Source: a virus
Strand: one strand, 5' to 3'
IMG/VR virus record: IMGVR_UViG_3300033052_000001
Location: 1-34,766 of that record
DNA: 34,766 bases
Under the pieces are notes generated by a model. It had not been told where the DNA came from. It did not search any database and saw only the letters and a list, made by a program, of their open reading frames with translations. The translations under genes and the position numbers were made by a program. Shown here piece after piece: positions 1 to 34,766 of the stretch (position 1 is its first letter; each line of letters begins with the position of its first letter).

Positions 1-464
1 CTAACAGGATTCGAAACAATACGGCAGCCGTTTAGAAAATCAAGCGAACGCTTGTTGTCGACTAGGAGGCCAGCTTGTAGCCAATCAGGAAGACCGTTGT
101 AAGCCGCGCGGATGACATCAATGGTTTGAATGCTCATGGCTTGGCGAGGTGAGCCAAACACAATCATCTTGTTACAATGGAATTGAGCAACCCAAAGAGC
201 ATAGAGAGGAATGACGAGAGACTTGCCCATTTGACGAGCACATGCGATGGCAGTGTGATCGTTGTTATGGATCGCAAGAATCATGTCTCGCTGAAAGTCA
301 TAAAGCTGAACGCGAGCTAGACCACGAGGCGTATTGATTTTGCAATACTTCTCGATGAAATAAATAGGGTCTTTTGAGCAGCGCAGAACTTCTTTAATCT
401 GGCTGCGCGTATACTTGTATCGATTGTCAGATCGAGGATTGACAACAATTCTAGTGACGGGCAT
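1..464 (-). CDS. 17: Terminase large subunit, gp17-like (N-terminal part, cut by window edge)
   Basis: This is the ATPase and nuclease motor that packages DNA into the prohead. The first 154 residues are present and the rest lies left of the window. Visible are an adenine-binding Q-motif-like stretch (YDFQRDMI, about residues 55-62) and the terminase Walker A CARQMGKS (about 75-82), the RQxGKS form typical of T4 gp17. The ATG at 464 is preceded by AAGGA about 10 nt upstream and by a GATAAATA late-promoter-like octamer. The nuclease domain cannot be seen. It is separated from the small subunit (11950-12384) by about 11 kb, unlike T4 where genes 16 and 17 are adjacent. The identification is firm; the symbol follows T4 usage. 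Confidence 0.93.
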   Translation of the reverse strand, partial: MPVTRIVVNPRSDNRYKYTRSQIKEVLRCSKDPIYFIEKYCKINTPRGLARVQLYDFQRDMILAIHNNDHTAIACARQMGKSLVIPLYALWVAQFHCNKMIVFGSPRQAMSIQTIDVIRAAYNGLPDWLQAGLLVDNKRSLDFLNGCRIVSNPV

Positions 465-483
465 AAATAAATCCTTTTAGTTT

Positions 484-491
484 TATTTATC
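484..491 (-). promoter_or_regulatory. T4-type late promoter octamer before the large terminase gene
   Basis: The minus strand reads GATAAATA, one mismatch from the T4 late promoter TATAAATA, 20-27 nt upstream of the terminase ATG at 464. The spacing leaves room for a short leader with the AAGGA ribosome binding site. Confidence 0.55.
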
Positions 492-503
492 CCTTTTAAA
501 AGC

Positions 504-511
504 CATAAATA
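504..511 (+). promoter_or_regulatory. Late-promoter-like octamer before the homing endonuclease gene
   Basis: The plus strand reads CATAAATA 22 nt upstream of the ATG at 534. It is one mismatch from TATAAATA and points towards the only plus-strand gene. Together with the site at 484-491 it makes this 70-bp gap a divergent promoter region. Confidence 0.45.
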
Positions 512-533
512 TTAGAAAAGTGCTTTATCAATC

Positions 534-1136
534 ATGTTCCATTTCATTTACAAGACGACTAATATCATTACTGGCAAGTTCTATATCGGAATGCATTCAA
601 CCGAAGATTTGAGCGATGGTTATCAAGGCTCTGGTAAAATCCTTTTACGTTCAATTAAAAAGCATGGAAAGGAAAATCATCACACAGAAATACTTGAACA
701 CTATAGCTCGAGAGAAGAGTTAGCAAATCGTGAATGTGAATTGGTTAATAAGGATCTTCTTTCAAACCCGCTATGCCTAAATCTTAAGCTTGGCGGTGAA
801 GGCGGTTCTGGTTTGTCTAAGCATACAGAAGAAACAAAGCACAAGATGTCATTGGCTAAGAAAGGAAAACTTTCAGAAGAAACCAGAAAGAAAATGTCAG
901 AATCCGCTAAGAAGAGAATTAGAGAAAAGAGACCACAAGCATCAGACGAAACTAAGAGAAAGGTTAGCGAATCGATTAAGGAGTTACTCGCTCAAAAAGT
1001 CTATGTGTTTTCTATGGTTGAACGAAGATCGATGCTTGTTGAAAAGGATGAATTAGATTCTTGGTTAGCAAAAGGCTGGTATGAAGGCAAGAGAGTGAAT
1101 TTCGACAAACCCACTCCCAAATACCCATTTATTTAA
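534..1136 (+). CDS. Free-standing GIY-YIG homing endonuclease with NUMOD3 repeats (Seg-like)
   Basis: This site-specific DNA endonuclease would promote its own spread by cutting genomes that lack it. The N-terminus carries the GIY-YIG core as FIYKTTN (residues 4-10) and KFYIGMH (15-21), followed by the RECELV stretch with the expected acidic residue. Two or three lysine-rich NUMOD3-type DNA-binding repeats follow (about 95-150; pattern HTEETKHKMSLAKKGK). At 200 residues it is in the size range of T4 SegA-SegE. It is the only plus-strand gene, sits between the large terminase and the next minus-strand gene, and ends 5 nt from the convergent gene with no clear terminator between. It is not in an intron, so it is free-standing. 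Its likely target is a neighbouring conserved gene such as the terminase; this is inference. Confidence 0.9.
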   Translation: MFHFIYKTTNIITGKFYIGMHSTEDLSDGYQGSGKILLRSIKKHGKENHHTEILEHYSSREELANRECELVNKDLLSNPLCLNLKLGGEGGSGLSKHTEETKHKMSLAKKGKLSEETRKKMSESAKKRIREKRPQASDETKRKVSESIKELLAQKVYVFSMVERRSMLVEKDELDSWLAKGWYEGKRVNFDKPTPKYPFI

Positions 1137-1141
1137 AGTGA

Positions 1142-2218
1142 TCAGTTTTTGCTTTGCAAACGCTTGATCAATGCGTTGTATTCGGTTTCAGCCTTTGCAG
1201 AATTGCTTGCTTTGTTAATTGCAGCTTGTGCAAGATAGATTTCCTTGTTCTTCAACAGATAATCAAGCATGAAGTAAAGACGCATGCCTTCAGCCACTTC
1301 GGCCTCTTTCTTCAACTCTTCTGGTGTCATCTTCGCGATCTTCTTGAGATAAGCCATCATCATTCGACGTTCACCTTCAGCTTGGTACTTAGTCATACCA
1401 CGCTTCTTGACTTGGCCGTCTACAAATAGACCCCATTGGTAGCCATCATCGCCATCCGCGCGAATTGATTTAACTTTGACGCGCTTCACAATGTCTGCGC
1501 CGTATTCGGCATCGAGCTTGGCCTTCTGTTCCTTCTGATACTCGTAGTTCGCTTTGTTGACTGCTTTCTTATATTCTGGGTCTTCCTTCTGGGCCTTACG
1601 TGCTGCCTTTCCGTCTGCTTCCTTCGTGTAGGATTTCTTCGCTTTAGCTAGAGCAAGCTCTACTGCTTCTTTAGAACCTTTAACTATTAGTGCACGACCC
1701 TTGAAATCACCCATATATTTCAAGACAATACCTGTTTTGCTTGTGACTTCTAGTTTAGCTTCGCGGGCAACACTAACTAGATATTGGAGGACTGAGACTG
1801 GCGCGCCAGACGTTGCTCTAGTCGACACTTCATATTTGCCTTCACCAACTTCCTTGATTGCAATATCGTCAATGGTATCATCTTTAACTTCACCGGCTTC
1901 GATTGCAGTCTTTCGGCTAATGCCTCGTTCACGTGAATTTAGTTCAATTCGAACAGCCCAATTTGGGAGTTCCATCTTTGCCATGTATTCTTTCGCTTCA
2001 TCGTACGTTTTGAAACGCAATCCGTCTGGATGATCTTCGACCATCTTTTTGAATTTTGCTCTCGCTTGCTTTTCTAATTCATTAAAAACATCGCGAGAAA
2101 ATTTATGTGCGTTAGTAATATCGGAAGTAAATTGTGATAGGACGATACGAGCGTTAAGTGTGCCCTTCTTCGACCATGGTTCATTACGAGCAGCTTCAAA
2201 TAGTTCTTGTACTTTCAT
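1142..2218 (-). CDS. Putative packaged internal protein with capsid-targeting-like N-terminus, function unknown
   Basis: A 358-residue protein I do not recognise. It opens with MKVQELFE followed by AA, which fits the short N-terminal targeting peptide of T4 internal head proteins and the prohead protease site LxE|A. The body is rich in Lys, Glu and Ala, with a strongly charged helical stretch at about residues 190-240 and another at about 285-355. Such basic, helical composition is compatible with DNA association inside a head, but no catalytic motif is visible. The ATG at 2218 overlaps the stop of the upstream gene by 4 nt (ATGA), so the two are translationally coupled. The packaged role rests on the N-terminus and the neighbours only. 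Confidence 0.65.
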   Translation of the reverse strand: MKVQELFEAARNEPWSKKGTLNARIVLSQFTSDITNAHKFSRDVFNELEKQARAKFKKMVEDHPDGLRFKTYDEAKEYMAKMELPNWAVRIELNSRERGISRKTAIEAGEVKDDTIDDIAIKEVGEGKYEVSTRATSGAPVSVLQYLVSVAREAKLEVTSKTGIVLKYMGDFKGRALIVKGSKEAVELALAKAKKSYTKEADGKAARKAQKEDPEYKKAVNKANYEYQKEQKAKLDAEYGADIVKRVKVKSIRADGDDGYQWGLFVDGQVKKRGMTKYQAEGERRMMMAYLKKIAKMTPEELKKEAEVAEGMRLYFMLDYLLKNKEIYLAQAAINKASNSAKAETEYNALIKRLQSKN

Positions 2219-2607
2219 TCTGATTTATTCCATTCGTCTTCAAATTCCTGAATATCGCAGATGCGAGGAATTGGAAATGATTTTTCAAATTGTTGTGCTG
2301 TGAAATCGATGACCGTCGTGCCAACAACAACTGCAGTATGGCTATCACCCTCACCAGCTTTGATTGCACTTTCAGCCCATTCTTTCTTGTAAGCGCCATG
2401 GACTGTGATCAATCTAGAATCAATGCCTTTCGCTTTCAGCCAGCTATTGAATGTCTCGCTAATCATTGCGCAGTTGCCATGCTCGGCTACCAGGACTTCT
2501 AGTGTGTCACCCCATTCTTCTTTGCCTTTCTCACCATCGAATTCCTTTTTGAATTCATTGGCTAGCTTTTGAAGATTGACAGCTTCAAATAGGTCAATTA
2601 GTCTCAT
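2215..2607 (-). CDS. Papain/transglutaminase-like cysteine enzyme with capsid-targeting-like N-terminus
   Basis: A 130-residue protein starting MRLIDLFE|AV, again the LxE|A form of the targeting peptide. The rest shows a likely Cys-His-Asp triad: GNCAMIS (Cys46), DSHTAVV (His90) and VIDFTAQQF (Asp101). Cys at the start of a helix, His on a strand, then Asp about ten residues later is the order in papain-like and transglutaminase-like folds. It could be a peptidase, deamidase or transglutaminase; the sequence does not decide. After removal of eight residues the enzyme core would be nearly the whole protein. It leads an operon of two genes behind a CATAAATA site. A role as an injected effector is inference. 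Confidence 0.6.
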   Translation of the reverse strand: MRLIDLFEAVNLQKLANEFKKEFDGEKGKEEWGDTLEVLVAEHGNCAMISETFNSWLKAKGIDSRLITVHGAYKKEWAESAIKAGEGDSHTAVVVGTTVIDFTAQQFEKSFPIPRICDIQEFEDEWNKSE

Positions 2608-2625
2608 ATTATGTTGTGTTTCTTT

Positions 2626-2633
2626 TATTTATG
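2626..2633 (-). promoter_or_regulatory. Late-promoter-like octamer before the 2607/2218 operon
   Basis: The minus strand reads CATAAATA, one mismatch from TATAAATA, 19-26 nt upstream of the ATG at 2607. Confidence 0.5.
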
Positions 2634-2639
2634 GAATTT

Positions 2640-3084
2640 CGGGCGATAGCAAGCACATCTCTTTCCCATTTAATAGAATTTAAATAAGGATTAGAGTTAA
2701 AGGCTTTTGACCTTTCAAATGAATTCTGAGTGCACCAGAGCTGTAGTGAATTCATTTAAGGGTTGGACAGTCAGCATAATCTTCCCATCGAAGATGCCTA
2801 GCCCGCTAGTTATCAGGAGAGGAGTCCGGCCCCTACAGTTCACCGCTCTCGCGGAATGGTGTTTTGAGTTTCCTGTTTATCGAGTGCGCCCTTACGCAGC
2901 TCAACCCCGTGCTTGAATAGGGTCGCCTTTATTCGCTATTTAGATTTAGCCAGCCAAAGCCAAGGCTGAGTAGACTTTTCTTCCGAGCCGCCATCGTACC
3001 AGAGCGCACTACTATGTGCGGAGTACAACGGGGTCGTCAATGAGGAGAGAGGACCATCGATTTATTATTCTTCTTATGGCCCTG
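2640..3084. ncRNA. Candidate structured RNA region, no protein gene
   Basis: This gap has no credible gene in either direction but is full of inverted repeats. Perfect or near-perfect stems: 2717-2726 with 2748-2757 (10 bp), ATCTTC/GAAGAT near 2779-2796, 2843-2846 with 2851-2854, 2882-2888 with 2895-2902 (GAG-TGCG against CGCA-CTC with one bulge), 2951-2955 with 2964-2968, and 2996-2999 with 3023-3026 enclosing 3005-3009 with 3016-3020. A long-range 7-bp pair (2904-2910, ACCCCGT, with 3028-3034, ACGGGGT) closes the domain that contains the last two hairpins. The stretch is more GC-rich than the flanks. It sits between a terminator (3095-3122) and a late promoter (2626-2633), with a minus-strand promoter-like site at 3085-3093, so the minus strand is the likelier template direction. 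I cannot match it to a known RNA family. Confidence 0.45.
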
Positions 3085-3093
3085 ATTCTAACA
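3085..3093 (-). promoter_or_regulatory. Extended -10 promoter-like site (TGTTAGAAT)
   Basis: The minus strand reads TGT followed by TAGAAT, matching an extended -10 element (TGnTATAAT) with one mismatch. It lies just downstream of the terminator at 3095-3122 and points into the hairpin-rich gap. Similar sites occur at 6783, 7965 and 30987. Confidence 0.35.
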
Positions 3094-3094
3094 C

Positions 3095-3122
3095 AAAAGG
3101 CTAGGAATTAACCTAGCCTTTT
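3095..3122 (-). terminator. Terminator hairpin after the 4042-3126 gene pair
   Basis: An 11-bp perfect stem (AAAAGGCTAGG at 3095-3105 with its complement at 3112-3122) around a 6-nt loop, immediately after the stop at 3126. On the minus strand the stem ends in TTTT, as in a rho-independent terminator. Confidence 0.7.
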
Positions 3123-3125
3123 TGT

Positions 3126-3578
3126 TTATTTGACGAATTCTTTAGCAACCTTTTCAACACCGAGTCGAAGCTTTTCTTCGCCTTCATCCACTGCATGAGC
3201 TGCATCTAGAAGCTTTTGCTTGGCTACACGTTCAAACGCTTGACACAGTTTTTCTAGGTCAGGCTTAAGTTTCTTAATAGCGTTGCCTACTTCTTCCGAA
3301 GTACTCTTACGAACTTCCATTACCGCAGCATTGAATTTCTTATACTGCGCAGCAAGCTCTGATTCCGATAACCCTTTTTGTTTTAGGCTCTTTTCGATTT
3401 CAGGCCAAAACTTTTCTTTAAGATCGAAAAACATTTCAAACATATCAGGAACAGGATATTCAAGTTCAGTTGGAAGATTTTCACCAAAAGACAACTGAAC
3501 TTTCCCATCTACACCCTGCTCAATTCTTATTGGTGATGATCCAGCTGTTCTGACCCTAAATGCTTTGTTATCGCTCAC
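3126..3578 (-). CDS. Conserved-pair protein B (paralogue of the 3575-4042 protein), unknown
   Basis: A 150-residue protein of unknown function. Its start MSDNKAF and the segment ENLPTELEYPVP line up with MSENTAF and EVLPTEYMYKMP of the upstream protein, and both continue with long charged helices (here about residues 45-148), so the two are tandem paralogues. The N-terminal third looks beta-rich and the rest coiled-coil-like. The start is GTG at 3578; its sequence GTGA overlaps the upstream stop by 4 nt, indicating coupled translation. Unlike most genes in this stretch it lacks the short targeting peptide. It could be an assembly or chaperone-like factor, but nothing shows this directly. Confidence 0.75.
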   Translation of the reverse strand: MSDNKAFRVRTAGSSPIRIEQGVDGKVQLSFGENLPTELEYPVPDMFEMFFDLKEKFWPEIEKSLKQKGLSESELAAQYKKFNAAVMEVRKSTSEEVGNAIKKLKPDLEKLCQAFERVAKQKLLDAAHAVDEGEEKLRLGVEKVAKEFVK

Positions 3579-4042
3579 GCTTTAGCCTTATGCTTCTTAA
3601 TGATTTCATTTGCAGCAGCAGCAACTTCCTTTTCCATTTCCTCTAGATCTTCATCGAGTGTGTGGACATATTCCAGAAGCTTAGTCTTTGTGACGTTTGC
3701 TAGAGCAATAGCAACTTTAGTGATTTGCTCAATCACTGCTTTTTTCTTTACTTCATCTGCTTCGCGATTTTTTGAAAAGATATCATAGCATTGCTTAGTA
3801 AATGCTTCCCTGATTTCTTTTGCTTCTTCGATATCCATTCCAGAATCTTTTAAAACATTGATCACTTCTCTTTCGTATTGGCCACTTGTTTTAAAAAATT
3901 TGCGTTCAGGCGAAGGCATCTTATACATGTATTCAGTCGGAAGAACTTCGTTATATCTGAATGTTAATCCGTCAGAGATAACATATAATGATGGTTCGCC
4001 ATGGCTCGATGCATGGGTTTTAAAAGCTGTATTTTCTGACAT
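3575..4042 (-). CDS. Conserved-pair protein A (paralogue of the 3126-3578 protein), unknown
   Basis: A 155-residue protein of unknown function, upstream partner of its paralogue at 3126-3578 with the same layout: a short N-terminal part with LPTEYMYKMP (about residues 34-43), then mostly helix with many Glu and Lys. The ribosome binding site AGAGGAA lies inside the end of the preceding gene, about 7 nt from the ATG at 4042. It starts 1 nt after the stop of the ADP-ribosyltransferase-like gene, so all three belong to one operon driven from the late promoter at 5249-5256. The duplication may have produced a heteromer; this is inference. Confidence 0.75.
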   Translation of the reverse strand: MSENTAFKTHASSHGEPSLYVISDGLTFRYNEVLPTEYMYKMPSPERKFFKTSGQYEREVINVLKDSGMDIEEAKEIREAFTKQCYDIFSKNREADEVKKKAVIEQITKVAIALANVTKTKLLEYVHTLDEDLEEMEKEVAAAANEIIKKHKAKA

Positions 4043-4043
4043 A

Positions 4044-5228
4044 TTAGATTTCCTCTACATTAACGACTTTGGCCTTTGATGCATCGATCAGAACTTCCTG
4101 TTCACCATATGCAGTGCCAAGGATATAGGTGACAAGCACAATCGATTCAGGATCGACTTCATACTCAATCAAATATCCATATTCCGAACGACGTTCAGAT
4201 TCCATATGACCCTTTGCCAAAGCAAAATTCTCAGCGGCTGAACGGCTTGGTGAGGTTGCAACGACCTTCTGCTTTTTGTCCTGGATAACAGCGCGTTGGG
4301 CTGATAGTCGAGGACCAGAGTCTTCCGAATATCCAGGAACACCTCGGTATACGTGTTTGATTTTCTTCTTTGCCTTGTTATTGGCATCACGAATCTCCGG
4401 ATGGTCGTTGATATACTCAACGATCTTTGGAATCAGATTCTTGTTATTAGCACGGAGATATTCTTCAAGCATATCCATTAGGACCTTGTACGAATCGCTA
4501 CCAGCCTTTGCCAACATCAGATATTTACGGAAGTCAGTATTGCCTTCGATACGCTTTGGCTTGTCAGTCTCGGATAGATTGAGCATGAACGCAACCAAGT
4601 ACTTGAGGTCGTCTTCCATCTTGTTGACCGGGAAATTCGTATACGTGTAAAGATCATTGCCAAAATCAAGGTCAGTAATCTTCTTGTACATAGCCCCATC
4701 AATGATATCTAGAAGCTCGGTTGCTCCGCCGCCAAAGAACCAATTGCTTTCTTTCGTGAACGTACGCTTCATACGACCTTTGGCAGTCTTATCTACATCG
4801 ACGTGTGCGTCCAGCTCGTCCAGGATTGCGCCTAGGGCGGTCGAAACGTTGTGGATGGCATCCATATCGCCCGCCTCCATCGCCGCCAATATATCGTCAC
4901 TATGTTTGTTCATGGTCGAACGATGCTTGCGCATGTTCTCACGAGCTTGACCCATCTTGCCAAAAGCTGAAATACAGTCTTCAAGCTCTTTAATCGCCCA
5001 GTTCATGAACTTAAAACGCTTGAATTTTTTTAGCTTGGCGACTAGCTCTTTAACATGATCATCGGTCCATGTCGTTTTGGCTTTCTCGCCAAAGACATAG
5101 TCATGGATGACCGAACAGAGACTTTGAAATTCCTGAGCAAGTTTAAGCTCGACCCTATTCATGAGGCGAGCCTTCACAGTCATGATTTCTTTAGACTCGT
5201 TGAGAAGGAAAATATCTGAGACTTTCAT
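4044..5228 (-). CDS. ADP-ribosyltransferase-like protein 1 with capsid-targeting-like N-terminus
   Basis: A 394-residue protein. The C-terminal 100 residues carry the three blocks of an R-S-E mono-ADP-ribosyltransferase in order: VYRGVPG (Arg295), ATSPSRSAAENFA (Ser-Thr-Ser-like block at about 325-329) and GEQEVLI (Glu376-x-Glu378). Such enzymes transfer ADP-ribose from NAD+ to protein arginines; T4 Alt, ModA and ModB modify host RNA polymerase and other host proteins. The first 290 residues are helical and unrecognised. The N-terminus MKVSDIFLLNE|S resembles the targeting peptide of T4 internal proteins, and T4 Alt is itself packaged and injected, so an Alt-like role is the best guess. An exact TATAAATA late promoter lies 21-28 nt upstream of the ATG. 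Confidence 0.75.
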   Translation of the reverse strand: MKVSDIFLLNESKEIMTVKARLMNRVELKLAQEFQSLCSVIHDYVFGEKAKTTWTDDHVKELVAKLKKFKRFKFMNWAIKELEDCISAFGKMGQARENMRKHRSTMNKHSDDILAAMEAGDMDAIHNVSTALGAILDELDAHVDVDKTAKGRMKRTFTKESNWFFGGGATELLDIIDGAMYKKITDLDFGNDLYTYTNFPVNKMEDDLKYLVAFMLNLSETDKPKRIEGNTDFRKYLMLAKAGSDSYKVLMDMLEEYLRANNKNLIPKIVEYINDHPEIRDANNKAKKKIKHVYRGVPGYSEDSGPRLSAQRAVIQDKKQKVVATSPSRSAAENFALAKGHMESERRSEYGYLIEYEVDPESIVLVTYILGTAYGEQEVLIDASKAKVVNVEEI

Positions 5229-5248
5229 AGACTAATTAGTGTTTAGTC

Positions 5249-5256
5249 TATTTATA
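5249..5256 (-). promoter_or_regulatory. Exact T4-type late promoter (TATAAATA)
   Basis: The minus strand has a perfect TATAAATA 21-28 nt upstream of the ATG at 5228, eight bases past the hairpin at 5265-5290. It would drive the ADP-ribosyltransferase-like gene and the paralogue pair behind it. Confidence 0.75.
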
Positions 5257-5264
5257 AATGCCCG

Positions 5265-5290
5265 AAAGCCTAGGCATAAACCTAGGCTTT
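5265..5290 (-). terminator. Terminator-like hairpin after the 5310-5693 gene
   Basis: A perfect 10-bp stem (AAAGCCTAGG with its complement) around a 6-nt loop. On the minus strand the T run after the stem is short (CTTTC), so termination may be partial. It is directly followed by a late promoter. Confidence 0.55.
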
Positions 5291-5309
5291 CTTTTAAACC
5301 AAAGATGAA

Positions 5310-5693
5310 TTACGTTGCGAATTCAGGTAGGTGTTGGCGGACCTTTGCCATTGCGTCATCGATGATCGCCTGATCGACTCGAGCATACGATTCATTCAGC
5401 GCATTCGTGATCACGGCCTCACGGAGATAACCAAGCTGAATCGCGCGGAGCAGTCCAACCATCGTGACCAGATTCTCACCACAGATGTCCTTGTAGAACA
5501 TCCAGATTTTCTCTTCGTAGATCTTGTGAGTGTCCAATGCCAGAATGTGCATGAACCCACCCATGACATTGTCTGGATCGATGTCTTGACCTTCTTGCAG
5601 GAGACGCATGCAGACAGTCAGTGCGCCTGGATTTCCGCCAGCCATCTTCGTCAGCATGGACAAAGTGTTGTCCGTAAGCGTAATACGAGCCAT
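5310..5693 (-). CDS. Conserved hypothetical protein, 127 aa
   Basis: A helical 127-residue protein I cannot assign. It begins MARITLTDNTLSMLTKMAGG and contains two hydrophobic helical stretches (about residues 42-68 and 75-100) without a clear membrane segment. GAGGGA lies 6 nt before the ATG at 5693. It is a single-gene unit: terminator-like hairpins lie on both sides (5773-5792 upstream, 5265-5290 downstream), so it probably has its own promoter in 5694-5772, but I could not single out a convincing one. It lacks the short targeting peptide of its neighbours. Confidence 0.75.
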   Translation of the reverse strand: MARITLTDNTLSMLTKMAGGNPGALTVCMRLLQEGQDIDPDNVMGGFMHILALDTHKIYEEKIWMFYKDICGENLVTMVGLLRAIQLGYLREAVITNALNESYARVDQAIIDDAMAKVRQHLPEFAT

Positions 5694-5771
5694 TTGATTT
5701 CCCTCTATATTATTTGAGTTAGTGAGAGAATATTACACTTACGTAACAACAATGTACCTAGAATTAATTAA

Positions 5772-5792
5772 CAAAAAAGAGACCAAAGTCTC
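5772..5792 (-). terminator. Rho-independent terminator after the 6751-5815 operon
   Basis: On the minus strand a stem GAGAC-TTTG-GTCTC is followed directly by TTTTTT. It lies 23 nt past the stop at 5815. Confidence 0.8.
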
Positions 5793-5814
5793 CTTTTCGT
5801 TTAACGCCTGAGGC

Positions 5815-6228
5815 TTAATACAGCCGATCGAGATGGAACAGGAACGAGTGGACTTGCTTCTCGGGAGTGCTCGGTTCGAACGTGATGATCGGAACCGTCA
5901 CATCAGAGACACGATTCAGGAGATTGAACGGCCCATGCTCTTCATGCGACTTGTCTTCAAGGATTGCCTTGATCGTCGACAAAATCGCATTGCCATAGAC
6001 ACACGTCCGCTTGCCTTCGATGTCTTCGGTGAAGTACAGGTTCGGCAGAGTGACGCCGAACAAGATCATGGTCAGCACACCGCGATCGAGTCCAGTGTCA
6101 TTGAACTTGATCACGCCGGACTGGATCTTGCGATAGACCTCGGCGCCAGGGTACGAGTTGTTGCGAGTCGGGAACGTCTTGTATCCGCCGTCCTCTTGTA
6201 CGGCTTTGAAAAATTCATCAAGCTTCAT
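5815..6228 (-). CDS. Putative packaged protein with capsid-targeting-like N-terminus, unknown
   Basis: A 137-residue protein. The open frame extends upstream to 6297, but the start is best placed at the ATG at 6228: AAGGAG lies 6 nt before it, and this removes an overlap with the upstream gene that ends at 6239. From that start the protein opens MKLDEFFKAVQE|D, the same kind of targeting peptide as nearby genes, which independently supports the choice. The body has a segment (ILFGVTLPNLYFTED then VYGNAILSTIKAIL) faintly recalling the nuclease-associated DUF262/ParB-like fold, but the key DGQQR motif is replaced, so I do not assign it. It is cotranscribed with the gene at 6239-6751. Confidence 0.6.
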   Translation of the reverse strand: MKLDEFFKAVQEDGGYKTFPTRNNSYPGAEVYRKIQSGVIKFNDTGLDRGVLTMILFGVTLPNLYFTEDIEGKRTCVYGNAILSTIKAILEDKSHEEHGPFNLLNRVSDVTVPIITFEPSTPEKQVHSFLFHLDRLY

Positions 6229-6238
6229 GTTTTGCTCC

Positions 6239-6751
6239 TTAATCCATCGAGATGCCAAGCTCAACCAGTGCGGCATTGAGCTTGCGAACTTGTTCAACAG
6301 TCATCGTCTTGTAAAACTGGACATACACATTGACTTTGCCGGGCTTCTCAGAAGCATGAAGGCGGATCGGCGAATTCTCCGGCAATTCAATAGCCGCCAT
6401 GTCGGGAGTGACGCGATTGGTCTTCCGATAATAGGTGACATCTACCAAAATCATCTTGGCGATTTCTTCGTAGTTGAGGCTCTTGTCAACCCGCTCCTTA
6501 AACGAGCGATAGTCGCCGTACGTCGTGCGATAGCTGGCACGCATCTTTCCGGTGTAATTGCCTTTGCTGGAGACTTCGTCGATATCAAGGCGGTCCATCG
6601 CATAGGCATCATCGATGACAATAGCCTTGATGTTGCGCGAATCAGCCTTGACAACGACATTGGTTTCACCGAGGCTACGAAGTGCAGCCGCGACGCCGTT
6701 CAAGATCTCGTCGATACGATCTTTGTATTCCTGCATCGTCAGCTCGGGCAT
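6239..6751 (-). CDS. Hypothetical protein, 170 aa
   Basis: A soluble 170-residue alpha/beta protein of unknown function. It begins MPELTMQEYKDRIDEILNGV and has alternating strand- and helix-like segments; no catalytic motif stands out. TTGGAG precedes the ATG at 6751 by about 8 nt. An extended -10-type promoter lies 32-40 nt upstream. It is the first gene of a two-gene unit with 5815-6228 (10-nt gap), ending at the terminator at 5772-5792. Confidence 0.75.
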   Translation of the reverse strand: MPELTMQEYKDRIDEILNGVAAALRSLGETNVVVKADSRNIKAIVIDDAYAMDRLDIDEVSSKGNYTGKMRASYRTTYGDYRSFKERVDKSLNYEEIAKMILVDVTYYRKTNRVTPDMAAIELPENSPIRLHASEKPGKVNVYVQFYKTMTVEQVRKLNAALVELGISMD

Positions 6752-6782
6752 TTCGGTACTCCAAGTTCGTTACGTTAGAAGT

Positions 6783-6791
6783 ATTCTATCA
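6783..6791 (-). promoter_or_regulatory. Extended -10 promoter-like site (TGATAGAAT)
   Basis: The minus strand reads TGA followed by TAGAAT, with a weak -35 candidate TTCACT 16 nt further upstream. It lies 32 nt before the ATG at 6751. Confidence 0.45.
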
Positions 6792-6830
6792 CAAACTTAA
6801 AGAAAGTGAACAGAAACTTTGTAACGAGCT

Positions 6831-6929
6831 CTAGTCCTTCCGTTCCGGTCCGCCAGAGAACCAGAACCACCAAAAGAAGACGAAGATGGCTGCAAGAAGA
6901 AGCCATCCAATCAAGTCTTTATCGACCAT
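6831..6929 (-). CDS. Small single-span membrane protein, 32 aa
   Basis: A very short gene overlapping the stop of the lipoprotein gene by 1 nt (TGATG). It encodes MVDKDLIGWLLLAAIFVF, then WWFWFSGGPERKD: a charged start, a hydrophobic and Trp/Phe-rich segment of about 18 residues, and a charged tail. Inside-negative and outside-positive ends frame one membrane span. Tight coupling to a lipoprotein gene suggests an envelope partner. A role in lysis (such as a small holin-like or spanin-like partner) is possible but unproven. Confidence 0.55.
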   Translation of the reverse strand: MVDKDLIGWLLLAAIFVFFWWFWFSGGPERKD

Positions 6930-7180
6930 CAGTTCACCACCTTTTGCAGGACTTCAGGCGAGCATGGGACAGAAGCCATCATGCCGTAATGTTCACCTGG
7001 ACCATACGAGAAGAAGCACAGATTCGTCTTGCGATCCATGAAGTAAATGCCATTATTGACGATTCGATTTCCTACGCTTTGATCGTGCGCGGATTGTTCT
7101 TGCGGAGTTGCTTGGCTGCATGCGCCAAGAGTAATCAACGAGAAGAACAGGACGGTGACGATTGTGCCAAAGATTTTCAT
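6929..7180 (-). CDS. Small lipoprotein, 83 aa
   Basis: The N-terminus MKIFGTIVTVLFFSLITLGACSQ is a lipoprotein signal peptide: Lys, a hydrophobic core, then the lipobox LGAC with the modifiable Cys at about residue 21. The mature part of 62 residues has a Gln/Ser-rich start and a compact end with two Cys (TNLCFFSY and SVPC), which may form a disulfide in the periplasm. It would be anchored in a membrane of a Gram-negative host. It could serve in lysis (outer-membrane spanin) or superinfection exclusion, but it lacks the Pro-rich Rz1 pattern. GGAG precedes the ATG at 7180. The gene for a 32-residue membrane protein follows with 1-nt overlap. Confidence 0.8.
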   Translation of the reverse strand: MKIFGTIVTVLFFSLITLGACSQATPQEQSAHDQSVGNRIVNNGIYFMDRKTNLCFFSYGPGEHYGMMASVPCSPEVLQKVVN

Positions 7181-7212
7181 ATGAGCTCCATATTATTTTG
7201 AAGCATCATAAC

Positions 7213-7234
7213 AAAAAAGGAGACCGAAGTCTCC
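7213..7234 (-). terminator. Rho-independent terminator with UUCG loop after the 7556-7251 gene
   Basis: The minus strand reads GGAGAC-TTCG-GTCTCC followed by TTTTTT: a stable tetraloop hairpin and U tract, 17 nt past the stop at 7251. Confidence 0.9.
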
Positions 7235-7250
7235 TTGATTTGAATCTCTT

Positions 7251-7556
7251 TTAGTTCTGAGGTTTCGAAACGTACTTTTCCAAGTCGCTCCAGTAACCAT
7301 GCGCCTTGGTTTTTGGATCCGTCCAGTAGTCAGCACTAGCACCAGTCGAGACTTCAATCTCACGACCATCAGGATGCTTGTACTTGTACTTGCGAACGAA
7401 GCCGGTTGCTTCCTTAGTTTCAGGTTCGAAGCCAGCAGCCGTTAGAGTCTTGTAGTGCCACTGATCCTCTACCTTGTGTACTGCCTTGTTGGCTTCTTCG
7501 AAGTCAGTGTTTTTCTTCTCGCTCTCGAGAATACCCATCAATTCTTTAATAAGCAT
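7251..7556 (-). CDS. Putative packaged protein with capsid-targeting-like N-terminus, 101 aa
   Basis: A 101-residue protein starting MLIKELMGILE|S, compatible with a prohead-protease site IxE|S. The remaining 90 residues are charged, with a segment of alternating strands (VRKYKYKHPDGREIEVSTGA, about residues 54-73) and an aromatic end. It is not a family I know. AAGGAG stands 5 nt before the ATG at 7556. It follows the gene at 7572-7922 by 15 nt and ends at a strong terminator, so the two form the end of one unit. Confidence 0.65.
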   Translation of the reverse strand: MLIKELMGILESEKKNTDFEEANKAVHKVEDQWHYKTLTAAGFEPETKEATGFVRKYKYKHPDGREIEVSTGASADYWTDPKTKAHGYWSDLEKYVSKPQN

Positions 7557-7571
7557 ATGAACTCCTTAATA

Positions 7572-7922
7572 TTAGTTCTTCTTGCTGGGACGCCACAGCA
7601 AGACTTCTTCGTCCGGATACAAATCACCATTTTCAATGGTCTTTGGCATGTTCAGCTTCTCCTTATCAAGGAGTTTACGAAGCTTCTCGACACCTTGTAC
7701 AACCTTCGGGTTACCGCTTGCCCAATCGCGATAATTATTAGGCTGGCCTCGTTCCAGCTTTTGTTTTACCGCTGCTTTAGCCTTTGCCATGGTCGAGTAA
7801 GGACCAATGATGAACCATTCCGGAGCACCTCGACCATACGGATCATCCCATGAGCTGAACCCAAAATACATCTTGGTTTCCTCTTGTGCTTGATCGTTTT
7901 CAAAAAGTTCATCAATTTTCAT
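7572..7922 (-). CDS. Putative packaged protein with capsid-targeting-like N-terminus, 116 aa
   Basis: A 116-residue protein starting MKIDELFE|N, the shortest form of the shared N-terminal peptide. The middle (YFGFSSWDDPYGRGAPEWF, then a helix STMAKAKAAVKQKLERG) looks like a small alpha/beta domain rich in aromatic residues. Function unknown. AGAGGAA precedes the ATG at 7922. A promoter-like site (7965-7973) and an 8-bp inverted repeat (7939-7967) fill the 56-bp gap upstream. Confidence 0.65.
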   Translation of the reverse strand: MKIDELFENDQAQEETKMYFGFSSWDDPYGRGAPEWFIIGPYSTMAKAKAAVKQKLERGQPNNYRDWASGNPKVVQGVEKLRKLLDKEKLNMPKTIENGDLYPDEEVLLWRPSKKN

Positions 7923-7938
7923 TTCAGATTCCTCTGGA

Positions 7939-7967
7939 AATGGATCCCATGTATCATGAGATCCATT
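7939..7967 (-). terminator. Hairpin after the AAA+ ATPase gene
   Basis: A perfect 8-bp inverted repeat (AATGGATC with GATCCATT) around a 13-nt loop. There is no T run, so it may be a weak terminator or an operator rather than a standard terminator; it partly overlaps the promoter-like site at 7965-7973. Confidence 0.4.
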
Positions 7968-7973
7968 ATATCA
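7965..7973 (-). promoter_or_regulatory. Extended -10 promoter-like site (TGATATAAT)
   Basis: The minus strand reads TGA followed by a perfect TATAAT, 43 nt upstream of the ATG at 7922. No good -35 is visible, as expected for an extended -10 promoter. Confidence 0.5.
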
Positions 7974-7978
7974 TAACA

Positions 7979-9640
7979 TTAAGCGTACTGGACTAGGTCC
8001 TTCCAGTTTGGAGCGCCGGAACGAACAATATCCAATCCTTTGATGAACTCTCGCATCGTCACTGCATCTAGCATCTTCTTACCATGGAGATCCAATAGAA
8101 CTTCGATTAGTTCTTCCTTCTTGTCTAGCGAGACATCAGTGCCGCCTAGGTTAGGAAGAATCGAGCGCATACGCTTCAAGGTTTCTTGTGGAGTCAACGA
8201 CATATCAATCTTAGCCGAACGCGACATGATTGCAGAGTCGAACTTGTCCTTTGCTAGGTTCGAGATGAACACAACGCGGCCCTTGAAGTCAAACACCGAT
8301 GGGAACTTGAGCTTGTCCTTCTTCTTACCACCACCTTCGCCATCATCGTCTTCGTCTTCCTCTTCTTCGGCTGGCTTACCAGCTAGGAACTTATCGACTT
8401 GGTCGTTATACTCTTCACGAGCTTCATCGCTCATCTTCGACACGTTCTTCATCTGAGCGGTCGACAACGAGATTTCGCGAACTGGCGAAGTATCGAGTGC
8501 TGCCTTCAACAGGTTCGAAGAATCCTTGTCACCCCACATCGAATCGCAATCATCGAATAGAACTAGACCACCCTTACGGAACATGAACAAAGTCTTGTAC
8601 AATTCGGTCGACGTGATCTTACCAGAGATCTTGATGAAGTCCTTACCCTTCGAAAGGCCAGCTTCCTTCACTGCTTGCATAATGGTGTAAGTCTTACCAG
8701 TACCCGGGCCACCATAGATCAAGAGCGAACGTAGCTTGTTGTTACATGCCATCGTGACTAGCTGGTACAAGTGACCATACAGCGTATCGACATCACGCAT
8801 TTCTTCTTCGGACGGCTTAGCATTTGGATTCATCGTACCTTGAATCTGCTTGTACAATGCTTGAGCTTCCTTGCTGTCCTTAGCCGAAAGGAACTTCTTC
8901 GAGACTGGATCTTGTGCAGTCACCTTAATGAATAGCGTAGGACCTGGCTTACCATCCTTCGAATCACCCTTGACTTCAACACCAGAGACCTTAGTTTCTT
9001 CGCCACCTTCGGACGAACCACCACCACCTGGAATTAGAGACCAACGACCACGACCAACCTTCTGTGCGTCGAGGTACTTCTTGTTTGGAACTGCAACATT
9101 GTTATCACGAGCGATCTTAACGATCTGGTCGAATGTGACAGATTGAACTTCACCATCGCCTAGATCCTTCTGTGCTAGCTTTAGGAATTCTTCTGGCGAA
9201 ACGCCCTTTGCTTCGAATAGTTCCGAAGTTAGTTCGTACGAAACAGCTTCAACGGATTCCGAAACAGGAACCTTACCTTCCTTAGGCGACTTGATTAGCT
9301 GAGCAATTGCCTTAAGTTCTTTAGCGATAACTGCAACAGAAAGGCCATCGGTGTGTAGCGTGTAATCAGCAGCACCGTCTAGCGTGTACTTGGTCCAGAC
9401 GTCAAAACCAACGATTGCACCAGATTTGGTACGAACACGGAATGCCTTGCCCTTACCAAAGAAGTATAGGTATGCTGGGCCTGATTTACCTTGTTCGATA
9501 CCGTCCTTACCACCAAAGCGGTAGATACGCGAATTTAGCAATTGAGGCATACGCTTCTCAATTGTATTGATAATTCTACCGAGATCGGAATCCTGTTCCT
9601 TCTTCTCAGCAATGAATAGTTTGAATGATGATAGGGTCAT
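7979..9640 (-). CDS. AAA+ ATPase with capsid-targeting-like N-terminus
   Basis: A 553-residue protein whose C-terminal half is an AAA+ module: Walker A GGPGTGKT (about residues 310-317), Walker B GLVLFDDCD (358-366), a sensor-1-like VVFISN (about 456-461) and a likely arginine-finger stretch SRSAKID. An acidic run of about ten Glu/Asp followed by Gly and Lys (about 425-443) interrupts the module. The first 250 residues are unfamiliar and hold a Gly-rich linker (about 203-214). The ATG at 9640 is preferred over a GTG at 9649, because only a weak GTGAG precedes either and it yields MTLSSFKLFIAE|K, matching the neighbours' targeting peptides. A second LFE|A site lies near residue 143. Substrate unknown; it may remodel a host or virion protein. 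Confidence 0.75.
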   Translation of the reverse strand: MTLSSFKLFIAEKKEQDSDLGRIINTIEKRMPQLLNSRIYRFGGKDGIEQGKSGPAYLYFFGKGKAFRVRTKSGAIVGFDVWTKYTLDGAADYTLHTDGLSVAVIAKELKAIAQLIKSPKEGKVPVSESVEAVSYELTSELFEAKGVSPEEFLKLAQKDLGDGEVQSVTFDQIVKIARDNNVAVPNKKYLDAQKVGRGRWSLIPGGGGSSEGGEETKVSGVEVKGDSKDGKPGPTLFIKVTAQDPVSKKFLSAKDSKEAQALYKQIQGTMNPNAKPSEEEMRDVDTLYGHLYQLVTMACNNKLRSLLIYGGPGTGKTYTIMQAVKEAGLSKGKDFIKISGKITSTELYKTLFMFRKGGLVLFDDCDSMWGDKDSSNLLKAALDTSPVREISLSTAQMKNVSKMSDEAREEYNDQVDKFLAGKPAEEEEDEDDDGEGGGKKKDKLKFPSVFDFKGRVVFISNLAKDKFDSAIMSRSAKIDMSLTPQETLKRMRSILPNLGGTDVSLDKKEELIEVLLDLHGKKMLDAVTMREFIKGLDIVRSGAPNWKDLVQYA

Positions 9641-9675
9641 TTGACTCACTTATGCGTGTTTTGAAATGTTTCTTT

Positions 9676-9683
9676 TATTTATA
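9676..9683 (-). promoter_or_regulatory. Exact T4-type late promoter (TATAAATA)
   Basis: A perfect TATAAATA on the minus strand 36-43 nt upstream of the ATG at 9640, directly abutting the terminator hairpin at 9684-9704. Confidence 0.75.
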
Positions 9684-9704
9684 GGACGACAGTTTTTGTC
9701 GTCC
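9684..9704 (-). terminator. Terminator hairpin after the 14068-9721 operon
   Basis: A perfect 7-bp GC-rich stem (GGACGAC with GTCGTCC) around a 7-nt loop, 17 nt past the stop at 9721. Minus-strand sequence after the stem is A/T-rich and is itself the late promoter of the next gene. Confidence 0.6.
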
Positions 9705-9720
9705 ATATTTAGGCCAGAAT

Positions 9721-10893
9721 TTATAGCTTCGTGATAGCAGTCAGGACCTGCGTAATCTTTTCAGTATGCTTTTCCATATCATCGCGAGTCTTGATCTTAA
9801 GATTCGATTCTCTTGAGTTCATCTGATGGTATCGATTACCAAGTTCCTTCTTCAGTGGCGCAACAGCCTTGGCAACTGCGCTTGGATCGAATTCACGAAG
9901 CCATTCAATTCCATGAACATCAAATCTTCCAATTTTATCAAGCTTAGGTTCATTGACCAGCTTTTGAATGTGAATACTCAATTGCTTGATCACGACCTTA
10001 ACTAGCTTATCGATCTTAGCTTGCAGCTTGCTAGTCGCCTTCTTGTACATATCGTAGCCAACTGGAACGTGCACATACAACTCAACCCTTAACGGTTGTT
10101 CGTCGCCGCGACTGAAGTAATCTTCTCTCACTTCATACGTGACCGCATCTTCCTTGTAAACCTCCGGATCAATCGAGAACAGCTTAGCATATTGATACTT
10201 GATCAAGATATCATTCTGTTCTGGAGTCAGCTTGTCACCCCATGACTTGAGAACATATTCATACAAGCGATCCATTTCCTTGTCACGATCTTTCGCCTTA
10301 TTCATTTGAGCTAGGATTTTGTTGACCTTCTCTGGTGTGTCATACTTACGTGTGTATGGCTCCAACAGCTTTGCTACCTCGACTTCATACGTCCCGGTTG
10401 GAAGAATGACTTCTGATTCTTTAGCAAACCCGCTCTTACGAACATCGATGCCTACACCATTTTTGACTTTGGTCTTGAGAACAACACCGCCATACCCGGT
10501 CATGTGGTCTCCAGACTTGCGCTGCTTTTCAGCTGCATACATCAATTCCGGTGTTGGGAAATACGACTTCTTGGAATGGGCGAAATCTTCAGCGGTCTCT
10601 TCGCTTGGAGTCCATGAGCTAGCCCCTTTGATCTCGACCGTGCCATCTTCGATGCTAGCTAGAAACTTATCATGCTGCTCTTGCGATGAGAAGTGAAGGC
10701 CGCGATATAGAACTCCACCTTCATACGGATACTTCTTGTTAAGCTTGTCATAATGTGGAGACACAGGAGTGAACGCATCGGCCGTGTATTTGTACAGAGC
10801 TTGATCTGCTTTGTCTAGGCTGTCATGGCGTTCTTTATCGACTAACGAACCATAGTTCGTCTCTTGTAGGAGATATTGTTTGAATGTAATCAT
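9721..10893 (-). CDS. ADP-ribosyltransferase-like protein 2 with capsid-targeting-like N-terminus
   Basis: A 390-residue protein with the R-S-E signature near its N-terminus: VLYRGLHFSS (Arg64), ASSWTPSEETAEDFA (Ser92/Ser93-x-Thr95-type block) and KESEVILP (Glu159-x-Glu161). These are the NAD-binding Arg, the Ser-Thr-Ser strand and the catalytic Glu-x-Glu of arginine-type mono-ADP-ribosyltransferases. The C-terminal 200 residues are helical and unassigned. The domain order is the reverse of the protein at 4044-5228, so the two are not simple duplicates. MITFKQYLLQE|T at the start resembles the targeting peptide. The start overlaps the upstream stop by 4 nt. It is the last gene of an operon that also makes the small terminase. 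As with T4 Alt, packaging and injection would let it act at once on the host; this is inference. Confidence 0.8.
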   Translation of the reverse strand: MITFKQYLLQETNYGSLVDKERHDSLDKADQALYKYTADAFTPVSPHYDKLNKKYPYEGGVLYRGLHFSSQEQHDKFLASIEDGTVEIKGASSWTPSEETAEDFAHSKKSYFPTPELMYAAEKQRKSGDHMTGYGGVVLKTKVKNGVGIDVRKSGFAKESEVILPTGTYEVEVAKLLEPYTRKYDTPEKVNKILAQMNKAKDRDKEMDRLYEYVLKSWGDKLTPEQNDILIKYQYAKLFSIDPEVYKEDAVTYEVREDYFSRGDEQPLRVELYVHVPVGYDMYKKATSKLQAKIDKLVKVVIKQLSIHIQKLVNEPKLDKIGRFDVHGIEWLREFDPSAVAKAVAPLKKELGNRYHQMNSRESNLKIKTRDDMEKHTEKITQVLTAITKL

Positions 10894-11570
10894 GATAAAT
10901 CTGCTTTGAGGCTTTGTTTTACGTGTAGGTCACCAATCAGCTTTTTGAAAGTCTCGTAATGAGCCAATACTTTTTCTGTTGGAATTGCGTAGAAGTATTT
11001 ACATTCGAGCATTAACTCATGCTTCTTATCGACGCATTCCATAAGGCCCTCATTGTATTTGAATTCGTTCTCTTTCAAAAATGATTTGACCAAACGATCA
11101 CGCTTAGCATCAGTGTCAGCTTGATGCATGTCATAATAGAGATCACCTTCGTCTTCCGAAGGCCCCAATCCATTCTCAAGATCAGCTAGCTTTTCCGACC
11201 AGAGATAATCGAACTTGCCAATTGGAAAGATCAAATGCTTATTCCCTGTTGCATCCTTTGGATCTCCGCTGACATACAACGCGTTCTTACGGAAGTCGCG
11301 GCCATATTGATCGGTGAAGACACGATCAATGCTCTCACGAATCTCAGCATCATTTGATGGAGCTGGGTTTGTACGATTCGATTTCAATTCAGTCTTTGGC
11401 CACGGTGAACTAGACAAACTGTAATAGATTGGATGGAACTTACCACTACGCGCGACCTTATGAAGGAACTGCTGGCAATCGTCTTTGATCTGATTCAAAG
11501 CATCAACGAGATACCACTTATCTTCTTCGTTGGTATCTCGTTCTGAAATAAATTCTTTAAACGTTTTCAT
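10890..11570 (-). CDS. Putative packaged protein with capsid-targeting-like N-terminus, 226 aa
   Basis: A 226-residue protein starting MKTFKEFISE|R, the closest match here to the T4 internal protein start MKTYQEFIAE. The middle has an ordered set of short blocks: PIYYSLSSSP (about residue 48), RKNALYVSGDP (about 95-105) and LIFPIGKFDYLWSEK (about 113-127). I have seen this block order in other phage proteins and it may be a diverged NAD-dependent transferase fold, but the motifs are not decisive. Overlaps of 4 nt on both sides tie it to the GNAT and ADP-ribosyltransferase-like genes. AGGGAT precedes the ATG. Confidence 0.65.
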   Translation of the reverse strand: MKTFKEFISERDTNEEDKWYLVDALNQIKDDCQQFLHKVARSGKFHPIYYSLSSSPWPKTELKSNRTNPAPSNDAEIRESIDRVFTDQYGRDFRKNALYVSGDPKDATGNKHLIFPIGKFDYLWSEKLADLENGLGPSEDEGDLYYDMHQADTDAKRDRLVKSFLKENEFKYNEGLMECVDKKHELMLECKYFYAIPTEKVLAHYETFKKLIGDLHVKQSLKADLS

Positions 11571-11953
11571 TTAGGATCCCTGTACATCGAGTCCATGATC
11601 GAGTAATCACGTCCTTTACCTTTGTTTTCAATAAATCCAAAACGTTTATAGAATTGGATGAGTCGCGCTTTGGATGTCGTTCCAAAGCCATCATCTTTTC
11701 CAGATGGAGAAAGAATGATTTTCAATTTGTTCTTGTCTGCATAATCGGTAAGCATTTGCATTGCTTTCGATCCAACCCCAGAACTCATCTTGTCTTTGCC
11801 GACCATGATCAAACGAAGCCCGATTGTATTTCTACCAGGCATTTTCCATAGATCGAATTTGTGAAGGCCGAGTTCGTCTTTGACCTTATCTGCAAAATCA
11901 TAGACGTCATCGTCAGACACAAACTCTAGTAGGAACTCTTTAAACGTCTTCAT
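11567..11953 (-). CDS. GNAT-family N-acetyltransferase with capsid-targeting-like N-terminus
   Basis: A 128-residue protein starting MKTFKEFLLE|F. The core of a GNAT fold is visible: a strand GLRLIMV, the acetyl-CoA loop SSGVGSKAMQML (about residues 57-68, the R/QxxGxG/A type with Gly59 and Gly61), a strand KIILSPS and the late motif ARLIQFYKRFGFIE (about 96-109). It would transfer an acetyl group from acetyl-CoA to an amine of a protein, peptide or small molecule; the substrate is unknown. After removal of ten residues the enzyme is a minimal GNAT. It directly follows the small terminase gene with ATGA overlap. Confidence 0.75.
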   Translation of the reverse strand: MKTFKEFLLEFVSDDDVYDFADKVKDELGLHKFDLWKMPGRNTIGLRLIMVGKDKMSSGVGSKAMQMLTDYADKNKLKIILSPSGKDDGFGTTSKARLIQFYKRFGFIENKGKGRDYSIMDSMYRDPK

Positions 11954-12384
11954 TCTTGGAGCATCTTCAAAATTTCATTGCGATCAGCAACAATCAAATT
12001 CTGATTGACTGTGTTTGGTGTGGATCCATCGACCTTGAGCTTGAGCTTTTCATGACGAATCTTGGCACGAGTGTTGACAGAATTCAATGCGATATTCAAG
12101 TATTGAGCCGCGACTTCAGCATTACGAGCAGCAAAGCGTGGATCAACTTCCTGAACCATTTGAGTTTGCTGTTCGAATGCATCGATTGCATAGCCGTAGA
12201 TCGTTGCAAGCTGTGACGACACGGCACGATCTTCTTCATTGATTAGGCTGGACGTATCTGCTGAATCTTCCATAGTCGCGACAATCTCGGTCGTTTGAGG
12301 CTGAACCTTCGAGATAGTCGAACCTGGTTCGATCCCAAATACGTCTTCTAGGATATTCTCTGTTAGTTTAACGTCTTCGCTCAT
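11950..12384 (-). CDS. 16: Terminase small subunit, gp16-like
   Basis: A 144-residue, mostly helical protein. The central helices (about residues 55-75 and 80-110, with FEQQTQMV and ARNAEVAAQYLNIAL) match the long coiled-coil hairpin of T4-type small terminases, and the C-terminal LIVADRNEILKMLQE resembles the end of that family in T4-like phages. It recognises phage DNA and regulates the large subunit during packaging. The start overlaps the gp4-like gene by 4 nt with AAGG upstream, and the stop overlaps the GNAT gene by 4 nt. Unusually, the large subunit gene is about 11 kb further on. Confidence 0.75.
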   Translation of the reverse strand: MSEDVKLTENILEDVFGIEPGSTISKVQPQTTEIVATMEDSADTSSLINEEDRAVSSQLATIYGYAIDAFEQQTQMVQEVDPRFAARNAEVAAQYLNIALNSVNTRAKIRHEKLKLKVDGSTPNTVNQNLIVADRNEILKMLQE

Positions 12385-12809
12385 TTCTTACCTTTTGTTC
12401 TGAATAAGCTTTTTTCTGTGAGGACTCTAAACGATAATCCATGCTTGTCACAGAATTGTTTTGCTGCTTCCCATTTAGCCATATTTATGGCAATTGCAAC
12501 CTTGTCATACGTGGTTGACTTCTTAGTCAATGCCGCTTCTTTGCTAGGCTTGATCTCAACTAATTCTTTTACCAATTGTCCAGCCGCATTACGATACAAA
12601 ATAAAGAAGTCTGGAATGTAGTGATGGATTCTGCCAGTCGTCGGCTTGACATATGGAATTCGAATCTCTTCACTACCCCATTTCAGGATGTGAATGTTGT
12701 TATCACAGAATTCCATGAACCTGCACTCCCACGAAGATCTGAATTCGATGTCGTTGACATCTCCGACATACTTCTCCGGGCGTTTTGGAATAAATCTGCC
12801 TTTAGCCAT
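12381..12809 (-). CDS. 4: Head completion protein, gp4-like (TnsA/nuclease-like fold)
   Basis: A 142-residue protein that matches T4 gp4 head completion protein in its key features: FIPKRPEKYVGDVNDI, RSSWECRFMEFCD, ILKWGSEEIRIPY, HHYIPDFFI and VEIKPSKE. The E...PDFxI...ExK pattern (Glu at about 28, Asp at about 68, Glu-x-Lys at about 87-89) is the TnsA/PD-(D/E)xK nuclease-like core. gp4 acts after packaging to finish the head before tail joining. The family is usually about 150 residues, so the gene is complete. It shares 1 nt with the upstream stop (TAATG) and overlaps gene 16 by 4 nt. Confidence 0.9.
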   Translation of the reverse strand: MAKGRFIPKRPEKYVGDVNDIEFRSSWECRFMEFCDNNIHILKWGSEEIRIPYVKPTTGRIHHYIPDFFILYRNAAGQLVKELVEIKPSKEAALTKKSTTYDKVAIAINMAKWEAAKQFCDKHGLSFRVLTEKSLFRTKGKK

Positions 12810-14068
12810 TACACGAAAGTTCCCAAGTCTACAAAGTCTGTAATCACATCAGCATTGTTATCCAACGCATTCGACATGACATTTGCCGCGCTGTCATCAA
12901 CGCTGAAGCCAAATGTGTTTTGAAGACCAGCTCTAGCTTGATCCAAGCTTGGAACTGCAGAATTCACAGACGCTGCCGCCTCATCCAATTCACTCGCGGC
13001 AGATGAGACAACATCCGATGAAAGCTGAGGGAATGAAGACGCGGATGACCCAAGGATATTTCCAAGAGCATCGGTGTTCATCAATCTCGAATTACCGCTG
13101 CGGCTGCTATCATCACCCATCAATGCATTACCGAATTGGTTGCGTGATGTTGCATCAGTATTGCCAACGATATCCGATGCACCCCACGAATATTCTGGAG
13201 TACCAGACGTAGCTTCATCCTTGATGTACAGCGCATCATAGTTGAAAGCAACAGACAACGAGCTTCCGCCATCGGTCGATTCATGGGTTAGGTTGTCGAA
13301 GTCGAATGTCTCAATACGAGGATTCGAGAACACGAATACGTTTTGACGAGTTCCATGGCCATAGACTTGAACCAACTCAATATGGCTCAGCAGGTTGCGT
13401 TGGTTGTTCATGAGAACACCCATCGAAGCTGAATAGATCCCTGAGGCCTTTTGGCCAGGCAGTTGGAAGTTCATTCCAGCATCTTCAAAGAATCGATTGT
13501 TGTCGGCCGTTAATGATGACACCGGCGAATGCGCAGTGCGGTACATGTTGAAGAAATCGAGGACCTTGTTTTGGATGTCATCGTGGAATGTCATCTGCAA
13601 CGGTTCGTGCTTAATGCTCTTCAAGATCTTTGTCTTGAAGTTATACATGTTGACTTCTTCATATTCGAACGTGACCTTTGGCTTATCAATCTCTTTGACC
13701 ACATACATGAACTCACGATTCGCAGTTCTCGAGTATGGATCATTGAAGATGAATTTGACTTTGAAAATGAAGCGGTGCTTTGGCGCATACTGAACCAAGT
13801 CAGCAGCGTAGCGAGTCGATTGCCAGGTTCCTGATCCTAGGCGAGTGGCCAGAGATGACGAGCTTCCACGTGCGCTGTTTGCCGAAGCACTTGCTGAAGG
13901 TGATGCAGCCGAATCATCACTAGAAGGAACGAACAACTGATTTGCATCGTCGGTCATTTGGCTCAAATTCTGGCTGCTGAAATCGGCAGCAGCGGCGCCA
14001 AACTTTGCTAGAGCATTCTGCTCTAGGTTGACGTCATAGCCAGGTAAAAGGGATGAAAGGTCTGCCAT
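12809..14068 (-). CDS. Tail-tube-fold baseplate or tail protein, gp54-like
   Basis: A 419-residue virion protein. Residues about 88-280 look like the tube fold shared by T4 gp19, gp48 and gp54: HRFIFKVKFIFND, EIDKPKVTFEYEEVNMYNFKTKI and MTFHDDIQNKVLDFFNMYR. The parts on either side are low-complexity Ser/Ala-rich (about 48-75 and 330-400), so they are probably flexible or packed against partners. gp54 starts tail tube polymerisation on the baseplate; its position before the gp4-like gene fits a baseplate or tail-tube-initiator role. gp48 is an alternative. An exact late promoter lies 25-32 nt upstream, and GGTGAG precedes the ATG. Confidence 0.55.
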   Translation of the reverse strand: MADLSSLLPGYDVNLEQNALAKFGAAAADFSSQNLSQMTDDANQLFVPSSDDSAASPSASASANSARGSSSSLATRLGSGTWQSTRYAADLVQYAPKHRFIFKVKFIFNDPYSRTANREFMYVVKEIDKPKVTFEYEEVNMYNFKTKILKSIKHEPLQMTFHDDIQNKVLDFFNMYRTAHSPVSSLTADNNRFFEDAGMNFQLPGQKASGIYSASMGVLMNNQRNLLSHIELVQVYGHGTRQNVFVFSNPRIETFDFDNLTHESTDGGSSLSVAFNYDALYIKDEATSGTPEYSWGASDIVGNTDATSRNQFGNALMGDDSSRSGNSRLMNTDALGNILGSSASSFPQLSSDVVSSAASELDEAAASVNSAVPSLDQARAGLQNTFGFSVDDSAANVMSNALDNNADVITDFVDLGTFV

Positions 14069-14092
14069 ATACTCACCATTATGTTCAGTTAT

Positions 14093-14100
14093 TATTTATA
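14093..14100 (-). promoter_or_regulatory. Exact T4-type late promoter (TATAAATA)
   Basis: A perfect TATAAATA on the minus strand 25-32 nt upstream of the ATG at 14068, 7 nt past the T tract of the terminator at 14107-14128. It would drive the 14068-9721 operon of six genes. Confidence 0.8.
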
Positions 14101-14106
14101 GAAAAC

Positions 14107-14128
14107 AAAAAAGGAGGCCGAAGCCTCC
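14107..14128 (-). terminator. Rho-independent terminator at the end of the enzyme island
   Basis: The minus strand reads GGAGGC-TTCG-GCCTCC followed by TTTTTT, 22 nt past the stop at 14150: a stable UUCG hairpin with a U tract. Confidence 0.9.
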
Positions 14129-14149
14129 TTATAGGTGAGTATATAAATT

Positions 14150-16324
14150 TTAGCGAATGCCAATGATCATATAGCGATCATACATTTGGCAAGGCAGAGT
14201 TCCTTTGAATAGGATCTTTTCGAAGTCACATTGCTCTTCAAATGCTTCCAAGCTTGGAACGCTATTGACATGCTGCTCATGCTCGAAGTAGTTATTGCTC
14301 TGAACAACCATGAGCTTGCCTTTAGGAATTCGTTTGAACCATTCAGGCAAATCATCAATGTGCTCACAGCTTGTATTGATCAGCATATTCCAATCAGCAT
14401 GGAATCGAATCTTCTCATCACCAACAATCGCAGAAGTGTAGTGATAGTCGAGAGTCATCATGTCACCGGTGATGGCTTTGAATCGCCACCCATTGACAAG
14501 ATTATCCATGTTGAACAGATCAGCAATCTTCTCGCAACGGTGATCAATGTCCACACTGACGATTCGCTTGATCTTATCTGGATCGCGATAGAACTGGAAC
14601 ATGAAATTCGAGAGCGAACCAATCCATCCTCCCAAAATCATCATCGTCAAATCTTCTTCGAGATTGAGCTTGTTCAACTCATCAATCAGCCAGAACTTGC
14701 TGAGCAATTGGTCACGGCTGAAGCAATCACGAATCTCATTCAGCGTTAGTTGGACCTCTCGATCATAGAGCAAGCTCGTCAGATTGGTCAACGTCTTCGT
14801 GTCAATTCGGTTGTATTTTTCATACAACAGTTCCTGTTCTTTTTCGTTCATTCTCTTATCTCTGTAAAGTTTAAACAACCATTCAAAATCATTAATCTTT
14901 TGGAGCTGCTTGATTCGGCCGGCATAAGCAGTACCGTAATCTCGTCCCATCTTCGCACCAAGCAGAATCGCATCAGCAAATTGGCCTCGAGCATTAGTGC
15001 ACCAAGTATTGAGACGATATTCAGTTTCGGTATCGTCCTGATTTTTAATGATTTTCGATGCAAGCTTAGTACATTCGCGGAATGCACTTCGGAAAGCATG
15101 GAGTTCATCAGCATCAAATTTAGTCACTGATGCGACTTGATCCATGATCTTCACGCCGGATCCAAGAATCGTCGACATGTCAACCATGTTCTCAATTGCA
15201 TCTTTCTCAAACATGGCTTTCGAAAACAGCTTCAATCCACCATAGCCGTACTCGAGACCATTGGCTTCAATTCTTGCGGGCCAAATGTGGACATACTGCT
15301 TCTCATCCTCATAGAGCTGGACATTGACATCAAAGTCATTGACTAATTGTGAGTCACCATCGACTACAAAGAAGTTAGTCGTTGTTGCGAGATTGCTAGC
15401 GGCAGTATGTGCCTTAAGGATCCCATCAACACCGTGAACTCGCTTAGCATATGGATACTTGGCCTTGAGCAATTCAAAATGCTGATCCGCATTCGGCTCG
15501 TCATACGACATGAAGATGATGTCATATGGCTGAGGATCATGCTTGCTGACCTTCTCATCAATGTATTTGACTTGGCTACCGAAGTTAAAAGCAAAGGCAT
15601 CCTTGTCTGTAAACAGGCTTTGTTCAAGCTGATTGAGAAGGAGAATACCGCCATAGTTGCCTTCGGTATCTTGCCAGACATGAGTGTATGCAGCATCGTA
15701 CTCAGGAGGCTTGTAGCTGAAATCGAAGTCAACTGGGATGTAGTCATTGAGGATGACAAAGAAGTTGTATGTCTCAGCCGCTTTATACGCCGCCTGGTAA
15801 GCTTGTGACAGCGAGGATGCATTGACGCGTTTGGCTTCTGGCGCGAATGCCCTGACGGCGTCCTGGTTCCTCGATGAATATGGATCATTGACCGAGACGA
15901 CAATCACGTCTAGGGCTGCTTCCTTCGAAGCAATCTGATCCATGTACTTGATCCCGTCACCAATTTCATTCAAATCAGTTTTGTCTGAACGAAGAGCTGA
16001 TCGAGAAAACAAGAACACGCCATTGTAGCCAGGCTTGGTGTCTTCGCAATAGTTAACCTCGGCTTGATGATATTGCCAGATGTGAGTGTATGATTTGTCG
16101 AAGTCAGATGGAGAGTAGGAGAAGTCGAAGTCTACGAGTTCGAAGTGGTGATTTATCAAGAAGAAGGATGCCGTCATTGACATCCGTCCAGCTTGTTTGA
16201 AGGCGTCTAAGCCTTTCAACTGAGTCACACACTTCTTGATATGCGGATACGTTTTACGGTATCGCGCATATCGGTCTAGGCTTCGCTTAGATCCATCTGA
16301 TAGAAAGATAATATCTAAGGCCAT
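14150..16324 (-). CDS. Three glycosyltransferase-like modules fused to a methyltransferase-like domain
   Basis: A 724-residue protein. Three related modules of about 125 residues follow each other: about 1-132 (LDIIFLSDG), 138-260 (LDVIVVSVNDP) and 267-400 (YDIIFMSYDEP). Each has the A(K)RV block, a FF-strand and a HIW/HVW block. Only the third keeps the acidic VDGDS (Asp322-x-Asp324) expected for metal and sugar-nucleotide binding; the first two have INHHF and LNDYI there. The C-terminus (about 530-724) resembles a class I SAM methyltransferase: MMILGGWIGS, VSVDIDHRCE and a late NSVPSLEAF. The third module is also close to the protein at 27293-28231. No Shine-Dalgarno sequence is visible before the ATG. 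It is the last gene of the island and could cap or methylate a sugar product. Confidence 0.7.
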   Translation of the reverse strand: MALDIIFLSDGSKRSLDRYARYRKTYPHIKKCVTQLKGLDAFKQAGRMSMTASFFLINHHFELVDFDFSYSPSDFDKSYTHIWQYHQAEVNYCEDTKPGYNGVFLFSRSALRSDKTDLNEIGDGIKYMDQIASKEAALDVIVVSVNDPYSSRNQDAVRAFAPEAKRVNASSLSQAYQAAYKAAETYNFFVILNDYIPVDFDFSYKPPEYDAAYTHVWQDTEGNYGGILLLNQLEQSLFTDKDAFAFNFGSQVKYIDEKVSKHDPQPYDIIFMSYDEPNADQHFELLKAKYPYAKRVHGVDGILKAHTAASNLATTTNFFVVDGDSQLVNDFDVNVQLYEDEKQYVHIWPARIEANGLEYGYGGLKLFSKAMFEKDAIENMVDMSTILGSGVKIMDQVASVTKFDADELHAFRSAFRECTKLASKIIKNQDDTETEYRLNTWCTNARGQFADAILLGAKMGRDYGTAYAGRIKQLQKINDFEWLFKLYRDKRMNEKEQELLYEKYNRIDTKTLTNLTSLLYDREVQLTLNEIRDCFSRDQLLSKFWLIDELNKLNLEEDLTMMILGGWIGSLSNFMFQFYRDPDKIKRIVSVDIDHRCEKIADLFNMDNLVNGWRFKAITGDMMTLDYHYTSAIVGDEKIRFHADWNMLINTSCEHIDDLPEWFKRIPKGKLMVVQSNNYFEHEQHVNSVPSLEAFEEQCDFEKILFKGTLPCQMYDRYMIIGIR

Positions 16325-16358
16325 TTTTATTATTTTTATGTTGCAGCTAAATTATACT

Positions 16359-17834
16359 TCAAAAGACGTTCACGCCATAGTGATTTTGGAACATCAACGC
16401 ATCTTGCCAGGTATTGACGAGTGGTTGTCCTTTGATGTTCAAACTTGTGTTGAGAACAATTGGACATCCAGTCTTCTCATAGAACGTCTCAATCAATTTA
16501 TAGAATTGAGGATTCTGGTCATACGTCAAGGTCTGAACCCGAGACGTATTGTCAAAGTGACAAATTGCCGGGAGCAAATCTGGACGCTTGCACTTAGCAG
16601 TGAACTGCATGTATGGCGTCGATTTCTGAGGCATCTCGAAATACTGATCAGCCAAATGCTCAAGAACAACAGGCGCAAACGGCCTGAACATCTCACGCTT
16701 CTTGATCATGTTGACCTTGTCTTTGACATCAGCGCCTCGAGGATCGGCAATCAGGCTTCGATTGCCTAGAGCACGTGGACCATATTCAGCACGACCATTT
16801 GCGACACCAATGACTTGACCATCGATCAAAGCTTGAACAGCACCATCCATGTCAAATGGGCGTTTGATGTCTGTTCCAAGATAAGGGCCATGCCAATTTA
16901 GCTTCTCGTTCATGTAAGCAGCGACTGCACCAATCGAAGAGCCGGCATCACCTGGGTTCGGCATGATCCAGATATTCTCGAACAACCCTTCCTCAGCAAT
17001 GACGCTATTTGCTACGCAATTCAATGCAACCCCACCGGACAAGACTAGATTCTTCGAAGGCAAGTTCTTGCGAATCCAACGAGCAGTCAGCTTCATGTAC
17101 AGTTCAACAACGCGTTGCATTGAAGCCGCGATATCATAGAAATCTTGTTGCGATTGGAGCTCTGGCTTCCACCAACGAATTCCACGATGAACATTATGAC
17201 GAAGCTTGAAGTCTGGTGGATTATCCGATTCAAAGAATTCGAAAATAATCTCATCGAAGAATCGATCGCGATTGCCTAATGCAGCCATTCCCATGAGGAT
17301 GTATTCTTCTTCATTTGGCTTCAATCCACAACGCTGCGTCATCGCTGAATATAGGAGGCCAAGACTATGTGGATAACGTTGACTCCAGACCTTCTTCATG
17401 TGAGGGCCTTCGGCTTGCCAGATGCTAATGCAATCCCATTCGCCAATGGCGTCACAAACTAGGATCGAAGCATCATTGAAAGGCGAAGTATAGTAGCCAC
17501 CGGCCGCATGGCTTTCATGGTGTCCAACATACTTGATTGGAATCTGCTCGAGAGCGGCCCAGCTACGAAGATGGTCTTTTGGACTATCGCCTTTCAATCC
17601 ATCCCATTGTCCAGCATAAGCGAATCGAGTCTTCTTGAGAAATGGCTTTTCATACCAGATGATTTGATCTGGCGTTCCGTATTGGAACATATCCTCGAGA
17701 AGTGGCGAATTGATGTTGCCATCATTCTTTGTCCGGCTATAGCGTTCAGCATGACCAGCAAATAGGATCTCGCTATCATCAATCAATGCAACGGATGCAT
17801 CGTGTCCAAGCGAGACCACGCCTAATGATTTCAT
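16359..17834 (-). CDS. Carbamoyltransferase, NodU/CmcH/TobZ family
   Basis: A 491-residue enzyme that would move a carbamoyl group from carbamoyl phosphate, through carbamoyl-AMP, to a hydroxyl group, usually on a sugar. The N-terminal Kae1-like ATPase domain shows LGHDASVAL (His11, Asp12), the metal-binding GHHESHAAG (His105, His106, His109), LGLLYSAMT, and LSGGVALNCVAN with PNPGDAGSSIGA. The C-terminal YrdC-like-type domain (about 350-490) holds EYGPRALGNRSL and MFRPFAPVV, and ends with VLNTSLNIKGQP. It is close to the length of the short family members and complete. It follows the DUF5989-like mini-gene by 17 nt, a pairing seen in bacteria. The acceptor is unknown; the neighbouring glycosyltransferases make a glycan likely. 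Confidence 0.93.
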   Translation of the reverse strand: MKSLGVVSLGHDASVALIDDSEILFAGHAERYSRTKNDGNINSPLLEDMFQYGTPDQIIWYEKPFLKKTRFAYAGQWDGLKGDSPKDHLRSWAALEQIPIKYVGHHESHAAGGYYTSPFNDASILVCDAIGEWDCISIWQAEGPHMKKVWSQRYPHSLGLLYSAMTQRCGLKPNEEEYILMGMAALGNRDRFFDEIIFEFFESDNPPDFKLRHNVHRGIRWWKPELQSQQDFYDIAASMQRVVELYMKLTARWIRKNLPSKNLVLSGGVALNCVANSVIAEEGLFENIWIMPNPGDAGSSIGAVAAYMNEKLNWHGPYLGTDIKRPFDMDGAVQALIDGQVIGVANGRAEYGPRALGNRSLIADPRGADVKDKVNMIKKREMFRPFAPVVLEHLADQYFEMPQKSTPYMQFTAKCKRPDLLPAICHFDNTSRVQTLTYDQNPQFYKLIETFYEKTGCPIVLNTSLNIKGQPLVNTWQDALMFQNHYGVNVF

Positions 17835-17851
17835 GTTGTGGTCTCTCTTGA

Positions 17852-17956
17852 TTAATAGATGAATGGATCGTACGACTTGGTTTTCTTTTTGTTGCGGAGA
17901 TACTTGATCTTCTTCTTGATCAGGAAGATCACGTATTTGATTTGTTCGATGATCAT
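17852..17956 (-). CDS. 34-aa mini-protein, DUF5989-like partner of the carbamoyltransferase
   Basis: A short gene between the SGNH-like and carbamoyltransferase genes. Its ATG overlaps the upstream stop by 4 nt (ATGA), and AAAGGAT lies about 8 nt before it. It encodes MIIEQIKYVIFLIKKKIKYL, then RNKKKTKSYDPFIY. The first part is an amphipathic or membrane-associated helix with many Lys, and the end PFIY recalls the C-terminus of DUF5989 proteins, which are about 50 residues long and usually encoded next to carbamoyltransferases. This one is shorter and lacks a full membrane span. It may tether or activate the carbamoyltransferase. The similarity is short, so the assignment is tentative; that it is a real gene is more certain. 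Confidence 0.6.
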   Translation of the reverse strand: MIIEQIKYVIFLIKKKIKYLRNKKKTKSYDPFIY

Positions 17957-18660
17957 AGGATATCCTTTAGATTTTCGTATACGTATTGTGCATAGTATTT
18001 ATGGCCCGCTTCATTGAAGTGATAGAACTTGGTATGCTCAAACCCAGCATTCGTCAGGACCTGATACAAGCTCAGCTTATCATCGAGCAGCATCTCTTTT
18101 CCTTTGTACGAAGACAACTGAAGGAACGGAGAAATCTGTCGAATGTAATGCTTGTAGAAGTGTGAGAAGTTGAATCCGTTCAGGAAGATGTAGTCAACTC
18201 CAGCTGAATCAAGGATTCCGCCCAATGCCAACATCGTGTTGTACGCTTTCTTGCAAGTCAAGTCCTTGTTAGCCAAGTATTCGTTCACAAATTTATTCAG
18301 ATACTTTTCTTCCTGGCTTCTGAATTCTCCAGACGCAGCAATGATGTCACGGCAGAATCCATCAAGCATTTCAAACTCAAATCGATTCGGCTCAGTCCAC
18401 ATGATTGCCATGAATGTATCGCCTTCCTCTTTTGGAGGATTGCGCCCAAGCCATTCAATCGTCTCACGAAAGATTGAATCATTTGAGGCACCAGATCTCG
18501 CGATGTTGATGAACTGACCGTTATGCTCTTTGTCCATCAACTCGTATAGATGCTTAGCCCATGTATGATTGCGTGTGACCTTGTCATCTGCATTTGGCCG
18601 GTCAACTAGAACTTCTTTGCCAGCCGTTTGGGAGCAGCCGTTAAACACATAGCGCATCAT
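17953..18660 (-). CDS. SGNH-like hydrolase, DUF6071-type
   Basis: A 235-residue protein. The N-terminal FNGCSQTAG (Ser10) is a block-I-like nucleophile motif, NIARSGASNDSIFRETIEWL matches block II with conserved Gly and Asn, and YHFNEAGHKYYAQYVYENL near the C-terminus supplies a His (214 or 220) as in block V. SGNH enzymes are esterases, acetyl-hydrolases or acyltransferases on sugars and lipids. The layout matches what I know as the DUF6071 phage family; that name is from memory. It overlaps its neighbours by 4 nt on each side. A role in adding or removing an acyl group on the island's product is inference. Confidence 0.65.
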   Translation of the reverse strand: MMRYVFNGCSQTAGKEVLVDRPNADDKVTRNHTWAKHLYELMDKEHNGQFINIARSGASNDSIFRETIEWLGRNPPKEEGDTFMAIMWTEPNRFEFEMLDGFCRDIIAASGEFRSQEEKYLNKFVNEYLANKDLTCKKAYNTMLALGGILDSAGVDYIFLNGFNFSHFYKHYIRQISPFLQLSSYKGKEMLLDDKLSLYQVLTNAGFEHTKFYHFNEAGHKYYAQYVYENLKDIL

Positions 18661-19769
18661 ACTAACTTTCCTTTAATCATTTTCAGTTGAGGAACAAAAT
18701 CATCCTTCTCAGACCATTTCGCGACATAGTCATCATACTTACGAATCCAATTAAATTTCTGCTCCGGTGTCAATGTTGTGATCGACATCTCTTGCGGATG
18801 CTCGAGAATCGATAGCGACAATGTGCATTTCGCTGGTGAGAAATACTCGATCAAATCAAAGATCGTATGGATGTTGTAGATGCTGATTGTTGAATTGACA
18901 TTCAATCCGGTGATCACATTAGCATCATACAATGCCTTGTAGTTGTAGAAGTTCCGCTCAACATCTTCCCATTTCGATCCAATTCGAATCTCATCATTGA
19001 CCTTGCCAATCCCATCAATCGACAACGAAATCACGACACCCTTGAACTCTTTGAACAAGTTGATATACGCATCATCGTACTTGGTTCCATTGGTAGTATA
19101 AGACAAGGTGATGTTCTTAGCAAACCCGCTATCGACGATCTGTTGCAGGAACTTTTTGTGATCCTTGATCATGAACGGTTCGCCACCATAGAACTCAAGC
19201 CACTCAACAACCTCAATGTTCTTGATGATCGAATCGAGGAATAGGCTTCCGCGCGATTCTAGATACAAGTCATAAGCTTTCTTGATCTCGATGATTCGCT
19301 TCTCATCACGAGGCGATTCGGGCTTGAACTGAGACATGATCGAAGACGAATGCTCTGGAATACAAGTCTTACACCTAAGGTTGCACAGGTTCGTGAGCTT
19401 AACTTCGATCAGCTTTGGGTATGTGATTCGACCTTCCAGAATGTCATCGATGATTGAATCATCCTTGAACATGTACTTGAGAAGTGCTTGGCGTTTCGAG
19501 ATCCCGCCACACGATTCTGCGGCGAGACAGACGCTCTGACAGGTCGGGTGAACTGCACCCTTTGTCAGGAACGTATTCCGCCACCTGGCGGCGTCCTGCG
19601 AACTCAGGGCAGCCTCCGGTGTATCAACATTGAAGTTGAACGTCGTCCCATCTTCCTTCTTGTATGGTTCATCGATCCAGCAGCAAGGATGGAAGTTGCC
19701 GTTCGAGAACGTGCTCATGACCAGAAAAGGAACCGCACACGACTTTTCTAGAAACTCTTCTTTATTCAT
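18657..19769 (-). CDS. Radical SAM protein with N-terminal auxiliary cysteines (1 of 5)
   Basis: A 370-residue enzyme. The radical SAM cluster motif is CNLRCKTC (Cys129, 133, 136), followed by the SAM-binding EFYGGEP. Upstream are further cysteines: Cys11, the pair Cys29-Cys30 (NFHPCCW) and CQSVC-LAAESC (77, 81, 87), the arrangement of phage 'twitch domain' radical SAM proteins in which an extra Fe-S site is built by the N-terminal half. Compared with its neighbours it has one additional cysteine (Cys87) and lacks the C-terminal FPEL end. Substrate unknown. The start overlaps the upstream gene by 8 nt. Confidence 0.85.
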   Translation of the reverse strand: MNKEEFLEKSCAVPFLVMSTFSNGNFHPCCWIDEPYKKEDGTTFNFNVDTPEAALSSQDAARWRNTFLTKGAVHPTCQSVCLAAESCGGISKRQALLKYMFKDDSIIDDILEGRITYPKLIEVKLTNLCNLRCKTCIPEHSSSIMSQFKPESPRDEKRIIEIKKAYDLYLESRGSLFLDSIIKNIEVVEWLEFYGGEPFMIKDHKKFLQQIVDSGFAKNITLSYTTNGTKYDDAYINLFKEFKGVVISLSIDGIGKVNDEIRIGSKWEDVERNFYNYKALYDANVITGLNVNSTISIYNIHTIFDLIEYFSPAKCTLSLSILEHPQEMSITTLTPEQKFNWIRKYDDYVAKWSEKDDFVPQLKMIKGKLV

Positions 19770-20982
19770 AGTTAATCAGTTTACTTAATTCTGGAAATGT
19801 AGTAGCAAAGTTTTCATGTCTGATCCCATCAATGTCCTTGACTTGAGCCTTGAACTCATCGAGGTATTGTGAGTCATCGGCTGAATTCATAAAGCTAATG
19901 ACTTGATGAATCTGACCCATATGGCGACCATTCCCATCGGCTTCAGCAAAGGCGAGCAATTTGTCCTCAATGACTTTCTTCTGATCCTTGGTGAAGATTG
20001 TGGCTTTGAAGTGCAATGGATTGAACACAAAGCTGATGTTCAATGGTAGACCATCCTCTTTAATGAATCCATAGTCCCTAAAGTCATTGATGATTTCGGG
20101 CAGATAGAACACATTCAAGGCCGACACCGTCAGATTGATCGAGATCTTCTGATAGCTGTTGTCGATCTCAGCATGAAACTTGTTGAAGTGATCAACGATC
20201 GTTTGGAACGAGGATCCGCTTCGCATGTAGTCATACTTATCGCGTGATGCATCGATGCTGGCATGAATCGTCAGACGCGGAATGTTTTTCCAGATATCAA
20301 TGACGTTATAGTTCTTCCAATTCAGGTTCGAGAAGTTCGTGTTGTACACGACCGTTTTATCAGATAGGTCAGTCTTTTCGAGAATATCAAAATGCTCCGG
20401 AGTGACAAGCGGTTCGCCGCCAGCAAAGTAGAACACATCGATGTCATCGGACTTATCAAGGATTTCTTGGTGGATGTCTTTGTTCTCATTTGAGATTTTC
20501 ATGACTTTGGCAATCCAAATGTCATTCTTATACTTAATTGTTTCAGCTGCCCAGCTCGAGCTGAAGTGAGGCCCGCAAGTTCTACACTTCTGGTTGCACA
20601 CAGTCGAGAATCGAACGTCCATGTACTTCATTTTGAAGTTGGTCAACGTCCCATCTGGCTGCATGGTATCGATGACTTGTTCAACCTCATCATCGAGATA
20701 CCGGTCAAATGACTTTTTGAAGTCGAGCCGGAAGCTTGAGCCTGTGACCTGTTCCGAACGAATGCACGTAGAGCATTCCGGAATCGGTTGGCCATCTCGC
20801 ATCCGAACTCGAAGATCCTTTTGCTTAGGACTGTTGGCAACATCATCGATCGATGAAAAATCTCTGATGTTGCCGACCTTATTTTGCTCGTAGTCATTCG
20901 CGCTGAAACAGCATGGGAAGACATCGCCGCTTGACCAAATCTGAAAATGGACATACGGCAACAAGCAAAATACTTTATCCAT
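19762..20982 (-). CDS. Radical SAM protein with N-terminal auxiliary cysteines (2 of 5)
   Basis: A 406-residue enzyme with CNQKCRTC (Cys129, 133, 136) and YFAGGEP. The auxiliary cysteines are Cys6, the pair Cys24-Cys25 (GDVFPCCFS) and CSTC (70, 73). It ends with TTFPELSKLINYE, an ending like that of the 431-residue protein upstream (ATFPELESLKKYG), so these two are recent paralogues. Radical SAM enzymes of this type use a 5'-deoxyadenosyl radical for difficult C-H chemistry on sugars, peptides or nucleosides. Which substrate applies here cannot be seen. It overlaps the neighbouring genes by 8 nt on both sides (TATGGATAA-type junctions). Confidence 0.88.
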   Translation of the reverse strand: MDKVFCLLPYVHFQIWSSGDVFPCCFSANDYEQNKVGNIRDFSSIDDVANSPKQKDLRVRMRDGQPIPECSTCIRSEQVTGSSFRLDFKKSFDRYLDDEVEQVIDTMQPDGTLTNFKMKYMDVRFSTVCNQKCRTCGPHFSSSWAAETIKYKNDIWIAKVMKISNENKDIHQEILDKSDDIDVFYFAGGEPLVTPEHFDILEKTDLSDKTVVYNTNFSNLNWKNYNVIDIWKNIPRLTIHASIDASRDKYDYMRSGSSFQTIVDHFNKFHAEIDNSYQKISINLTVSALNVFYLPEIINDFRDYGFIKEDGLPLNISFVFNPLHFKATIFTKDQKKVIEDKLLAFAEADGNGRHMGQIHQVISFMNSADDSQYLDEFKAQVKDIDGIRHENFATTFPELSKLINYE

Positions 20983-22270
20983 ACTTCTTCAAACTCTCTA
21001 GTTCAGGGAATGTTGCAAAGAAATCTTGATCGCGGAACTTATCCAGGTTCTCAGTATAGCCTAAGAAATTCTGAAGCAAATGACTATTGTCATTAGCATA
21101 CAAGAAATCAATCAGGCTCTTCAATGGATCAACATTGATTGGGTACCCAGGCTTAGCTGGCATCGTGTCATGTACCCATTGAATCAAATCTTCAATGCCC
21201 TTTGCTGCCTTCTTCTTTTCTTCCTCAGGAAGAATCGTCATCGAATAGATGTCCGGATATGTGAGCGGATTCAGATTGACGACATGAACAAAGTAATGTT
21301 GCAAGTGTGGAGCAGGAATATTACTCTGGAAGTTGTCATTCTCCCAAATCAGCTTAACCAAGTCTGGGAAACTATTGATGTTGAAGATCGATAGAGTTGG
21401 ATGGAACGCCAGTGTCAGGTTTTTGAAGTTCTGATTCTTGATATCCAACAGGTTCTGATAGACTTCATCCCAATCACCGCCATTCCGAATGTAGTTGAAC
21501 CGTTGGCCAATATCATCAATACTTGCCGAGACATACACGTTTTCAAAGTCATGCCAGTAATCAAATGCGTGCTTCTTGCCGAATTTGAAACGGGTCATGT
21601 TCGTCGAGTAGTGAAGCTGAACATCCTTGCGATTCGCCTTTTGAAGCTCCTCGAGAATGACCCAATGCTCTTCCATCATCATTGGCTCGCCGCCAGCGAA
21701 GTGGATCGACTTGACCTTATCAATGTTCTTCAATACATCTTCAAGAAGAATATTGTTGCGATCTTCTGGGAGCTTGATCAGCGCCGATGGATTGCCTTCG
21801 ATGTTCCAAATCTTCTTATGGTCCTTCATCCATGAAGACGATAGGCCTGGGCCACACGAACGGCATGATAGATTGCACAGGTTCGAGAACCTGAAGTCCC
21901 AATGGATCAGGTTGAAGTCTTCGACGGTTCCATCTTCTTTAGTCGATTGGACAACATCGAGTTCGCTGTGCATGTACTTGTTGTTCATGCCAATGCGAAG
22001 TGATTGGAATCCTTCAGCTTCCTTGGTATAGCAACGGCCGCAGATGTTTGCATCTGGGGTGCCATTGAGCATGTCAACACGAAGCTTCTTGAGTTTGTCG
22101 GAGTTCCAGATCTCCTCAAGCGATTGGTTGTTCAGGTTGCCAAGAACTTCAGTGGCTGGGCTCAAGCAGCAAGCAATCACGTTGCCATCCGGGAAGCTAT
22201 GGAGGTGAGTCCAAGGGGCTGTGCAGAATACTTTCGAAGCCGAAAGATCCTTGATTTCAATTGTTTTCAT
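20975..22270 (-). CDS. Radical SAM protein with N-terminal auxiliary cysteines (3 of 5)
   Basis: A 431-residue enzyme with the textbook phage layout: FCTAPWTHLHSFPDGNVIACC (Cys16 and the pair 34-35), CGRCY (77, 80), then CNLSCRSC (132, 136, 139) and HFAGGEP. The N-terminal half resembles the SPASM or twitch part that usually follows the radical domain, here in front of it. It starts 14 nt inside the end of the SGNH-type gene, the longest overlap in the cluster, and ends overlapping the next radical SAM gene by 8 nt, so three radical SAM genes are translated as one coupled block. Substrate unknown. Confidence 0.9.
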   Translation of the reverse strand: MKTIEIKDLSASKVFCTAPWTHLHSFPDGNVIACCLSPATEVLGNLNNQSLEEIWNSDKLKKLRVDMLNGTPDANICGRCYTKEAEGFQSLRIGMNNKYMHSELDVVQSTKEDGTVEDFNLIHWDFRFSNLCNLSCRSCGPGLSSSWMKDHKKIWNIEGNPSALIKLPEDRNNILLEDVLKNIDKVKSIHFAGGEPMMMEEHWVILEELQKANRKDVQLHYSTNMTRFKFGKKHAFDYWHDFENVYVSASIDDIGQRFNYIRNGGDWDEVYQNLLDIKNQNFKNLTLAFHPTLSIFNINSFPDLVKLIWENDNFQSNIPAPHLQHYFVHVVNLNPLTYPDIYSMTILPEEEKKKAAKGIEDLIQWVHDTMPAKPGYPINVDPLKSLIDFLYANDNSHLLQNFLGYTENLDKFRDQDFFATFPELESLKKYG

Positions 22271-23255
22271 ATAGTTCTTTTAGATCTGGTTTTAGAAAAT
22301 CTAGCATGCGTGTTGCAAACCCATGGTGTAGGTTTGGACCAGGATGCATGAAGTCTCTTCCTACTGTTTGTGGAAAGACTGGGCGGCCTGGTGGATGAGC
22401 TGGTTGGAACGCATTTTGTAGGTATTTATGCACCAGATGTTTTGGCATGTAATCGAAGATGATCTGATCGATATTGATCTCTTCGTCATGGAACATCTTG
22501 TACGTATGCGGCATATTCGTGATGTCATCATCTGCCATATGCTCCAACCTCACAGGCCCTTGCCACGATGAGAACCTGAATTTTACTCCATGTTGCTCGC
22601 AAATCGAATTTGCAAGAATCACATCACGATAGAAATTGTTTACCGTGTTTGTGATACGGATATTGCGCTCATAGAACTCATAGAACAAACGCGTCTCTTT
22701 ATCTCCAAACTGCGGAAGATAGTTTGGGACATAATCATGAGGCGTTGAATTCGTTGAGAAATTCTCCGTATAGAATTCAGCTCGGAACACCGATGGAAAT
22801 AAAGCCAATACCATCTTAGGGCGTAGTTTAAGAACTTCCAATGCCGCATAGATTCGACGAACGATTCCTGTCGTTGATGCACCACCACGAGACACGGTAT
22901 GGTAGTTCAGCTTGACGTCATACTTGTCTTCAATCATCTTGTTCAGTTGCTTGCCCCAGACATGGTCTAGTGGAAGCGCAATCCCTTCGGTGAACGAGCA
23001 CCCAGCGTATAGGACGTCACAGGGAGTGTCGAACTCATCGGAGCGGTAACCATATGCATTGTACTTGTATTCGATATCCTGCGGCGCATAGGTGACATGG
23101 TGGGCATTCCTTTTATCATTGATATTCTTGAGGTAGGCTTCTTCACCATCTACCCCAGGTGTCCAGGTATGAACCGAACTTTTTCTAGTCAGTGCAATTC
23201 CGTCCTCGAGACCTTGATCCCAGATCTCGAGGCTCTTTACGCGTGTTTCTGTCAT
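22257..23255 (-). CDS. SGNH-type hydrolase or acyltransferase, paralogue pair member 2
   Basis: A 332-residue protein. LYAGCSFTEG (Ser87) is the nucleophile block, VSRGGASTTG the block-II Gly, and GRDFMHPGPNLHH carries Asp301 and His304 in the DxxH form of block V. The three match SGNH hydrolases. The N-terminal 60 residues have no recognised fold but are shared with the paralogue at 23252-24241 (the YNxxGYRSDEF block before the nucleophile). Substrate is probably an acyl or acetyl ester on a sugar. It starts 4 nt inside its paralogue, so both come from one tandem duplication. Confidence 0.8.
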   Translation of the reverse strand: MTETRVKSLEIWDQGLEDGIALTRKSSVHTWTPGVDGEEAYLKNINDKRNAHHVTYAPQDIEYKYNAYGYRSDEFDTPCDVLYAGCSFTEGIALPLDHVWGKQLNKMIEDKYDVKLNYHTVSRGGASTTGIVRRIYAALEVLKLRPKMVLALFPSVFRAEFYTENFSTNSTPHDYVPNYLPQFGDKETRLFYEFYERNIRITNTVNNFYRDVILANSICEQHGVKFRFSSWQGPVRLEHMADDDITNMPHTYKMFHDEEINIDQIIFDYMPKHLVHKYLQNAFQPAHPPGRPVFPQTVGRDFMHPGPNLHHGFATRMLDFLKPDLKELYENN

Positions 23256-24241
23256 CGTTGTAGAAATAACTTTAGGTCTTCAGTGTTCCATTGGAAAAAT
23301 CTGTTTGCAAAGGCCAAATGATTGTTTGGACCCGGATGGCAGAAATCTCGTCCACATTTCTGTGGATATTTCTGATAGTCTTGCAAACCATAGCCAAATG
23401 ATTCTTCAAAGATGTTGATGTCCAATGATTCTGGCATATAGTCAAAAATCAGTTTGGCAAGATCAACATGGCCATCGATATTGTACTCAGTTGGCATCCA
23501 TCTCAAATCATCGCTTTCGAGTTCAGCGATAGGAACTCGTCCCTGCCAAGTCGCCACTCTCAAATACGTTCCATGTGCTTTACACAAGGCATTGATAAAC
23601 AACAAGTTCTTATAGAAGTCATTGATCAAATTCGACAGACGGAATGTCTGAGTGTAATGCTTGAAGAAGTCTCTGATCGCCGGGCTTCCACTCGGCGTCG
23701 GAACACTCGGGATGTAATCGGTTGGAGCCAATGCCTTGACAAAGTTTTCGGGATAAACTTCTTGCCTGAAAATCGATGGCATCAAGACACATAACACTTT
23801 TGGCTTGAGCTTCAAGACTTCAAATGCGCCATAGATCCGACGAGTGATCCCGCCAACTCCAAGCCCACCACGCCCGATGTTGTAATAGCCAAGCTCCATA
23901 TCGAATTCTTTCTCAATAAGCTTGTTTAGTTGTGAGGTCCAGATCAAGTCTTGTGGAAGTCCTTCGCCTTCGGTGAATGAACAACCAGCATAAAGGATCT
24001 CACCATATCGCTTGAACTCATCGGATCGATACCCATGCGAATTGTACGAATAGTCGATTTCACCTGGCTTGAATGTCAGCAAAGGATCTTTGCCATTAGC
24101 AATATTGGCTTTGTAATTTTCTTCCGTATCTGTGGACACAGTCCATTTGACTTTTGTGCCCTTACGCGTATCGGTGAGTCCATCAACGATAGCATTTTGG
24201 TCCCAGATCTGGACACTGAGAAGAGGATGTGGAGTACGCAT
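23252..24241 (-). CDS. SGNH-type hydrolase or acyltransferase, paralogue pair member 1
   Basis: A 329-residue paralogue of the 22257-23255 protein with the same blocks: YNSHGYRSDEF, LYAGCSFTEG (Ser88), NIGRGGLGVGG and GRDFCHPGPNNH (Asp299, His302). Differences cluster in the N-terminal third and in the C-terminal tail, which suggests different substrates rather than redundancy. No Shine-Dalgarno sequence is visible before the ATG at 24241; a 13-bp hairpin ends 7 nt upstream, so initiation may depend on it. It opens the next translational unit of the island. Confidence 0.8.
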   Translation of the reverse strand: MRTPHPLLSVQIWDQNAIVDGLTDTRKGTKVKWTVSTDTEENYKANIANGKDPLLTFKPGEIDYSYNSHGYRSDEFKRYGEILYAGCSFTEGEGLPQDLIWTSQLNKLIEKEFDMELGYYNIGRGGLGVGGITRRIYGAFEVLKLKPKVLCVLMPSIFRQEVYPENFVKALAPTDYIPSVPTPSGSPAIRDFFKHYTQTFRLSNLINDFYKNLLFINALCKAHGTYLRVATWQGRVPIAELESDDLRWMPTEYNIDGHVDLAKLIFDYMPESLDINIFEESFGYGLQDYQKYPQKCGRDFCHPGPNNHLAFANRFFQWNTEDLKLFLQR

Positions 24242-24247
24242 AAAAGG

Positions 24248-24279
24248 AAATAGCTTCTGAGGAGTATCAGAAGCTATTT
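24248..24279 (-). terminator. 13-bp hairpin between the radical SAM pair and the SGNH pair
   Basis: A perfect stem (AAATAGCTTCTGA with its complement) around a 6-nt loop. On the minus strand it is followed by TTTCCTTTT and then the ATG at 24241. It fits a terminator for 24294-27291, but also sits where it could mask or present the start of the next gene. Confidence 0.6.
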
Positions 24280-24282
24280 ATG
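24275..24282 (-). promoter_or_regulatory. Late-promoter-like octamer overlapping the hairpin
   Basis: The minus strand reads CATAAATA, one mismatch from TATAAATA, 34-41 nt upstream of the ATG at 24241. It overlaps the first arm of the hairpin, so a transcript from it would start inside the stem and lack the full hairpin. Confidence 0.45.
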
Positions 24283-24293
24283 ATTTGGATTTA

Positions 24294-25844
24294 TTACACG
24301 CCTTCTTTAGGAGGGACGTAGCCTTGTCCACCAGGATTCACACCAGATGGTTCGAGGATCCAGCCCTCTTCATTAGCACGATCGAGCAATTCCTTCTGGT
24401 GCGGTTGCAGCTCAGTTGTCTGCTCGCCGCTGACTAGCTTAATCGGAATGATCTTGGTCTCTGGGATCGAGTCATACCATTCGGCCAGCATCGGGAACGT
24501 ATCTTTGAAGTTCTTGCCTCGGCGTTGATCGTATTGCATGAAGAAGCTTTTGAAGTCACGCTCACGAGTTTCAATGCTCGAAGTATACGCATGACCTTCA
24601 TGGACTTCACGCAGATATGCGATCAGACGTTCGATTCCTTCAAACTCCATTTGGTGCAGCAATCCACGACCACGATCGGATTGAGGATGCGCAAACCAAT
24701 TAGTTTGCAACCACGATTCTAGATGATCAGCACGCTCATGACGAATTGCTTCTGGCAAAGTCACCACGCTTTGGAAGCTTGGGAATCGCAGGATGTTGAA
24801 GCTCATGAACGCATGATTCCGGCCATACTGTGCCTTGATCTTAAGCATCTCGTCCATGAACTCGGTAATCGAGAACAGGCACAGGCTGTTGATCGTCATC
24901 ATCATGTTCAATCCCTTGACATTGCCTTCGCCAAGCATCTTGTGGATGTTAGCAAGCCAAGTGCCCCAGACCAAGCCATCACGAATGTATTCGGCTTGTG
25001 CACCAAATGCTTCATTCGAAGTGTAGAGCTCAAATCTCTTGAAGCTATGAGAGACATCACACAGCTTTTGGATCAAGGCTGGCTTTGCACCCAGGTTTGA
25101 ATTGACCGCAAGCTGGACATCGCACTCCGGGTGATTCTTCCACCAGTCCATGAGCTTCCAAAAATCTGGACTCATTGTTGCTTCACCACCAGTAATCCGA
25201 AGTTCATCTAGCGAATGTTGAAGATCATTCTCCCACCATTCCATGAACGCGGCAACATATGGATTCCCTTCATTCTTGAGGCCATACGGCTGGGCCCATG
25301 ATCCATCCTGCTGAAATGCGCCGCCACCATCTGAAACAAGATTTTGGTACGGACCATTGACTCTAACATCACTCATCCAAGTCGTCGAAAACGATGGATT
25401 GCAATATGAACAAGCGAAGTTGCATGTGGCATCGAATGCAATCTCTAGAGTCTTGAGATCGACATCGCCAGAAGAACCATGAACGGTTGCGGCTTCACGC
25501 AGTTCATCATCAGTGTAGATGACGGATTTGAAGACACGATCGCTGATATGCTCTTTGCCTAGGTCTTCAACCTTCCAGCAGTATTCACATTCAGCTGGCC
25601 GTTCGCCGCGAAGCATTTGTTCACGGACCATCTTCTTGTATTTGGTGTTGTGCAACGCCTTGTAATTAGCTTGAACTTCTTCAAGTGGAACCTTATGGGC
25701 TGGTGGGTGATGACATGATGCAGTCATGCCGCTCCCAAGCCAAACCGTGGCATTGTACCATTTTGCCCCGCAGAAGCTGGGGCTGACCGAGTCAATCGCT
25801 CGGTCCCGATAATCCTGGTAAGATTCGTCAGGACGCTTTGGCAT
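24294..25844 (-). CDS. Radical SAM protein with N-terminal auxiliary cysteines (4 of 5), GGEA variant
   Basis: A 516-residue enzyme with CNFACSYC (Cys141, 145, 148). The SAM-binding motif reads RITGGEATM instead of the usual GGEP. Auxiliary cysteines are Cys25 (SFCGAKW), Cys44 (ASCHHPPAH) and CEYC (86, 89); this group has one Cys followed by HHP where the other three have a Cys pair. It is a close relative of the 25861-27291 protein (CNFxCxYC, SCHHPxAH, an N-terminal NYR/DYR block). The C-terminus has a 50-residue extension with a Gly-rich tail. Substrate unknown. AGGAT precedes the ATG. Confidence 0.87.
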   Translation of the reverse strand: MPKRPDESYQDYRDRAIDSVSPSFCGAKWYNATVWLGSGMTASCHHPPAHKVPLEEVQANYKALHNTKYKKMVREQMLRGERPAECEYCWKVEDLGKEHISDRVFKSVIYTDDELREAATVHGSSGDVDLKTLEIAFDATCNFACSYCNPSFSTTWMSDVRVNGPYQNLVSDGGGAFQQDGSWAQPYGLKNEGNPYVAAFMEWWENDLQHSLDELRITGGEATMSPDFWKLMDWWKNHPECDVQLAVNSNLGAKPALIQKLCDVSHSFKRFELYTSNEAFGAQAEYIRDGLVWGTWLANIHKMLGEGNVKGLNMMMTINSLCLFSITEFMDEMLKIKAQYGRNHAFMSFNILRFPSFQSVVTLPEAIRHERADHLESWLQTNWFAHPQSDRGRGLLHQMEFEGIERLIAYLREVHEGHAYTSSIETRERDFKSFFMQYDQRRGKNFKDTFPMLAEWYDSIPETKIIPIKLVSGEQTTELQPHQKELLDRANEEGWILEPSGVNPGGQGYVPPKEGV

Positions 25845-25860
25845 TATTTGTTATCCTATG

Positions 25861-27291
25861 TTATGAGAGAATATTTATATTGTGGCCATCATTGACATTC
25901 CGACAATCTTCATAGAACGGAACCAGCTCAGGAAAGACTTCATAGAAGTTCGTATCGCGGCGCTCATCGTATTGCTCATGGTACAGGAAGAAGTCCTTCA
26001 TGTTCTTGATCCGATTGTCATCGGAACCATTCATGAAGTCAACGAGGCGTTCGACTTGATCAATCTCTTCTAGATAGAACCGACCAGCTCGATTTGGACT
26101 CGTGTTTCGAGTATGAGCCATGACAAACGCTTTCCATTCTTCACCATACTTTGCCTTGATCTCTGCTGGTAATGTTCTCAGGCTGAGATAAGTCGGCCAA
26201 CGAATGTAGTTGATCATCATTGGAATCCGATTGTGCGCATCGTTCTCATTGTACTCAGTCCGAAGCGTCCAAATCAGATCTAGGAAGCCTTTAAACGTCC
26301 CAACGCATAGCGAGTTCATCGCGACCATGAAGTGAAGGCGTTGCTGATCATCAGTGTTCGACAGGAAGTAACGAACATTGGCAACAAACTCATCATACTT
26401 CAGGCCATAGCGGATATACTCCGCTGCAGAACCAGTGGCTTCTAGGCTTGTGTAGATATCGAATGTCTTGACTTTGCCTTTCAGCTTGTTGCTGTATTCG
26501 ACTAGCTTGTCAATCAGCTTCTTTGGAACACAAAGGTTCGTGTTGACAGCGAGCTCTAGATCAGGGCGAGGATTCTCAATTAGATAGTCGAAGACTCGCC
26601 AAGTATGCTTTGACAACAGCGGTTCGCCACCAGTGATCCGGAAGACCTTGAGAGAATTGATTAGTTCAGGCCACCACTTCCAAAATGCTTCAACATATGG
26701 ATTGTAGTCATCGCGCTTGATCGCATAGCGACCAGTGTGCTTGAGCCATTCGATGTCATGCGCTGTTTGTTGAGACAGTTGGTATGGACCATGACGTTCA
26801 ATCTCTTCCATCCACTTGGACGAGACATCTGCGGTGCAATACGTGCATTTGAAGTTGCAAGTATTTTCGAAGGCAATCTCAACATAGGTCGGATTGAACT
26901 GATGACCGACGCCAGAGTCAATGACTTGAGGCATAACATCCATGGCCCAAGGCGAGATGCTCTTGTATGTTCTATCTGAGAGGTGATCGTTGCCAGCGTT
27001 CTCAATGTTCCAACAATACCCGCATTCTGGTGTTTGAACACCCTTAAGCATGTCGGCTCTAGCGACAAACTTGATTGGCGTATTGTGAAGGGCTTTTGGA
27101 TCTTGTTCGACTGCGGTTGGGTCTACCTTGTGTGCCGATGGGTGGTGGCACGAATGAGTGAACCCATTCCACAAATAGATTGTAGATTGGGTCCACTTGG
27201 CAAGGCAGAAAGTTGGTGAGACTTTATTGATCACCTCATCACGGAGGCGATAATTTTCCTCCATGATGATTTGGTTTCTGCTTTTTTCCAT
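25861..27291 (-). CDS. Radical SAM protein with N-terminal auxiliary cysteines (5 of 5)
   Basis: A 476-residue enzyme and first of the radical SAM genes in transcription order. It carries CNFKCTYC (Cys145, 149, 152) and RITGGEPLL. Auxiliary cysteines are Cys29 (TFCLAKW), Cys48 (HSCHHPSAH) and CGYC (90, 93). With the 24294-25844 protein it forms a second subfamily in which a His pair may replace one cysteine of the auxiliary site. It starts 1 nt after the stop of the glycosyltransferase-like gene. Whether it binds a second Fe-S cluster cannot be told from sequence. Confidence 0.88.
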   Translation of the reverse strand: MEKSRNQIIMEENYRLRDEVINKVSPTFCLAKWTQSTIYLWNGFTHSCHHPSAHKVDPTAVEQDPKALHNTPIKFVARADMLKGVQTPECGYCWNIENAGNDHLSDRTYKSISPWAMDVMPQVIDSGVGHQFNPTYVEIAFENTCNFKCTYCTADVSSKWMEEIERHGPYQLSQQTAHDIEWLKHTGRYAIKRDDYNPYVEAFWKWWPELINSLKVFRITGGEPLLSKHTWRVFDYLIENPRPDLELAVNTNLCVPKKLIDKLVEYSNKLKGKVKTFDIYTSLEATGSAAEYIRYGLKYDEFVANVRYFLSNTDDQQRLHFMVAMNSLCVGTFKGFLDLIWTLRTEYNENDAHNRIPMMINYIRWPTYLSLRTLPAEIKAKYGEEWKAFVMAHTRNTSPNRAGRFYLEEIDQVERLVDFMNGSDDNRIKNMKDFFLYHEQYDERRDTNFYEVFPELVPFYEDCRNVNDGHNINILS

Positions 27292-27292
27292 A

Positions 27293-28231
27293 TTAGCCTA
27301 CGACGATTTCCTTTTCGAGATTCATTGCATAATGGCTTGCAACTTGCTCATGCGTTGCCTTGAAGAATTCACTTTGCTGAGGTGCCAATGTGGTCAGCTT
27401 GAGGCCTAGCTCCTTGCGGAGAATCAAGCCAATGCGACCTGCTTCTTCGGCCAGCTTGCCGTTGGTATCGATGGTCGACTTGCCTTGGAACTTGTCTAGC
27501 TGTTCGGTCGCAAACTGGACAAACCAGTCATAGTCACTGATCTTGGCGATCTCAAAATCTGGATCCAAGTTTGTCATGTAGATCCCGAGACGTGTGCCAT
27601 AGATAGCAGCCCAGCCATGGTCGACATCAGAACCAACGCAGGACCACACCAGGAGGCGGCGAAGATTGGCGTCATGGATTACTGACTGGATCTTCTCCGG
27701 CGCAATCTTACCGCCCCTATCCAACGTCATCTTACACCCTTCGCGGAATCCAGCACGGAACGCTTGAAGCGCCGACCCATTAGGGCGAGTTTCAGACAAG
27801 GTCGAATGAAGTTGCAGGTACGTATTGTCCCAGCAGAAGTCAAGCTTGTATTCGTCCGATTCTGCGTTCTCATGGGTCTTCATGTTCAAGACCCATTCAC
27901 GCGGCCAAAGCTTGACCCCGCCATTGCCGTAGACCAGGCCATTGATCACGTTGATCGAATTCCAGGACAGAGCACATTTGCTGTACTTATCTGGAATGTC
28001 AAGGACCATGTCGAACATCCGATCAACCACAATATTGTCACCATCAATAGTGATGAAGCGATCGGTTTCACTTTGACGAGCACAGGCTTTATGAGCGTTG
28101 TCAAATCCCTTGACGCCATGAACTCGTTTGGCCCACGGGGCCTTTTGCAGAAGATCTGCCCAGTTCTCTTCACATTTCGGCTCGTCGTACGAAATGTAAA
28201 AGACGTCAAAGTCGCTCATTTGTTGCTTCAT
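27293..28231 (-). CDS. Glycosyltransferase-like protein, same module as in 14150-16324
   Basis: A 312-residue protein. The N-terminal 200 residues contain FDVFYISYDEP, WAKRVHGVKGFDNAH and TIDGDNIVV (Asp63-x-Asp65), which line up block by block with the third module of the 724-residue protein. The DxD-like pair and the predicted alpha/beta order fit a GT-A-type nucleotide-sugar transferase, but this family has no assigned reaction that I know. The last 100 residues (with a DYDWFVQFATEQLDKF block) also have a counterpart after the third module in the long protein. AAGGA precedes the ATG at 28231 and decides the start over the Met at residue 5. Confidence 0.65.
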   Translation of the reverse strand: MKQQMSDFDVFYISYDEPKCEENWADLLQKAPWAKRVHGVKGFDNAHKACARQSETDRFITIDGDNIVVDRMFDMVLDIPDKYSKCALSWNSINVINGLVYGNGGVKLWPREWVLNMKTHENAESDEYKLDFCWDNTYLQLHSTLSETRPNGSALQAFRAGFREGCKMTLDRGGKIAPEKIQSVIHDANLRRLLVWSCVGSDVDHGWAAIYGTRLGIYMTNLDPDFEIAKISDYDWFVQFATEQLDKFQGKSTIDTNGKLAEEAGRIGLILRKELGLKLTTLAPQQSEFFKATHEQVASHYAMNLEKEIVVG

Positions 28232-28264
28232 GGTTTTCCTTATAATTATAGTGTTTGGCCTTAT

Positions 28265-28822
28265 TTATTCGATGACCAGGCCATACGACTCGAACACCTT
28301 CCGCGTGAACAAGCTGACCTTGTTTGGATCATGCTTAAATGGGAATGACACCGATCCAGACAGAATGACCTGAAGCATGTTGACCTTGAGAATTTCGATC
28401 AGCTTATTTGGATCATTCTTTGCTGATACATAAAACTCAATGAACTGCTTTGACGGATGGACCGAAGTGTAGAGAGTCGTAGCGTAGGATATTAACTCCT
28501 TTTTCAACACGACTTCCATCATTTCATCCTTGATTTTAACCGTGATCTCTGGGTTCGTCACTCCTTCCTTCATCAACATCGGAGTATAAAAGAATTGAGC
28601 AACGGCCTCATTAACTTTTTCCTTCTTGAGGAAGTGAGCTTTGTCTCCATCAAAGTACACGATGTAATCATTGATCGTGTGTGGCGAATGAACAAAGCTA
28701 ACGCCCAACTCACGTTCGATCTTGATGACGTGAGCTGAATCATCTTCCTCTAGAGCTGGCGAACTCTTGCAAACCCGTAAGGTTTGCTTGTCGACATAAA
28801 TGTACCAAGCGTCATCACTCAT
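28265..28822 (-). CDS. Hypothetical protein between glycosyltransferase genes, 185 aa
   Basis: A 185-residue protein with no recognised motif. It begins MSDDAWYIYVDKQTLRVCKS, has several strand-like stretches with aromatic residues (about 45-75) and a helical C-terminus. A TTG two codons earlier keeps the frame open to 28828, but AGGAG 7 nt before the ATG at 28822 decides for that start. It overlaps the upstream glycosyltransferase gene by 8 nt. Its place inside the island suggests an accessory or substrate role; nothing in the sequence shows which. Confidence 0.75.
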   Translation of the reverse strand: MSDDAWYIYVDKQTLRVCKSSPALEEDDSAHVIKIERELGVSFVHSPHTINDYIVYFDGDKAHFLKKEKVNEAVAQFFYTPMLMKEGVTNPEITVKIKDEMMEVVLKKELISYATTLYTSVHPSKQFIEFYVSAKNDPNKLIEILKVNMLQVILSGSVSFPFKHDPNKVSLFTRKVFESYGLVIE

Positions 28823-29684
28823 TGCCAACTCCTAGTTTTCGTTCCATTGTGGCGATCATTTCGTCAGTCAACCAATCTTTTAGGTGGTAATGGAATGGGA
28901 GTGTTTGGAGATAATTCCCAATGAACAACTCACAGTCCTCGGTGAAATAGGTTTGGATAACACGATTCCATTCCTCCGGAATTGGAGGATGGCCGTGATC
29001 AACCGCCCATTTCTGCAATTGAGTCTTCATGTGAACGAACGTTGGAACATCGAGATGAATTCGTTGGTTCCAAGATTCGACATCGAGGATCTTTGCAGCG
29101 ATTGCAAAGACGACATCGGTGCTGACAAACTTAGGCCGATCATCCGGTTCAGTGAATTCACCAAAGTAACGTTGCCAGTTATCGTAGATGTGCTGAGCTT
29201 GTTTGAACAACTCATAGACATTGTCCGTCTTCTTGAAATAGAAGAACGCAGTGTACACGTTTGGTAGGTTATTCTGCGTGAAGACCTTGCGGTAATAATC
29301 CGATTCGACTAGCTCATTTCGATAGGTCGAAGCATTAGTTGCAAAGACGGCTTCCGAATGCTCAAGAACATTCCACCATTCTGAGATATCAGAAGTGAAT
29401 AGCATGTCTGCATCTAGCTTGATCGTCTCATCATAAGGCGTCATGTAGATTGCTTTCCATTCGTTCTCAAGCTTCCATTCGGATCGCTCAGCTGCATCGC
29501 CCCATGGAATCTCAATGATCTGATCAAAGGCGTGGACGTATTCGTCTGGGACCTTATATCCTGGTGTGATTCCAATTGAGAGCTTATTGTGTTCCTTTTG
29601 GGAGACTTTGAGAGAAAGTGCCAAAGCGTAAGCGAAGCGAACATAAGCATCTCCTTGTGCGATAGTGAAAAACCCTTTACTCAT
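28815..29684 (-). CDS. GT-A-type glycosyltransferase 2 (GT8-like)
   Basis: A 289-residue protein. The start GFFTIAQGDAYVRFAYALALSL fits the first strand and helix of a nucleotide-sugar-binding fold, and TPYDETIKLDADMLF (Asp91-x-Asp93) is the DxD metal site. TAFFYFKKTDN and the block DVVFAIAAKIL follow in the order seen in GT8-like enzymes. It shares YDETxxLDxDxL and FYFKK with the 29677-30573 protein, so the two are paralogues. It is translated from an 8-nt overlap with that gene. Donor and acceptor sugars are unknown. Confidence 0.8.
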   Translation of the reverse strand: MSKGFFTIAQGDAYVRFAYALALSLKVSQKEHNKLSIGITPGYKVPDEYVHAFDQIIEIPWGDAAERSEWKLENEWKAIYMTPYDETIKLDADMLFTSDISEWWNVLEHSEAVFATNASTYRNELVESDYYRKVFTQNNLPNVYTAFFYFKKTDNVYELFKQAQHIYDNWQRYFGEFTEPDDRPKFVSTDVVFAIAAKILDVESWNQRIHLDVPTFVHMKTQLQKWAVDHGHPPIPEEWNRVIQTYFTEDCELFIGNYLQTLPFHYHLKDWLTDEMIATMERKLGVGNE

Positions 29685-30573
29685 CTTTGTAAATCTCTAG
29701 TAGTTGGTCAGAAAATTCCATCATCGACAGTTTGTTCATAACGTGGACATTATGGCCTTTGACCTTGGTGATATAGAACTCGTGGTCATGGTTATACGTA
29801 GTGAACCGATTGTCGTTGTACATGATCGTGATGCTGTCTTTGTCGACCTTGTGCAAGTGGTCACGATCCGTTGAGGTCAGAATGAATGGAGTTGGAAGAC
29901 TCTTAAACTCATCATTCTCCAGGAACCCATTGAGGATGTGCAACGCAATTGAGAACGCAAAGTCATTGCGGAATAGATATCCACCAAACCCATACAAGAG
30001 TTTGAAGTAATCCCAACGCTCACGAATCAAAGCAACCATGTCAAAGATCTGCTTGACACGTTCGCACTTCTTGAAGTAAATCGCAGTGGCCCAGACCATT
30101 TTGATCCCAGTCGGATTTAACCTGAACTCTTCACCAGAAAGAGGAATATGATCGAGGCCTAATGCAACGTTGTTGATCATGAAATCTTCTTCACTTCCCC
30201 AGATCGTGTTCATCGAGGAGTCTTGAATCAGAAAGTCAACATCGAGCAACAGTGTTTCATCGTAAGGCGAAAGCTCATAAGCTGAACCACGATTGCCATT
30301 GATGAATCGATCAGCAACCGAGTGATATTGAGTGTTCGAATACTTGCGGATGTTGTCAAGACCATTTGTAGCATCATCGATAAGGATCTTATCGAACGTG
30401 GCTTCAATTTGTTCTTTGTAGCCAGAGTCGTCTAAGCTCTTTGTTGAGGTCACGACCGAAATCGGTAGATCTTTCCCAAGATGCCGTTTGCACATCTTGG
30501 CGTTGATCAATGCGATTTTCAGGTAGTTGATATGGTCGTTATTGGTAGCAAAGAATAGGATACCTTTCGACAT
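29677..30573 (-). CDS. GT-A-type glycosyltransferase 1 (GT8-like)
   Basis: A 298-residue protein paralogous to 28815-29684. It shows GILFFATNNDHINYLKIALI at the N-terminus, SPYDETLLLDVDFLI with the DxD site (Asp111-x-Asp113), AIYFKKCERVKQIFDM and NDFAFSIALHIL. The HVM near the C-terminus is a possible metal ligand. It starts 1 nt after the stop of the 124-residue protein and so connects the island to the tail gene cluster. It is the first enzyme of the island in transcription order. Target unknown: a virion protein or a host surface glycan are both possible. Confidence 0.8.
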   Translation of the reverse strand: MSKGILFFATNNDHINYLKIALINAKMCKRHLGKDLPISVVTSTKSLDDSGYKEQIEATFDKILIDDATNGLDNIRKYSNTQYHSVADRFINGNRGSAYELSPYDETLLLDVDFLIQDSSMNTIWGSEEDFMINNVALGLDHIPLSGEEFRLNPTGIKMVWATAIYFKKCERVKQIFDMVALIRERWDYFKLLYGFGGYLFRNDFAFSIALHILNGFLENDEFKSLPTPFILTSTDRDHLHKVDKDSITIMYNDNRFTTYNHDHEFYITKVKGHNVHVMNKLSMMEFSDQLLEIYKDE

Positions 30574-30574
30574 A

Positions 30575-30949
30575 TTACCATTCCATCATTGGAGCCGTCT
30601 TACGCGAAGATTGAATCTTCTTGAACTCGATCAGATAGTCGTTAGTGGCTTGGTAGTAGCGATCGGTGATATCGTCTAGGAACTGTTCGAGATTATCGAT
30701 GGCAATTGGATTGTCATGAGTGTCGATCAGAATCGCTTCGGTTTGGCTACGTTGGAGAAGAGTGTTGACGAACGAAATCAAGGCCGAGTCAACCGAAAAG
30801 ATGCCGCCATTTTTCGAGAAGGTCAAGGCTTGCTTGAACTTCAGCTTGCAGTTTTGTTTTTGATTGAATAGGGTGACGCGATACTTAGAAGAGTCGATCG
30901 CCTTTTCAAGACGTTCGTCTAGATATTTTTGTGTGTTGTCATCAGCCAT
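30575..30949 (-). CDS. Conserved tail-region protein, 124 aa
   Basis: A 124-residue protein of mixed helix and strand with no assigned function. It begins MADDNTQKYLDERLEKAI and has a Phe-rich strand set (about residues 25-60) and a helical C-terminus. Its gene sits between the large virion structural protein and the enzyme island, so it might be a tail assembly factor or the first protein of the island. GAGGAT precedes the ATG at 30949 by about 10 nt. An extended -10 site and a CATAAAAATA stretch lie upstream, so it probably starts a transcription unit that runs to 14150. Confidence 0.7.
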   Translation of the reverse strand: MADDNTQKYLDERLEKAIDSSKYRVTLFNQKQNCKLKFKQALTFSKNGGIFSVDSALISFVNTLLQRSQTEAILIDTHDNPIAIDNLEQFLDDITDRYYQATNDYLIEFKKIQSSRKTAPMMEW

Positions 30950-30986
30950 GGGATGTATATCCTCTATTATTATTTTTATGGAGTCT

Positions 30987-30995
30987 ATTATACCA
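30987..30995 (-). promoter_or_regulatory. Extended -10 promoter-like site (TGGTATAAT)
   Basis: The minus strand reads TGG followed by a perfect TATAAT, 38 nt upstream of the ATG at 30949, right after the hairpin at 30994-31025. A degenerate late-promoter-like CATAAAAATA is at 30971-30980. Either may start transcription of the enzyme island. Confidence 0.5.
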
Positions 30996-31025
30996 CAAAC
31001 CCTAGATGTGACTCTAGGGTTTGTG
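30994..31025 (-). terminator. 13-bp hairpin after the virion structural gene
   Basis: A perfect 13-bp stem (CACAAACCCTAGA with its complement) around a 6-nt loop, 24 nt past the stop at 31049. It lacks a T run on the minus strand, so it may stop or slow polymerase only partly, or protect the 3' end of the message. Confidence 0.6.
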
Positions 31026-31048
31026 TGACTTGAGATACTTCGTATTTA

Positions 31049-32362
31049 TTACGCTAGAGCAGATTGCGTAACGGTTGGATTAGCCAGAACAGGCGAGTTC
31101 AAGATAGTTGGCGATGGACGAACTAGAGTCGTGCCGGACGACAACGTACCACCAACACCACCGTACAACGTACCTGGGCTGGTGTAATCAATCTTGAAGT
31201 GGATCGTATGATCATCATCTAGCTTAGCACTGACTTGGATCGTGTTGTTACCAGACGTGAACAAGAAGATCGTCTTGTATGTTGCGATCAAATCATAGTA
31301 GCCGTTTGCGTTCGTGTTACCAGCCGAATCGCGAGTGCCGGTTGCACGGAATGCAATAGTACCACGCTCTGATAGGAACGTTTGCATGTCGTAATCACGA
31401 CCAGTCAATGGAGCTGATAGTCCGGAGATGAACTGGATTTGGCTACCTGCGTTGAAGTACGCATCCATCGAAACCTTGTCAACGAATGTGCAAGTAACTT
31501 CATGGCTGATAGTACCGGACCAAGTCGTCGAACGAATTGCTGTACCGGATGCTGGGATCGAAGATTCCATCGAAGCGATAGCAGGAGTAAAGCGAGTCGT
31601 GCCAGCCGAGAACGAGTTGACTAGAGCTAGGGTGTTCGTGTAGTATTGCTGCATAGTCACGATACCGTAAGGCAACGTGCTACCATTAATGTACATGAAA
31701 CCATCGGTGTTGACACCGGTCGTGCTTAGGCCTAGGTAGTTAGCAATCGTGAGAACCTTGGTTAGCAGTGCCGACCACTTGGCATTGGTCATGGTCGACA
31801 CCGTTTCTGTAGCCGGGATTGCCATGCCAGTTTGACCCCAACCAAAAGCAGTTGCAAGAGTCGAGCCTTGTGGAGTACCAGTGATCGTGTTTAGCAATGT
31901 TGCCATTGCATTGTATTCAGTGACATATGCAACCTTGATCGACTGAATGTTTGGCCAGACGCGTTGGTAAGCAGCGCCGTCCCACATTGATAGTGAAGGA
32001 CCAGACGGATTGAACCAGAGGTCGCCCATTGCCGGATTCGAAGGAGCCGTCGATTGAGTTGTAACTCCGGATGCGGACGAAATAACCCATGGGTCACTAC
32101 CGCCAGCAGTTGGGTCATAGACTCGGAGCTTCTTGTTGATGGTGTCATACCAAAGCTGACCGAGAGTTGGGTTGACTGGAGCCGCGCCTGATGCGAAGCT
32201 TTCCAATAGCCATAGCAAGTTTTCCTGAAGGTCTTGACCCCAGTTTGGACTACCACGACCAGTGATGGTTAGCGAGGTAGAGGTCGTATCCTTAGTTTGC
32301 GGAAGGACCGTGAAGCCTGTCTTCGACAGATTGCTCCATGTAAAATTATATTGATCGCTCAT
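31049..32362 (-). CDS. Virion structural protein, tail or fibre related
   Basis: A 437-residue protein rich in Thr, Ser, Gly and Ala. The first 145 residues contain two copies of a short adhesin-type repeat: NPTLGQLWYDTINKKLRVYD (about 63-82) and NPAMGDLWFNPSG with SLSMWDGAAYQRVWP (about 108-136). This 'GxLWY...LxVYDG' unit is common in fibre and other surface-exposed proteins of T4-like phages. The rest is beta-rich with no catalytic motif. It follows the tail tube gene and precedes the enzyme island, so it is a possible target for the glycosyltransferases next to it. Not a recognised T4 gene. Confidence 0.7.
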   Translation of the reverse strand: MSDQYNFTWSNLSKTGFTVLPQTKDTTSTSLTITGRGSPNWGQDLQENLLWLLESFASGAAPVNPTLGQLWYDTINKKLRVYDPTAGGSDPWVISSASGVTTQSTAPSNPAMGDLWFNPSGPSLSMWDGAAYQRVWPNIQSIKVAYVTEYNAMATLLNTITGTPQGSTLATAFGWGQTGMAIPATETVSTMTNAKWSALLTKVLTIANYLGLSTTGVNTDGFMYINGSTLPYGIVTMQQYYTNTLALVNSFSAGTTRFTPAIASMESSIPASGTAIRSTTWSGTISHEVTCTFVDKVSMDAYFNAGSQIQFISGLSAPLTGRDYDMQTFLSERGTIAFRATGTRDSAGNTNANGYYDLIATYKTIFLFTSGNNTIQVSAKLDDDHTIHFKIDYTSPGTLYGGVGGTLSSGTTLVRPSPTILNSPVLANPTVTQSALA

Positions 32363-32396
32363 TGATTTTCCTTTTGCGCCGGCTCACAAAGAATGA

Positions 32397-32432
32397 ATCA
32401 CCCAAATCGCCGGTATTGATGATTTGGGTGAT
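32397..32432 (-). terminator. 12-bp hairpin between tail tube and structural genes
   Basis: A perfect 12-bp stem (ATCACCCAAATC with its complement) around a 12-nt loop, 20 nt past the stop at 32453. There is no T run and no good promoter in the remaining gap, so it may be a partial terminator or a message-stabilising hairpin that lowers expression of the gene behind it. Confidence 0.5.
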
Positions 32433-32452
32433 GATCTTACTTATAGAACAAA

Positions 32453-33034
32453 TTACAGAGTACCGCCAATAGCAGTACCAAGACCAGCTTGAACGATGAT
32501 CTGACGTGCGTGGTCGAAACGAACTTGTAGGCTGATCGTAACTGCTTCGGAAGCCGCGTAATCGAGTTCACCGAAATCTGAGTTAGCAATCCAGCAACCT
32601 TCTAGAAGCCATTGTTCAACGATAAGTTCATTACCATCCAATAGATCTAGCTTGACACCAAACTTGTAAGCCGAAGCAGTTGCTGCAGTTGCAAGCCATG
32701 GGCCATCAGCGCCGATCAGCAATTGTTGAGCTTCTAGCTGGCTTTGAATGATTGCCGTTGCTAGGCCAGTGATGTCATCTTGAACGACTAGGTTGCATGG
32801 TTCCCACTCGTGCTTACCAGCAACATAAGCGGTCGAGTTATAGCGGTCAAGTTTAATTTGTTCAAACGATAGGTTTGGACGGGTCACGGTAATAGCTTGC
32901 ATCGACAAGTCTGACGAATTGCCGCCAGTATTAGCTCCAATGCCTTGGAACGTAACACGCCAACGGTTCTTCAACTTAGGCATGAGAATACCGAAACCTA
33001 CACCTGGAATACCTACTTGTGATAGTGTAGCCAT
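32453..33034 (-). CDS. 19: Tail tube protein, gp19-like
   Basis: A 193-residue protein matching the T4 gp19 tube family. Family traits are KNRWRVTFQGIG at the start, ITVTRPNLSFEQIKLDRYNSTAYV for the first sheet, WEPCNLVVQDD, and a long second half with LLDGNELIVEQWLLEGCW. The size is near the usual 160-200 residues. Copies stack as hexameric rings to form the channel for DNA. It follows the sheath gene as in T4. GGAG precedes the ATG at 33034, and two late-promoter-like octamers lie upstream, in keeping with its need for high expression. Confidence 0.88.
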   Translation of the reverse strand: MATLSQVGIPGVGFGILMPKLKNRWRVTFQGIGANTGGNSSDLSMQAITVTRPNLSFEQIKLDRYNSTAYVAGKHEWEPCNLVVQDDITGLATAIIQSQLEAQQLLIGADGPWLATAATASAYKFGVKLDLLDGNELIVEQWLLEGCWIANSDFGELDYAASEAVTISLQVRFDHARQIIVQAGLGTAIGGTL

Positions 33035-33071
33035 TTAAATCTCCTTTTTAGGACTTACGAAGTATCTCAGA

Positions 33072-33079
33072 TATTTATA
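33072..33079 (-). promoter_or_regulatory. Exact T4-type late promoter (TATAAATA) for the tail tube
   Basis: A perfect TATAAATA on the minus strand 38-45 nt upstream of the ATG at 33034. Confidence 0.8.
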
Positions 33080-33105
33080 AAGAAAGGAGAAAATTCTGAC
33101 ACGAA

Positions 33106-33113
33106 TATTTATC
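33106..33113 (-). promoter_or_regulatory. Second late-promoter-like octamer for the tail tube
   Basis: The minus strand reads GATAAATA, one mismatch from TATAAATA, 26 bp upstream of the exact site at 33072-33079 and 5 nt past the T tract of the terminator. A tandem pair may raise tube expression. Confidence 0.45.
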
Positions 33114-33118
33114 GGCAA

Positions 33119-33142
33119 CAAAAAAAGGGACCTCAAGGTCCC
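33119..33142 (-). terminator. Rho-independent terminator after the tail sheath gene
   Basis: The minus strand reads GGGACC-TTGA-GGTCCC followed by TTTTTTT, 22 nt past the stop at 33165: a strong stem with a U tract. Confidence 0.9.
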
Positions 33143-33164
33143 TTTTTCTTATTCATTTACTGAA

Positions 33165-34766
33165 TTAAGGCATCGAAGCGCCGGTTGCTAGAACACGGAC
33201 TGGGATGTAGATAAATTCAGCTGCCTTCACTGGCTTTAGAGCGACATCGCACCATAGCTCGTTTCGGTCGATACGAGTTGCGGTGTTGTTGCTCGAATCG
33301 CACAATGTGACAAAGTCATACAAACCACGCTTGATCAAGATGTCACCCAAGAAGCCATCAACTGCAGCCTTTAGGTTGTCACGAGTGATCTGATCGTTTG
33401 GTTCGAATAGGAATGGGAATGCACCCTTTCTTAGCGAACGCTTGATGTACATCAACAGACGTGCAACGTTGATGCGGTCAAGAGCCGACGCGGCCGAAGC
33501 AGAAGTCTTGTTACCAAACACGATGAAGCCACGGCCTGGGAAGTACGCGATTGGGTTAACGTTCGTACCAGTTTGGTATAGATTGTCACGTTGACCTTGG
33601 TTCAAGTTGACCTCAACAAAAGTCGTTGGAGTACCCAAAGTGCCAGTCACGTAACCGAACGAATCAACACCGGTCACAACGCCACGGCGTGCACCGGCTG
33701 GAGCCATCCATAATTCGCCAACGTTATCTGAATAAGCGATAGTGCGGATTGCAACACCAGAAGATGCGACAAACACGTCAATACCGTCTAGGTTCGAAGC
33801 TAGGCCGTGTGGGTAGTAGTAAGCAATGCTCGAGCTGTTAGCGCGCTCATTGGTCTTAGCCCAAACAGCAACATCATCCGAATCCATGGTCATTGGAGTA
33901 TCAGCGATAACGAATGCTTCATCGTTAACGGTTTGTGATAGAGCCAATAGTTCTTCTGCCACTTCGAAATAGCCAGGGCATAGAATCAAGTTGTATTCGT
34001 AAGTTTCCGAACGAACTTCTTGGTTCGAATTGATTTCTGCCTTTAGCGCAGTCACAATCGACAAACGCTTTGCTGCATCGTCTGCACCTAGTGAGTAGCC
34101 AGTTACGGTCGAAACGATTTGGAAGGTGAACGTATCACCAACTTCATAAGCAGCCGAACCAGCAGTGATCGTGAACGATACCTTACCGTTGCTATATGGA
34201 GTACCAACGGTTGCAGCCGCAGCAGCACCAGATACGGAACCAACAACGCTGAAAGTCGTAGTCGAAGTCGCAGTTAGAGTCACGTTTTCTGCAACAGCTG
34301 AACCGCCAAGAGTTAGACCAGTGACATCGCCCTTTTGAGCAGCAAGACCTGGCGTAACGCTGGTCTTAGCAACCGAGCTTGCAACTAGGGACGTGATTGG
34401 GTTGTCAGTCAAATCAATGTCTGAACGAACAACATAAGCCAAGTTACCTAGGCCTAGGAATTGGTTTAGCGCGAACAAGCCATACTCGTTACGTGCATCA
34501 CCGTGCAATTGACGACGCTGCGAAATTGGCAACGCGGCATCAGCAGCAGCGGTTCTGAAAGCAGGCACACCGTACGAAGACACCGACTGTCCAAGCGAAG
34601 TAATCGTTCTAACAACCGAATGCTCAGTAGTGTATGCTGCGGTCGTTACGCCATCGGCAGCGAACTTATTTGCCTTAGTGGCAATAAAGAACAGTGGCAC
34701 TGTTGGCGATGATACTGGGATGTAAAAGCTTTCATCGATGATAGTTACGCTTACGCCAGCGGATAC
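33165..34766 (-). CDS. 18: Tail sheath protein, gp18-like (start beyond window)
   Basis: This is the contractile sheath subunit. At least 533 residues are present. A GTG at 34700 (MPLFFIATK...) could be taken as the start, but the frame stays open to the window edge and the added residues (VSAGVSVTIIDES...) match the N-terminal start of sheath proteins (SPGVxxxEID), so the true start lies to the right. The C-terminal domain is typical: GYYxx-like NARLLMYIKRSLRKG (about 60 residues from RINVARL), FLFEPNDQ and the final ELWCDVALKPVKAAEFIYIPVR block. The middle has a Ser/Thr/Ala-rich insert. It is followed by a strong terminator, then the tail tube gene, as in T4. Confidence 0.92.
   Translation of the reverse strand, partial: VSAGVSVTIIDESFYIPVSSPTVPLFFIATKANKFAADGVTTAAYTTEHSVVRTITSLGQSVSSYGVPAFRTAAADAALPISQRRQLHGDARNEYGLFALNQFLGLGNLAYVVRSDIDLTDNPITSLVASSVAKTSVTPGLAAQKGDVTGLTLGGSAVAENVTLTATSTTTFSVVGSVSGAAAAATVGTPYSNGKVSFTITAGSAAYEVGDTFTFQIVSTVTGYSLGADDAAKRLSIVTALKAEINSNQEVRSETYEYNLILCPGYFEVAEELLALSQTVNDEAFVIADTPMTMDSDDVAVWAKTNERANSSSIAYYYPHGLASNLDGIDVFVASSGVAIRTIAYSDNVGELWMAPAGARRGVVTGVDSFGYVTGTLGTPTTFVEVNLNQGQRDNLYQTGTNVNPIAYFPGRGFIVFGNKTSASAASALDRINVARLLMYIKRSLRKGAFPFLFEPNDQITRDNLKAAVDGFLGDILIKRGLYDFVTLCDSSNNTATRIDRNELWCDVALKPVKAAEFIYIPVRVLATGASMP

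Follow-up and report, generated by a model that had tools for sequence, protein, structure and literature searches.

A conserved fibre, glycosyltransferase and radical SAM gene core within a tail-gene island of uncultured phages

We have analysed a stretch of viral DNA (IMGVR_UViG_3300033052_000001; 34,766 nt at its full length, hereafter the window) in which an island of enzyme genes is inserted between two tail-tube-type genes. The core of this island, which runs from a fibre gene through several glycosyltransferase (GT) genes to a radical SAM gene, is shared in unchanged order by dozens of further uncultured phages. In our view the island is best read as modifying the fibre late in infection, probably with a tailored glycan, and we give this reading a probability of roughly 0.58. 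The protein matches of the window stay below 60% identity, and its source is a T4-like phage, probably a jumbo phage.

Gene content of the island and its flanks

Fourteen genes on one strand (the minus strand, as for all features given below) fill positions 14150-30573, with spacings of -14 to +118 nt. This single-orientation run and its tight packing agree with the initial annotation, in which the spacing was incompletely described as overlaps of 4-14 nt and gaps of 0-35 nt; gaps of 118 and 52 nt also occur. Of the flanks proposed there, the structural gene at 31049-32362 was recovered, whereas clear baseplate-type genes were not: the other side is occupied by a tail-tube-like gene, TUBE2 (12809-14068; PHROG 4542), preceded by its own TATAAATA at 14093-14100. 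The fibre-side flank holds the gp19-like tail tube gene (32453-33034; PHROG 4542, E 4e-43) and, beyond it, the sheath gene. In 12 relatives, the tube gene and TUBE2 adjoin with no island between them.

The structural gene encodes a fibre-type virion protein, FIB34, with N-terminal matches to PHROG 14394/15511 and a C1 domain at residues 148-421 (E 4e-25). Related FIB proteins match PHROG tail fibre, and a C1 homologue, gp360 of Pseudomonas phage PA5oct, is annotated 'ESI-MS/MS' and is sited among fibre genes; no cassette was found around it. A Foldseek search with the AF2 model of FIB34 gave no significant structural match. Two genes had been absent from the earlier gene list, namely 30575-30949, which encodes the conserved 124-aa protein P33 between the fibre and the GTs, with the C1 gene directly before it, and 28265-28828, which encodes the small protein P30 (187 aa), defined by gene order.

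Three of the four GT-like proteins described previously are GT-A/DxD enzymes, and the DxD motif is invariant in all three. GT31 (28815-29684) is probably GT8/glycogenin-like (profile match to glycogenin-1, E 4e-7), and GT32 (29677-30573) is GT-A-type and weakly glycogenin-like (profile match, E 0.03); in both cases the similarity is partial and covers about 100 residues. Glycogenin initiates a glycan on a protein tyrosine. Since a profile search of GT29 (27293-28231) against PDB sequences gave no convincing match, its structure was predicted (AF2, pLDDT 90.7), and Foldseek related the model to NDP-sugar transferases, mostly with probabilities of 0.7-1.0 and with weak E values. Together with an invariant DGD, this points to a GT-A-fold nucleotide-sugar transferase. 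The fourth protein (14150-16324), a long protein at the right border of the island, has GT29-homologous regions by blastp to GT29-family proteins; a methyltransferase domain was not confirmed in it, as Pfam gave an insignificant match alone.

All five proteins previously called radical SAM enzymes belong to NF033640, the NCBI family 'twitch domain-containing radical SAM protein', with scores of 250-384 bits against a curated cut-off of 170 bits. Their motifs are intact: CxxxCxxC, at least four N-terminal Cys (auxiliary cluster) and GGEP/GGEA were present in 5/5. The core enzyme RS28 (25861-27291; 336 bits) carries the N-terminal auxiliary-cluster domain, and its seven cluster Cys were all invariant across 20 diverse family members. 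A second enzyme, RS27 (24294-25844; 311 bits), has TATAAATA 27 nt upstream, at 25872-25879. The other three, at 20975-22270 (384 bits), 19762-20982 (328 bits) and 18657-19769 (250 bits), are accessory.

The remaining accessory genes include an O-carbamoyltransferase of the NodU/TobZ type (16359-17834), as initially proposed. It has both Pfam domains (PF02543 and PF16861), matches PHROG 1601, carries HHESH and finds NovN, GdmN and TobZ in the PDB. The two-domain architecture and the HxxxH motif are common to it and the NodU/TobZ/NovN enzymes (PHROG 1601). On the other hand, it differs from them in being one accessory gene, not seen in the close relatives L006-L009, and in scoring 154 bits against the NodU equivalog NF041651, below the cut-off of 1000 bits. 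Two of three suggested SGNH-type hydrolases were recognised by motif as putative SGNH-like hydrolases/acyltransferases. These are paralogues, 42% identical, at 22257-23255 (YAGCSFTEG, DFMHP) and 23252-24241 (YAGCSFTEG, DFCHP), both with GCSFT..G as block I and DxxHP as block V. The third, 17953-18660, is a DUF6071 protein (PF19547, 33 bits, above cut-off) that carries part of the motifs (FNGCSQT), and no SGNH Pfam model matched any of the three. A DUF5989-like mini-protein was not recovered, its sole candidate being a 34-aa ORF (17852-17956) with no Pfam match.

The accessory set (carbamoyltransferase, SGNH and extra radical SAM genes) is gained and lost between close relatives. Islands of other phages carry a UDP-sugar dehydrogenase and a galactosyltransferase-7, and nucleotide-sugar dehydrogenases and epimerases also occur in other phages.

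A conserved core coupled to a fibre gene

The core has the order C1 fibre, P33, GT32, GT31, small protein, GT29 and RS28, often followed by RS27. The small-protein slot is occupied in most relatives, by P30 or by c7, c34, c19 or c52. When 70 non-redundant loci were gathered via GT32 alone, independently of the radical SAM gene, the C1 fibre gene lay at most three genes upstream in 53/54 loci with enough upstream sequence, and P33 was present in all 54. Among the 36 loci having 9 kb downstream, GT31 and GT29 were found in every one and an RS28-family radical SAM gene in 35. This order is kept in about 70 non-redundant loci despite protein identities of about 30-80%. The C1 gene immediately precedes P33 in 41/42 cases of the RS28-found set and in 66/74. 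The initial annotation had named unlinked, independently varying genes as evidence against its proposal; in our comparison the core is instead linked to the fibre gene, whereas the accessory genes do vary independently. Since fibre genes and unrelated cargo share a hypervariable place in T4-like phages, the fibre linkage could partly be positional.

RS28-family members occur in at least 495 IMG/VR stretches and GT32 homologues in at least 591. Among 50,697 phage records, no match was found for P33, one member of its family included, or for GT32, GT31, GT29 or RS28, and no cultured phage bearing the cassette was found.

Five copies of TATAAATA, a T4-type late-promoter-like motif, occur in the window, against 0.57 expected. 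All are in coding-strand orientation, each starting 20-37 nt ahead of a gene, and the one at 33072-33079 precedes the tube, the fibre and the cassette. Across all relatives, the motif showed no coding-strand enrichment. The late-promoter argument holds for the window and, for L007-L009 only, is suggestive. A virion glycosylation system would be expected to link its GT genes to a gene for a virion protein and to express them late; the linkage was found here, and the promoter motif points to late expression.

Poly-proline tracts were found in only 2 of 164 C1 proteins (L042 and L242), and both loci carry a prolyl-hydroxylase-type 2OG-Fe(II) oxygenase between the C1 gene and P33. We take this pairing as a hint to the substrate of a fibre modification; as L042 and L242 are related phages, it counts as one evolutionary event. 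A different oxygenase lies in the same interval of L256.

Proposed function and alternative explanations

We infer that the core would assemble a short chain of sugars on the product of the fibre gene directly upstream. In this scheme, the glycogenin-like GTs would start the chain and lengthen it, GT29 would add a further sugar, and the twitch-type radical SAM enzymes may alter a sugar, or a nearby residue, by radical chemistry. The exposed end could be tailored by the variable set, that is, by the extra radical SAM enzymes, the O-carbamoyltransferase and SGNH acyl-transfer or esterase activity, and elsewhere by nucleotide-sugar dehydrogenases and epimerases. The outer set differs from phage to phage, and the fibre surface would therefore be diversified; the benefit may lie in receptor binding, fibre protection or escape from host defences. 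A sugar chemistry is suggested by the GT8-like and GT-A folds, by the sugar-type relatives of the carbamoyltransferase and by the UDP-sugar dehydrogenase and galactosyltransferase-7 seen elsewhere. It is also suggested by three Bdellovibrionota chromosomes in which a GT29 homologue and an RS28 homologue are no more than about 7 kb apart, against about 0.1 such cases expected by a rough estimate. The earlier proposal of a late, virion-added sugar product stands as the best-supported reading, considering the core-fibre coupling, the coding-strand late motifs and the fact that no membrane transport or ligase gene was seen. Its wider form, in which a wide range of uncultured phages bear, on receptor-binding fibres, a glycan with a carbon skeleton altered by radical SAM enzymes and with a swapped outer end (carbamoyl, acyl, radical edits) as a diversifying 'glyco-code', is tentative.

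Instead of the fibre, the target of the enzymes could be a glycan on the host surface (O-antigen or capsule), altered in the infected cell so as to block superinfection; we consider this unlikely, though it is the strongest alternative. The study of pelagimyophage host recognition clusters favours this kind of reading, host O-chain modification, for their glycosyltransferases (PMC7029224), and LPS synthesis commonly uses GT8-type enzymes. Homologues outside phages point the same way. In Bdellovibrionota, the RS28/GT29 homologues sit in loci of a glycan type, in which Wzm/Wzt-like transporters and membrane GTs were recognised by eye; such loci fit envelope glycans and speak against the fibre model. 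On the other hand, no flippase, lipid-carrier GT, ligase or polymerase was seen in the first-set cassettes, and a simple hydropathy scan of them detected no multi-TM protein and neither hallmark of Gtr-type serotype conversion (membrane flippase, lipid-carrier GT). Late-promoter timing would also be late for superinfection exclusion, and the strict coupling to one fibre-domain family would be left unexplained.

A flagellin link was also considered and set aside: one Bdellovibrio RS28 relative lies beside flagellin genes, but among the matches listed for 60 genomes of Bdellovibrionota hardly any further RS28 homologue was near a flagellin gene, a result consistent with chance.

Less probable again is a direct action of the radical SAM enzymes on the polypeptide of the fibre, on side chains or backbone as in RiPPs, with the GTs working separately; this would still be a virion modification. 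Many weaker matches of the radical SAM proteins are peptide maturases, and an oxygenase is inserted beside the poly-Pro fibres. Two loci of Bdellovibrionota place RS28 next to an S74-chaperone protein and a PqqD-like recognition protein, a lead only. Yet we recognised neither a PqqD/RRE nor a short precursor in the window, and the GT29-RS28 pairing, which occurs outside phages too, points to sugars.

Carbamoyl-, acyl- and glycosyl-transfer are found together in antibiotic pathways. Phage GTs can also hypermodify DNA (PMC12619734). Production of a small molecule or modification of the phage DNA is nevertheless very unlikely, considering that no scaffold-making, resistance, export or DNA-base-synthesis genes were seen in the window and that neither fits late expression and fibre linkage. 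Mere cargo, unrelated auxiliary genes in a hypervariable hotspot, is the least credible explanation: swapping of the accessory part even among the closest relatives L006-L009 would suit it, and single accessory genes are possible cargo, but for the core it is contradicted by the order kept across diverged proteins.

If the fibre is indeed what these enzymes modify, a large set of uncultured phages would carry sugars of unusual chemistry on the very structure that meets the host, and sequence-based host prediction would not see them. The unexplained GT and radical SAM genes of hypervariable fibre islands would become directly testable, radical SAM chemistry would join viral protein modification, and the enzymes would be candidate new carbohydrate enzymes.

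Comparison with known systems

The closest described system is the host recognition cluster of pelagimyophages and cyanomyophages (PMC7029224), a hypervariable island among the structural genes of T4-like phages that holds fibres, many GT8-type GTs and radical SAM cassettes. The window island matches it in content (fibre, GTs and radical SAM genes, again among structural genes) and differs in position, as the host recognition cluster sits between VrlC and gp14 and the window island between the gp19 tube gene and TUBE2. That cluster is also defined by its variability, and the text consulted gives no account of a fixed C1-P33-GT32-GT31-GT29-RS28 core. In the open-licence literature, we found no description of a fixed fibre-GT-radical SAM core, PMC7029224 alone being closely relevant. 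The initial annotation was fair in calling the end product undescribed, with the addition that similar islands have been reported under the name of host recognition clusters.

By description, the island can also be likened to moraphages, large phages of aquatic origin, among whose widely shared genes four orthologous groups are annotated as putative GTs; the text makes no mention of radical SAM (PMC12619734). Virion glycosylation of mycobacteriophages (Freeman et al. 2023, as cited in PMC12619734) likewise places glycans on phage virion proteins. There, the C-termini of capsid and tail-tube proteins are modified, whereas the presumed acceptor in the window is of fibre type, and the island adds radical SAM, carbamoyl- and acyl-type enzymes to such a system.

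A probable jumbo-phage fragment and its enzyme island

The 34,766-base IMG/VR virus record encodes a contractile-tail module, with the sheath at 33165-34766 (PHROG 10581), the tube at 32453-33034 (PHROG 4542) and a second tube-like protein, TUBE2, at 12809-14068. A TnsA-like endonuclease (12381-12809) is syntenic with relatives' genes annotated as head completion, and the terminase fragment at 3-464 has a relative in Phosso annotated as terminase. Among the closest relatives of the sheath are those of the jumbo phages XacN1, RAS14, Phosso and Atu_ph07, so the window is probably a piece of a jumbo T4-like myovirus genome. A NUMOD3/GIY-YIG (SegE-like) homing endonuclease gene (534-1136, + strand) adjoins the terminase fragment on the opposite strand.

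Nine otherwise unrelated proteins (1142-2218, 2215-2607, 4044-5228, 7251-7556, 7572-7922, 7979-9649, 9721-10893, 10890-11570 and 11567-11953) share a similar short start peptide ending in [LI]xE, for example MKTFKEFLLE, MKTFKEFISE, MITFKQYLLQE and MKIDELFE. Internal head proteins of T4 have a capsid-targeting sequence with a prohead-protease site that looks much the same, and the nine may be enzymes that are packaged into the head and injected. They include an AAA ATPase, a weak GNAT match and a transglutaminase-like protein; 9721-10893 and 4044-5228 look ADP-ribosyltransferase-like by eye and gave no Pfam match.

The island is a same-strand run of 14 genes (14150-30573), as the initial annotation described, and the tight spacing that it reported held in part, with distances ranging from -14 to +118 nt. 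The five radical SAM proteins are all members of the curated NCBI family NF033640 (cut-off 170 bits, scores 250-384) and carry a complete CxxxCxxC motif and N-terminal cysteines. The proposed carbamoyltransferase (16359-17834) is a two-domain enzyme related to NovN, GdmN and TobZ. The four glycosyltransferase-like assignments stood in part: by profile, GT31 (28815-29684) resembles glycogenin (E 4e-7) and GT32 (29677-30573) does so weakly (E 0.03), and GT29 (27293-28231) has a confident predicted GT-A nucleotide-sugar enzyme fold (pLDDT 90.7; Foldseek). Of the three SGNH-type hydrolases, the two genes within 22257-24241 are SGNH-like by motif and 17953-18660 is DUF6071; Pfam confirmed neither a methyltransferase domain nor a DUF5989 protein in the island.

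A core coupled to one fibre domain

The radical SAM protein RS28 (25861-27291) has 495 relatives among IMG/VR candidate stretches, and neither it nor GT32, GT29, GT31 or P33 (a 124-aa protein, 30575-30949) had a match in 50,697 phage records. In the best 80 RS28 loci, where relatives' genes were called by a mechanical ORF caller, the recurring order was fibre proteins, C1-domain protein, P33, GT32, GT31, a small variable protein, GT29 and RS28. In the window, the C1 domain occupies residues 148-421 (E 4e-25) of the fibre-type protein FIB34 (31049-32362). The C1-domain gene lay directly before P33 in 41 of 42 cases. Since this set was selected on RS28, the search was repeated from GT32, yielding 70 non-redundant loci. 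C1 lay at most three genes upstream in 53/54, P33 was present in 54/54, GT31 and GT29 in 36/36, and an RS28-family radical SAM gene in 35/36, counting loci as independent with only near-identical sequences removed.

Twelve relatives, some of them almost identical, have the tube and TUBE2 genes next to each other, as does Sinorhizobium phage Phosso; in the window and locus L007, the fibre gene and the entire island lie between them. Loci L258-L260 share a right border of carbamoyltransferase, GT29-like gene and TUBE2. In many other phages, the core comes after a very large protein (up to about 2,400 aa), a putative VrlC-type baseplate gene product, and protein cluster c44; VrlC borders the pelagimyophage host recognition cluster (HRC; PMC7029224). 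These different neighbours, tube/TUBE2 versus large protein/c44, indicate that the core moves with its own fibre gene.

On the other hand, all that lies downstream of RS27 (radical SAM, 24294-25844) in the window is already exchanged between its four nearest relatives, L006-L009, which carry c25 genes, SGNH plus radical SAM, or radical SAM plus SGNH. Elsewhere, islands encode a methyltransferase, a UDP-sugar dehydrogenase or a fusion of galactosyltransferase-7 with a lectin, and epimerase-like or RmlC-like genes were spotted by eye. Part of the RS28 loci show a second architecture, with RS28 after other glycosyltransferases: tail fibre with an S74-type end, c10, c13, c11 (DUF6734), c4 (Methyltransf_24), c5 (GT2), c2 (GT7 plus lectin) and RS28, with sheath and tube as well in several loci. 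Thus, a different glycosyltransferase set is again joined with a fibre and RS28.

Viral-labelled contigs L010-L013 and L018 lack the fibre cassette but have operons in which at least six radical SAM genes are joined by a carbamoyltransferase and an SGNH-like gene; L011 and L012 also encode a multi-TM protein, which in L012 is a CHASE2-cyclase. Related radical SAM genes stand in a row (L001:15001-22740) beside unannotated genes in Vibrio phages K566/K567, the only isolate-type phages found to have such a run, and one of its proteins matches the 20975-22270 product at 24% identity.

The fibre as putative substrate

Four lines of evidence point to the C1 fibre protein as the putative substrate of the cassette enzymes. 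The hydropathy scan, covering 1,459 ORFs of the RS28-found set, revealed no multi-TM protein in its cassettes, which therefore lack the lipid-linked machinery that modification of a host O-antigen would call for; L198 has one small membrane-like protein as an insertion. Poly-proline tracts occur in only 2 of 164 C1 proteins, and both loci (L042:2471-5704 and L242:5802-9063) place a prolyl-hydroxylase-type 2OG-Fe(II) oxygenase between the poly-proline-linker C1 gene and P33. The L042 protein, the one tested, scored 26.1 bits for PF13640, slightly below the cut-off of 27. An oxygenase exactly where the fibre has poly-proline is expected if cassette enzymes work on the product of the gene immediately before them, and a viral proline hydroxylation system is possible; the two loci are related and represent one event. 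L256 has a different oxygenase, spotted by eye, in the same slot.

TATAAATA, the sequence of the T4 late promoter, occurs five times in the window (0.57 expected), always on the coding strand and at a distance of 20-37 nt from the gene that follows; tube, RS27 and TUBE2 are among these genes. In phage PA5oct, which has no cassette there, the C1 homologue gp360 is surrounded by fibre genes and its annotation records detection by ESI-MS/MS. A structure search with the AF2 model of FIB34, whose mean pLDDT was 74.7, gave no significant match.

Radical SAM chemistry and known systems

Of 241 Bdellovibrionota genomes, 60 contain RS28 homologues. Three of the 10 full-length GT29 homologues there have an RS28 homologue no more than about 7 kb away (0.1 expected by a rough estimate), so RS28 and GT29 are probably partners in one pathway outside phages as well, in glycan-type loci. 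This favours sugar over peptide as the putative target of RS28 chemistry. A peptide role is nevertheless possible, given two Bdellovibrionota loci where an RS28 homologue adjoins genes for a PqqD-like and an S74-chaperone protein; the one at L176:8127-8969 resembles a precursor/recognition/maturase trio. In a Bdellovibrio MAG (L090:9968-12472), the RS28 homologue has an additional radical SAM domain fused to it and lies beside two flagellin genes. A general flagellin link was rejected, as almost no other homologue among the matches listed was near a flagellin gene.

Virion glycosylation is known in mycobacteriophages, as cited in PMC12619734. The nearest islands described are the pelagimyophage HRCs (PMC7029224), which combine fibres with GT8-type transferases and with radical SAM cassettes in the structural region and which the authors read as modifying the host O-chain. 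New here is the fixed core of fibre, P33, three glycosyltransferases and radical SAM enzyme, coupled to one fibre domain, together with the accessory set of the window.
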